NCBI GenBank assembly: GCA_963971425.1
Contig: OZ020514.1
Location: 15,877,218 to 15,941,217, forward strand
Direction: 5' to 3'
Length of the DNA: 64,000 nucleotides
Origin: Bryoerythrophyllum caledonicum
Lineage: Eukaryota > Streptophyta > Bryopsida > Pottiales > Pottiaceae
Shown here: piece by piece, positions 1-64,000 of the stretch
How the letters are laid out: the number at the start of each line of letters is the position of its first letter
How positions within the stretch are numbered: position 1 is the first letter of the stretch
Made by a program: the position numbers and the translations under genes
Notes under the pieces: model-generated
The model's database searches: none
What the model saw: only the letters and a program-made list of their open reading frames with translations
What the model was told of the DNA's origin: nothing

Positions 1-612
1 TTGATACATTTTATATATACATATATTTCCAACCTACAACTATACATACACAGATGTTATATATATATATACAACACCCAATTATATCTCCATACGATTT
101 ATATCTATATAACATACAAATTTATATCTACAACATACAACTATACATACATATATTTTATACATATATACAATGTCATACAATAATTATATACCGATAC
201 ATTTTATATATTTATATATATCCAACATACAACTATACATACACAGATGTTATATGTATATATATATACAACATACAATTATATCTTCATACGATTTATA
301 TCTAATTGTTTCTCGATACGATATACATATTATTGTACGATTATATCTCCATACGATTTATATCTATGTATAATATATACAACATACAACTATACATACA
401 TACATTTTATTCATATATACAACATACAAGAATTATATGTGGATACATTTTATATATATATACATATATTTCCAACCTACAACTTTACATACACAGATGT
501 TATATATATACATATATATATTCTACATACAATTATATCTCCATAAGATTTATATCTAATTGTTTCTCGATACGATATATATTATTGTACAATTATATCT
601 CAATACGATTTA
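1..612. repeat. AT-rich tandem-repeat DNA
   Basis: A low-complexity A/T/C block in which the same phrases return: CAGATGTTATAT at about 51, 244 and 494, GATACATTTTATAT at about 3, 196 and 442, and CCATACGATTTATATCT several times. The spacing of 193 to 250 bases suggests a diverged satellite or minisatellite with an irregular unit. Open frames here are only products of the repeat. The left end lies outside the window, so the array may be longer. Confidence 0.7.
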
Positions 613-754
613 TATAGAAAAAAAGAATCTATATCTATCAAAGAATATAGCATGAGAAACATGTCGATGGATGAACACGTCGATGAATAGTGCTTTTGGA
701 TGGACAGGTAAAAGTTAGGGTTTTGGATAAAATGACGGAGTGGGCATTCGGGTT

Positions 755-835
755 TGAGGATGGGGACGGGGACGGGGTCGGGGGACGGGGATGGAGGACG
801 GGGGACGGGGGACAAGGGGACAAGGACGGGGGGGA
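755..835. repeat. GGGACGGGG simple-sequence tract
   Basis: Short G-rich units (GGGACGGGG, GGGGGAC and variants) repeat about ten times, directly beside telomere-like repeats. The run of G-tracts could form G-quadruplexes on the plus strand. Function unknown. Confidence 0.75.
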
Positions 836-837
836 CG

Positions 838-918
838 ATGGATTAGGGTTAGGGTTAGCATTAGGGTTAGGGTTAGGATTAGCATTAGGGTTAGGTTTAG
901 AGTTAGAGTTTAGGGTTT
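838..918. repeat. interstitial telomere-like repeats
   Basis: About a dozen degenerate units of TTAGGG, TTTAGGG, TTAGCA and TTTAGAG in one orientation. Most are the six-base form, with seven-base TTTAGGG toward the right edge. The tract is short and imperfect, so it is an interstitial remnant and not a chromosome end. Confidence 0.75.
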
Positions 919-1689
919 AAGTTTAGTATTTTTTGTTGTATTCAATGTTTAAAAAATTTAATCCACAAATAGAGATGTATATACCTTGATTGTTTAATAA
1001 CAATTAATCTTCTAGATTTTGATGTATTTAGACATTGTATTCAAATTAACAAGACTTACTTCATTCATTTATTAATTTTCAACCATTATCTTTCATTTGA
1101 AAGTTATTCCAAAGTTTAAACTTTATCATGTTCAAATACACCATAATACATGTAGATTACTGCGGCCGCCACTTTGGAAATTAAATTGTGAAAAGTAAGT
1201 TCATAAATCAAATGTGTAAAATTATATTTGCAAATGAAATGTGTGAAAATAAAATTTGCAAATGAAATGTGTAAAATTAAATTTGGAAATCAAATCCACA
1301 AATAAAATTTGCAATTTAAATTTACAATTCAAAAAAGTTCACGTAAAGAAAGTAATGAAAAGTAATGAAAATATTGTAATGAAGACTCAAATCACACAAG
1401 AAAGTAATGAAAAGTCAAATCAAGAAAAGAACTTCACGGCTTGTAGAGAAGTTCACTCGAGACAAATGATGGAAAAATCATCATTAGAAGTGCCAAATGG
1501 TAACTCAACCGTCGTGGTCGACGGCTTGGTTCCATCATCATTACTTTTTCCATTACCTCCCTCCCGCCACCACCAACTCCAGCCCTTCCAAGTCCTCCCA
1601 TTCTTGCTTTTCAAACGCTTCTTGTTTTCTTAGCTTCCCCTCTTCGTCTCTCTCCTCCCGCGTGTTGTTTTTTTGTGCTGTTTTTTCTT
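919..1689. other. AT-rich spacer with short tandem repeats
   Basis: No supportable gene. Between about 1195 and 1330 a phrase like AAATGAAATGTGTAAAAT repeats several times with variations. From about 1497 to 1640 the plus strand becomes pyrimidine-rich, which may already belong to the upstream region of gene A. A NotI-type octamer GCGGCCGC stands at about 1162 in otherwise AT-rich sequence. Confidence 0.45.
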
Positions 1690-2308
1690 GCGTTGTGTAT
1701 GGACTATAGTACGTTAGCGTGAGTTTGAGTGCGAGGTCAATTTGTGAGTAGATGCAGCAGGAGTGCGAGGTGTATTTGTGAGTAGCAGCAGCAGGAGTGC
1801 GAGGTGTTAGTTTCAGTCGAAGGGGATTTCGTGAGCACGATCAAGAGCATCGTCGGACGTTCCAGGAGGAGCACGAGCAGCGCCAGTGTTTGAAGGTTCT
1901 AAGAGAGCGAGCAAGCGAGAAATTGTTTGAGCGAGCGAAGGTAATTTCAGCGCTCTGATTACAGACGAAGCGAGCGAGCGACTGCAGCTAACCGGTGCGT
2001 CCAACGGGTGCAACCCTAGTGCTAACCAGCGGGTGCCTCGACGCACTGATTCATACAGACAAAGGTAATTTCAGCGCTCATTCTTATTCCTCAGCTTTTT
2101 CTTGCAGGCTTGAAGGATTTTAGAACCAAAACAACGTTCTAAACCTAACTTATGATTCTCTCCAGTTATTTTTTTTTTCACTTCGGAATAGAGTTCCTCA
2201 AATGAATATCAATCTGATTATACTAGTTACGTATTAATCATGTAACTAATCAATAACGACTAATTTTCTTGTGATCTTCAGATTGCGCACTATTTTGGAC
2301 GCAGCACG
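1690..2308 (+). promoter_or_regulatory. putative promoter and 5' untranslated region of gene A
   Basis: This GC-richer stretch precedes the first coding exon of gene A. It contains a 34-bp tandem duplication (about 1741-1808, unit beginning TTTGTGAGTAG). The phrase GGTAATTTCAGCGCTC occurs twice, at about 1938 and 2064; each could be a splice donor followed by an acceptor-like pyrimidine tract and CAG, so 5' UTR introns are plausible. No clear TATA box was identified. Assignment to gene A is by position only. Confidence 0.4.
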
Positions 2309-2552
2309 ATGCCCGAAACCACCTCAGAAAACCCCGTCAAGTAAGATTCCATGCTCTGAATTATCTCTGTTGTGATACACAGGAACGTAGATCAATGAAT
2401 ATCATATGATATTCTCTACGCTTACTTATGTTATGCATTGCAATTCAAGGTGCAGTAGATAGAAAATTCAATGTATCTCTCCTTATTGAGAGAAAGGTTT
2501 CCAAAGCACTTCCTTTATCAGTGGATATAGCAATATCTCCTTGAGGTTTAGG

Positions 2553-3200
2553 GTTTTAGATTATAGGAATATATTCCTATCCTACTTTGCGGTGGGCTTG
2601 GATTGCTTAAGAGTTTGTGGATCGGTAGATCTTCCCAGCTATCCTTGTTAGGTCATAGGATCGGTGTTGGTTCAGAGGCTATTTGTTGATCGGAATATAT
2701 TCCTATCCCACTCTGCTCTGGACTTGGGTTGCTTGAGTGTTTGTAGATCGGTAGATCTTCCCATCTATTCATGTGGGGTCTTAGGATCGGTATTAGTTGA
2801 GAGGCTCTTTGTTGATCGGAATATATTCCTATCCCACACTGCCGTGGGCTTGGATTGCTTGAGTGTATGTGGATCGGTAGATCTTCCCATCTATCCTTGT
2901 GTGGTTATAGGACCGATAATAGGTTAGAGGCTATTTGTTCATCGGAATATATTCCTATCCCACTCTGCTGTGGGCTTGGGTTGCTTGAGAGTTTATAAAT
3001 CGGTAGATCTTCCCATCTATCCATGTGGGGCCATAGAATCGGTATTAGTTCAGAGGCTCTTTGTTGATCGGAATATATTCCTATCCCACACTACGGTGGG
3101 CTTGGGTTGCCTGAGTGTTTGTGGATCGGTAGATCTTCCTATCCCTTCGCGTGGATACTTTGCGACGTCTGGTTTAGTTTTGATCGGTAGATCCCTATCC
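2553..3200. repeat. 126-bp tandem array of palindromes filling intron 1 of gene A
   Basis: About five units with a period near 126 bases: GGAATATATTCC begins at about 2692, 2818, 2944 and 3069, with an earlier copy at 2556. Each unit holds two near-palindromes, ATAGGAATATATTCCTAT-like and GATCGGTAGATCTTCCCATC-like, separated by a conserved spacer (GGGCTTGGGTTGCTTGAG). The array lies inside an intron and stops just before the acceptor at 3241. Such dyads are typical of protein-binding sites. Confidence 0.85.
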
Positions 3201-4659
3201 CATCATGCCGTTTGATCTGATCATTCTGTTTGTATGAGCAGTGCAAACTTGATTCCGTGGTTGGAGACGAACAAGGGCTGGTGTCCTCACTGCCTCCGTG
3301 ATGAGGTGAAATGTGGTGTCAAGGCCGTTGGCCGTACATTTGAAGAACCTAAACCAAGCGCCTTGTTCATAGCAAGTTATGTCACTGAATGGGGTCTCGC
3401 TTGGGTTCGGGATGATTCGAAGCGGACAATCCAAATTGCGCCAGTTATGTTTGTAGCCGATGTCGCCGAGGGACATGAAGAAACGATAGTGCTTACAATT
3501 CAGAACGTGGAGGTGCTGGATGTGGTGGACGTGCTTGGAATTCCAGACACTGTTGTTCTTGTAATTAAGGAGTTTGTTGCAAGTGCGAAGTGTTCGAGGA
3601 TCTACGGTCTTTTTGTATCATCAAAGGATATGGTCCCCCGACTTTGTGCTTCGGTCAGAGATCATGGTTTTTCTATTGCTAGGACAGGACCTGACGTTGA
3701 TCGAATTATTGACAGTTGGGCGGAGCTCCGAGCTTGTCGTGATGCTGCCAATAGCAAGTTGGCCAAGCAGGATCCGCCTACACCTCCCAGAAAGTAGAAG
3801 AGGCCGTCACAGGCAGCTGGGGAGACTTCAGGAGCTGGGGACACGAAGAAACAACGGAAGAAGTCAGATCCCAAGATTGAAGACTTCTCATTGGCTCAGG
3901 CCGTGATGCTATCGAGCAGTTTTGTTTCGAAGTATTCGGCACAGGACCTGTAGAAAGTGAGGGCGTTGTACGAGAAAGAATTCTCGAGTCTGCATGTATT
4001 TGGTACGCGCCCATTAAAGAGACTCGACGATGCGAAGACTGACCTCGTCATCGGAATTCAATGTCTGCATAGGGCCACACCTGGGGTGGTGGTGTATCGG
4101 AAGCTCGAGAAGAAACGTGTTGGCGAGATTGTTGACCACAAGCGGACGATGCCGTTTCAAGCTTCGCTTCAGCATCTGTACGTTATGCCGATTAAGAACA
4201 AGCCTGCTGCTGACGACTTTGGTGTGGATCCCGTCGATAGTTTATTCAAGTATTTTATGACAAAGCCGACAAGACGGGACATTACAGATGATACGCACTA
4301 CGTTATCATCGGTGGGGAGCACTGCGTCGCTGCGCATAAAGTCCTTATTGCCGAGAAGTCTCTTAGTGATGATGAACTAGCCGACGCACAAAGCTTCATA
4401 ATTACCATCGTTTGGGCAGATCCAGCCAACTTTGGGAAGTTAATCTATTACTCAAGAATCCTTAACCAAGATCTGGCCGGAGTTAGGGCGGAGAGCAACT
4501 ATCTTACTCAATTGGGACTTGCACGGAAGAGCTGGGCCCAGGCGGGGTGTCCAAAGCCGTCTCCAAATGGTTTGGCACACTCGCCTCAATTCAATGTAAG
4601 TCTGAAACCATTTCTTAAATTGCATTTTCTTGTCCGCGTTGTTATGATGTTTACCACGG

Positions 4660-5085
4660 AATTGATCGGAATATATTCCTATCCCAAGGGTCCTCTAATC
4701 ACCGTAGTGGTCACAGAGATCGAAATATCTTTCTATCCGTAGTGTCCTTTGATGTCTGTTATTAATGTTGGATGTTGTTGTTCTAAGGATTTTCCCATGC
4801 ACCTTTTGACCCCGTTGCATTAGCGTATGCTCTTACTTCGTTGTCTCTAGACTTCGTGTCATTCTTATAGATCGAAAGATCTTCCTATCTTCTCTGCCTC
4901 TAGACTTCGCATCATTCTTGTAGATCGAAAGATCTTCCTATCTTCTCTGCCTCTAGACTTCGCATCATTCTTTTAGATCGAAAGATCTTCCTATCTTCTC
5001 TGCCTCTAGACTTCGCGTCATTCTTATAGATCGAAAAATCTTCCTATCTTCAGCGTCTCACTGGATGGGAAGATCTTCCTATCAT
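4660..5085. repeat. 53-bp tandem array of palindromes in intron 2 of gene A
   Basis: GATCGAAAGATCTTCCTATC recurs at 4870, 4923, 4976 and 5029 with a strict 53-base period and a shared spacer CTCTGCCTCTAGACTTCG. Outlying copies with the ATATATTCCTATCCC form lie near 4668 and with GGAAGATCTTCC near 5068. The array ends about 60 bases before the acceptor at 5148. Confidence 0.85.
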
Positions 5086-7590
5086 ACCCTCGTGCTTTCT
5101 TCGATCCGAGTCTCTGATGATGTTTTTTGTATCGATTTTTTCGTGCAGGCTTGGCTAGATAAGGTTCCCGCTTTTTTCACGAAGAATGACTTCACAAAAG
5201 ATGATGCCACTGGTCAGCCAAAGCTGCTGCTTCTCTTCGTTGATGAGCGGGTTTATCAGACGTGGCTTAGCATCCAGGAGAACTGGATTAGTGGTCTATT
5301 ACCTGATCCATACCGGGTGCAATGCACTTTTCCTGGCGGTGCGGACGGCGACTCTACCAACGAGGCCGATGATGCGGATGTTGTGGTGAGGAGGGAGAGG
5401 GCAAAGCAAAGGCGGTACCAAAGTAGGGCCTTGAGAAAGGCCGATCTTCAGCCGCTGTATGCCATGTGGGAGACCGATATTGACAGAGTTGCTAAGCTGG
5501 TCATGGAGAAGAAGTGCTCGATTAAGTCGACCAAGTCCACGAAGAAGGCTCCTGTGCTTAAGGGACTTGAATACTGGTGCAGCATCGAGAAGAAGAAGAG
5601 ACTCATCAAAAATGAGTTTATGCACTACTTTAAGTCGAAGCCGCTGAAGTCAAAGACTCAGAAGGATGTGTCTTACACAAAGACGGAGTACGGTGTTGCG
5701 GTCAATGAATTCAAGGTCTCGGAGTTTGTCGTTGAGTCTTGGTATGACAGGTTGATGAAGGATAAGGGTGGCATTAAGTTCTTTGCAAAGCGAGGGAATA
5801 ACTTGGCGCCATCCTCCAAGCCAGAAGACTTTCCAGCCGTTCTGAAGTTGCTCTTCGATTAGCAGAGGCAAGTTTCATCGCAGGAGCGTCTGCCGGAGCT
5901 GTCGACTGCCGTTGAGTCGTTTTCCGCCTTTTATAGGTGCAACACCATGGACAGGCTTACTGGGGATGTTGAGAAGTCTACCCGCTTGTCCACATTATTG
6001 GAGAAGGGATGGTTGGCGATGGATGCAAACGTGGTGTTTGTTTCTTGCTTCGTTGATCGAGATACTAGCCGTGAATCCGATTTCAACGGGATCTATGAGC
6101 GGGTCGTGAGAACTTTGCAGGCCATGGAGTACATGGATGAGCATCAATTTCGGAGGGCTCGTAATCCTGGCATGTTTCTCACCGACCGGGATGGTATGGT
6201 GGACGTTGCGAATGCTATTGCGGAGAAGGGTTCGACGGTTCACCAGATCAAACCATGGAATTTTTCATCGACATTATATATCACGGAGGGTACTGAGGGC
6301 TTCAAGAGACCTCCAACTCCTGAACTGATACTTCCTCTCTACTTCAATTTTGTCTATGGGAATGAACAGGGTTGCCAGCCTATGGCATCTTTTCGTCGAT
6401 TCTTTGGGAACGACATGCCATTCAAGTCTGTAGTATCCGCATTAGACTTCAAGAATGCGACAACGTAGTGGAATCAGCTCAGGTGGGCGAATTTCAATAT
6501 CGACGCGGTTGATGATATAATTGGGACACTTGCGGTGCCCAAGAATGTCATTGTGAACATCGGTGGAGGCCCTGCAATAACCTGGCTTGGTTTGATAAGT
6601 GGATAGGAATATATTTTGATCTCCCCGCGGTATGCTATGATGTGTGTGATTCTCGTTGATGCATTGTGCTTGTTGGCATTCCAGGTTCTCATTTGTGTCG
6701 CTCGATTTTGCTTGCAGACAAAGGGCGCGCAAGTCATCGAGGTCGTCTATTCGAAGGACAAACGTCTGGCTGCCATAAGGACGGCCACAAGTATCTGGGA
6801 CTCTCGAAAAGTGGCTGCTGTAACAGTCCCAGAACAAGAGAAACGAACTAGGAAGAAGCAGCCCAGGATGAAGGAGCCCATGATGATAGAGCCCAGGGAT
6901 AGACAACCCAGGAAGAAGGAGCGGGCCTCCAAGAGAGGGCACGATCGTAAGAATTTGGTCTCTGCCGACGAGCAAGAGGTGATTGTGGCGTCTAGGCAAA
7001 CGCACAGGGAGGAGGCAAATGAGGACGAGGAAGAAGAGCAGGAGAACGAAGATGAAGAGGAGGACATCAACCCGGAGATGCGGATGAAACGTCGGCAAGA
7101 GCCATGTGATGAAGAATTGAGCACCGAGGACGAGGGGGAGGACGAGCCGGAGGACGAGCGGGAGGACGAGCTAGAGGACGAGGGGGAGGACGAGCGGGAG
7201 GACGAGCGAGAGGACGAGCCGGAGGACGAGGAGGAGGAGGTCCAGTTCGGCAGCCTCGAAAGAGTAAGATCTTAAAGAAGAAAGTCTCGAAGGAGCCGCT
7301 ACCCCATTAGCATGACGAGTTTGTACCGTCTCAGGCTCATGTAGGAGAAGGCTCCTCTCTGCACAGTTCTCAAGTATGATGCAGCGGCTCACTCCAAACT
7401 CAATCACCAGAACAATTAATCTTCTGACGGTTCATAACAATTTTTTAGATGCTCTGTAATCTAATAGGGAATTTTTTTGGTTTACTATTGTAATTTTTTT
7501 TGTATATTATTGTAAATGTTTTTGTTGTAGAAGTTCCTCGGTTAGTCTTTGTGGATTGGAGGATCCTTCATTCCTCAGTGACTACTGGAG

Positions 7591-7610
7591 GATAGGAAGA
7601 TCTTTCGATC
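7591..7610. repeat. single palindrome downstream of gene A
   Basis: GATAGGAAGATCTTTCGATC is a near-perfect dyad of the gene A family. A related GGATAGGAATATATTTTGATC lies at about 6600-6622 in the short last intron. They show that the palindrome family continues up to the CACTA insertion site. Confidence 0.75.
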
Positions 7611-7674
7611 CACATTGGTCTTACGCTTTGCCCGTTTTTAATACAAAAATTTGAGCACCCTAATTCTATCATGT

Positions 7675-7702
7675 CACTACAAGAAAACCAGCCCAATGTG
7701 AC
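7675..7702 (+). repeat. left terminal inverted repeat of the CACTA element
   Basis: Identical over 28 bases to the reverse complement of 14081-14108. Preceded by TGT, the target duplication. Confidence 0.95.
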
Positions 7703-8380
7703 TAGGTTTTATGACTACAGTTGGGCATAAACCAAAATGTGACTAGCACTGTTTCTAGTCATTTTGACTTAGTCGCTTCGGACAATCTGATTGGGGGTCA
7801 TATTGGACACTTCTTGTTCCCAATACTGCATTCCCACAGTGTTTTGGGACCTCAAAACGGGACCTGCAGTGGGACTTGGGTCCATATGACTCTATATAGT
7901 CATATATGTATGACTACACGTAGTCATCCATATGTAAATAGTGACTGAATGAATGACTATTTCTAGTGAGGTACAAGTCAACATAATACTGGTTTTATCA
8001 CTACGCATAGTAGTGAGATGGTGACTTAATTGAGTCATTCATTGAGTGGGAGAACGTGACTCTTTGGAGTCACATCTATTTGGCAACCCCTAGTCACAAA
8101 TACTCAAATATCTTCCAAATGGTATGACTAAATGTAGTGAGGTATCAATTAATACATGATTGGTTTTATCAGTGCGCATAGTAATGAGATCTTGCATGCA
8201 TTGAGTCATACATTGAGTTTGGAGAATAGGACTCTTTGGAGTCACTTCTATTAGACTACCCATAGTCACAAATATTGAAATAGCTTCTGAATGCTATGAC
8301 GAATTGTAGTGAGATATTAGTGATCATATCAACGGTTTTATCACTACACATAGTATTGTGGTGGTGACTGTAGTCGTCAA
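7695..8380. repeat. left subterminal TGACT..AGTCA motifs of the CACTA element
   Basis: Many short motifs GTGACT, ATGACTA and AGTCAC in both orientations, often as dyads with a 4-6 base spacer (for example TGACTATATAGTCA-like at about 7888). In En/Spm the subterminal regions hold many TnpA binding motifs in both orientations; these are the obvious counterparts. Further copies occur at 8690-8815, 9590-9770, 10075-10110, 10388-10425, 11033-11075 and 13355. Confidence 0.75.
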
Positions 8381-11300
8381 ATAAACTGTAGTCGTCATCT
8401 AGGCTTTTTAGCACTTCTACAGACACTGTACCTGCAATTATGGTTTTCCCGTGTAGAGAAGCCCTAGCTACATTCTGCACTTTCCCGAATGCCACAACTT
8501 TATCCTCCTCCCCTTCTTCAAGTCCATTGAGTCTCACAGGGTTACCCTTCTTGAACTCCGGGTCCTCCCCTTCTTGTACAGCCTATATTAAAAAAAAATA
8601 CACACAATACAAGGATTAGTTGGGACTGAATTGTTGCCTTGATACAAAGATGTACTTCTCCAAGGCTCATGGCACTTATTTAAATTCTATGACTGTGAGA
8701 AGTCACGTATTCTAACGTCATTACTAATCTCAGTCACATATTCCAACTTCATGACTGTCTCTAGTCAAGCATGGTCACTCGTTCCATATGAATGACTAAA
8801 AACAGTCACAAACTTGGCATACTGAATTTGTACAGAACTCAGACACAACATTCCAAGATGTAGCTCATGGCACTTACAGCTGAGCTCATTGGTGCGTTCA
8901 CATTTTTCTTCGGTCTCACAGGGTCACCCTTCTTCAACTCGGAGTTGGAGGTTTTTTGTACAACCTATAAAAGTAAAAAAAAACACAAAACAGGGATCAG
9001 CTGGGACTGAATTGGTGCTTTCAGAAATAAAAATGTGAAAATACAAGGTTGACTACACATACATGTTCACTCCCCTGTGCGTTCATGTTTCTCTTCCTCT
9101 TCCCTTTCGCGTTCTGCTGATTCTCAATGTTGCCTTCCTTGCTCTTTTCAGCTTTCTCTTTGCTCCCTCGGACTGCCCTTTGCTTCTTTGTGTCATCGTG
9201 GTCTTTCTTCAGCTTCTCAACCTCTGTCAAACGCATTTTCTTCTGGGTGCGAGTGTCCTCCTTTGCAGGCTTAGAAGCCCTCAAATTTTGAGTTGAGTAC
9301 ACAACTGCGGCACGTCCTCCTGCCTCTGCCACAGTCACTGCACCACAATCTAGAGTGCCTCCTGCAGGGTTGTTCAAAGTTCCCGTTGTCTGTGAGTCCT
9401 TCACATCACCTACTGCAGGAATCTCCACTGCCTTATTCGGATCTGCAGGTTGCAATTCGCACTCCCCTGCTTCCTGCAATCCCTATTAAGTACAGAGGCA
9501 ACACGTCAATAGGGATCCTCTCAGTCATTGCTTTCAATCATGAGCAATGTTTGTGATTCCGTTTAACAATGCCACACCTTCTTTACCATTCTAGTCACTT
9601 ATTCAAATTCTATGACTATGAATAGTAATATATTCAAAACTGGTGACTGTGAGAAGTCACATATTCTAACTACATTACTAATATTGATCACATATTCCAG
9701 ATTCATGACTGCATCTAGTAAAGCTTGGTCACTCGTTCCATATCAATGACTACAAACAGTCACGAAATCCTAGACACATTGAATGTTGCAAGAACCAAGG
9801 CACAACACACATCAAAATGCTATTCGTACCTGTAGTGCCAGGATACTTTCCTGAACGTCATCTGCCTTTTGTGAAGTGTCGGAGCCGGTGGACTCTGAGC
9901 TGGAGCTGCGCTTTTCACTTGCTACCTTCGTGGGGGTGACAACGGGAATCTGTAGGTGCTGCATGATGCATCACGAACAGTAAGAACAACAAGGAGTCAT
10001 GTAACAAGAACTGGAAGCAGAAACCAGCATCTGTCTTACATCTTGAGCATGATACGATTTCAGTAGTCAGAATTGTTGTTTGTGTGACTACAAGCAGTCA
10101 TAGACCTCCGGAACATGACTACAGTTTCTGGGCAACCATGACGATGTGGCAATCACCCCAATGCGATTTCAACCATAATGAAGCAAACATGCTACTTAAG
10201 ATGTCTCGAAGTTCCAACAATGACTACAGTTCCAAAAAAATTAATCACGAACAGGGCTACGTTCCACAAAAATGAATCACAAACAATATGAACGAAATGG
10301 AGTTATGTAACAAGCCAAGAAGCAGAAAACAACATCAGTCAAAAAACTTGAGCTTCATACTAGTTTTGTGGTCAGAATTCTCGTTCATGTGACTAAGAGA
10401 AGTCACAGACCTTGGAAACATGACTGCACTTTCAAGTCAAGCAAACACAAAATCCATGCCATAAATTCAAACACCTACTATGAATTCAGTTTCTATATTG
10501 CATCGTTAGTGCAGTTTCAAGCAAGGAAACAAAAGATGAGCTACAGTTTCAAGAAAATGTTGCAACAATTTCAAGCTACAAAATATGAGCCACGTATCCT
10601 CTACATTAGCACTCTCTCGTGATGTTAAACTTACTCAAACTACCCCCAAATGCATCGATCACATGATATTTATCGATCTCATGCTATTTGAGATTGAGCA
10701 TTCTCTATCATAAAACACACACCAGTTCGTGATCTTCACCATTTGCGAGATGTTGAAGATTGAAAACTACCATTTTGTAACTTGCAAAATTAGAGAACTA
10801 ACAAAAATGGGCATCTCCTCAAAAGAAGAATGTAATCTCCAACACATCAGTAATGTACAGTAAAACAAGGCGTGGGGGTGGCAGCTCTGTACATGAGAGA
10901 ATGTGCATGCTAGCAGCAGGTAGCACCAGGTTCTGGGTAAACATGATGAGCGAGAAGCAGCCCTGGAACGAGGCAAGAAGCAAAGGAAACCTGCAGGGTA
11001 TAGATTTGTTTTGGCTCCATACTAGTTTTGTAGTCACAAATCTCGTTCATGTGACTATGAGCAGTCACAGAGCTTTGATAGATGACTGGAGTTGCAAGGC
11101 AAGCAAACACCGATTCAAGGTACTTTGATGGAAGCATAAATCCCAACGAATCCAGGTAGTTTGATGTTTGCAAGCGAAAATTGTGCACCCATCAACATGT
11201 TAAAAAATCCCAATACTCAGTTTGTACACTCACCTGAGATTTTTGCTTGCCTCGATGGGGCTTTTGCACTCCTACTGGCGAGACCTCATCATCGCCATTG

Positions 11301-11509
11301 CCACGCTCGTCATCATTCTCGATGTCAGTGCTCTCCGTTTTCTCCTCTTCGCTGTGCCACTCGTCGGAGCTGCTCTTCACGCTCCTCACGGTTTCCTTTG
11401 ATTCCTTGCAGAGCGCGTCTTTCTGCTTCTTCCCCCGCTTGCGTGACCTTCCAGCTTTTGGTGGTGGTTGTTTAAGTCGCGAACTCCGACGCACCAGTTC
11501 CCCACCGTC
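8256..11509 (-). CDS. TnpA-like (TNP1/En-Spm C-terminal type) gene inside the CACTA element
   Basis: Reading right to left I can place exons at about 11509-11234, 9950-9837, 9477-9066, 8953-8885 and 8586-8256, each with plausible acceptors (CTGCAG, GATTGCAG, TTTATAG, ATATAG) and donors (GTGAGT, GTACGA, GTATGT, GTAAGT). A GC-rich upstream exon may lie at 11600-11900. The product is Lys/Ser/Glu-rich and hydrophilic, with RRSSRLKQPPPKAGRSRKR near the start. The last exon contains GNPVRLNGLEEGEED then VVAFGKVQNVARASLHGKT, which resembles the C-terminal domain of plant En/Spm TNP1-like proteins. TnpA-type proteins bind subterminal motifs of their own element; here these would be the TGACT dyads. 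Exon boundaries are inferred by eye and the first exon is uncertain. Confidence 0.5.
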
Positions 11510-11921
11510 GCTGCAGTTCAAGCAATCAAGAAGTCAGAACAAATTGCGGAGGTTAGGAGGACCACAATTGCGAAGCACCTGGAATGGCTGCAGGTCGGAT
11601 GGCTGTAGGGTTTTGTACGCGATTGCGAGGGGGGAGGTACGCTAACCAATCGTCAACGGCCAGTGCATACAATGGACAGAGTTAGGGTTTAGGGTTTCGT
11701 ACCCGGGGCAGTTTTCGAGGCTGCTGGCGCCGGCGCTGCGAGTGCTCTTCGTCGCGGTCTTCCCCTCTCCTCCCCCGCTTCGGTGGTTGTCGGCTCTCTC
11801 AAAGATGCTGCCAGCAGCGGGACTCCGAGCTTGTGTAGCTTGAGGGAGTTCTTGCGCAAGTTCTCCTGCCGATTCTGAAGTTTCTGGGCTACGATTCCGC
11901 CGCCACCATCAATTCGAAAAC

Positions 11922-12698
11922 TTAACCCCTAAAGTCGAAATCGACCAGAAGGTTGTAGAGTTTTCCCATACCTTTAAAATGACACCATTCATGCTTCAAA
12001 ATTCCACATACTTTAGGAGATATTCACGGTCAAAGTTTGAAAACACTGTTAGGGCATGCTGAAATCTGCCCAAAACTGCGGTATATGCTCATTTATTCTC
12101 AAAATCTGCCCAAAATCAATTAGATCGCAGTAACTTCAAAAATTCACCAAAAATTGAGATTTTACTCTTTTTCGAATTTTGTTTTTCGTACATGTAAAAG
12201 AGGTAGTAAAGCATGATCTCACCGTTTGGATTTTCAATCCGATAATTTTGCATGCCTTTTTAATTGTTGAAAATGGGCATTTGTATTTGTATTTCAGCAT
12301 ACCTCCATGTGAAAAGTTAAGCATTTCTTTAGGTTTTATAGGTCCTATGAGGATAAAAATTATATGGACATATTCCTTACTCACATAGGAACAAGAATTT
12401 GAAGAGCCTCATGTCAAATTTCCTTTCAAAATTGGTTTTTTTGGCCCCCAAAACATTAGTTTTCCATTCTACAACAAGGTAAAAATCTTTTTTTTCAACT
12501 TTGAACATTACGATCTCACAAATGGAGAGGAATTTGAATCTAAGATTCAATATGCATGTACATGTACAAGTTAGGTACTAGATCTTACGGTTATATACTC
12601 GAAAATTTGTCAAAAGTTAAAAATTTTCACCTTGCATTGAAAGAGGGCAGTTTTGAGGGTTTTTGGCAATTTTGAGGGCTTTCGACTTTAGGGGTTAA
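11922..12698. mobile_element. 777-bp nested element with 19-bp inverted ends
   Basis: TTAACCCCTAAAGTCGAAA at 11922-11940 is repeated exactly inverted at 12680-12698. The interior is AT-rich with no convincing gene (the 69 and 82 codon frames look like chance). It sits inside the CACTA element near the 5' end of the TnpA-like gene, so it is probably a non-autonomous MITE-like insertion younger than the CACTA. No clear target duplication is visible beyond the symmetric TTAA, so the superfamily is not assigned. Confidence 0.65.
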
Positions 12699-13749
12699 TG
12701 CGAGTTTGATAGAGAGTAGCACCACTACGCTAAAACGCCTGTACGTGGATTGCTTGTACGGTTTCCTTGATCCATTATGGTTTAGAATGTGATAGATTTA
12801 TGAGTTTTGAATTAGTCCTAGGTCCTTAAGGGCTTACTTGATGTTGTTGTTTTACACGAAGGCTGCAGGTGACGGTATCCATTTCCAGAGGCAAAGGGGG
12901 ATTGCAAAGGCGGGCTTTTTGGCCAATCACAACCTGAAGGAAGCTTTTGATTAACAGAACATCATTCTCAATGAGAGGTACCCTTTAGAATAGAATTTCA
13001 GCACCAGTGCTGTAGAGAAGCTTCCTCTTGCAAGATTTGAATGTTAGCATTTGAGATTTTTGCTTCTGATGTAAATTTCTCTTTGTTGGGCACTGCAGGA
13101 AGTTGGTTGATACCTGACTTAACTGGAACCACACCTAAAGAGCTTGGAAACATGAGTGTTGTTTTCAGTCTGAACGAGGTGATCATTTATGAAACGCTTA
13201 CTCTTAGAAATTCAGTAGGACTGTGCACTAAAACACTCAATCCAATGCTTTCTGTTGACCAAGGTTAGTCATGATTTTGGTTCATGTGACGGTAAGGAGT
13301 GAGAATCCTTGAACACATAACGTGTTCAATAGTTAGCTCTTTGGTGCATGTGACTGGAGGCAGTCACCGAGCATATCAACCTGCATGGTAGATTCAAGTG
13401 TGATTCTATTTTTATTAAGCCTACAAGGCAATTTCGTGCATCTGGAAAGCAAGTGGGAAGATAGAGCAAGTAGGATGATAGAGCAAGTGGGAAGATAAAG
13501 CAAGTAGGTAGATAGAGCAAGTGGAATCATGATTTTTGGACTCTCTTGCAAATTAGTTACTAATTTTTGAAGGTGTATTTAAAAGTGTTTCTAGAATGGT
13601 GCCCTAAAATGACATCCTAGAATGTTGGCGCGCAAACATAGTAGTGTTAAACAGGGAAGTTATTATGTAAGTGGAGATTATGGACCTACTCCAATTTCAC
13701 AGCACTCACCTATTGAGCCAACGAGTAGAGGACTTCAAAATCATCTGAT
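12699..13749. other. CACTA interior without a supportable gene
   Basis: AT-rich sequence with scattered short frames. A short stutter of GCAAGTAGG(A)TAGATAGA-type units occurs at 13448-13530. The 75-codon plus-strand frame at 13041 shows no recognisable domain. Confidence 0.5.
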
Positions 13750-14075
13750 TGACATATATGACTACTACTAGTCAGGTTATTTACTACATGACTACGTGTA
13801 GTCACCCAAACCAACTCTCTTACTACAATAAGTCATACATAATCCAATTACCCTTACCATATGACTACATTACTATAACTACACATAGTAAGCACTCAAA
13901 GCATGACTCTGGGAACCGGGCAGGAGTACATATGTCCCGTTCCCGTAGCCGTTCCCACCCAGGTCCTCAAAAATATAACTACATATATGACTAGTGCATG
14001 ATTGGACCCTCTTAGGATTGATTTTAGACTAAACCAATGACTGAGGTGACTACGCAGTCATATGCGCTTAGTCAC
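13750..14075. repeat. right subterminal TGACT..AGTCA motifs of the CACTA element
   Basis: Dense copies of ATGACTACnnnTAGTCA-type dyads (13758-13800, 13858-13890, 13978-13995, 14041-14085). Their density beside the terminal repeat mirrors the left end. Confidence 0.75.
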
Positions 14076-14080
14076 ATCCA

Positions 14081-14108
14081 GTCACATTGGGCTGGTTTTC
14101 TTGTAGTG
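14081..14108 (-). repeat. right terminal inverted repeat of the CACTA element
   Basis: Ends GGTTTTCTTGTAGTG and is the exact reverse complement of the left end. Followed by TGT at 14109-14111. Confidence 0.95.
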
Positions 14109-14133
14109 TGTTCTAATTCTCTGTCCTAAATCT

Positions 14134-16666
14134 ATGCCGTCGGGGTTATGTGCGAAGGGGGATCCCTCCATTCGGAAATTTCGACGGTGGCCTAATATCC
14201 AAGATGTGAGTGCACGCACTGGTGAAGACGTGGTGGTACGTCTTGCTGCTCATACGGAGGCGATGGATGGAGTGGCATCATTGTCTGACATCGAGCATGG
14301 AGGTGTGAGTGGAACGGCCGATGAAGGCATCGAGGACAACTCTGTTGAGGCCCTTGTTGAAAAGCTGCCACAGGACATCGAGGCAGTTGTTGCACCGTTG
14401 CTGAAACCAACTGTTTCAAAATATAAGAAGCTAGTATTTATATACACGATGGAGTATACCCCGGGGAAATTTGACTCTAGGACGAGAGTGATATGTCCGA
14501 TTGTACGTTTATCTCCACCGAAAGTACCATCGGACAATGTTCAGCGTTCTATGTCCGGCACGATGCCAATGGAGGTAGATGCATCATCTCAACCTAGTTC
14601 CAGAGCTGCACTGGGGACTATCTCGGATCGTGAGCAACACTCGGTTGTACATACACTTGCCAGACTTCTTGCTACTGATTGCTCCGCGTCTTCTCCAACT
14701 CCTCAAGCTCGGACTTCTTCCCGAGATGGCGTGGAGATTGCGGAAGACTTGTTGGCTGGGATATTCGATGAGGCCAGCGAATCTCTGCAGGCCTTCAGTC
14801 CTCCTGCGAACGTGTTGAAGTCTGCGGTCAATGATGCAGATTCAGACTCACTGAAATTTAGCCAGGATTACAGGGTCGACTCGGAGTTGCTTCATGATGA
14901 AGCTGCTGTTGGGGAGATGAATGCACGCTGCGGTGCCCATTCTGGTGGTCGACCCTCTACTGAAGGTACATCTCTTGGAGGCCGCTCTACCTTCACTACT
15001 CTTCTCTTTTTGCAATGTTTCGATAGATGGGAATATCTTCTGATGTCATCGCCTTCTTGGTGCTCTATATATCTAAATGGGAAGATCTTTTGATGTCCTC
15101 GCCTCCTTCATTTGGTGCTTTATAGATCTTGATAGGAAGATCTTTCGATGTCCGAACCTTCTCCTTTTGGTGCTCTATATTGCTAGATAGGAAGATCTTT
15201 CGATGTCCTTCGCTCTCTACTAACGCTTGCTCTTTGGTTCGCTGCAGCAAAAATACCTCCACCCGCTCTGACTGTCGCCCCTCGCTCTGCAAAGGTAATG
15301 AATCCGAGGTACACGGTCGTCCTGGACTTGAATGGATTTCTGGTCCACAGAACTGATAGCGGTCGCGGTTGTATCCCTAGACCCGACTGTGTTCCGTTTT
15401 TGCACTGGTTGTGGAGTAAGGCTAATGTTGTAGTATGGAGTTGCGCCATTCCGAGAAACATTGAATTCATGTTGGACTGTGTTCTGTCTGGTTCTTCTCT
15501 CAAACGAGAGCAGCTGCCGGTTTTGTCACAGAACGATGTGACGTTTTCTTCCTTTCCCAGAAGCAAGGGCAAGACAGACAAGAAGTACATGATGAAAGAT
15601 CTTAGAAAACTTAGAGGTGTTCTTGAGCATGTGGACCTTGATCGGGCATTGCTTGTTGACAACAGCCCAGAGAAGAACCTCCTCAACGGGCAGTTCAACG
15701 CTGTTCATCCTTCGGAGTGGTCTGGTGAATCGCCGGACCGGTTCCTCATGAACACCATGCTTCCGTGGCTTCAGATTATGATTGCCTCTAAGCTCGCTGT
15801 TGCTGATTTTGTTCGAGAGAATCCTCTTTCCGGATGTGGGGCTAGTACTGGATTTAGGAAGTCTACCATCGCACGTAATATTGTATTAGGGTGTTCTGAA
15901 CTATGGAATCCCAAGAATGGAAAATTTCATTGACTTAGCACTGCTATCGGTGATTTGTCTATTTGTTAATATGGCTTTAATATATCCTTGTCAATGGTTT
16001 ACAACTACCACATGTAACACGCTTCATGTCCTCTCTTTCTGTGATGCCTAGATAGGAATATTTTTCCATCTAACTTCCAGCTCTTCTCTTTTGTTATGTT
16101 CGTAGCCAGTTCGCGACGACTCAAAAAAAATAATCGTATTGTCTATGAACGGATTGCTTTGCTTTGAGCAATACTATTACTACACCCCCCGGCGCTTCGA
16201 TCACAAAAACATTATTGTTCGACCTGGTCTCATAGAGTTCTTCCAAATCCTATTGAGGTCCTTCCATGTTGGTATATGGTCGCCCATGGTCCCCGGACGG
16301 CTGAAGAGGGTTCTTCAAGTGCTCCTCCCCGATGACATAAGGTCGAAACTTCTCTTTGTTTATGGACGAAACAAGTGCTCAAGGCCACAATTTTATCCTT
16401 ACTATTGTAAGGTTCTTCGAAGACTATCAATAGACCAAAAGACAAAGAAAACTTGCCTTCCTGACAAAGTGTTGATGGTTGATGATCAACCAATGCGGCA
16501 TGTCTTTAACGGAGACATGGCTTGCTACTTTCTGAAGCCTTGGCGTGGTGAAATGGTCTTGCCCAATGCATCCAATGTCATACCAAATATTACTACAGCA
16601 TTGATTCCGTTCATCCTTCCGCTGCAATCTTATGCCTCGGTGAAAAACTATCTACGTCAACATTAG
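14134..16666 (+). CDS. gene F: protein with two FCP1/NIF-like HAD phosphatase domains, probably catalytically dead
   Basis: Exons: 14134-14965 (donor GTACAT at 14966), 15248 to about 15933 (acceptor CTGCAG), and 16106-16666 (acceptor TTCGTAG). The first junction keeps phase (G|CA). Exon 1 encodes an acidic, low-complexity region of about 277 residues. Exon 2 holds an FCP1/NIF-type domain: VVLDLNGFLVHR replaces the canonical DxDGTL signature (second Asp is Asn), followed by VVVWSCAIPRNIEFMLD and DRALLVDNSPEKN. Exon 3 begins a second such domain with IIVLSMNGLLC, where both catalytic Asp are missing, then VGIWSPMVPGRL and KVLMVDDQP. FCP1 family enzymes dephosphorylate Ser of proteins such as the RNA polymerase II CTD; the losses here argue for pseudophosphatases. 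The donor after exon 2 is not certain, so the halves could be separate genes. The introns carry palindromes of the gene A family. Confidence 0.6.
15022..15210. repeat. four palindromes in intron 1 of gene F
   Basis: Copies near 15023, 15074, 15131 and 15186, the last two reading GATAGGAAGATCTTTCGATG or very close. The spacing is 51 to 57 bases with shared spacer words (TTGGTGCTCTATAT). The motif is the same family as in gene A, which links A and F to one element although the CACTA element now separates them. Confidence 0.85.
16051..16071. repeat. palindrome before the last exon of gene F
   Basis: GATAGGAATATTTTTCCATC, an imperfect dyad of the AATATT-core subtype, lies 35 bases before the acceptor at 16105. 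Confidence 0.7.
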
Positions 16667-16853
16667 ATGGATGGAAAGTACAAACGAAGACTGCTTGAAT
16701 CATGGCACAGTGATCGAGTACTGCAAACTTTGTAGAACTAAACTGCATTACATGGTTGGTTTTACCATTTTTTTTTTGCCACAGCTTCTCATTCACTTTT
16801 GATTTATGAATAAAGTCTTCAATGAGTATTACTGTCTTTCTTCGATTGCCCTT

Positions 16854-17210
16854 GAACACCTATTACTTTAATGCTTACTAATTAATGTGTTTCAAAGATC
16901 GGTAGATCTATCAATGTATCTATAGGAAGATCCCTCTATGTAGCTATCATTTGATAAGTTTCTTATTGTGTATTGGTGATCCATGATAACAATTCAATGG
17001 CTAATATTGTCTATCTTTGCGCCCTACTTGAACGCCTATTACTTTTATGCTTACTTGATAATGTGTTTCATGGATGGGCAGATCTATCAATGTATGTATT
17101 TATAGGGAGATCCCTCTATGTAATTGTCGTTTGATCAGTTTCTCATTCGGTTTTGACCCATGATAACAACTCAATGGCTATTACTGTCTTTCTTCGTGCT
17201 CATTTATTGT
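16854..17210. repeat. 177-bp tandem duplication with palindromes downstream of gene F
   Basis: AACACCTATTACTTTAATGC at 16854 returns as AACGCCTATTACTTTTATGC at 17031, and similarity runs through most of the unit. Each unit carries two motifs, an AGATCTATCAATG form and a GGAAGATCCCTCTATG form. Probably the right flank of the element that carries genes A and F. Confidence 0.75.
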
Positions 17211-17670
17211 AATATTTTTCAATACTTTGCTATAATGGTAACATTGACAGTGTTTTTGGGTCTAGCATCCTGTACATAATATTGTGCCAGAGTTTAGATT
17301 TCATCCTAAAGTCTAGATTTAGTTAAATGTGGCATATCAATAATTCTTATGTAATATTCAGCCGTTTTGCGAATGGATTTTGCTATGATACTATTGTGTA
17401 GGGTATGTGGAATACAAATTCTATTATGTACTGCTAAACATGACTCAACCTCATTTTATGCATCCCAAGTTTGACATCGTCAGGTGAAAGAGTAGAAAAT
17501 ATTGATCTTGGATATATCATGCCATAAATATGATTCCCGTTCGATCACTACCTTCCATCTTCATTCAATATATTGTAATATATCATTTGGTCTCGTTGCG
17601 ATTACTGTACAACAACTTCTCTGTTCCGTACAGTCTTGCGTGGAGCTATCCCAGTTTTTGCAGACCCGGG
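17211..17670. other. left edge region of element B
   Basis: No gene. The phrase AAAGTCTAGATTTAGTTAAA at about 17308 recurs in both orientations near 33570-33632, after element B, and may mark its subterminal ends. The rest is AT-rich. Confidence 0.45.
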
Positions 17671-17683
17671 TAGGTTCCGTGGA

Positions 17684-17892
17684 GATCGAAGGATCCTCCG
17701 GTCGTACATATCAATCCGTTGATCGACCGAACCTGAGGAAGATCGACAAATCGAGAGATCCTTTGATCCCTACATTGATTGCACGATTCTTCAATCCTGG
17801 GTCTGATACAGGGTTACAGGTTACTCGGGTACATAGGAAGATTTCCGAGATTACCGGGTTCAAATTAGGATGGAAGGATCCATCGATGTCCT
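17684..17892. repeat. GGATCC-core palindromes upstream of gene B
   Basis: GATCGAAGGATCCTCCGGTC at 17684, an AATCGAGAGATCCTTTGATC form at about 17750, and GATGGAAGGATCCATCGATG at 17869. The family has the same arms as in gene A but a GGATCC centre. The last copy overlaps the proposed ATG of gene B. Further copies lie at 18228-18262, 19418-19438 and 21440-21462. Confidence 0.8.
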
Positions 17893-20800
17893 CATCTAAA
17901 GGATTGCCGGATGTGTTTGCTGATCCAACGTATGGTGGTGGTGTCGCTAGCGACACTAACTGGCGTGATGAATTCAGTCCCCGCATGGAAGTTACCCTTT
18001 GCTACACAAACCATGGCGCTGTTGGGAAGGAAATTGTCATTGAAGCGATACCCATTGGGCATTGGCTTCGTGTCGACATCAATCTTACCATGTCTCTGCT
18101 TAGACCTACTGAGATATTTCATGAGGCGCGCAATCTTATTATTCGGTCGTTGCAAGAGGGCGTATCTCTCTTGGCGGATTCGATAGGTAGAACGGTTCTC
18201 TAAGAGGCATCGCAGGTAGTGTTGCAATTGAGGGGTCCTTCGATTGAGGGATCCTTCGATGTAGGCAATACATCCGGTTCCACTTGCGCCCCTCTTTTTG
18301 TCCCTTAGGCAGAATGGGTGGGAATGGTGGTTCGTCGCTATGGCTGTGATAGGAATCTTATTGCCTCTAGTTGTGTCAATTGCTCTCTACCTAATGAGCC
18401 ATTCCAGGATAGTACTTTGGGGGAGGGAAACATTGGCGTTACTGTATTTGACGTATTCATCGGGGATCAAGATGACATTATGAGTCATCAAAGGTGGCCC
18501 ATCCCCAAATGTAGATTCGAGGGCGGTCATGGCCTTAGCAAGACGGTTGCTCATTTCATTTGAATTCGTGAAGCATCGGACCTAAAAGCGCATCTTGGTG
18601 GTTGTCCAAAAGCACCGTATTGGTTTGTTCATCGCAAGAAGAGAAGTGAGGAGAAGCTCAGTGCGTACTCAAAGAAGACTTATCAGGATGTGGTTCAAGC
18701 GGTAAGTTCGCTATTATGCTGCCCTGACGAGTGTGTTCGATTATTCTGGCCCCAAGATACCTTGTTTGTCCAACAACGGTACTTTCTGAAGGACTTTGAT
18801 GACCGGCGGGAATATGGAATCGCTGTGGGCGGGCAACTGCATCACATGGGCAATAATCGAAAACGGACCTACGTTACTTTGCTTGGTCAAGATGTCTGTG
18901 CAACAACATGGTATAAAATTCATGGTATACCAAAGTCGACATTCCACAGCTATTTCGACTAATACAAAAAGGGTATCTTGTCATCAACGCACGGAAACAG
19001 AGGCGTCAAACGTCCCGGCCTTGAAATCGTGCAAGCAATGGGTACGATTTCAGCTATCATCAATGAGAATGCGGATCACATGCCTCGCCAGATGCATACG
19101 ATTGTACCAGGGCGGATGGACACAATGAAGTTCTTACCGTCTGGTCATAGCTGGAAGAGGATTCAGGCTGACGCCACAAAGGTAATCATGTCTAGAAACC
19201 ACCTCGAAGCTCCAATTATCCTTCTTGGTCAACCACTCCCATTGCGTAGCGATACCTGATGCTCTTAGGCTTCATTGTTTTTGATCCAGTATCCACATTT
19301 GAAATCTCATCACACAATCTTTACGCAACTTCCAATATCTGAACGATCACTTGGTCGCTCTGAAATACCTACATGTCTGTACTCACCTGTAACTGGAAGC
19401 GATACGAGTTTTTATGTGATCGAAGGATCTTTTGATGCCAGTAGTAGCCTCAATGTTGATGTTGTTGATACTTAGTGAATCGCTCTATTTGTAGAAAAAC
19501 TTGGAGTACATGTTGCCCAAGGTTTCTCAGTCTGCTGTTAGTAGAATCAAGAAGGAACTCTTCAACAATGTTGCTGTAAAACCCGTGGGCAGTTCATTTG
19601 CAAAGTGCACCCTCTGTGACACTCTTCAACAATTCATTAGCAAATTCGTGAAGGGCTCCGCCTAGTATGTGTCATTCATTGAACAACGACATGCACACTT
19701 GAACCAGCAAGCTTCGTGTAGGCGTGTGTACCATACCAGGAGAAAGGAGTCTAAACGCAGGAAAGGCGAAATCATTTGCATTATCCACGATAAAATGGAT
19801 ACTGCCAAGACTGCCATCCCTCGTATGCGAGTTACCACGAAACAAAATTCAGGTCTTGGTCAGCTCCCGGTGAACGTCACCGGCATGGTCACGCACGGAC
19901 ATGGAGACGGTGCCTACGCTCACTATTCTACTGACTTGAGGTCAGGAGACTCAAATTATACAATCTCGTCTATTGCGAGATTACTTTGACGTCTCGAGGA
20001 ACCACCCATTCGCGTCACAGGTCGACTTTTCCCTTACGAGCCGGCAAACTCATTCTTTGCGGCATTGCTTGAAGGGAAGTCTAGATGTATGGACATTTTA
20101 CCTACGGTGGTACCGAACTACTCAACTGCAGCCGTCTCACTACCAAACAATCAATATTTGCAGCTAGACAACTCTGCAAAAGATAATAAGAACCAATTTC
20201 TCATGGCGTTCTTATCTATGTTGACTTACCGAAGGGTGTTCAAGGAAATCCAAGTTGGTTTCCTACTAGTCGGGCATACATACGAGGATATTGATGCTTA
20301 CTTCAGCCACTTGTCCAAGGCCTTGACGAATAAGAATTCATTTGTCGTTGCTGATTTGATGAAGTCCTTCATGGAATCGCAAGAGATGAGTTTCATGCCC
20401 GAGTTTGTTCAAGAGGTTGCAAATTTCAAATCTTTTATCTCTGGCTATATATGTGATGGTGCACAAAGACTTGTTGGTTTAGGAGAGATGCACCTCTTCA
20501 AATTCTACGTCGATGAAGACGGTTGGACCGTCATGCGTTACAAGATGTCTGCAATTGATCAGCATTGGCTACCTCGAAACAAGCCAGGCTTACGTCTTTG
20601 GAAGGAGGATAACGACGACAATCCCATCATACCTTCCGGCTTCCCAAACCGAGTTCCGTTCAAGTGATTGTAGGGAGACGAGGTTCCTTCTTCAACCCGC
20701 AATCAAGTGAAGGCAAGAGAGAAAGCTGCCAAAGCACTTGATAAGAGGTCGTTCATTAAGTCTGGAATACAAGGTTATATACAATACTGGGAACAAGGGA

Positions 20801-21471
20801 TGCGTTCATGTGAGGGCTTTCGAAGGGATTTTCCACCTTATGTCGATTACTGGAATGCAATACTTGCAGAACTAGAACAACCTCTTCATCCCACTCCTTT
20901 GGCCCTGGTAGAAGGCTTCTGGCCAATCCATGACTGGAGTGCAATAAGTCGAACTCCCTTATATCTCACTGCTGGAGGAGATGTCACACCTGAAGACGTC
21001 GAACCTGAAATTTATTGTGGTCCATGCTCGGAAAAGCCAAAGGAGTCGTTGAATCCATGGCGAGATATCGTACCGAGATCATGGGTCCTACTCCATCCCT
21101 CAGACCCTGAAATATATCCTGTCTGGTTAGAGAGAGCGCATTCAGTAGTCAATAGAGAAGTTGGACATGAGGAGTATGGAAAGTTCATTCTCCAATTCTG
21201 GGAGCCAAGAAATGCGTTCAAGGACCACAAGAAGAAGTACGAGGATTGTTGGACATCAACGTGGGTTCCCGAAAATAGACGTCCAATTAGCGTTCATGTT
21301 GATGCCGTCTTGTTTGCCTCTTAGTCAAAGAAATTGGATCCAAAGACACGAACAATTCCACAGAGGGACAAAATTGCAGCAATGATTACCTTGCACCCGC
21401 AAACAACGCGGACCCATGACCACATAGTTGTTTATAATTCAATCGATGGATCCTTCGATGCAGTTGCAAAC
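17886..21471 (+). pseudogene. gene B: RNase-H-fold (DDD-type) transposase-like protein, decayed
   Basis: The proposed start is ATG 17886 (MSSSK.., the same start as gene C). Exons: 17886-18215, 18309-19181, and 19495 to about 21440. Intron 1 is only 93 bp and holds two palindromes; intron 2 holds one. Conserved features shared with gene C: TLLGQDVCATTW, ENADHMPRQM, a KCTLC pair, then three acidic motifs IIHDKMDTAKTA, LQLDNSAKDNKNQF and FLLVGHTYEDIDAYF. These look like the three catalytic carboxylates of an RNase-H-like transposase and resemble DUF7869-type proteins. A C-terminal domain (HPSDPEIYPVWLER..) follows. Length would be roughly 1050 residues. In-frame stops: TAA at 18201 and 18960, TGA at 18561, 19987 and 20665, TAG at 19663, 20671 and 21322. 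The family name is tentative; the homology to gene C is strong. Confidence 0.6.
18216..18308 (+). repeat. 93-bp intron of gene B built around two palindromes
   Basis: Donor GTAGTG follows GCATCGCAG and acceptor CCCTTAG precedes GCAGAATGGG. Phase is kept. The first half holds GGGGTCCTTCGATTGAGGGA and GAGGGATCCTTCGATG in direct succession. Confidence 0.6.
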
Positions 21472-21667
21472 AAGGCAGGCCTTCTACCCTGTAGGAGTTT
21501 TCCAATTCGTTCGGAGGATCGTTTGATTATTGTAGATCTACTTGGCCTAGGCATATGTACAAATCTCACATGTCTTCTAATTTTGGTGCACATGCATAAA
21601 CATTGTTGGCTTTCTCATTTATTGTCTACAATGTATCAGCCTTTCATAGATACTTTTCTCCGTATTG

Positions 21668-24089
21668 TGTGAGTGGCCAAAGTGGGCCCTCACTCTTTTT
21701 TCTTTGTTTTTTCGAGTTTTTGATAGTATTGACCCAATTTTAGTTAAAGTAGTAGTCAATCCACCTATTAGAGTCAAAGTCCTAGATTAATAGGCCTAGT
21801 GCCATGATGGGACACTAAGTTCCCTATTTTTTCCTCCTCCCTACTAATATGCTTGAAAGTGTAGTGGAAGTGGAGTGGGAATGAAGAGAAAGATAAAAAA
21901 GGGAAAGAAAGGTCCTTGGAAAATGACTAAAAATTGAGAAATGGGACAAAAATTATGGAAAAAATTGAGAGAGTATCTCCTAGCAGGTAGAAGTAGTGGT
22001 AAAATTTCTAGAATTTTCCGAGTTGAATTGCTATTTATTTCTAGGGTTTGACTAGTGGATCGGCGGTTGACCGTTCGGGAAAAATACTTATTGAACTCCA
22101 AAAATGCTAGGGAAATTTAGGTAGACTAATTAGGGTGCTGGGAGTCCAGCTGTGTGGTTAGTTTTTCAAGTTATAAGTAAATTGCAAATCATCAGTAGAT
22201 AGTAGTAGATCTAGGGTAATAGTCTTTAAAAGATCAAAAGGAAAAGAAAAAAAAAAAGAGGAAGAAAAGAAAAGAAGGTGGTTGGGCGTGCTTCCCCATG
22301 CACATGCCACATGACAATTCTTGCCACCATGGAATTAATTTTAGGGAGGCTTGTCAGGAGCAAAGCGGCGAGTTAATGCTAGTAATAAACTAAAAACATG
22401 CAAAAACGGCTGTAAGTAGCCAATCCTGCACTTCTGTGAGAGGTCATGGGCTGCCTCATTTAAACTAAGCCAGTCTTGTCGGGGAAGAAAAACGAGAAAG
22501 ACCAAAAGAAAAAGAAAAAAAAAGGGAGAAAGGAGAACCAGCCAGGCTGAGTCGCTGGCGAGAGAGCTGGAGTTCTCTGGATCTCCGGGGGCCGTTTTTT
22601 GAGGAGCGAGGAGGAGTTCCTGCGAGCAAGAGGGAGGGCTGGAGCTCTCGTTTTTTTGGGTTGGGTTTGTTTTTTTTTTTGTGGTTGGTGGGTGTGCGCC
22701 CTGGGCGCGAGGGAGAGCTGGCCTCTCTGCGTTTTTTTTTTTTTTGGAGAAGAGGCTCCTACGCGAGCTGGAGGAAGCTCCTGCGAGCTGGAGGAGAGGC
22801 TCTTCCGGTTTTGGTGGTGAGCGCACCGGCTGCGCGCGAGGAGGTGTCTCCGTGTTGGTGGGTGCGAGCGCTCCTGGAGCCGGAGGGCGTGTGTGCGCGC
22901 GAGGTCTCGCTCTTCGTTTTTTTCTGGAAGCTGAAGCGCTCCGGTGTGAGAGGCTCCTGCGCGAGCTGGAGGGTGTACCTGCGCGAGGAGGTGGATCGGC
23001 GTGCGTGAGCGAGAAGCTCCTGCGAGCGGGGAGCTGTTTTCTCTTGGAAGACTCTGTTTTGGTGGTGCGCATCTGTGCGCGCGATCTGTGAAGGGTGAGC
23101 TGGTGAACTGAAATTCGGTGATGGAGTGCCGCGAAGGGTACGCACCTGCGTGCGCGAAGTAGGAGGTGGCGTGTGAATGTGAGTCTGGTGCGAATTGCTG
23201 GAGGTCGTCACTCGGTTGTCGTGGAGCTGCACGCGAGGTCTGGGGAGCTGGAGCTGTTGTGCGAGAGATCAAGAGCCGGCGCGCGCGGTGCTAGCTGGAG
23301 AGAAGGTGCTGGAGAGCTGCGAGGAATAGGTGTTAAAATTCCGGTGGCCGAATCTCATGCGGAAGCGCTGGCGAATTTTTGCCAGAATTAGGTATTTGGC
23401 CACAAGTTCCTTCAGAACTGAACCAGTTCGCAGCCCATTGACTCCGTCCTGTATGCATAAGTTCGTCTTGGTTCATAATGATGTGTTGAGATCGTTGGTG
23501 CATGGAAATTGCTTGTGATGGTGGTTTCTATGTCCTCGGCCTGCTGAATTCGGTTTTAAATGGTTCATTCAAGTTGGAAATGAGTTGCTGATCACTGTGA
23601 GAGGAATTTTTTTTGGATTCGGAGTCTCGAGTCAAGAGATAAGTGCTGTTGAAGTTGCTGCCACAAAACGGGATCTGGATCAGGCCTGATCAGCCGACCT
23701 AAACTCGAAAAATTAACCAAAAAATAAAATAAAATAAAAAAAATAAAAAAAAAAATATATATATATATATATAAATAAAAATAATAGTAATAATCATGAT
23801 AATCAATAACCGTAACGATTAGATAACAAATAAGTAAATAATTACCTATACCTAATTAATTTATCCGGAGTTAAGTGTTTAAGTTCCAAGGAAGGGTCAA
23901 TCGAGTCCACATGACTGGGTTAAAATAATAGTATTATTAAACTCTAAATATATAAATAGACATAACCAAGGATCCAGCCCTAGTAAATTAGAATATACAG
24001 ATAAGCATCAGGAATGTTAAGTGGTGTAACATTAGGACCTTGTAGGTTTAAAAATTGATTCTCTTAGGGGGTCTATTTTTGGCCTTACA
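21668..24089 (+). repeat. 5' LTR of the gypsy element
   Basis: 2422 bp, TG..CA ends. It contains a GC-rich middle with poly-T/A runs and a (TA)n tract near 23755-23772. Long frames on both strands in the GC-rich part (for example 22341-23272 on the minus strand) are repeated in the other LTR and look non-coding. Confidence 0.95.
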
Positions 24090-24110
24090 TTTGGTGCGTC
24101 CGCCGGGAGG
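24090..24110 (+). other. putative primer binding site
   Basis: TTTGGTGCGTCCGCCGGGAG begins immediately after the 5' LTR. TGGnGC..GCCGGG is the pattern expected for the complement of a tRNA 3' end, closest to the tRNA-Asp type used by some plant gypsy elements. The tRNA is not certain. Confidence 0.6.
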
Positions 24111-25141
24111 AGCTTTTTGTTGGTTTGTTGCTTGGAAGGTGTTTGTCTTGCCGCTGGATTGCTAAATTTAGGCTTTCTAGGGTTCTGAATTGTCTAATTC
24201 TGACCTAAATCGTGAGTTGAGTGGTTTTTGGCACATGTGGGGAGTGTAGTGCGCTATTGCTTGAGGTAAGTCGTTAAACCTATTTTAGTGCGTGTATTCC
24301 TGTATGAGGTGTGTTGTCCAAGTTGCAAGGGAGGTGGGGAGTTAGAAGGGTGTGTGGAATTCCCGACCTCCTAACACAAGCACATTGTGTTAGGCGGACC
24401 ACCTTCTAACTCTTGTGCTTTGGTTGAGTAAGGGGGCTTAGGGGTGAAAGGTTGAGGCCCTCCCACGATTACTTGAAAGTAATCAGTGAGCTTCTAAGCC
24501 AAAGAGGGAAGGTGCATGTGCCCGGGCATGGGACAAGGGCGCCCTTCCCTTCCCCCCCGAACTCGATCTACCACCAAGGTAAGAGCAACTTGCATACTTT
24601 CAATAGCCTTGGTTGTTGAATGGGATGAATGTTGCATACATGGAATGATATGCATGTTGAAGGGGTCGTGAGGAAGGAGCGCGGCATAAGGTGAGTATAC
24701 AAACCTTCCTCACTACACCAAACCCTACACTAGACACTTAGGTTCGGCTAGGGATCGAACAGGGGATGTGAATTTGCAGCCAGGTACGTTCTTCCCTTCT
24801 TAATGAATGAATTATGATGAACCAATGAAGGATTTTTTGTACATGTTGGTGTCGTTTCTCTTAAGTTGGTGATGCCATCCCTTGGAGAGAAATTGGGGAT
24901 ACCTTGATACCAAGGAGAAACCTCCAGGTAGGTGGTCAGCCCAACTAAGAGTCTGTATCGTATGGGGCATAGTGGGTGTACCTCGTCCGGAGGTTAGCCC
25001 CACATGTAACCTTCTGTTTTGTTTACTTCCCAGCATGGGGGAGTTTGGGAGAAACTTGGAATCATTTTAAGTCAATTATTGGTGTTTACGAAATGTCTTC
25101 ACATAGGTCTAGAAAACTAAGAACGGCAACTTAATCGTTAG

Positions 25142-28100
25142 ATGAGCCCTGTGACTCGATCTGGAAGATGTTATAGACCGCTTCCCCTTCCCCTAATTTC
25201 TACTACTCCAACTTCATTTCCCAATCCTGAGACATTAGAAGGAGGTCCTAGTACAAGAACCAACTCGGGAGGCCCAAAAGACCGTACAACCGTTGAGGAA
25301 TCAAGCTTTAGGTCTTCCTCCTCTCCTCACTCTTCCCCTCTTCCTAGTCCTGGTGACATGGAAGATCCAATTGTCAACCCACCCCTAAACCCCTTGGTTC
25401 AACCAAGGGGTTTGCCTATTGTAGTTCCTGAAGGGCTTCAAGCTGCCCCTATGCCCCCAAATCTTCCTAGTTTCAAGGGAACTAGGGATGAGGATCCCTC
25501 GATGCATGTGGAGCGGTTTATAGAGTTATTGACTACGTGTTTGATAACCGACAACCGTTACTACTTGGTGTGGTTTCCAACCACACTCAAGGAATCGGCT
25601 TACGAATGGTACCGCAATCATGCGGCATCCACCTTTCGTGATTGGGATGGCCTCATGAGGTCATTCTTGGAACAATACAGACCCGAAGTAGGCCAGAGTG
25701 CAGCCTTGACGGCCTTGGCAAGCTTTAGACAAGGGAAGGATGAGGATATTTCATCCTACATCCGTAGATTTGAACAAGTTGTCACCCGGTTCGTGGGTGA
25801 TTTGCTCACGGATGATACCTTGAGACACTTTTTCCTTCAAGGGTTTTATCTAGAGAAAACGATACGGGAAATCCTCCAGACAAGGCCCACCACCTTAGAG
25901 GAAGCTAAGGAGGCAGCTAGGACCGTGGCAGCGGTGGCAACAGAACACGAGAAACTATGGAGGAAGGAGAATGAGAGCATTCCTAGCTTTATTCCCATCC
26001 ATGCCCGGGAGAAGTCAGACTTAGTTGAACCTCCACCTGGCCCAACAGTGTATTCTCCACCTGTGGTGAATACCATTCCTCTTAATGTCAGGCCCCCCGT
26101 TCCTCTACCCGCTCTTACATATGGACCCACTTGGCGTCACGAGATGAAGAAGGAGATCCACGACGCTCAGCAAGGGTTCCAAGACCAACTCCAACAACAA
26201 TTGAGGGCAATGACAGATCAGATGGCTCTTCTACTCAGGAACCAGAACCCTAATGCCCTACCTCCTCAGATAGAGTCAGGTAGACATTCTTCCGGTATGT
26301 GGTGCACTTCGTGCGGCGAGAATGGTCACACCATGCAGTTTTGTACCACCTTCCCTCACCATTCAAACGTATACCAACCCCCACACCGGAATCAACAACT
26401 TAATCGTGGTCAAGGTCCGAGGCCCCAACCTCGTTGGGAGATCTGTCAATCTTGTGGGAGAAGACATCCACCTGGGAGTTGCTGGTTGGAGAATGCGGTA
26501 GTGTGTGGAAACTGCGGTGGTAATCATCCCACAATTAGATGTAGGGAGAAGGACAAGGTCATTCCTATGAGGCCCATGAGAGGGAATTTTGCCCAACAAG
26601 CCATGGATAACCAGAGAGGGGCTCGAAACCCTTCGAATGACAATAGTCTCCATCCTCCCAACATGTACTATGATTATAATAATCATCGTCAAAACCACCA
26701 ACCTCCTCAGGGCTTGCAAACCCAACAAGGTTTTGTGCCTTTTGGCCAAAACCAGGCGCCCAACCAAGATGCCCGATTTGCATCTCCTTCTTCTTCTTCT
26801 CCCTCTACCACCGTCACATTGACAGAACTCGGGTCTCAAGGAGCTCCTCAAAGTTCTACCTCTTCTCAATCCCATTTTGTATCACATGAACCTGTCATTC
26901 CACATCAAGTGGCTCACCTTTCACTTCCCGTAAATGCGGTATTGACACGAGCCCAAAAGGCCAACCAACCCTTCGTAGCTCAGGAATCGGAGGTTAGCTT
27001 CGAGGACTCACCACACTTATCAGAGCTCAATGATGTAGTTCATGAAGCCTTGAAGTCCACGAGGAAGGCCAACCAGAAGGTGCCTCCAGTGAATCCGTTG
27101 ATGTTAGATTCCACCCCTTCCGAAGGCGGTGAAGAACCCCAGAATTCCCACGCACCCGAGCCAACCTGGGAGGGTCCAATAATTCCTACTCAAGAAATAG
27201 GAATTAAAATCCCTTCATCCACCTCCACATTTAGACCGTATGATCTTTGGGAGGACTTGAATAGGTTGAACGCCAACATTACCATTGCCCAGCTCATCCA
27301 CTTGGCTCCCTTGGTACGGAAGGAGTTGAAGAAGAAGATTCCACTAGCCAAGAGGGTAAAGGTCAAGCCCAATCTAGCAGCTAGAGTGAGCTCTTCTAGG
27401 AAGCCTTCCAAAAAGGCATTTGAGGTTCGTGCAGTAGAAATTGAAGCCACTATCGTGGATAAGGTGTTGCCCAAGGTGTTGGTGGATGGTGGTAGTGGTG
27501 TAAACATCATGCCCCTTCACACCATGGAAAAGTTAGGGCTAGATATCACAGAGCCCTCACCTTATGTGATCAACATGGCCAACCAGATTCCAGAAGCACC
27601 AATAGGTCAAATTTCTGGGTGCAAGATGAACACAGGAGGGGAGGACTACACGGTCACCTTCCAAGTGCTTCGAATGCACTCGAACAAAAATTCCTTCCCC
27701 TTGCTTCTAGGGAGACCGTGGTTGAGGGCAGCCAACGCTAAGGTAGATTGGAGTGGTGAAAAACCTCACATCACCTATGGTGTCGGGTCGAATCTAACCA
27801 AGGTTTATATTCAACCTAGCTTCCCTAAGACCTTAGGATCTTCTAGCTCATCTTCAGAGGATGAAGACCACGTGCCACGCGGAGCTAGAAAGACAATCAA
27901 GGGGGTCAAGTTCGCGCTTCCAGAGGTGACAAAAACCACCACTCCTTCATTGAATTGCCTGGGGCCTAGCCTATACGAATGGGAGGATGATGGAGAATTC
28001 TCTACTTGGTTGGCTGAGCACCCGCACACTGAGTCTGACCGATCCATGGATACGTTTTTCATGGAAGAACTTAGTGGTGATCCTCTCAAGGACATTGACT

Positions 28101-29983
28101 TAGCCATTCTCGTAGATGACCTACGTTACGAGGATGTTTGTGGTGTCACCTTAGATGGCACACAATTGTCCAATGTAGATCCTATCTTGGATGAAGAAGC
28201 CCTCATTTCTCCGTTGCACTTCAAATCCACTTCATCAGGAATACAAGTGGGAAGTGATCTATCCATCTATCCACCAATCCCCCATGACTGGTACAAGGGA
28301 CCAACGGAACAACCTCATGCGAGTCCAAAAGATTGGCAAGAGATAGATGTATCGTTTGAGGAGAAGGACTACCCCGTGGCCTTTACTAGTCGCCAGTTAA
28401 ACCCGGCAGAAAAAAATTACACCACCACGGAACGAGAATGTCTAGCCATGGTGTTCTCTTTGAAGAAATTTCGCCACTATCTATTGCTAAATCGGGTGGT
28501 CTTCTTCGTAGACCACATGGCCATCAAATACTTGGTGAACAAAGCCGACCTTAGCGGTAGGATTGCTCGATGGGTACTCCTCTTGGAGGAGTTTGATTAT
28601 ACCGTGCAATACAAACCGGGTAGGAAACACTTGCAAGCGGATCACCTATCTAGACTATCTGGAGATCCAATTACCACGCCCATCGATGATAGCTTGGTAG
28701 ATGAGAACCTCTTCCTGGTCTCTTCTTCTCCTATTTGGTACCAGAACATTGCGGAGTTCCTCAGAACCCAACAAATGCCGGACAACTTGGGGAAAAACGA
28801 TCGTCGGAAGGTGCGCATTAATAGCCGCCACTTCGCCCTTGTAGGTGGCCGTCTCTATCGCCGAGGCATTGATGGCATTTTGCGGAGGTGTGTAGAAGCC
28901 ACGGAGATTCCGGCTATTTTGGCTTCTTGTCATGATAGTGCATGCGGGGGGCATTTTTCTGGTACCTTGACAGGCCAGAAGGCCTTACGCGCTGGTTACT
29001 ATTGGCCTTCCATGTTTCGGGATGCCCACGGTTACACTCGACATTGTGATGCTTGTCAACGTTATGCTAGAAATGATCTACGCATAGAGCTGCCACTTCA
29101 GGTCTCTCTTCCCCTCGTCCCATTCGAGAAGTGGGGAGTAGATTACATCGGAGAAATTCATCCCCATTCGAGTAGAGGGATGAAGCACATAGTGGTAGCG
29201 ACAGAGTATCTCACCAAACGGGCAGAAGCCAAAGCGGTAAAATCAAATGATGCCAAGAGTGCTGCTACGTTTTTGTTTGAGCAAGTGATAACCCGGTTTG
29301 GATGCCCTAAAATCCTCATTAGTGATCGAGGCAAACATTTCCTCAATGAGGTGTTTGAGGACTTGACCGATCGGTTCCAAATTGACCACCGTAAAACTAC
29401 ACCCTATCACCCTCAGACAAACGGGCACACTGAGAGGGTCAATCAAACCTTGGCCACGATCCTGAGGAAAACGGTCGTAGACTCGAAGAGAGATTGGGAT
29501 GTTAAACTCCCCGCTGCGTTGTGGGCTTACCGAACAACGTACAAGGTGACCACCCAAGCCACTCCGTTTTCATTAGTCTATGGTGTAGAGGCTGTACTTC
29601 CCATAGAGTTTGAAGTGCCATCACTTCGAATAGCGATAGACACTCGATTGACCACCAAACAGTCTTTGATCCATCGATTGGAACGGTTGGAGAAATTGGA
29701 TGAGGATCGTAGACTGAGCGCACAACACATTGAGGTTGTCCAGAGGCGCCGAAAAATTGCGTTTGATAAACGCCACAAGAAGCGGACATTGTTGCCAGGG
29801 ATGTTGGTTTTGCTTCAAGATGCGAGAAGGCTAGAATTCCCTGGGAAGTTTGATGCGTTGTGGTTGGGCCCCTATCTCGTTACCAAGGTATTTCCCAACA
29901 ACTCGGTCCAACTCGAAACCCTGAATGGTGAATCATTTCCAACACGCACGGCTGGGAGTCGTTGCAAGGAATACCGGACATGA
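25142..29983 (+). CDS. gypsy gag-pol frame (fossil)
   Basis: One frame of 1613 codons. Gag (residues about 100-245) shows the retrotransposon gag pattern ESAYEWYRNHAAS and FRQGKDEDISSYIRRFEQ. CCHC-like knuckles include CTSCGENGHTMQFC (about 387-400) and CGNCGGNHPTIRC (about 457-469). The protease has VLVDGGSGVNIMP near 780. RNase H (about 1077-1170) has TSRQLNPAEKNYTTTERE and HLQADHLSRL. Integrase has a zinc-binding CDACQRY near 1303, VDYIGEI near 1333, SDRGKHF near 1394 and TPYHPQTNGHTERVNQ near 1420. A leader of about 1 kb (24111-25141) precedes it and 635 bases of spacer follow before the 3' LTR. The element as a whole looks not fully intact, with about one break. Confidence 0.9.
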   Translation: MSPVTRSGRCYRPLPLPLISTTPTSFPNPETLEGGPSTRTNSGGPKDRTTVEESSFRSSSSPHSSPLPSPGDMEDPIVNPPLNPLVQPRGLPIVVPEGLQAAPMPPNLPSFKGTRDEDPSMHVERFIELLTTCLITDNRYYLVWFPTTLKESAYEWYRNHAASTFRDWDGLMRSFLEQYRPEVGQSAALTALASFRQGKDEDISSYIRRFEQVVTRFVGDLLTDDTLRHFFLQGFYLEKTIREILQTRPTTLEEAKEAARTVAAVATEHEKLWRKENESIPSFIPIHAREKSDLVEPPPGPTVYSPPVVNTIPLNVRPPVPLPALTYGPTWRHEMKKEIHDAQQGFQDQLQQQLRAMTDQMALLLRNQNPNALPPQIESGRHSSGMWCTSCGENGHTMQFCTTFPHHSNVYQPPHRNQQLNRGQGPRPQPRWEICQSCGRRHPPGSCWLENAVVCGNCGGNHPTIRCREKDKVIPMRPMRGNFAQQAMDNQRGARNPSNDNSLHPPNMYYDYNNHRQNHQPPQGLQTQQGFVPFGQNQAPNQDARFASPSSSSPSTTVTLTELGSQGAPQSSTSSQSHFVSHEPVIPHQVAHLSLPVNAVLTRAQKANQPFVAQESEVSFEDSPHLSELNDVVHEALKSTRKANQKVPPVNPLMLDSTPSEGGEEPQNSHAPEPTWEGPIIPTQEIGIKIPSSTSTFRPYDLWEDLNRLNANITIAQLIHLAPLVRKELKKKIPLAKRVKVKPNLAARVSSSRKPSKKAFEVRAVEIEATIVDKVLPKVLVDGGSGVNIMPLHTMEKLGLDITEPSPYVINMANQIPEAPIGQISGCKMNTGGEDYTVTFQVLRMHSNKNSFPLLLGRPWLRAANAKVDWSGEKPHITYGVGSNLTKVYIQPSFPKTLGSSSSSSEDEDHVPRGARKTIKGVKFALPEVTKTTTPSLNCLGPSLYEWEDDGEFSTWLAEHPHTESDRSMDTFFMEELSGDPLKDIDLAILVDDLRYEDVCGVTLDGTQLSNVDPILDEEALISPLHFKSTSSGIQVGSDLSIYPPIPHDWYKGPTEQPHASPKDWQEIDVSFEEKDYPVAFTSRQLNPAEKNYTTTERECLAMVFSLKKFRHYLLLNRVVFFVDHMAIKYLVNKADLSGRIARWVLLLEEFDYTVQYKPGRKHLQADHLSRLSGDPITTPIDDSLVDENLFLVSSSPIWYQNIAEFLRTQQMPDNLGKNDRRKVRINSRHFALVGGRLYRRGIDGILRRCVEATEIPAILASCHDSACGGHFSGTLTGQKALRAGYYWPSMFRDAHGYTRHCDACQRYARNDLRIELPLQVSLPLVPFEKWGVDYIGEIHPHSSRGMKHIVVATEYLTKRAEAKAVKSNDAKSAATFLFEQVITRFGCPKILISDRGKHFLNEVFEDLTDRFQIDHRKTTPYHPQTNGHTERVNQTLATILRKTVVDSKRDWDVKLPAALWAYRTTYKVTTQATPFSLVYGVEAVLPIEFEVPSLRIAIDTRLTTKQSLIHRLERLEKLDEDRRLSAQHIEVVQRRRKIAFDKRHKKRTLLPGMLVLLQDARRLEFPGKFDALWLGPYLVTKVFPNNSVQLETLNGESFPTRTAGSRCKEYRT

Positions 29984-30618
29984 TAGAGTGGATTCATTAT
30001 CACTAGCCCACCTCACTTCGTGACAATTGGCCTCACAACGGGGAGGACATGACCCTTCTGATTCAACTAGTGCCTTTTGACCACTAGTTGCAGCCGATCA
30101 TGTCTTCTCCATGGGTCAACCATACTAGTCTCATCACTACACTAGAGACAAGTGTTTTCTTTTCTCCCAAATTACTATCAAAAATATATTTTTCTCCTTG
30201 CTTTCCTTACCTTCCAAAGAGATTGGAACTTCTATCTCTCTGTAGTCCAAGTTCACTCCGATGAAGGCGGAAGGCGGTTTTGAAATCTTTTTTGGCTGTA
30301 GATTCAACCTGGGTCCGTCCAGGGCGAATGGGTTTAACTCAAAAATTGGGACGTGCATCCATTCTGCTAATCTTTCAATTCTTTCTAGTCGAATGCCGTC
30401 TCTATTTTCCCTATTTTTCTCTCATTTTTTCCCCCTTCTCTATTGAAATTTCCTAGCTTTTCTTCAATCCCATCCCTTATGTCTAACTTCCTAGTTTTCT
30501 TCCAAATTCCATAATTGTCTTTCTACATCTCTTTATTTTTTCTCATTACCGTGTGCCGTAGTGAGCAAGAGGTCTAGGTCCACTCTCCTCTCACGAGTCG
30601 GCCCGGATGGTCGCCATG

Positions 30619-33040
30619 TGTGAGTGGCCAAAGTGGGCCCTCACTCTTTTTTCTTTGTTTTTTCGAGTTTTTGATAGTATTGACCCAATTTTAGTTAAAG
30701 TAGTAGTCAATCCACCTATTAGAGTCAAAGTCCTAGATTAATAGGCCTAGTGCCATGATGGGACACTAAGTTCCCTATTTTTTCCTCCTCCCTACTAATA
30801 TGCTTGAAAGTGTAGTGGAAGTGGAGTGGGAATGAAGAGAAAGATAAAAAAGGGAAAGAAAGGTCCTTGGAAAATGACTAAAAATTGAGAAATGGGACAA
30901 AAATTATGGAAAAAATTGAGAGAGTGTCTCCTAGCAGGTAGAAGTAGTGGTAAAATTTCTAGAATTTTCCGAGTTGAATTGCTATTTATTTCTAGGGTTT
31001 GACTAGTGGATCGGCGGTTGACCGTTCGGGAAAAATACTTATTGAACTCCAAAAATGCTAGGGAAATTTAGGTAGACTAATTAGGGTGCTGGGAGTCCAG
31101 CTGTGTGGTTAGTTTTTCAAGTTATAAGTAAATTGCAAATCATCAGTAGATAGTAGTAGATCTAGGGTAATAGTCTTTAAAAGATCAAAAGGAAAAGAAA
31201 AAAAAAAAGAGGAAGAAAAGAAAAGAAGGTGGTTGGGCGTGCTTCCCCATGCACATGCCACATGACAATTCTTGCCACCATGGAATTAATTTTAGGGAGG
31301 CTTGTCAGGAGCAAAGCGGCGAGTTAATGCTAGTAATAAACTAAAAACATGCAAAAACGGCTGTAAGTAGCCAATCCTGCACTTCTGTGAGAGGTCATGG
31401 GCTGCCTCATTTAAACTAAGCCAGTCTTGTCGGGGAAGAAAAACGAGAAAGACCAAAAGAAAAAGAAAAAAAAAGGGAGAAAGGAGAACCAGCCAGGCTG
31501 AGTCGCTGGCGAGAGAGCTGGAGTTCTCTGGATCTCCGGGGGCCGTTTTTTGAGGAGCGAGGAGGAGTTCCTGCGAGCAAGAGGGAGGGCTGGAGCTCTC
31601 GTTTTTTTGGGTTGGGTTTGTTTTTTTTTTTGTGGTTGGTGGGTGTGCGCCCTGGGCGCGAGGGAGAGCTGGCCTCTCTGCGTTTTTTTTTTTTTTGGAG
31701 AAGAGGCTCCTACGCGAGCTGGAGGAAGCTCCTGCGAGCTGGAGGAGAGGCTCTTCCGGTTTTGGTGGTGAGCGCACCGGCTGCGCGCGAGGAGGTGTCT
31801 CCGTGTTGGTGGGTGCGAGCGCTCCTGGAGCCGGAGGGCGTGTGTGCGCGCGAGGTCTCGCTCTTCGTTTTTTTCTGGAAGCTGAAGCGCTCCGGTGTGA
31901 GAGGCTCCTGCGCGAGCTGGAGGGTGTACCTGCGCGAGGAGGTGGATCGGCGTGCGTGAGCGAGAAGCTCCTGCGAGCGGGGAGCTGTTTTCTCTTGGAA
32001 GACTCTGTTTTGGTGGTGCGCATCTGTGCGCGCGATCTGTGAAGGGTGAGCTGGTGAACTGAAATTCGGTGATGGAGTGCCGCGAAGGGTACGCACCTGC
32101 GTGCGCGAAGTAGGAGGTGGCGTGTGAATGTGAGTCTGGTGCGAATTGCTGGAGGTCGTCACTCGGTTGTCGTGGAGCTGCACGCGAGGTCTGGGGAGCT
32201 GGAGCTGTTGTGCGAGAGATCAAGAGCCGGCGCGCGCGGTGCTAGCTGGAGAGAAGGTGCTGGAGAGCTGCGAGGAATAGGTGTTAAAATTCCGGTGGCC
32301 GAATCTCATGCGGAAGCGCTGGCGAATTTTTGCCAGAATTAGGTATTTGGCCACAAGTTCCTTCAGAACTGAACCAGTTCGCAGCCCATTGACTCCGTCC
32401 TGTATGCATAAGTTCGTCTTGGTTCATAATGATGTGTTGAGATCGTTGGTGCATGGAAATTGCTTGTGATGGTGGTTTCTATGTCCTCGGCCTGCTGAAT
32501 TCGGTTTTAAATGGTTCATTCAAGTTGGAAATGAGTTGCTGATCACTGTGAGAGGAATTTTTTTTGGATTCGGAGTCTCGAGTCAAGAGATAAGTGCTGT
32601 TGAAGTTGCTGCCACAAAACGGGATCTGGATCAGGCCTGATCAGCCGACCTAAACTCGAAAAATTAACCAAAAAATAAAATAAAATAAAAAAAATAAAAA
32701 ATAAAAAATATATATATATATATAAATAAAAATAATAGTAATAATCATGATAATCAATAACCGTAACGATTAGATAACAAATAAGTAAATAATTACCTAT
32801 ACCTAATTAATTTATCCGGAGTTAAGTGTTTAAGTTCCAAGGAAGGGTCAATCGAGTCCACATGACTGGGTTAAAATAATAGTATTATTAAACTCTAAAT
32901 ATATAAATAGACATAACCAAGGATCCAGCCCCAGTAAATTAGAATATACAGATAAGCATCAGGAATGTTAAGTGGTGTAACATTAGGACCTTGTAGGTTT
33001 AAAAATTGATTCTCTTAGGGGGTCTATTTTTGGCCTTACA
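30619..33040 (+). repeat. 3' LTR of the gypsy element
   Basis: Same length as the 5' LTR and nearly identical, with about four visible differences over 2422 bp, partly in A/T runs. It is followed by the target duplication TATTG. No obvious long polypurine tract stands directly before it. Confidence 0.95.
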
Positions 33041-33045
33041 TATTG

Positions 33046-33655
33046 CAACTGCGTGCATGCTACATTTGATTCTTACGTATGATGCATGAATCAACATTTG
33101 ACTCCTGACATTCACGTCTACCATGTATTTCGTCGCTTCGCCGATTAATATCAACTAACGTTTTGTATGTTATCGTTTCGTTGCATCGGACGATCCTGCG
33201 ACCCTTATTTATCAGTCTTGTTGCCAATAAATCTAGCCATACTATTCTTGTGCAATATTTCTATAATAGTGTATGTCCATGTTTTTAACTTGCACGACGT
33301 TTTGTACTTCATTAATTGCAAAGAGCCAAATAACATCTGTGGGATTGAAATTGTATTATCTCTACATAAATTGAGTCCCATCGGTGGATCCTCCTATTGG
33401 TTGACCTAGTTCGCACGCTACATCATGACTCCTTTCAATTCTTGTAATTTTACTATAATTCATTTTTTGCTTGTCAAAAGTTTTATTCACCATCTAATCT
33501 GATCCTGTCAAAGAATCCAACGAAGGATCCCTCGAAGCATTTCCACGCTTTGTACCATGATATTCCTTGACTAAATCTGGACTTTGACCAAACTAGACTT
33601 TTAAAAGTCCAGATTTACTTAAATATGGCATTCATCCTACTCTCTACAATAGCCA
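33046..33655. other. right part of element B, separated by the gypsy insertion
   Basis: GGATCC-core palindromes of the gene B family occur at 33380-33400 and 33519-33538 (AACGAAGGATCCCTCGAAGC). An inverted pair, ACTAAATCTGGACTTT at 33570 and AAAGTCCAGATTTA at 33604, matches the phrase at 17308. With the gypsy element removed, element B would be about 5 kb. No gene seen. Confidence 0.65.
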
Positions 33656-33661
33656 CCCCGA

Positions 33662-35145
33662 CAAAATAACACTCATGTCCATGGTACAATTGCTTCAAAA
33701 TCGAACACAACCTACTACACTCCATAAAGTTAGAGCCCACGCTAATATAGAAGAAAATGAACAAGCCGATAAACTAGCCAAAGAAGGAAGAGAAAAATCA
33801 CATAAAAATGCCAAAGACCCACATGAGCATGCACATGCCACCCCATACTACTTCCAAAAAGAGGATTGGCCCTCCAAAGATGACACCTCGGACAAAGGCC
33901 CGGTCTGATTTTTAGGAAAATATCTCAAAGAACAAGACACATACAATGACATTGACACGATCTCAGAAAATTCCCCTAACATCGAAAAATGGACAAGCAA
34001 CAACAACATAGACAATGAACTTGTCTACAAATTTCTGGAAAAATCCCACCATTACTGATTTACAAATTACATGCCTTATTAAATTCCGCACTGGTCAATA
34101 TATGGGAAATGCTCGTAAACAACTCTTCTTCGGAATAGAACGCTTCCCATCCATAACATGCCCCATATGCACCTCTACAGACCCCGACACATGGCTACAC
34201 GTTTTACTCAAATGCAAAAACCACCACATACACTCCCTCATTGTTGAAAGATACAACAAAGCAGTATGCCAAATCCGAAAACTAATTACCTCACATAACA
34301 AATCCCGATGTTTCATACTCATGAATGCCGGCACTTTCAATAACAACCCACAAGATAATACGGTCCCACCTTGGCTACTCCCATGTACATGTGCAACCCA
34401 CCGATGTCACTGTAATGCCAGATTTAAACCCGACATGCTTTGCGTAAAAGGCCTACCATACAACGACCCGCCACCCATCCACATTGATCCAAACTATACC
34501 ATTCAATTTATTGAATTTACATATTGTAACGACAGATTCTCACCAAAAACAATTGAAAACAAAATAAACAAATATTAACCCCTCATCCACGACATTAGAA
34601 ACCTCGGATGGAAAATTGACCCCCTCATAGTCATCACGGCTGGTGCCCGCGCCACAACTTATATCCCATCCATGAACACCCTTGAAGAAACCTTCAAAAT
34701 ACCCATGAACACAATTAAACATACCTTCAATAATGTAAACACCATCGCAATCCAACATGCTATGTCCATATTATTACATAAACAAAAAATTGAGAATAAC
34801 CAAACCCTCCCCGATCCACATGGCACACCATAAAATACCCTAACTCTCCCACTGCCCCGCTCATTTCCCCTCCACTCCTCGGTCCTTCCCCCCCCTTCAT
34901 TGTCTTTTCTTTTTCTTTTTCTTTCCTTTTTCTTTTCTCCCCACTCCCTTGCTCTGATTGTGGCTTTCCTTTGTTTTGGTTTTCATTCCTATGGTTACTT
35001 GTCACATAGTGTCTACCCTCGAGAGGGGGAAGTAGCCCCATACTACTAATTCCTTGCCAGGTGGGCATGGTCTTAGTGGTGGTGCGAACAGACACTTTAT
35101 TCACGCCGGTCCCTCTTTGACCGGCGTTCTTCTTCTTCTTATACT
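33662..35145 (+). mobile_element. 5'-truncated LINE: RNase H end, C-terminal zinc domain and 3' UTR
   Basis: It begins within an RNase H domain (HKVRAHANIEENEQADKLAK, 33730-33790). After a TGA near 33906 and a change of frame, a second frame (34015-34578, continuing to about 34832) encodes CPICTSTDPDTWLHVLLKC, a Cys/His knuckle typical of LINE C-termini, then an RYNKAVCQIRKLI helix. A pyrimidine-rich 3' UTR follows, ending with a stem-loop and a TTC-repeat tail. RNase H after the polymerase is known from I/Ingi-like and some plant L1 LINEs. The clade is not fixed here. Confidence 0.75.
35104..35128 (+). other. stem-loop at the LINE 3' end
   Basis: ACGCCGGTC (35104-35112) pairs perfectly with GACCGGCGT (35120-35128) across a 7-base loop. 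The microsatellite TTCTTCTTCTTCTT follows at once. A hairpin plus a short repeat tail is the usual recognition end for LINE reverse transcriptases. Confidence 0.75.
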
Positions 35146-37625
35146 ACCTTAGTGAACTTTCACCCTCTACTTTTGCTACAACACACCTACAACTAAATAC
35201 ATGACTTGGAGACCACATGGTAGGTACCTGTATTGGTTTTGTGGTTTAATCCCACATATCTATAAATGTTGTCACTGCAAATACCATTATGGTATGAATA
35301 TCTCTTGGAAAAACACATATGGAATACACACACCCAACACTCATACATCCCTACTACATCTCTACATTACAAACACACCTCATACATCTACACACAACAC
35401 ACAAGCCCTACTTCCACATACACCTCCAACTAATAAGAACACCTACCACCCCACATACATCCTTTTATACACACCACAAACAAAAAAACCACCACCACTA
35501 CAAACTCAACCCTAACCACAAAATATAACCTTATTTCAACTCCCATCTACTCATATCAATATCTAGAACTACACCAAAGACACAATTGCAATTCTTATAA
35601 AACCAAAGCTAAGAAACCTGTAACCCTAAAAACATACCATATTGAAGTTAAAATAATCGGCCACCACACCTCTCACTACAAACCCCTTCTCATAAACATA
35701 ACCATAACCATATCACTCATCACAATACACAAATCCCAACAAATCACAAAAAACAACCAACACCTCTACCAAACCAAACAAAAAACCAATGAAAAACCCA
35801 AAACCCCACACACAACCCTACCCCTATACATATTCATAAAAAAAATTACATACCTCTTCTTGTACAAGGTACCATTGGAACCAACCCCAGGCTCATACCT
35901 TACATAGTACACATCCACCCCAAATTCTACATCTCCAATACTACTAATCTCCAACCCCAATGCTCTCAACAACGCAATAATAATAATAATAGCAACACAA
36001 ATAAAGCAAACAAACAAAGAAAGACCACCTTTAATATCCCACTCTACGTACTACTCCCCCTCTCGTACGGAAACCTCATTCACTGCACACTGTTATTAAC
36101 ACTATGTGGTGACATCAAAACCAATCCCGGCCTAGTGCCTAATGTCTTCCACTCACTCAAAAAAACATAAAAAAACGGCCAACACATATTTTATTCCAAA
36201 CACAATAAAATTCCACCTAGAGTACCAACACCTAGCCTCAACTTTTGCACCAATCTTTAAAAATACCCACGTACTCCATCAAACATACACCACGCTATAC
36301 CCACACATTTCCCATTTCATGCAACAAATAAATAATAATAATAATAATAACTACCCACCCTCACACATTCTCTACACTTTTAATTACCAGCCTTCATCCC
36401 TCAATAGACAAATGTAATAACATCATTGGACAAACTACCACAAACACTAACCCGACAAATTAGACAAAGCTAATACTAAACACCCTCTCTTCCTTACAAA
36501 ACCCTTCCAAAAGACATATCAAAACAAAACACTTACACACCCAATTCCTAGAAGACAACCAACACATCTTGCAACACAAAGACTCTCTCCACAACGACTT
36601 ATATAACTTCATTCATAGTCAAACCCCACCTCCCGCCCCCGAAGCAGTACAATAACAATTTCCCTTCTTTCTACACAATCTCATCCAAGAGGCTCTGCGA
36701 TGCTTTGATCCAATAAATGCATACACACATCCTCCCTCACCACGAACCCGCATCCCTCCCCTCCTTCATACGCCAAACATGGAAAGAGACACCCATATAA
36801 CAACATGGAATGCCTCATCCTTAAACACTGCCATACCATGCATCCATAATCTAGCTTCTCATACTAATACCCTCCCGGCCTTAGGCGCCATTTAAGAAAC
36901 CAAACTAACCGCTACAAAATCTACAAAATACATACAAAGAATTTTTTCCAACTACAAGCTTATGTTCAACAATACACATGCATTTACCAAATGCATCCAG
37001 CAACGAATGCCATATACGCCAGTGAGAGGACTTCTTATGCTCATACATCAATCCAAAACTTTTTCGGAAAACATTACAAAAATCCCCACCTTTGTTAACA
37101 TATCGTCAAACTTAGAAATTATCGAAATTGCAAATTGACCACTCCAACCATAACTTATTCTACATTTGTACATGCCCTCGCATCTAGATGACTCCATACT
37201 CATTCCAAAAATCCAAGCCACCATCACCACTCAAATTAACTCACACACCAATCACACCATAATTTTGTGCGGAGACTTTAACCGAGACATTGCCCTACTT
37301 GGAAGACAAAACGGCCATACCGTGACCCCTCCAAATGATGAAGACTACCAATGGCAAAGTTACACAGACAACCTGGAACTTGCATATATACCAACTGACA
37401 ATCCATATTCTAGACAAGGCGGACTCAACTACACACACACCAGCCTAATTGATGGGTTTTATATAAAAACATCAAACCCCACCCAATACACGGCTACTAC
37501 CAACACCACAACCAATTTAAACTCTGACCACTTTCCAATTCAACTCAGCATTCCACATAACACCCTTATTAACAGACCTCCTACTACCACGAACTCGAAT
37601 GATACTAAAATGAATAGCTAAATAT
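35146..37625 (+). mobile_element. 5' part of a LINE: leader, 2A-like site and APE endonuclease
   Basis: The leader (35146-36080) is rich in A and C and very poor in G. A frame ending CTLLLTLCGDIKTNPGLV (about 36084-36137) resembles the 2A peptides found at the N-terminus of several non-LTR elements, with Leu in place of the final Pro. An endonuclease frame from 36779 shows TTWNASSL, ETKL, ILCGDFNRD (about 37262) and SDHFPI (about 37530), the APE-type catalytic motifs. TAA near 36894 (probably former CAA), TGA near 37137 and TAA near 37152 interrupt it. Similarity stops at about 37620, before any reverse transcriptase. Confidence 0.75.
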
Positions 37626-37773
37626 TCACACTGAAACCTTAGAAGTTACAAAATTCTCGCGAACCTACTAACCCGGATTAACATCATGCTCCAAGTTAGC
37701 TAAACGTGAGTTAAATGACAGACAAGTAGCCACTTGTAAGGGAATTAGCCAAACATATTCTGATGAGCATTTT

Positions 37774-38065
37774 TTTAATTCTAAAGAATTTCAGTTCACC
37801 TTGTGGAATACACATTGGCTAAAAAAAATAAGTAACGAGTTTCAGATGATGGTGTTCAGAAGTGGAAAAAAAATTGCACACATTAGCTCTCTTCGAACAA
37901 AAGTCTCCCCATCAATTATAGGTGCAATGAACTCAAAAAAGCAATTCCACACACTTTAGCTCCACTTGACCTAAAGTGCGCACCATTACTAAGTGCAGTG
38001 AACTAAAAAGAAGATTTGCTCACACTTTAATCCACTACTAGAGCTAAAGTGTGAACGAGCATTTA
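37774..38065 (+). repeat. left copy of a 300-bp direct repeat with TTTAGCTC palindromes
   Basis: From TTTCAGTTCACCTTGTGGAA to the palindrome block, this stretch matches 43566-43880 in the same orientation. It contains about three dyads of the type CACACTTTAGCTC..GAGCTAAAGTGTG with a linking phrase GTGCAGTGAACTAAAAAGAA, repeating about every 70 bases. Confidence 0.7.
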
Positions 38066-38364
38066 CTTTCTATCATTCACCATGAAGGCAATTACTGGTT
38101 ATATTGGTTTCAAGATTAGAAGCAATTTACCACATTGTTATTTTAAAAAAGAAACAAAAACATATTGCAAATTATCACTGATACGCAAGAACAATGGAGA
38201 GAATATTTCATAGCAATCATTGGCATCACATATAGTCATACAAATTGTAATCGAATACAAATATTATCTATACTCTCAGCACCAATGGATCTAACCATTC
38301 ACATGAAGTATTACGCATCATAATCCAATATCTAGGAAAAGGAAAGTCCATTGATCTAAGTCTA
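38066..38364. other. 3' flank of gene C
   Basis: AT-rich sequence downstream (in gene direction) of the stop of gene C at 38365. No gene and no clear polyadenylation signal assigned. Confidence 0.4.
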
Positions 38365-41300
38365 TTACGATTCGGACTTGGCAAGTGCTTCCAAGGAAGC
38401 CTTAATAATCGCTACCTGCCCCTTCGGAATTTTTGTAGTTGAATCTTGCACATGACCTCCATCCCTCTTTGAAGACCTAGGTTTCCATGCTGTCAAGATT
38501 GAATCGGTACTCTCCCATGTTATGGCTATCCCCTTTTCAATTGTCCAGCGAAGGTTGCAATCTGTATCCTAATCTTTATAGAACTTCAGAACATCCCAAA
38601 TGCGCGATATAGGGCGAAAGAATTGGATACGGACGGTGTTTGGCATATCCGGGTTAGAATTGGGATCTGAAATCGCTAGAGCAATCCAAAATGGGCGCTC
38701 GTCTCCATCACAAGGCCGCAATGCAACAAAATAGCTAGCAAAATGATCACGACCAACTCTAAAAGAAGGAGGTGGACGATTGCGTCTCTGTCCAACAAAA
38801 TGCTCATCTTCACGGTACTCCTCGTAAACCTCACCCTCCGCTGAGAACTCATCTTCAGTGGCATGGGCAATTTGCATCATTGGCCAAAAGCCGTCTTCCA
38901 ATGATGTTGGCGTATCCATTGGAAGAGTCAAAGAATCTCTAAGGTCGCGCCAATGATACGATAGCGGCTCAAAATGTGATCTGGCTTCAACAAACTTCCG
39001 CGATAATTGCTGCTAGTGATCAATGAATCCTGAAAGTTCCTTCACCACCTCAGGGAGATGCCGCATTGTAGAAGGCTTCAATGCATCAGGTTCTCCGCAA
39101 GGCCATAAAGTTCTCACTTCAGAATCCTCCTTCCACAATTTGATGCCACTACCTTCTCCTCCCTTAGTAAGCCAATCCTCATCATGACAAAGGATTTTAT
39201 ACTTCATTACCGGACAACCACTTGAATCCACATAAAACTTGAACTGATGAGCCTTCGTATGACCCTGCAAAGCGTCATCACCGTCCGCAATCATATCCCC
39301 AAGGAACTTCTTAAAGTCAGGAACCTCTTGGATGAGATGCGGGATTGTGGGAACACTCTCATTTTTCATGAACGACCTCATGAGCAAAGGAATGGTTGGA
39401 AAACTCTCCTTCCTCAGTGTCATACTCCAACGTCCAAATAATGCATCTATATCATCATGTGTATGACCAACTAGCATAAAATTAACATATACCTCGCGGA
39501 AGATGCGTTTTGCAACAAGGAGAGACCAATAACAGAAGACAAATCTATTTTTGTTCTCACCAACGGCATTGTCCATTTGCATGTTTAATATTGGAGGCAA
39601 AGGCCTCCCTGGAACTAGGATATCTGAAATCTGCCCTAATGAATCCAAACACATCTCTGCACCCCGTAATACCGCCGCATACAATGGATGAGAACTAGAT
39701 TTTGGAAAGAATTGCGCAGACGATGATTTTGGAGGCGCCTCGAGGTCACACAATCATTTTGCAAACGTGTAAATGGCATCATGGGAATATAAATCAAGGC
39801 CGTAATGGGTGTAACGCTGGTCCACATGACCATGGGCAAGCATGCATGTGACTGCACGAGGCAACTTCAAAAGCCCATCTAAGTGTTTTGTCTTATGTGA
39901 AAAAATTGGGGAGGCGGTCTTTGAGTGATCCATCTTATCATGCATGATGGTTAGAACCTCCTGGGGCGACGACTTTGATCGAAATCGATTGAGGTAATAC
40001 AAGTCCCAATGTACGAAAGCACAATCGATGTGAACCTGCATCTTCTTTTGCCATTGCAGCAATGCTTGTGTTCCACGTTGAGTAAGCTTCTTCAGATCCT
40101 GGTATTTGTCTCACGTAGAACAACGAGCAAAGTTGTCTCCATCTTTCTTGGCATAGTACTTAGGGAAGCTCACTTGCCGAATCTTACTCAAGCTTGAGGT
40201 TGAGATTGGCGGCAATCTACAATCAACGAGGTGATCATCTAGAAGAGCTATCTGATCCTTCCACTTAAAACTTGCAGGGAGGACCTTTGCCACAGCCTTC
40301 TAGCCAGATGGGAGAACACGAGACTTGTGAGGCATGTGATCCGCATGTCTATCGAGGATGGCTCCAAAAGCGGCAGTAGCCTCAACCGTATGACCTCTAG
40401 GCTTACGCAAACCGGTATTCCCGTGGTGTTGAGCCGCATGACCAGCGGCAGTACCCTTCGCATTCCGATAGAAAGTACTCGAACTTACACTCATGATTTT
40501 CATCCAAGCATGGGCACAAACGTCCACACCCTCTAGGGTCACAACCTTTTTACCCGAAGAGTTTCTATGAAACTGTCTATGAACGTCGAGTTTGATATGG
40601 TTTCTAAACTGCACAATGGTCTCACAGTACAAGCGTTTACACCCTCTAGGGTCACGACCTTCCTACCCGAAGAGTTTCTATGAAACTGTCGATGAACGTT
40701 GAATTTGATATGATTTCGAAATTGCACGATGGTCTCACTCTACAAGTGCGTCCAGAGGACTTTTATTTTATCTCTAGGGTAGTGTTGAACACAGTTTTGT
40801 ATGCAACAACTATTGCTCGCAACTGCGTTAATGGAATGAGGGGTCATGAGGAATTCAGCAGTCCTAGACATTGTTGGACGTGTATTCCTTGAGGAATTGT
40901 CGTACGAACGGGAGCTCCCACCAAGAGGTCTGTTACGCTCAACCAACGAGACATTGTAAACGTCCCTAAGGCAAAGATGGAAGAGACTCACATCGTTTAA
41001 AAAGACTTGTGGAATTGGCTAGGACTTAAACGAGTACCTCCATTCATCAGGAGCTTCGTCTTCAACAAAAGTACTGGACACATGTACTACAACATTTGAC
41101 TCCCCAAGGGGACCAGAGGAACCTAGATTTGCACTGGATCGGACATTGCGAACGAACCCCTCCGCAACACGAACACCCAAACCATTGTGAAGCGAAATAG
41201 TCATCCTCACCCAGAGACGGCGAGGAATAACATCAAACTCAAGAAGGTCTGGGTCCACGGAGGCATCAACATGAACATCGTCGTCCTTCGAGGACGACAT
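38365..41300 (-). pseudogene. gene C: RNase-H-fold (DDD-type) transposase-like protein homologous to gene B, decayed
   Basis: The start is ATG 41300-41298, right after an acceptor ATGCAG; the product begins MSSSKDDD, like gene B. The stop is TAA at 38367-38365. Shared motifs in order: VVTLEGVDVCAHAWMKI, RHADHMPHK, TIMHDKMDHSKTASP (40 kb), NMQMDNAVGENKNRF and FMLVGHTHDDIDALF (39.5 kb), then HQFKFYVDSSGCPVMKYK and a C-terminal domain (VALRPCDGDERPFWIALA). I take Asp of DKMD, Asp of MDN and Asp of DDID as the catalytic triad of an RNase-H-like fold. In-frame TAG lies at 41019, 40740, 40300, 39013 and 38569 and TGA at 40111 and 39754. A 113-bp tandem duplication shifts the frame near 40630. An untranslated exon upstream (42.0-42.3 kb) is possible. 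Confidence 0.6.
40526..40751. repeat. 113-bp tandem duplication inside gene C
   Basis: ACACCCTCTAGGGTCACAAC at 40526 returns as ACACCCTCTAGGGTCACGAC at 40639, and the similarity runs for the whole unit. Both copies encode the segment with ETIVQFRNHIK and VVTLEGV. As 113 is not a multiple of three, the duplication breaks the frame. Confidence 0.8.
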
Positions 41301-41635
41301 CCTGCATTCCAATGAGATAATTATTAGATAATCCTTCCAATAAGTATGAGTGAAAATCTTGTAGGAATGGACATCAATGCAGAAGCATAGGAAGTGGGTA
41401 ATTTAGCTCGAATGTAGGTAAGGTCTAGCGCTTGAAAAATAATGTGCATTCAACTGAATTAACATTATATAATAGGCAAATTTAGCTTGATTTGAGGTAA
41501 ATTCAGATGGTATTATATGACAAGATTACAAATTCATGTCAGCACTTTTAATGCGAATATGAAATAAGCACACCCTTGTGAATGACATACTAGCTCAACA
41601 CGACCTGAAATGTTGACTATTAAACTGTATGACAA

Positions 41636-41850
41636 TTTAGCTCGATTCGAGCTAAAGTGACGTAGAAAATGAGGTATGGCAGTTTAGCTCGAGTCGAGCT
41701 AAATTGTCGTTGGTAATAAGGTATGACAGTTTAGCATGAGTCGAGCTAAACTGTTGTTAATAATATGGTATGACAGTTTAGCTCGAGGTGAGCTAAATTG
41801 TCGTTGATAATATGGTCTGGCGCATTGGCTTGATTCGAGCTAAAATGTCC
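41636..41850. repeat. five TTTAGCTCGA-TCGAGCTAAA palindromes upstream of gene C
   Basis: Copies at about 41636, 41688, 41727, 41768 and 41823 follow a near-regular 40-50 base spacing with the linker GGTATGACAG. The best reads TTTAGCTCGAGTCGAGCTAA. They are the same family as in gene D introns, 5 to 10 kb away. Confidence 0.85.
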
Positions 41851-42420
41851 TTCCGTGATTATCAGCGTCATTTTCGGGCATAATATGGACAAACTCTTCA
41901 GCCTATGAATCTGCCTTTCTGTATACTAGAACCCAAATCTTTGCGTTAGTAACCGAGAAACTCGCAGTGACGCTTCAAAATCACAGTAGCAACTAGAACT
42001 ATAGCAATAAGCATCTCTGTCACATCCTAATTGCTTGAATACACGGAGAATGCAAGAAGTAAACTTTGTGTACCTTGTGAAGTAGACAACCGGTGCGTTG
42101 TTGCCTCGCGCAAGCGCCCTGCTCAACCGTGCGCAACCTATAAATGTTGCCCTCCTCAACCTCTCACAGTTGTACCACCTCCAAGCCTCCCACCCACCAG
42201 CCTTGTTCAACAACCAAACTGAGAAGGAAAGAAATGAAGAAACTGGGCGAGGTTCGCCGAGGTTGGTCACAGACACACGACTGCGGGCTACGATTTCAGA
42301 ATTGGTGGAAGGAAACTTTTCCACAGCCCCTTAAATAGTGAAAATTTGAAATCTCGGCGGGAAATTGAATCAACTGTTTCCCGGTCAACTAAATTAGGAA
42401 GAGTACATACCTCAATTATA
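41851..42420 (-). promoter_or_regulatory. putative 5' region of gene C
   Basis: Moderately GC-rich compared with its surroundings, with a long minus-strand frame (42324-41926) lacking recognisable domains. It could hold the promoter and a noncoding exon of gene C. Evidence is positional only. Confidence 0.3.
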
Positions 42421-42470
42421 CTCGCACATGCGACCATTTTCCGTACATTTTCAGTCTTGATTGAAGATTG

Positions 42471-42555
42471 GGGTTAGGGTTAGGGTTAGGATTTAGGGTG
42501 TAGGGTTTCAAATTTATGTTCAGGTTTAGGGTTCACGGTTTAAGGTCCTTGGGTT
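42471..42555. repeat. second interstitial telomere-like tract
   Basis: GGGGTTAGGGTTAGGGTTAGGATTTAGGG followed by more degenerate TTTAGGG and TTTAAGG words, in the same orientation as the tract at 838-918. Confidence 0.7.
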
Positions 42556-43565
42556 AGGTATTATCCTTGTGATGATATTTCATTTCAATTTACTAATACT
42601 TTGAATATTCCGGATATTGACAATTCAACTAAGGTATAACAAAATGTAGAGAAGATATTGAGATGATTAGAAATAATTTGTATTACAATCCAAATAGGAC
42701 TTATCTATAAAGTTGAAAGCTAAGACCTTAAAGAACGAGTAGCATTAAAAAAAATTAAAAATTGTATGTGCACGTGTATTTTGAGCAAAGAAGTATGTAT
42801 TCAAACATGCTTTGGACATCATTTCTTTGGGGTTTTTAAAAAGTGCATAATGTTACTATTTTGTAATCAATTTAGAATGTTCATTCTTTTGCAAGAATCC
42901 TAAGTATTCCTATGGTCTAGATTTGGAATTGAAATTAGTTACTATCCACTAAGTAGTGAAAGACTAAAAATGTGCAAAAACTAATAGTTGGATTAAAATA
43001 TCTTATTCTTGAGTTCACAATGAATTATCATGAGTTTAGGGTGTAACAATCTAGGCATGACATGAAAAATGGAGAAATTCTTGACCATACACAATTTATT
43101 TTATATTTTGACGTGAAATTAAAGACTCTGTCATTTGTAAAACATAGACAGTGGAACAATATTTTGTAGAAGGATGATAGAAGACATGAGGCATATTACT
43201 AAGTAATTTATTTTCTCATTGAATGTCTTCAATAAAAGTTATGTTAGCCAAAAGAGAAACTTCTCGATTGCCGGCACGTCGAACAACTTAAAAACCTTTT
43301 GCTATGACACACTATGGAATGTGATATTTTCAATACATAGAAGTAATATTAGAACGTTTGATATTGTGGAAAAACATGTTATTTTTCTAGTGAAAAATAA
43401 GATTATATCCCAATTCATACATTTTCACACATTGTCACATATTTTTGGTTTAGGGTACCAAGAATACTTAGACTTCATATCCAGTGAGGACTAGATTGTC
43501 ATATTTTTTTGCTTTTTCATATTACTATTGGAGATTTAGGTCTACATATTTTGAAAATCCTTTTA
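42556..43565. other. AT-rich spacer without supported genes
   Basis: The 91-codon frame at 43219-43494 has no recognised domain and an AT-rich composition identical to its surroundings. I regard it as chance. Confidence 0.45.
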
Positions 43566-43890
43566 AAATTCAAAAGATTTGTATTTCACCTTGTGAAATA
43601 CTTAACCATAAAGAGAAATACGGAGTTTAAAATGATTGTTTGAAGAAGTGGAAATACACATTGCACAGACATCAACTCATTTTTTAGCAGAAGTGTGCCC
43701 CATCACTACGTGTAATGAACTAAAAAGAGTGTGTGCACACACTTTAGCTCCAGTAGTGCTAACGTGTGCCACATCACTAGGTGCAGTGTTCTAAAAAGAA
43801 AATACGCGCAGTTTAGCTCTACTAGAGCTAAACTGTGCACCATCCCTAAATGGAGTGGATTAGATAGCAAAAATGCACTCTTTAGCTCCA
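43566..43890 (+). repeat. right copy of the 300-bp direct repeat with TTTAGCTC palindromes
   Basis: It matches 37774-38065 in the same orientation (TTTCACCTTGTGAAATAC.. then GAAGTGG..GCACA). Dyads such as GTTTAGCTCTACTAGAGCTA occur at about 43738, 43810 and 43875. Confidence 0.7.
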
Positions 43891-44030
43891 CTACACACAA
43901 GATGGCTTCTAGTGTAGTGGACACTAAATATGAACCCATACACTAATTGTAAAATTTACAATAAGTGTAGTGACAAAACTATAATACACTAAGTGTCAAC
44001 TACTACACTAAATGTCAATCCTAGTAAATA
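43891..44030. repeat. ACACTA/TAGTGT inverted-motif cluster
   Basis: Short dyads, for example TAGTGTAGTGGACACTA at about 43911 and ACACTAATTGTAAA with TTTACAATAAGTGT at about 43941. A different motif from the neighbouring TTTAGCTC family. Meaning unclear. Confidence 0.5.
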
Positions 44031-44690
44031 GTGGAACATAAAGTTTTTTACTTGTGGACAGTTAGTGTATGAAACCTTAAAAATGATATTGTGTACATCT
44101 TGAGCATCAAGTAAAGAAGGATTGAGTGCATGTAGAAAAACAAGAATTTGCAAGAAAGAGCTTGGGAATAATAGGACGTAAGTATGGAGCAAAAGGAAAA
44201 TCTCAAAAATTGGACAAACTGTCATAAAATATACTTTTAAAACATTAAAGATTCATTGAATAATAATTAAATATTCTTTAATTGTTCATAAAAGTTATAG
44301 ATATATAAATATACATTAAATATTGTATAAAAATTCATTACAAAGTCATCAGTTATTGGCTAAATATATGATTACACATTAAATATTCATTAGATAATAT
44401 TAAATAATATAAAGGGAATGCAAGAGATGGGAATGACGATAGCCGTGGATAAGACGATAAGAAATTGAGGTTGAAGATGAGACAAGAAGAATAAATGCAT
44501 GGCAACCAGTAGGCAAAAGATTCTGAGCTAACACTATTTATCAAGTAACAAATTTGTGTGCTAGAGTAGAGTTTTGATTGAGGGCTAAAACAAAATGAGC
44601 TGCAATAGGTGAACGAATGAAAGATAATATTCATGACAATGGCGGCTAAAACTAATTGCTAACTTGTTGACAAATAGTGTACTAGAAAAA

Positions 44691-45087
44691 GAGCATCTCT
44701 ACCGGGGCAGAGGGTCCGGGAGAAATGTCGGAATGAAGGAATAAACACGGTAAAGCCCATTCCGCAAGGCCGATGCCGCTGTCCCGGCCCATCGGGGTGG
44801 CGGTGACGATTCTTCTCAATAGGAAATTTACGAAAAGTACAGGGGACACCAAAATTCCCCGGGAGCATGTGTCCAATCAAGTAACGACATGTGGGAATTA
44901 AAAAAAACAATAAAAACTCACTAAAAAATTGGCGAACTATGGCGTTAGTGCCGCGTGCTGGCGTTCCCCTAGAGTGGCCAATTCGAGGACGAGTGTAGGG
45001 GAAAAGGGTAACCCCCCTCCCGTCATCTCCAACTTGGGCACCTCTTTCCCTGCCGTGGAAAATTCAACGTCAGGGTCAGAGGTGCTC
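44691..45087. mobile_element. short MITE-like element, about 400 bp
   Basis: The left end GAGCATCTCTACC and the reverse complement of the right end, GAGCACCTCTGACC, agree at nearly all positions. The interior is much more GC-rich than the surroundings. GAGCATCTC-type ends are common in plant MITEs. No clear target duplication is visible, so the superfamily is left open. Confidence 0.5.
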
Positions 45088-45134
45088 TAACTACACTATT
45101 TATACCGTTACACTAAAAGCAAAATGTAGTGAAA

Positions 45135-45440
45135 TAGAATGAAAAAATTCCCACTTAAGCTCTATTAGAGATAATGTTTGCACCATCAGTAAATGTAGGG
45201 AACTAAAAAGAAAATATACACTTTAGCTCCAATAGAGCTAAAGTGTGCACCGGCATTTTTTTCAAAATTATACTACTGGAAGATGTCGTCTTTACATATT
45301 AAAGCAAAATGAAGTGAAAAAAAAGGAAAAAATTCACACTTTAGCTCTATTAGAGCTATCGTGTGCACCATCACTAAATGTAGGGAACTAAATAGAAAAT
45401 CTGCACACTTTAGTTCCAATAGAGCTAAAGTGTGCACCGG
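45135..45440. repeat. two further CACTTTAGCTC..GAGCTAAAGTGTGCACC repeat units
   Basis: Two long similar units (about 45135-45290 and 45300-45475), each with a degenerate dyad, the phrase ACTAAATGTAGGGAACTAAA and a second good dyad (TTTAGCTCCAATAGAGCTAA), ending in GTGTGCACCGGCATTT and AAATTATACTA. A continuation of the family at 37.9 and 43.7 kb. Confidence 0.7.
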
Positions 45441-45475
45441 CATTTATTTTAAAATTATACTATTGCAAGATGTGG

Positions 45476-46019
45476 TCTTAACATACTTATTGTCTTTTTA
45501 ATTGTCATAGTAAAAAATATCAAACTCAGAAAAAACAAAAACTTGAATTCAAAGTAATAGAATCTTAAACCGTAGCTTTAAAACTCTTTTAAATGTGCTT
45601 CACCCCTCTCCAGCACCTAATAACTGGTGTAGGAGAAACTTATATATAACGATGGTAATGAATTTACTCTTTGTATAATGCAGAAATTGAAATCGAGTCA
45701 TTTCAAAGCCAGCTAATCCACTCAAAACATGAAAGAAAACGAAGATATATAATCATGTTTCCAACACTAAACACTATAATCGTTTACTTCTGTACAATCA
45801 GAGTTTGTGCATTATTGAGAATATGTCAATTTATAAATCTTAATTGAGATAATACGATTGAAATTGGAAATAATCACTTTTCTTTGCTTCCTGCTCGTTG
45901 CCCCAGAATAAACAATTTTGTAGTGTTAATGGCTCACATAAATTGTGTAGGAAATTTATAAAAAGAGAAATAATAAACGCGCATAATAACTTGAACTTAG
46001 CCTAGTGAGATTAAATTTA
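45476..46019. other. AT-rich spacer
   Basis: I see no gene, repeat or structured signal here. Confidence 0.4.
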
Positions 46020-47068
46020 CTTCTTTAATTTGGGGTATCTATAATGAAGGTGAATGAATTCTGGTGCATCCATAATGAATACCCGAGGGTATTACCTCAA
46101 TACCGCAAAGAGTATCCGGAGGGTATCGCGAGAGCACAACACGGCTACAAGGTTTCGACCCTCCACGGCTTTTGGTGCCCAAAGGAGTACCCCCACGAAG
46201 TCGTGGCAGGAGTCTCCATTCTCTCATTGATGCTGTTGTAGTTTGCATTAGGGTGTCGCTTGTGTTTGTGTTGTGAGAGGTTCCTGTTGTGAGTTGTTCC
46301 TGTTGTGAGTTGTTGTGTGCGTTAGAGTTGCCGCTTGTGTTCGTGTTGTTTTCTGTAGGGTTTGCAAAGTTTGTGTATGTTGTAGCGTTAGAGTTTAGGG
46401 TTTGTTGCGCAATTTTTCTACAGCGCTTTGCTTTTCTACGGAAAGGGTTTGTAGGAAGTGAGGATAATTGTTGTGTGAGTTTGTAAAGACGTAGAGTCAG
46501 AAACGGCTGTGCGCGGAAGACCAACGTGAACGAGGAGCAAGATGTACAACAAAGGAGTCGGATTTCTCAGTCTTAAAGGTAAGTACACACATTCATGTTT
46601 AAATGCATTGTCTTGCATTGCTTTTGATTTATGTGTAGTTTGGTGGTATTTTTGTCGTAGTGTTTTATGTGGTTGTATTTTCTGTGTGGTGGTATTTTCT
46701 GTTTGGTGGCATTTTCTGTGTCTGCAATGCTATTGATATATGTCCTTGTGTTGATGCTAGTTCGGCTTTTTAAAAAAAAAATTGGTTTCAAAGTGCTCCT
46801 TTCAATGTGCTGCTTTCGATGTGTTGAATGTTCAATGTGTTGAAACGTTCAATGTGTTGAATGTTCAATGTGCTGCTTTTTGTTTAGGTTTCCGTGTGGT
46901 TCTACTTTCTGTTTGCTTATGTGTGGTTGAATTTTTGCTGTGCATGTTGTTTTTTATTTTGTTTTGGGATAGAGTTATTGGTTGATTGATTGTGTGTGTG
47001 GGTTTGTTATTGTTCTTGCAGGACGTCTAGTTCCAACACAATATTACTGGGATTAAAGTTCATAATCA
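46020..47068 (+). promoter_or_regulatory. upstream region and noncoding first exon of gene D
   Basis: 46040-46230 contains two near-palindromic phrases, AATACCCGAGGGTATTACC and GTATCCGGAGGGTATC. A possible noncoding exon ends CAGTCTTAAAG at 46578 before the donor GTAAGT. The next exon starts at 47022 after TTCTTGCAG. The intervening intron holds a TTCAATGTGTTGAA tandem stutter (46799-46876) and a TGGTGGTATTTTCTGT stutter (46650-46725). Confidence 0.45.
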
Positions 47069-47183
47069 ATGGCTGAAAGGTAAAATTCATACTTCTCCCA
47101 AGTGCCCTAAATCCTACGCCTTGATTATCATATGACGGAAGATAAATCTGTACAAACTGTAATAAAATTAGCATTTCAGTCAA

Positions 47184-47510
47184 CACACTTTAGATCGAGT
47201 CGAGCTAAAATGTGGCCAATAGAGCACATTGTTGGCTCCACTTTAGCTTGAGTCGAGCTAATGTGTGGCCAAAGATGCATTAGACCACTACACTTTTGCT
47301 TGACTAGAGCTGAAACGTACGGGACCACTACATCTCTGTTTGCACTTTAGTTCGACTCAAGCTAAACTGTATCAAATCGGTGCGTCTTTGGTTGCGCTAA
47401 ATCCCGACCCGAGCTAAAGTGACGTTACTATCTACACTCAAACCCAACCTCTCAAAGAAAATATCCCAAAAGACATCTAAGTCAATACACTTTACCTCGA
47501 ATCGAGCTAA
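47184..47510. repeat. six palindromes in intron 1 of gene D
   Basis: CACTTTAGATCGAGTCGAGC at about 47187, then near 47227, 47288, 47343, 47397 and 47487. All are variants of CACTTTAGCTCGA-TCGAGCTAAAGTG with 40-60 base spacing. Single copies follow at about 47741, 48067 and 48381, still within intron 1. Confidence 0.85.
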
Positions 47511-49949
47511 AGTGTGAAATAAATCACCTAAAGCACAACTCAAACACCACCACTTATGGAGCTATAGACATGGCAGAAGTTTCAATCGCCGATCTCACCG
47601 AAAACACAAAGATTTCTGCTATTTCTACTTCTCGTGCAATTTCTAAATCGATACTCATTTCGGTCAGAGAGTCAATGTATGCAAATCGGATGATTGCATA
47701 TTGTAGCAAAATTGTACATCCATACTATGTACTGTAAACACACTTTAGCTCAAGTCGAGCTAAAGATAAAGCATCAACTAGAATACAACCTTGTTAACCG
47801 CTGTGTAAGCGCAGTGAAGTATCTTAACTCATGTCTACTTCTCGTTCAGCTTCCTGAATCCTGAATAAGCTTCAGTCTCGTTCCAACCACTTGAGAACCT
47901 CGAAACCTCAAGTTCGTGAGATATTAGATCGGTTCGTAAGCTTTTCCACGGTTTAAGGGAGTTGAACGACAAGTTGACGCGAGTTGATTCATAGGGTCCG
48001 ATGATGTTCTTCGAAATATTTGTATAGACGTTATCAAATTGAACTGGCAAATTATGTAATTGGTCACACTTTAGCTCGAGTTGAGGTAAAGATGAAGAAT
48101 TAGCTTGAATACAACCATCGTGTAATTGCAGTCTAGTATCTCAACTCATGTCTACTTCTTGTTCACCTCTCACAAGTGTGCATGAGCTTTAGTCCCGCTT
48201 TAACCACTTGAGAACCTCAAAGAGTGAGGTTCGTGAGTGATTGGATCGGTTCGTAAGCTTTTCCACAGTTTTGGGAGTTGAACAAGAAGTAGGCATGAAT
48301 TGAATAAAAGGGTCTAGAGTTGTTTTCCTAATGACTATATCTTGTTGTAGAGTATTATTGACATACTTTGTATTTGGATACACTTTAGCTCGAGTCAAGC
48401 TAAGGAGTAAACTCTCCAGCTGAATTGGATGATCAATTCAGAAATCTAATATTTGTGCTTGGTTTCCTATGTGTGCAGAAGTAAAAGGGACAGGATGGTG
48501 ACTCAACTGCAACACTTCTTCCAGCAAAAGCCCGTCGGCTTTGATGATGACGATGGAGACGACAACAACCACTTGGATTGTTGGAAGCTCAAAGACCCAA
48601 CAATGACACTGAAGTGGACTCTTCTGTGGGCCCCCTATACGAATAATCTAGTCTTTGGTCAGACCTTCGCTAGTGATGTTGAACCCCAGCACATCGGCTT
48701 CACGACCATGATTACTGATGTAGTTCATGAAGATAACGAGCACGTTAAGTTGTCGTGTGTGACAACCATTGAGTCCGTAGAGCCTTATATGTTTACTATT
48801 GTAGTGAACAATGTTGTATCTCCCATCTATATCCACGATTGTGTGGATTCACTTAGGATGTCCAAATTTGATGAAGTAGTGGCTCAGGTCGACCACAAAA
48901 TCTCACTAAAGAAATGGGAGATTAGTAGTGGTCAGCCGCTTAAAGCAAAGGCTGTAGCCAATAAACTCCGTGTCATTCTATCTAGTATGAATACCTTCAC
49001 GGCTCTAGAGAATGCAAAGACAATCGCGGGTAGGCGCCCAAAAGCGATTTCGATAGTTTTGGGGGCTAGGACCGGTAGCCAAGAGTTGAGTCAAGCATCG
49101 GTACCGGTTAAAACACCTAGCACAAGAACAAGTCGAAGCACCCTACGCAACACACTGTTTGTTTCCCCCGTCAAGAAGCGCTCAGCTGCCAAGAAGTCAG
49201 AGAGCTCTTATAGGAAGTAGACGAAGCTCGTATCAGAGGAGGAGTTGGCCAATTCGATGGCCTTTGCACTCTTGGAGCTCCCTCATGCGCTCAGGTACGG
49301 AGAGACAGTCGACTACACCAACGTCCAAGAGTTTTATCAGAAATTCTGGGCGGAGTGTCAGAGCTACTTCTTCCTCCGAGACAGAGAGAAGAAGTTCGAG
49401 CTCGGCATGATGAGGCTGCATAATGCACCATCGGAGTGGACGATCCGTGCATTCGAACCTCGGGGCATGGAGGAGTTGATGCATTATAACATCGAAATGC
49501 CCGACAAGACGCAAAAGCAAACTCTCTGCGTCATGCCCAAGCTCGATGTTATGCCAACAAAGGTTGAGGACCTCACCGACTGCGACTTCTATATCATCAA
49601 CGGCCAGCATAGCATTGCAGCATCAAAGACAATGATAAACGGCAACGTCCCGGATATAATAAGATAGCACTTCCGAACATGGCAGTGTTTCATTACCTAG
49701 ACGGAGGATCCGGAGAAGCTGAGGAAGATATCCGTGTACTATAATCGCGTGAATCATTTGGTCCAATTCAAGCCGACGTGGGCAATTAATATCATGGGCT
49801 ACCGAGCTTTGTGGATCCAAGCTGAGAGACCAATGCCGAAGCACTTTGCCACATGCACTCGCGGGTCTCAGAGGTTAGATCGGAGAATGGCAGTGAAGAT
49901 TGCCAATGACAAGAAGTTCGAGGTAATATTTCCAAACCAAGCTCTGGCA

Positions 49950-50076
49950 AGTTAGCTTGAGTCGAGCTAACGTGCAAGTTTGCACTGTATCTATATAGTA
50001 TTCTATATAGATTCAAATTGCTTATATTGTATACTCTCACGTTGCAAGTTAGCTCGTCTTGAGCTAACTTGCATTT
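49950..50076. repeat. two palindromes in intron 2 of gene D
   Basis: GCAAGTTAGCTTGAGTCGAG at about 49947 and GTTAGCTCGTCTTGAGCTAA at about 50048. Both have GCAAGTTAGC outer arms instead of GCACTTTAGC, so both arms changed together and the dyad symmetry is kept. Confidence 0.8.
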
Positions 50077-51527
50077 TTTGGACCCTGCTTGACTTGTTCA
50101 TATTCTACTCTAATGATAATCTGATTCGACCCCGTTTATGTTCTGTGCAGCCATTTCTTAACGCGATTTGTGAGCGCTTCGCAATGATCGACGTTGCGAA
50201 GAGCCAAGTAGTGCTCAAGAAAGCCGGAAAGGGGAAGGAACTTTCGATTACAAACGAGGTGAAGATCATTACCTCGACCGATGAGACCTTCAAGCTCTGG
50301 TCGGATGTCATCTCTTTGGCGGCGTAGGGCGACCTCATCAACATCGATTTGATTTCAACGCCCTTGGCAAAGTTTAAAGACGCGAAGTCTTGAGTCCCGG
50401 AAAAGGATGGGGTGCTGACGCGCGAGTTCTTCAAGTTTTTTGGCAACATGATCGAGGCCTATCACGCAAAAATGTGCAAGCACATTCTCAATCGATCAGG
50501 CCCATCGTGGAGACTGCCTTACCCTAAGGTGGTTGTGAAGCAGCAAAATTCTGTGCAGGAAGATTGCTACACCGCCCGGGACTGGGTCGATCGTAGGAAG
50601 AGGAAAGAGGTCGCTCGAATGGAGCTTCTAGTGATCAGGCCGGAGCAAGCGCTCTTCAACAGCGCTAGAGCGTACATTTGGGCCAACTGGCGGAAGTTCA
50701 AGAAGGACTTCAACGTCAGCATAGCTTCAAAGCGTGCCCTCTTGGATTGGAGTCCACCGGATTCGTACTACGCCAACTTGAGGCAGACGCAATTTTGCAA
50801 CTGCAAATGTGAAGATCTCTCTCCGTATGCGAAGGAGTCCTTCAGAGTCTTTCTCGATGTCCGGTCGTAGTACCTTCAACCACAGGGGGCCTTGCACTTT
50901 TGTTCGTAGAAGGCGGTGACAAATTTGCTCGGGACGTGGCCCACGGATTTGTGGCGCAACCAAGGCTGCAATGTGAAGCTCGGCATCATTGACTTCCAAA
51001 ACATCATTGGTTTCTCTGGGAAGGCAAATTCATTGTTGGAGAAGCTCTTCTTCGACGAGTTCATGATGATGTTCGCATCAAAAGGGCAGCCTCCCCTCAC
51101 CGATCTTCCAACCTGGCTCTTCATTTGTGGCAACATCAGTCCCAACTTCAAGTGACAGCGTTTGTTGAGGGCCCGTCGTTGTGCCATGTGTACGATGTGC
51201 TGTAGTCAAAGTATCTTCCCTCCGAGAATGAACGCTTGGGGGGATTTGTCCCAAAGAGCAACAAAGCTCTCGACCACATTGGCGTCTTTTTCCTCTTCAA
51301 GAAAGAGCTCACGTAGATCCCGGCCGTGAAGAAGACCTTTGCAACTCCAGAGCATGTGTTGCACACAAAGCTTCTCAAGTACAACAAGTTGGCGTACTCG
51401 ATGAACATGAACGAGCTGAGGATGGAGTTCTTCATCAAGGTCCTGGAGCTGTTCTGCAAGAGGGGGGGGCAGTTGTCCAACTGTTTGGCCGGAAAAAATT
51501 ACTAAGCGCAAGTGTGGTACTTTTTCC

Positions 51528-51778
51528 TACAGTTTAGCTCGAGTCGAGCGAAACTGAAGATCCCTTCCTGACTCGTGCATGGATTGTTCTAGAGAGGTTG
51601 TTCTTATGCTGTTTGTAGCGTAGCACTTTAGCTCGAGTCGAGCTAAAGTGTCGGCTTGGACTTAGATGCTTTGTATAGATGTTAACAATTGCGTCGTGTC
51701 CTTTGATGTTTAAATAGCTGAGTTTTTGAATCTGTATTCTTTTGAATCCACATAAGCTCGATTCAACCTAAAGTGTAA
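51528..51778. repeat. three palindromes downstream of gene D
   Basis: CAGTTTAGCTCGAGTCGAGC at about 51531, CACTTTAGCTCGAGTCGAGC at about 51621 and a decayed copy at about 51752. Confidence 0.85.
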
Positions 51779-51796
51779 CTTGTCTAATCCATTGGT

Positions 51797-52018
51797 GTGC
51801 AAATGTTGGATCTGGAGGCATTGAGCATCTTCCACAACACCGGTGAGCAGGACCTCGACGACACCGTAGAGGTCACGTTGACGTTGGATCGGGTTGATTT
51901 TGTTGTTGGTGCGTATCACGTCGACGGGGAGACCTTCCCCGAGCTTGGCATGGCCGTTGCCAAGGGGAAGGGAAAAGCAAGTGTTGACCTCGTCCAGGGT
52001 TGTCTACATAGACGGACA
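51797..52018 (+). CDS. short coding-like frame after gene D, unrecognised
   Basis: It begins MLDLEALSIFHNTGEQDLDD and continues with VTLTLDRVDFVV. Composition and codon pattern resemble coding sequence more than the neighbouring spacer does. No acceptor directly precedes the ATG. It may be a last exon or remnant of the gene D element or part of an unrelated gene. No domain recognised. Confidence 0.3.
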
Positions 52019-52189
52019 GGGGCCCAAAGATAGCGGACGGACGGACAGTAGGACGGACGGACATGACGAACAACACTTTTTGGCGGACAGTTGCGTGTAA
52101 AAAAAAATTACAAACCCTAAATCAAATTTTCAACTTACCCCCTAGTAAAACACGTGTGCACGACACGTTAGACGGTTTTCCACGTCACA

Positions 52190-52550
52190 TCAAGGGGCAG
52201 GCGTGTGCCCTCAGACCGCGCGCGCCGCATTTGGGGCCAGGTGTGTACCAATCTGGACCGGGCGCATTCATGTAGGGCCGGGCGCGTTCCAATCAGGGTC
52301 GGGCGCCTACGATTTAAGGCCGGGCGCGTATCCCTCAAGGCCGGGCGCGTGCATATCAGGGCCGGGCGCGTACCGTCAAGGTCGAGCGCGTACCATTGTG
52401 GGTCTCGCGCGCACTTGCTTGTCGGGCGCGCGCGGTTTAGGGCCGGGCGTGCAGCGTTACGGGCTTGGCGCGTACCATTGTGGGTCGCGCACGCACCTGC
52501 CTATCAGGCGTGTGCGGTTAGGGGCCACGCGCGCGCGATCGAACACTGCG
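52190..52550 (+). repeat. GC-rich subterminal array, GGGCCGGGCGCGT units
   Basis: About 14 units of roughly 20-25 bases, such as GGGCCGGGCGCGTACCAAT and variants. The frames of 137 and 188 codons across it are products of the repeat. Confidence 0.8.
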
Positions 52551-52760
52551 TTTGCCTCTCAAAAGGGCTTAGGTTTAGAGAATTTGAAAGAATACAATTG
52601 TACCAGGGTGCTCTAACATTAAAATTATTTATTTCAATGTGGTGCTTTCATGAATGGGCACTCTCAACACCAAGTACATATTTTAGAACCGCGGTACTAT
52701 TGTACCATGCTATCACCACACCACTAAAGACACTTTTAACTTGTAGTACCCTCGTGTCGG

Positions 52761-55500
52761 TCATCTTTTAATCATCTGAACTTCAGGATTCTTCATTGTA
52801 TTCCGCTTCCGTTTTGATCGGCGAACATTTTGGGGAAGAGAAAGCCCGCGAAGCACCACTGTATTGTTGCCAGGTACCTCATCGCAATCCTCATCGTCCG
52901 CATCATCGCCCGATGATGAGAAGTTCTCCGCTGCATTTTCCAAGACTGGTGCCACGTACTCCTCAATCTCCGAGGCCAAGTTTTGTAATTGTAGCTCGGC
53001 TCCAGTAGTTGATGCGGTGTTCACAAGTCGTTTTACTCGGATATTCTTCCTTTTGTTTGTTACTCCATCCATGTTTATAGAGCGGTTGCCTTTGGCCCCA
53101 ATGACTCTCTCCGAGGTTCCGCTTCGCCAAGGTCCCGTGAAGAAAGGGAGTGTACCATTGTTCTCGCCCCTCCGTGTCCCTAAATGGCTGCTCATAGTAG
53201 AGGACCCAACCCTCGCGGAGGGAAGTTGTGGGGTTAGTATCGCGCGCTCCACACCACCATTTGAGCCGAGTGCGCTACGGTGGACGGGTGGCTGAACTAT
53301 TGTTGAAGAGGTCTTTTTCTTTACACGGAAAAGAGTTCTTTTGATCGATGCGGTACTTTGAGCACGTGGCCCTGAAATAAATCTTGGAGTGGCATGTCTT
53401 CCTCTGAGTCTAGTTCTATTGCTTGAAGCAAAATCGGAGAGCTTCTCACAACTTTAATGGACCCCGTGGTGGCCTTTGGCTCATGGGATTCATTATCGTT
53501 TCCACCACTGCTCACTTCGTTTCCATCGTGGAGAAATGTATTTTGCGCTGCAATGCCAATGCCATGACCGTCGAGATCAGGGCCATCGCCACTAGAAGGG
53601 CCCGAGGCGCTAGAGCCATTTGAGTTCATAGATTGAATCTCCGAGATGTTGTCATCTCCATTAAGATTGCCCCCCAATGCCGACCTATCTTCCTCTGCCC
53701 TAGCTTCTTGGACACGGTCTTCACCCAATAATTCTACTTCAGTATGGACAGCCGCTGCATCAACATCATCAAACACAAAAGGATCCACTCAGTCACCGTG
53801 GACGTTGTGAAAATGGTCAGGTAGTGCATCTCCACCGTGCTCGTTATTTGCAGAGTTGTCCCTAGGTGGGCTATGATCAAACACGGGGTTGTTGTCACCG
53901 GCAAGGTCTTCCCAATCGCCGCCCATCCAGTTGTAACCCTCATCATCTGACTCCAAGCCCTCGTCCTCTGTGTTTGAAGGAAGTCCCCCATGTGGATCAG
54001 ACTCCTCCGAATGCACATTCTCCTCATACCATCGAATTGGGTCTGGTCGAGCACGTTCTCGGAGCAATCGACTATTCGTGTAGATGTAAACCAAATCTTT
54101 CGCTTTCTGCACTCCCAAGCGATTTCGGCTCTTACTATGCACAAACGAATACATGCTCCAATTACGCCCACATGACGAGGCCGAGCAGGTTTGTGCTAGT
54201 ATACGCTTCGCAATGATAGGCAATGATTGCCCGCCCACGCGGTTCCACCATTGGTGAGGCAACAGGTTGCTGTTTTCAATTTCCCCAGCTTCCAATTGTG
54301 AATATGGGCCTCGCAATTCTTCATACTCCGTGATTTTGAGCATTACTGCCGAAAAAGACACTCCAAGTGCACCACAAAGCGTCATAACAACCTTATTTAG
54401 GGCCCTTTTGGCCTTACCATTGTTTTGAATTTGCAAGTTATTGGCTAGATAAGGATTCAATAAAGCCCCTGCATAATGGAGATCTGTTGTCATCATTTTC
54501 CAACGCCGTAGGAATGATCCTTCAAGGCGAGTTGCAATTCCGTCAAGCATGTTGAATGGCGCATTGCGCAGCTTGAACACGTGCTCCTTTAGCTTGTTCA
54601 TGGTCACCCAAGCAATTCCCAATGCCGGAGTGTCACCATCAAAAGTCCGCTACAAATTCAAAGTTAGTGCACCGATGCCAAAAAGTCTCGTCTAGAACAA
54701 TGGCTCGCACCTGCGATGCCTACACATGGGCACGGTGCCCGTTTTGCCTAATAAAAAGAGAGGATATGTAGGATATCCATGCTGGGTCTATCACAACCAT
54801 CTCCAGGGCATTCTTCACTTCCAACAGACGATGGATCATTATGTAATTGCATGCAAACCTTGTTGCTGCTGGCCACAACAGAGACAATTTTCGCAAAAAT
54901 CGACAAAAAAGGGCCATGGATACATGGTGGTTCCGGATATACAATACAATATATTTTGCCTTCTAGACGAGGTCTGCAAATATGTCTTCCTTCCCCCAGT
55001 CCTCGAGGAGGAGGTCGAAAATATGTGCTCAACACCCTTGAGTATATATGTGCGGGTACTCATCGTTGACCTTCTTCATTGCCTACAACATGTTTGAAGC
55101 ATTATCGATGCACACTTGGACGACATTCTATTGTCCAACCTTACGGATTAAACTTTTCAATTGGTCCCCTATATATGCCGTAGATTTCTTCATATCCGTG
55201 GTGTCTATAGACCCCAAGAAGATATCACCCATTGAACATACGAGCATGATATTCATGAGAGGGCGACGTGTAACATTGTTCCACTCGTCCGAGCATATTG
55301 TTGCCCCATACTTGGCAATATCTACGCCGGTCTTCTTGTCCACAAGGTCTTTCACTTTTTTTTTAGAGGCTCAATGTATGTTGTCCTCATGGCATTGTAC
55401 GATGGCGGTGTATAATCAAAACCCGCCTTTGATGTTGCGAGATTGGAAGAGGCCACTGATCTAGACCTTCGCAATGCGTTGCAATGGGATGAATCGCAAT
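52761..55500 (-). pseudogene. hAT transposase (DUF659 type), decayed
   Basis: Reading right to left: AGFDYTPPSYNAMRTTYIEP, then a DUF659-like domain (GATICSDEWNNVTRRPLMN, FLGSIDTTDMKKSTAYIGDQ at 55.1-55.4 kb), VVQVCIDNASNM near 55.1 kb, TRFACNYIMIHRLLEVKNAL and AWISYISSLFIRQNGHRAH at 54.7-54.9 kb, and the hAT C-terminal dimerisation region PHQWWNRVGGQSLPIIAKRI with NWSMYSFVHSKSRNRLGVQK (54.0-54.3 kb). An acidic Ser/Asp-rich tail and a basic tail with RRSKRKRNTMKN follow down to 52761. Several frame changes and stops, including TGA at 53789, break it. Catalysis in hAT uses an RNase H fold; this copy cannot be functional. Confidence 0.8.
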
Positions 55501-55709
55501 GGATAGAAACTAAGAAGGAGGAAGCTATTGATTTCCTTCTTGAGGAACATAGTCCGGCGACTATGAAGACTCTCAAAGCACTTCGGAACTCCGAAATGTT
55601 ACGTGCTCTGGTAAACGCGGATGGGCCTCACCTGAGGACGCGAGCGGCTCGTAAATTGTTGGATGATGGGGCCTCAGGAAGTGGTGAACCAAGTAGAGCC
55701 GATGCCTAA
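55443..55709 (+). CDS. 89-codon frame, unrecognised
   Basis: It begins MEEATDLDLRNALQWDESQW and continues with HSPATMKTLKALRNSEMLRA; Glu/Leu/Ala-rich and predicted mostly helical. It looks coding-like but overlaps the hAT pseudogene's 5' end on the opposite strand. It may be the terminal exon of another gene or chance. Confidence 0.3.
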   Translation: MEEATDLDLRNALQWDESQWIETKKEEAIDFLLEEHSPATMKTLKALRNSEMLRALVNADGPHLRTRAARKLLDDGASGSGEPSRADA

Positions 55710-56455
55710 TGAAGTGGAGTATCTACTACTATAATAGGCGTCAGTGTTTGTCCGTCCGCCGCTCCTAGTGGATCAAGAAGACCATAACCGCACAACAGAC
55801 CAAGAAGACTATCACCGCACACCAAACCAAGATTTGAGAAATGCATGGAAGGGTATCACTTTCTTTGTTCTCCTCTTGCATCCGACCTCCCTGTCGCTGC
55901 CACTTCGCTCTGTCTCCTCGCCCTCTCTCCGCAGACCCGCGCGCCGTCTCTTTTTGTGCCGGATTGCTCCAGTTCCAGCTCCTCTCGCACCACGTTCATA
56001 CGCCTTCTGGACAGATGTAGACAAGTGTGCGTGGAGCGGGATGTCGAAGAGGGAGGCAGGTTTCGAATAGGTGTGAGGAACGTGGAGTTTTCGGATGTGT
56101 AGGAGGAGGTGAGAGACAGGCAGAGTTGGGTTTGGTGTTGGTTTTTTTTTTTCGATTTTCGATGATTCGCAACAGACACGCTGGAGGAAGGAAAGCCGCG
56201 ACGCAGTAGCCATGGACGGAGCAGGTGCTCATCATGCAGATGAACGTGCTCAAGACGCTGCTGCTTCAGCAACACACCCATGTGGACCTCAAGCACCTAC
56301 ACGCGCAATGCTTGTTGCTCTCTAAGTAAGTTGGCAGACCAATCTTGACGTTCTGGGAAGAAAATGTTGTTGTTTTTTTTTTTTTTTTTTTCTTCTGTCG
56401 AGCTTTTGGTCACAGTTAGGATTTGCTCCCCGAGCACGAGCACGAGCACGAGCGG
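55710..56455. other. hAT element interior, possible captured sequence
   Basis: It contains GTTTGTCCGTCCGCCGC at about 55746, echoing inverted GGACGGACGGACA words at about 52032-52066. A plus-strand stretch 56217-56325 reads EQVLIMQMNVLKTLLLQQHT and could be an exon ending before TAAG, but I cannot identify it. A poly-T run is at 56370-56390. Confidence 0.35.
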
Positions 56456-56488
56456 GAGTGCGAGGAGGGCCAGTAGCTCTGCGGCGAA

Positions 56489-56692
56489 GAGAAGCTGCGC
56501 GAGAACATCGACACGTACCACCGCGTCTGCGTGCACTGCATCGCGGACATCGTGGTGAACCACCGCTGCAGGGAGGAGCAGGACGAGCGCGGCGAGTGGG
56601 TCATCTTCGAGGGCGGCACGCCCGACGACGCGCTGGACTGGGGCCCGTGGGCCATTGTCGGCGACGACTGGCCTTACGGCAATGGCACATGT
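56489..56692 (+). pseudogene. captured alpha-amylase exon fragment
   Basis: CIADIVVNHRCREEQDERGE, IFEGGTPDDALDWGPWAIVG and DDWPYGNGT match the plant alpha-amylase (GH13) stretch that contains the conserved DIVINHR region and the FEGGTPDxRLDWGP signature. Only about 65 residues remain. No start, catalytic barrel or downstream domains are visible, so it is a gene fragment and not a working enzyme. It is markedly GC-rich (third positions mostly G/C) against AT-rich surroundings, which supports capture from a host gene by the enclosing element. Confidence 0.75.
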
Positions 56693-57430
56693 GAACATCT
56701 CGCTGGTTTTTTTTTATCACGAGGCCTGCTTGCACATTACCAAACATAAATGGTGTCTGCACTGTGACGTTAAAGCTAAGTAGCCCCTTGATTATGGAAA
56801 ACATCCTTGAGCTTCACAGACGTGATGTATTGTGTAATAAACTGGAGTGCGTGTGTTTTGCACGTGCACCTGATACGGGAGATGACTTTGGGGCGGCGTA
56901 AACTCACCCAATGTTTCAGAAGACATCCCTCTTTGCTTTATAATACTACTCTTTCCTCACTTTCAGTAGATCAATGGAAGAGCTAGGTGATCTGTCAACT
57001 AGAATCTTTATCAAGTATGGAAGAATTTGGTGGTCTTTGACCCTTAAGTGTCAGAAGGTGACACTGGTGGCCACAATATTCTACATGTATGCGGTTGGTT
57101 TGAACATGATAAGGTTTAGATATTGAATGATGTTAGTTGAAGAATCTTCAATCCAAAGGTAGAAGTCTTGCTAAACTTTAATACATCGTTTGTATAAAAT
57201 ACGTGCCTGTATATATGGTTCCCAACTGACGTTTAAGGGTTGAACTCTAGATTTAGCTTCCTTGAGAATGAGGAAGGAGAGGGTATGTTGTACCACGGAT
57301 TTTGGCTGCCTTTTTCTTTTAATGCTTAGAGGTGATTATAGAAATGTAGAAGTATTGAGTACCGACTTTTGAGAAAAGAGGTTCAAGTTCTTGGTATCTG
57401 TATCTCAAGAAATAATTCCATTGTTGGGAT
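56693..57430. other. AT-rich spacer without supported genes
   Basis: Nothing recognisable. It may be intron or filler sequence captured together with the amylase fragment. Confidence 0.4.
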
Positions 57431-57440
57431 GCTTTTGCAG

Positions 57441-57545
57441 GTGAAAGTGAACAGTGACATCAAGGTGGATCCAATTTTTCTGAAAGTTTTGGGTCAGGAG
57501 AACCGAGTGGAGATGGAGTTGGCAGCAGTGCCCGAATTCGAGTAA
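57441..57545 (+). CDS. possible small captured exon
   Basis: After an acceptor-like TTTTGCAG (57434-57440) a frame reads VKVNSDIKVDPIFLKVLGQE, then NRVEMELAAVPEFE, and stops. It could be the last exon of a captured host gene. The protein is not recognised. Confidence 0.3.
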   Translation: MKVNSDIKVDPIFLKVLGQENRVEMELAAVPEFE

Positions 57546-57966
57546 AGAAAGCAGAGCAAGGCGAAACACACGCCCAGACGACGGAGCAATAAAGTGCTGC
57601 ATTTTCCTACAATCTACTCTTCCGTGCAGGATGTGTACATCAAGTAGTGTTTTTTTTTAATCAGGAATACTAGGGGCAGAGGTGTTGAGGTTATGCATTT
57701 TGGAGTCGAGGGGGTTTTTTGGTGGCGTCTTTCTCCACACGGCGTCTCCGGCGCTCTCATTTGGTCACAGGGATCTTGAATTTCATATGTGGAGTTATAT
57801 AATACTATAGAATTATTCCTGAGAATATGGATTTTTTTTTCCAATTTGATGTGGAAATCTAGCAGATAAGTGGCTTGAAGGATTTTCGTTCTGAACACGC
57901 CAGTGGAGTTTTTTCTTTGCAAGGGGTTCTCTGTTTCTATTAGAGCATGTATCCGGGGGAGTCTTT

Positions 57967-58166
57967 NNNNNNNNNNNNNNNNNNNNNNNNNNNNNNNNNN
58001 NNNNNNNNNNNNNNNNNNNNNNNNNNNNNNNNNNNNNNNNNNNNNNNNNNNNNNNNNNNNNNNNNNNNNNNNNNNNNNNNNNNNNNNNNNNNNNNNNNNN
58101 NNNNNNNNNNNNNNNNNNNNNNNNNNNNNNNNNNNNNNNNNNNNNNNNNNNNNNNNNNNNNNNNNN
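57967..58166. other. assembly gap, 200 N
   Basis: A run of exactly 200 N. The true missing length is unknown. It lies inside the presumed hAT element. Confidence 0.99.
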
Positions 58167-58255
58167 CCATTTCTTGCATCTCCTTTGAAACATTGAAATT
58201 AGTTCGTAACATTTAAGATAATCCAATTTGCAAGAACTGAACTTTCGATGGTCCC

Positions 58256-58630
58256 TGTTCGTGCGCGCCCGGCCCAACAGTGCACGTGCTCGGCCACCGT
58301 TCTTGCGTGCGCGGCCTCACAGCGCACGCGCCCGGACCCATTCGCGCGCGCACTGCCACCGTTCGTGCGCGCCCGGCCCCCATTCGCGCGCGCCCGGCCC
58401 CCATTCGTGCGCGCCCGACCCCAAAGTATGCGCATCCGCCGTCAAAAGGCACGCGCGCGGCTCCCATTCGCGCGCGCCCGGCCTCATAGCGCATGCGCCC
58501 GACCTTGAAGCGCACGCGCGCGGCCCCATTTGCACGCGCCTGGCCATTCTGTTCTTCCTCTCGAGACCATGATTGGTACGTACGAGACCGTCCCATCTTG
58601 TACGCGCGCGGCCTACGAGGGGCATGCGCG
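58256..58630 (-). repeat. GC-rich subterminal array in the opposite orientation
   Basis: Units like CGTGCGCGCCCGGCCCCCAT, about 15 copies, are the reverse complement of the units at 52190-52550. The many long frames here (78 to 127 codons, Arg/Ala/Pro-rich) are repeat products. Confidence 0.8.
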
Positions 58631-58789
58631 CCTTGCTATAAGTTTGGGAATCATGGCACGATGGGCCTACTTCCCAGGCGCTTTGGCCTGCAACTGTCAC
58701 GTGGCGGCTATTTGCTAAGAACTATTGGGAAGTGGGTCCCGGTGTCTATTGACACCCTTTTACTCTCGGTGCCCCTTCACGCTAGTTTT

Positions 58790-61700
58790 AAGCATGGACT
58801 CAAGTGGGCCTTCTGAGATTCGGGCTTCCAAGAAGAAAATGAAGAAACGAGAGCGTGATGCGGGACGAGTACGCAACCACGAGCAGAATAAACGCATTCA
58901 CATATTTGTCGATGGTGAGCTGAAAGCATTTCGAGGCTGAGGAGATGTACCAAGTCTATGGACATTTACACAGTGTGCAAAGTACATTGCCTTGTGTCAT
59001 TTGGGACGAATGTGGCCGCATTCGCGGTATTCGCAACTTCGGAAATACAACAAGGATAATTTAAATTACTACACCAATGAAGTATTCAAAGAACGGTGCA
59101 TCCAAGCGTACCAGCACATCTACAACACGGCAAAGGTTCACCGGAACGAGGTGAATCTATCCATTTTACGTATGTGATCATTGGCAAGCACCTAGCCCAG
59201 GATTTGAGTCTAGGTGCTTTGGACCTTGAGCCTTTCCTATTTCAGATTGTTACATCGGTCAGGGGCACGGTGAAGGCCATAGGCTACAACCGACATGTGT
59301 TGCACTTGATGTTCGGCGTGAGATCTCGTCCTTTGTTCTCTCACGTATCTCTTTTGTGCGCTGTGAGTGGCGCCACCAACTACAACATATTGGTCGGTTT
59401 GCATGCGTTTTATCCCCTTGGTTTTGGGGTAGATAACTGGACAAAGGACGCCTAGATTAGGCCTGGATGGTATGTCGGTGATGGCGAAAATGAGCTCATT
59501 CCAGTTGTCTTTGCAGCTAGGGCGGTGACTTCTATATTAAATGCTATATTTGGATGTAGTGCCTTTGCATCCGATTTGCCATGTAGTTCTACGCTTTTGG
59601 AAGAGGCATATGCTCTTATATTGGGGGTAGCGGAATCACGTGAGCATAGATCAGTAAAGATCCTTGTATGTCATTGCAAAGATCCCCTTCCTCCATGGAA
59701 AACTTAGTTGGAGCTCACACGCCGCAGTCGAGAGATTGTGGATGCTATTAATGCTCCACATCTTTCTATGGACTCTTCTACTCCGTTGTTGGCTTGCACT
59801 ATTTAGTGGCAACCACAGAATGAGGGTTTTATCCTCATAGAGCTATTTGCTGGTATTGGTATGGGGCTTGCAGTTGTGTTAGAGGATGGGCTCAAAGTAC
59901 GAGGGTATATCCACGTGGATAGTGGCTTTGTAGCCAACCATGTCGCTCACCATCACATGCAGCGACTTTGGGCGTTGTATCCGAGGCAATTACCACCTTT
60001 TGCAATTTGAGGGTGTTTTGGCAAGTTGCCACGTGATGTTACGTTGATCAGTGAAGATGATCTTCGCCGATTAGGTCACTTGGACTTGGTGATTGCCAGA
60101 TGGCCTTTGCCAAGGCCATTCACGGGCGGGCAGTAGGCGTGGCTTAGATGATTCTCGGTCGGAGTACTTTGCAAATTTGCTGAGGCTCATTCAATGGTGG
60201 ACTACCCACCAATCAACGTCATCGGGGTACATTTTTCAGAATATATCCCCATTGGCGGATACAATGAAGTAGGTGCCTATGGATGGGACATACATCCATC
60301 ACCTTCTCCGTACCCCCATGTTTATTGATGCCGCGGCGTTGGGCTCTTACGCCCATTGGCCACGTTGGATTTGGACTAACATGGCATCATCTACGACGCT
60401 CACCTCTGCACTTGTTCAAGTGCAACGGCCCGTGCGCCATGAGATCGATGACATCTTGCATGATTGCCGTGCTTCCACAGAATTTACCAAGGATAATGAG
60501 CCACCATTGGCCGAGGTCAGCCGCGTTGGTTTCACTTGGGGGGCGATTCCCACGTTGATGAGCTACCTGATGTCTTTTGCCTTTAAGACATGGAGTAAAG
60601 TCATCGGGTAAAGACATCGGGTGTACATCATGATTGCGATCCGAACATGGTTTGGGAGTCTACTTCCCAAACTTATGAGGAGCCTTTTGCCGATGAGAGG
60701 GAGCAAGCGATGGGCTTTTTGTCAAGCACCACCGCTGCACCGGATATCTTTGAGGGCCAGCGTTGTTATTTGTTAGATCAAGCCATTGACATCAACACCT
60801 TTGTTTCTTTTGTGACCTCTATTTCGTCGTTCAGCGCCGTTTGAGTGATTGGTGATCCACACGTACTGGGAGCAGACTCTGATGGTCAGGGGGCAGCGGT
60901 GCCACATCTTGCAGAGATTGAGGAAGTTGAGTTGCTTTTATGTTAGAAGTGGCATGCACCTGAAGAGTTTTGTGCTTAGCATGTCTTTGCAGCCTTGGCC
61001 GAGGACTTTGGTAGAGAGGATGCTCGGGATATCTTTTCCCACTTTTATCATCACGACATAGGAATTTATGTGGATCCTATGAGTGAGGAGTCAGGAGACA
61101 TTAATGCCCTCCCTACTACCAAGTAGCAATCACTGGCCGTGCTCGTATGCGGTGAGTCTCCTACGGTGGAGAAGAAGACCACGGAATTTGATGATTGGCC
61201 TTTGGATTCGAGGCCACATCTTACCGATGCCGAGGCACAAACGGTACGAGCAATTATACGTTCGTATCTTAGTTGTTTTGCTTTCAGTCTTCATAATTTG
61301 GAGAGCTACAGAGGCAAACCAATTCACATTGAGTTGGAAGACGACCACTTGATCTTCCGACGGCCGTACAAGCTCAGTTTCTCTGAGAAAGTCGGGGTTC
61401 AGACTCGTTGTCAGGAGTTGTTGGCCGCCAGCTTAATTAAACTTTCAAACAGAGAGTATGCTTGTGCCACAGTTATGCCATCAAAGAAGGATATCTTTGG
61501 CGACTCGACGGTGAAGCCAATGTGTGGGGAATATTGTGTGGTCAATCACAAGTCCAATTCAGACCAATATCCCATTCCTACGCAGGAGGAGTTGTTTGCT
61601 TCAATGGGCCACGCTAGAGTATTTAGTACTCTAGATTTGCGGTTTGGTTACCACCGATGACTATTGATGGTGGATGACTAGGTGAAGACTAGGGTGTTGA

Positions 61701-64000
61701 TCAGGATGGGAGAGATCAGCTCTATGATTGGAAGTTTCTCCCATCTGGCCTCAATAATGCACCCGCTGAGTTTCAGAGGGTGATGGACCGGTTGTTGATC
61801 GGTTTATTGTTAGCTCGATGCTACATTGATGATGTTATCATTTTTAATAGCAGCCCACAGGAGCATATGAGGCATCTACAGGCGGTGTTTGAGAGGTTAC
61901 GGCAGTGTAGATTGCGCTTGCACCATGGCAAGTGCAAGTTCTTCCACGACCGGTTGCCATATTTGGGACATATAATTATTCCAGGGGATCTTGGCGTGGA
62001 GCACGCCAAGGCGGATGCGTTGCAGAAGATTCCTGCCCCAACCGACGGGTCATGGCTTTGAGCTTTTCTTGGCTTGGCAAATTACTATCGCCGGTTTGTC
62101 AAGAACTTTAGCTTCACTGCTAACCGTTGACTATTCTAACTAGAAAGGATCAACCATGGACTTGGGGATGGGAACAATTGTAGGCGTTTCCTACTTTGAA
62201 GCTAAAGCTCAGTTGAGCGCCTATGCTGCCGCGTCTGGATGCTACACGACCCTTTTAGTCGCACACAGACTAGAGTTATGTGGGATTAAGGGGTGTTGAC
62301 TCAGAAGGATGATGAGGGACGAGAGTACGTTGTGGCGTTTGCTTCTAGGAGCAACAACAACGCGGAGTCCAACTACTCATCCTATGAAGAGAGGCTTTGG
62401 CCACGGTTTTTGCCATAGCCCATTTTAGGCCCTATTTGTATGGGCAATATTTTACTTTGATGACCAATCATCAGCCTTTAAAAAGGCTCATGGATCTGAC
62501 AAGCTTAGTGACAAGCTTGCCAGGTGGCTTTGTTGCTTCAGGAGTATGACTTTGAGGTTGTACAATAGGCTGAAATCACAAACTTGGATGCGGATGGTCT
62601 ATTTCACAATCCAAGTCCGTCGGAGGAGGATTTGACTGGTGTCACGTGGCATGGGGATTGTAATAGGGAGTTAGTGGCGAGGTGAAATGCAGTGGTTTAC
62701 CTCACGTTGATGTCGAGCTCCGCATCAACGTTGCCTGATTTGGCATCGGATGAGGAACTGGATAAGGCCCAAGTTGTTAGCAATGTGTAGAAAGACAGTT
62801 CAATCTTGCACAAGCTACAACATGGGACACTTTCCCCAGATCTTCCTACTATGGAGAGTGTTAGAGTTGGGCACCAAACAACAAGGTTCCATTTGAAGAA
62901 CGGCCTTCTATTTTGGGTGTGGCATGATGGGACTAGGCGCATAGTTCCAAGGCCAGATTAGAAGGTTTTGTTGGTATGACATGTACACAAAGACCTAGGA
63001 CATTTTGGCGTGCAACGGGCTCATTCAATGTTGCGCAGCCAGTACTTGTGGACCGGCATGTATCATCAGGTCGCCACGTATGTTTTGCGATGTGAAGTAT
63101 GTGATCCGGTTAGATTTAGCTTCAACCCCTTAACACCTCAGTTGCAGCCTTTGCCCAATATGGGGCTAGGAAACTGGTGGTCTTTCGACTTTGCTGGTCC
63201 ACTTGTTTTTACTTCACGTGGAGCGAAGTATGTCTTGGTGATGGTCGAGCATTTCTACAAGTGGATTGAGCTCGTGGCTCTTCCGCAAAACTCTTCAAAG
63301 CTGGCGGCCATGGCATTCCTCGACCATCTGTTGGCTCATTTTGGAGCCTCAGTTGAGATTTTGACAGACCAGGGACGTGAATTCCTTGGGGCTTTCCAAA
63401 CTTTGTGTACCAAGGCTTTGATTGACCATCGTACTACTTGTCAAGATCATCCGGAGGCGAACAGTTGGACAGAGCATGTGGTTCAGATCGTGAAGCGGGG
63501 CCTACCAAAGTATGAATTACTTCAAGGTGGCCATTGTGATTGGGATCTAATGATACCATGGATCGCCATGGGATACCGGTTTAGCCGGCGGGCTTCACTG
63601 GCTGCTTTCAGTTTGTATCAATTGTTGTACGGGTGGGAGCCAATTTTATCGAGTTTCGTTCGGAAAAAGCTAGCTCCGATTGTGAATTTGGTTGATTCAG
63701 AGGTGTAGGCCTAGCGTCTACAGGATTGAGCGGAGTTCTTCAAGCGGGCTATGCCCATGGCTATAGAGAACGTGTCCATCACTCAACACCGTGACACTTT
63801 ATGATATGCTCGTATTCGTAGCGGTGCCTACCGACCTGAGCTGCGACGTTTTTCCACGGGGGATTATGTTTATCTACAGCATGAGGCGCCCACAACAATA
63901 GGCGTCAAGGCTGGGCGCACCATTCTTCGCGTGAACGATGTGCTGCCCAGTGGCATTTTGTTGCTCGAAGTCAAAGATGGCCTGGAATGGTGGGAGCACT
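58790..64000 (+). mobile_element. decayed Ty3/gypsy element with a methyltransferase-like domain, cut by the window end
   Basis: Fossil entry. Parts in order: an N-terminal region without clear family (58.8-59.7 kb), a cytosine-C5 methyltransferase-like region (59.8-60.5 kb), a linker, reverse transcriptase (61.1-62.06 kb, with CYIDDVIIF near 61830), RNase H remnants (62.3-62.6 kb) and integrase (62.98-63.65 kb, with CEVC, FDFAGP, TDQGREF and QDHPEAN). It is heavily broken, with well over ten interruptions, and no LTR is visible in the window, so it is old. The left edge is approximate and the right edge lies outside. Confidence 0.8.
59812..60500 (+). pseudogene. cytosine-C5 DNA methyltransferase-like domain in the gypsy fossil
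   Basis: Phrases resembling the family: LIELFAGIGMGLAVVLEDG (the FxGxG SAM-binding motif I), IHVDSGFVANHVAHHHMQRL, LGHLDLVIARWPLPRPF (position of motif IV, where PC would be expected) and DAAALGSYAHWPRWIWTN (compare motif VIII, AHRxRxFWxN, of DNMT3/DRM-type enzymes). It belongs to a fossil element and is broken. Cytosine methyltransferases carried by retrotransposons have been described in some algae and dinoflagellates, which makes this reading plausible. Confidence 0.55.

Follow-up and report, generated by a model that had tools for sequence, protein, structure and literature searches.

Large terminal-inverted-repeat elements of a moss pair DUF7869 and ParB-like genes and carry family-specific palindromes

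The genome of Bryoerythrophyllum caledonicum harbors DNA elements of about 19 kb that are bounded by terminal inverted repeats (TIRs) and follow one gene order: a DUF7869 gene, a divergent ParB-like gene and, in the same direction as the latter, a NIF-like gene. We regard these elements as large TIR transposons, possibly of a new superfamily, and each family carries its own palindromic word in many places. An earlier note on this DNA had described paired genes and palindromes at two loci, and that observation was confirmed overall. Its interpretation stood at the level of families, where genes with a predicted ParB fold are paired with DUF7869 genes and the palindromes are borne by the elements, but not for genes A and B of the window, which it had placed in one element.

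Element structure and gene pairing

The window, i.e., the whole stretch of 64,000 nucleotides analyzed here (C1:15877218-15941217, in a 437-Mb genome), contains in order the genes A (ParB-like, +), F (NIF-like, +), B (DUF7869, +), C (DUF7869, -) and D (ParB-like, +). Its features are the following.

1..17335, + strand: right part of a family-1 element, with genes A and F (BLASTN against 10 other copies)
2458..7610: 20 family-1 palindromes of the GATCGAAAGATCTTTCGATC type with up to 4 mismatches, in the introns and on the 3' side of A
3234..7372, + strand: gene A, several exons, decayed by stops, limits approximate (ORFs, other copies, homology to D)
3954-4601, + strand: ParB-like exon of A (homology to the D exon and to protein relatives)
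7675..14108, strand not applicable: CACTA-type element of 6.4 kb between A and F, with a 3-bp duplication, TGT; outside the system
15026..17092: 8 family-1 palindromes, in the introns and on the 3' side of F
15240..16666, + strand: gene F, with a pair of NIF/CTD-phosphatase-like domains (E 2.6e-13 and 1.9e-8 to Pfam PF03031)
17308..17335, - strand: right TIR of the A/F element, ATGCCACATTTAACTAAATCTAGACTTT read inward (same end in other copies)
17336..33631, + strand: fragment of a sister-family element with gene B and palindromes of the GATCGAAGGATCCTTCGATC type (TIR, palindromes, protein identity to B')
17886..21420, + strand: gene B, DUF7869 transposase-like, decayed, limits approximate (ORFs, Pfam)
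21666..33045, + strand: LTR retrotransposon within the B element, with 99.8% identity between its LTRs; outside the system
33604..33631, - strand: TIR of the B element, 3 mismatches to the family-1 TIR
37607..52000, strand not applicable: family-2 element (C/D), truncated on both sides by other repeats (collinear copies L033+L029 and L038-L040)
37955..51772: 26 family-2 palindromes of the TTTAGCTCGANTCGAGCTAAA type with up to 4 mismatches, none elsewhere in the window
38365..41300, - strand: gene C, DUF7869 transposase-like (Pfam E 2.3e-37, genome matches)
48495..52000, + strand: gene D, decayed and truncated, ParB-like exon at 49221-49664 (ORFs, homology to A, fold of the homologue P0134)

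We compared the A/F locus by BLASTN with ten other A-type copies, picked from genome places with an exact family-1 word. A and F belong to a single repeated unit, whose right end, at position 17335, was recovered in 6 of the 10 copies. When copies E19, E52 and E4 were read further upstream, they proved to contain a DUF7869 gene, B', facing the opposite way to A, and their ends pair as inverted repeats, ATGCCACATTTAACTAAATCTAGACTTT. TIRs at both ends were found in these copies and in the L034/L010 copy; E19 measures 18.7 kb and E4 19.7 kb. At the family level, A-type and DUF7869 genes thus do lie in one element, as had been supposed, because TIR-bounded copies hold both. Both ends were read in four copies. 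Two of these are flanked by an exact 4-bp duplication (CTAA and ATTC), and the flanks of the other two read AAAG/TAAG (3 of 4 letters) and ACAT/ACTA (none). TIRs, and the short duplication seen at some copies, are shared, as a likeness of description, with TIR superfamilies that make 4-bp duplications, such as Sola, Kolobok and Ginger.

In the window itself, the A/F element stops at the TIR at 17308-17335. Gene B belongs to a sister-family element, given the TIR at 33604-33631 past it and its 75% protein identity to the family-1 B'. The left part of the A/F element lies upstream of the window, where homology runs on to position 8340 of L029. A family-2 element ends at position 8339 of the same locus, directly adjoining the A/F element, and on this sequence evidence it was probably inserted into it. 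The nearest upstream family-1 B' divergent to A lies 69.6 kb away from it, at C1:15811541, and may be its partner. The CACTA-type insertion is missing from 7 of the 10 other copies, i.e., from all whose match crosses the insertion point; of the remaining three, one shows a wider gap at that point and two do not match that far. Nesting of repeats is heavy around the window region.

The window copies hold in-frame stops. The TAG at 3795 of gene A is AAG in all ten other copies, that at 5860 is CAG or CAA in nine, with one unaligned, and that at 6466 is CAG in eight, with two unaligned. The TAG at 3951 is replaced by CAG, CAA or CGG in seven copies and retained in three. Use of TAG as a sense codon was rejected as a general explanation because most other copies read CAG, CAA, CGG or AAG, the three copies with TAG at 3951 notwithstanding. 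Changes from CAG to TAG, by which the window copy would have decayed, are what CHG methylation might produce in a plant.

For family 2, a second copy (L033+L029) is collinear with the window from 49282 to 37660, in coding and non-coding parts. A third (L038-L040, C1:7661940-7680936, 18,997 bp) has TIRs of 29 bp with one mismatch and contains a D match and a C match, which places C and D in one element. Its flanks, CTCTG/CTCTC, show no clean duplication in this one copy read. Downstream of D it also holds a NIF gene (L039, E 7.5e-18), so that three genes in the same order are present in both families. By sequence match, the NIF-like gene is therefore a member of both families; it was absent from the earlier idea of a gene pair.

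The earlier note had expected the two types of genes to co-occur throughout the genome. Our genome search scored the best candidates only (the best 150 of 1,388 for A, of 1,041 for D and of 3,248 for C), and the pairing counts are thus lower bounds. Of the 69 matches to B', 68 were used, the second piece of one split gene being dropped. At least 44 of these 68 have a listed A match within 30 kb, and 24 have no listed A; 8% of random C1 positions qualify by chance. Similarly, a listed D lies within 30 kb of at least 78 of the 150 C matches, compared with about 2% by chance; for the other 72 no D is listed within that distance. The two gene types do co-occur, and 42 of the 44 close B'-A pairs and 76 of the 78 close C-D pairs among the matches listed are head-to-head. 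One of the two B'-A exceptions is the window's own A-B pair. The C-D distance is 10.2 to 12.4 kb in 59 of the 78 pairs listed.

Proteins encoded by the elements

The ORFs of B (19990-20664, +) and C (39016-39753, -) match Pfam DUF7869 (PF25273) with E values of 4.5e-37 (127.9 bits) and 2.3e-37 (128.9 bits), respectively, both above the curated cut-off of 26 bits, and B' and C2 match it too. B and C share 37% identity over 221 amino acids, in agreement with the homology that had been claimed for them. A protein search with B gave 197 homologues. In an alignment of 42 sequences of the family (A2), three Asp residues are conserved, D25 in 24 of the 25 sequences with a residue there, D147 in 38 of 39 and D187 in 42 of 42, and they would fit a DDE/D catalytic triad. 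The DUF7869 protein may be a DDD transposase, judging by its sequence, with the RNase-H fold suggested in the earlier note as a candidate fold. A PDB sequence search with DUF7869 gave no match. The family entry that B, B', C and C2 match describes no function, and a literature search on the name DUF7869 found no paper.

The ParB-like exons of A (3954-4601) and D (49221-49664) are homologous, with an hhalign probability of 94 and an E value of 1.4e-7 in the profile comparison. A single-sequence search retrieved 7 relatives of the exon and a profile search 32. For 3 of the 7 A relatives, contigs of sizes 877401, 534833 and 24269 recur among the 120 B relatives listed, which indirectly suggests that both genes lie on the same contigs there. 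By inspection, a D-type start is followed by a C-type continuation within the single ORF P0152. A viral origin was considered and rejected, as no relative was found in the viral contigs scanned with the B/C profile and with the A profile.

A ParB-like fold had been proposed for A and D. A first structure model of the A exon was too poor to use. For the D type, the predicted structure of the homologue P0134, which is unreliable beyond residue 200, was matched best by ParB, Noc or KorB in both Foldseek and VIA, the VIA list leaving room for families that it does not contain. The N-terminal domain of the ParB-like proteins is thus predicted to adopt a ParB/sulfiredoxin fold. This call comes from one model, since the ParB-like profiles, when searched against Pfam and the PDB sequences, found no ParB family and no ParB chain. 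The proposal therefore held for the D type, through its relative P0134, and extends to A by homology alone.

The likeness to the N-terminal domain of bacterial ParB, Noc and KorB is accordingly one of predicted fold, and there are several differences. Here the gene is carried by a eukaryotic-type DNA element and has introns. The aligned ParB-like sequences show the motif [NG]GQH[SC], apparently in place of the GERR-like, CTP-binding arginine box of the ParB family. Each element family has a word of its own, in contrast with one parS. No partner ParA ATPase was noticed among the window and copy ORFs scanned with Pfam. Finally, ParB proper binds palindromic parS through a helix-turn-helix, and no DNA-binding domain was recognized in the element protein. 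We know of no eukaryotic transposon with a ParB-fold gene, and a brief literature search turned up nothing on the subject.

Two ORFs of F, at 15187-15930 and 16106-16663, match the NIF/CTD small phosphatases (PF03031), as does the gene downstream of D in L039. The usual catalytic motif of these enzymes is DxDx(T/V). In F it is replaced by DLNG, with the first Asp kept, which makes phosphatase activity doubtful. From its sequence, the NIF-like protein is likely an accessory protein or a pseudo-phosphatase.

Palindromes of the element families

The enrichment in palindromes was confirmed, with 29 long palindromes in the 64 kb, some of low complexity, compared with 6 and 2 in two Markov controls. 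The family palindromes are of approximately 18 to 22 bp and are scattered through introns, promoter regions and the subterminal parts. With up to 4 mismatches allowed, the window contains 36 A/F-type sites, of which 28 belong to the A/F element itself, 6 to the B element and 2 to repeats inserted there, and 26 C/D-type sites, all at 37955-51752. Ten element-sized Markov controls gave 0 or 1 A/F-type sites, and ten gave no C/D-type site. The TIR-bounded copy E19 contains 44 family-1 sites at the same threshold, compared with the 0 or 1 of those ten A/F-type controls. According to an approximate ORF list, which omits both NIF exons of F, one of the 44 touches an ORF, at its edge. The first NIF exon of E19 (20179-20694) is free of sites by position, and the one at 20815 sits right where the stop-to-stop frame of the second opens, in apparent intron sequence.

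The words are specific to their families. Family-2 sites are absent from E19 and family-1 sites from the C/D element, consistent with the earlier claim of a different palindrome at each locus. Words of different families differ in a symmetric way. The cores of the A/F and B palindromes, for instance, differ as had been noticed, with AGATCT and GGATCC at the respective centers of otherwise equal words. Two further ParB-like loci, L036 and L037, chosen by protein identity (63% and 47%) for a test of prediction, carry repeated palindromes of their own, GGATCGTAAGATCTTACGATCC and ATCGTAGGATCCTACGAT. They contain 7 and 10 palindromes, of which 5 and 8 by reading are of the family word, and six controls for each gave 0 to 3 and 0 to 4.

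The family-1 palindromes also track gene A genome-wide, a check that the note had called for. The exact family-1 word occurs 131 times in the genome, and its reversed control not at all. Of 100 listed occurrences, 98 are no more than 5 kb away from one of 66 family-1 A exons, and at least 39 of the 48 family-1 A exons on C1 have a word among those listed. Such adjacency is required if the words belong to the element. Exact family-2 words occur at 3,707 places, with none for the control.

A possible mechanism and its alternatives

The many palindromes near a ParB-like gene recall the ParB-parS system, in which ParB acts with palindromic parS sites. A mechanism can be proposed in which the DUF7869 protein would cut at the TIRs, leaving a 4-bp duplication, while the ParB-fold protein, probably as a dimer, would recognize the palindromes of its own family at many places along the element. 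It would thereby act as a family-specific license, holding or coating the long element so that its chromatin is open and its ends are usable. Palindrome and protein would diverge together between families, keeping the control of each family private, and the NIF-like protein with its DLNG motif might be an accessory acting on transcription or chromatin. Taken as a whole, this is our best explanation, and we lean slightly toward it.

The license role would be comparable to that of VANC, an anti-silencing accessory protein, not a transposase, that reads the words of VANDAL elements in Arabidopsis. Both systems involve large DNA elements, family-specific words in non-coding parts and an accessory reader, and by this analogy an anti-silencing role may be envisaged for the ParB-fold protein. 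However, VANDALs are of the Mutator type, whereas the elements described here have DUF7869, a ParB-fold accessory protein, palindromic words and a NIF-like gene. A more specific version, which we advance tentatively, is a ParB-type clamp that would load at its own parS-like palindromes, slide or spread over the 19-kb body, mark it as self, bridge the ends and open chromatin, with families co-evolving privately.

The most serious alternative, though a doubtful one, is that the DUF7869 transposase, or a part of it at the N terminus, is what binds the palindromes, the ParB-fold protein doing something else. Other elements have subterminal transposase sites, family-1 sites reach a high density on the B' side and close to each end, and the DUF7869 protein diverges between families in step with the palindromes. 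However, many sites lie inside the element, whether intergenic or within introns of A or F, and are not confined to the ends.

We consider it unlikely that the ParB-fold protein is an enzyme of the sulfiredoxin, serine kinase or nuclease type instead of a DNA-bound clamp. Sulfiredoxins and free serine kinase do match the P0134 model, and the conservation of each GQH residue in 30 of the 31 aligned sequences, followed by S, C, N or T but never R, would suit such an activity. Nevertheless, ParB, Noc or KorB lead both structure comparisons, and the many palindromes better suit a dimeric DNA binder.

It is still less probable that the palindromes are cis-signals for host factors of transcription or silencing, or intronic structures, with no reader among the element proteins. 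Sites do occur in introns and promoter regions, and some are in tandem units of approximately 47, 53 or 126 bp, which can by themselves multiply a word. Among family-1 sites, covariation does not exceed what column make-up explains, as 379 of 1,000 shuffles give a value at least as high as that observed, and covariation as proof of selection on the dyad is thus unsupported in that family; in family 2, 1 of 1,000 shuffles does so. Against host signals, five families (A/F, the B sister, C/D, L036 and L037) have different words that are each still symmetric, whereas a host reader would favor one common word. Chance nesting of unrelated elements, which holds for A and B of the window in a region where nesting is heavy, is almost certainly wrong for the families, as it is contradicted by the head-to-head pairs, the narrow range of C-D distances and TIR-bounded units common to both genes.

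Reading of the palindromes by the ParB-fold protein is directly testable because many copies look intact. At least 30 of the best 150 of 3,248 C candidates have an open frame of 1,000 amino acids or more with a stop-free matched part, and many of the best 150 of 1,041 D candidates show a 502-residue open frame. For DUF7869, an element context and a likely role are now suggested. If the ParB-fold protein does read the palindromes, these elements would have a family-specific code of self-recognition, independent of VANC and built from a bacterial partition fold.

Insertions into the elements

The element of the first family, which holds the ParB-like gene A and the NIF-phosphatase-like gene F, and the sister-family element of the DUF7869 transposase-like gene B both carry insertions:

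7675-14108, CACTA-type element between A and F, with a TGT duplication
21666-33045, LTR retrotransposon interrupting the B element, LTRs 99.8% identical

Long frames are scarce within the CACTA-type element. The retrotransposon, one frame of which comprises 1,613 aa, is a recent insertion.

The C/D element and its surroundings

The second-family element, with genes C (DUF7869) and D (ParB-like), is cut on its C side by the first of the features below; the other two lie further along the window:

33640-37600, plus strand, C-rich sequence
53792-54649, minus strand, hAT dimerisation domain fragment (E 6.5e-5)
57967-58166, run of N, 200 bases

Judged by eye, the C-rich sequence looks LINE-like. 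Between C and D, at 43700-45440, lie palindrome variants (e.g., TTTAGCTCCAATAGAGCTAAA) whose centre departs from the main word of the element; they may represent either a second class of site or an older insertion.

Distribution in the genome

The 65-Mb contig C1, which holds the window, is rich in exact words of the first family (87 of the 100 words listed, which reach partway into C4) and in exons of A (95 of the 150 best matches, scored out of 1,388 candidates). Among the D matches listed, four at C1:43978722-44055661 are spaced by approximately 25 kb and equal in score, identity, and frame, perhaps reflecting local tandem amplification.
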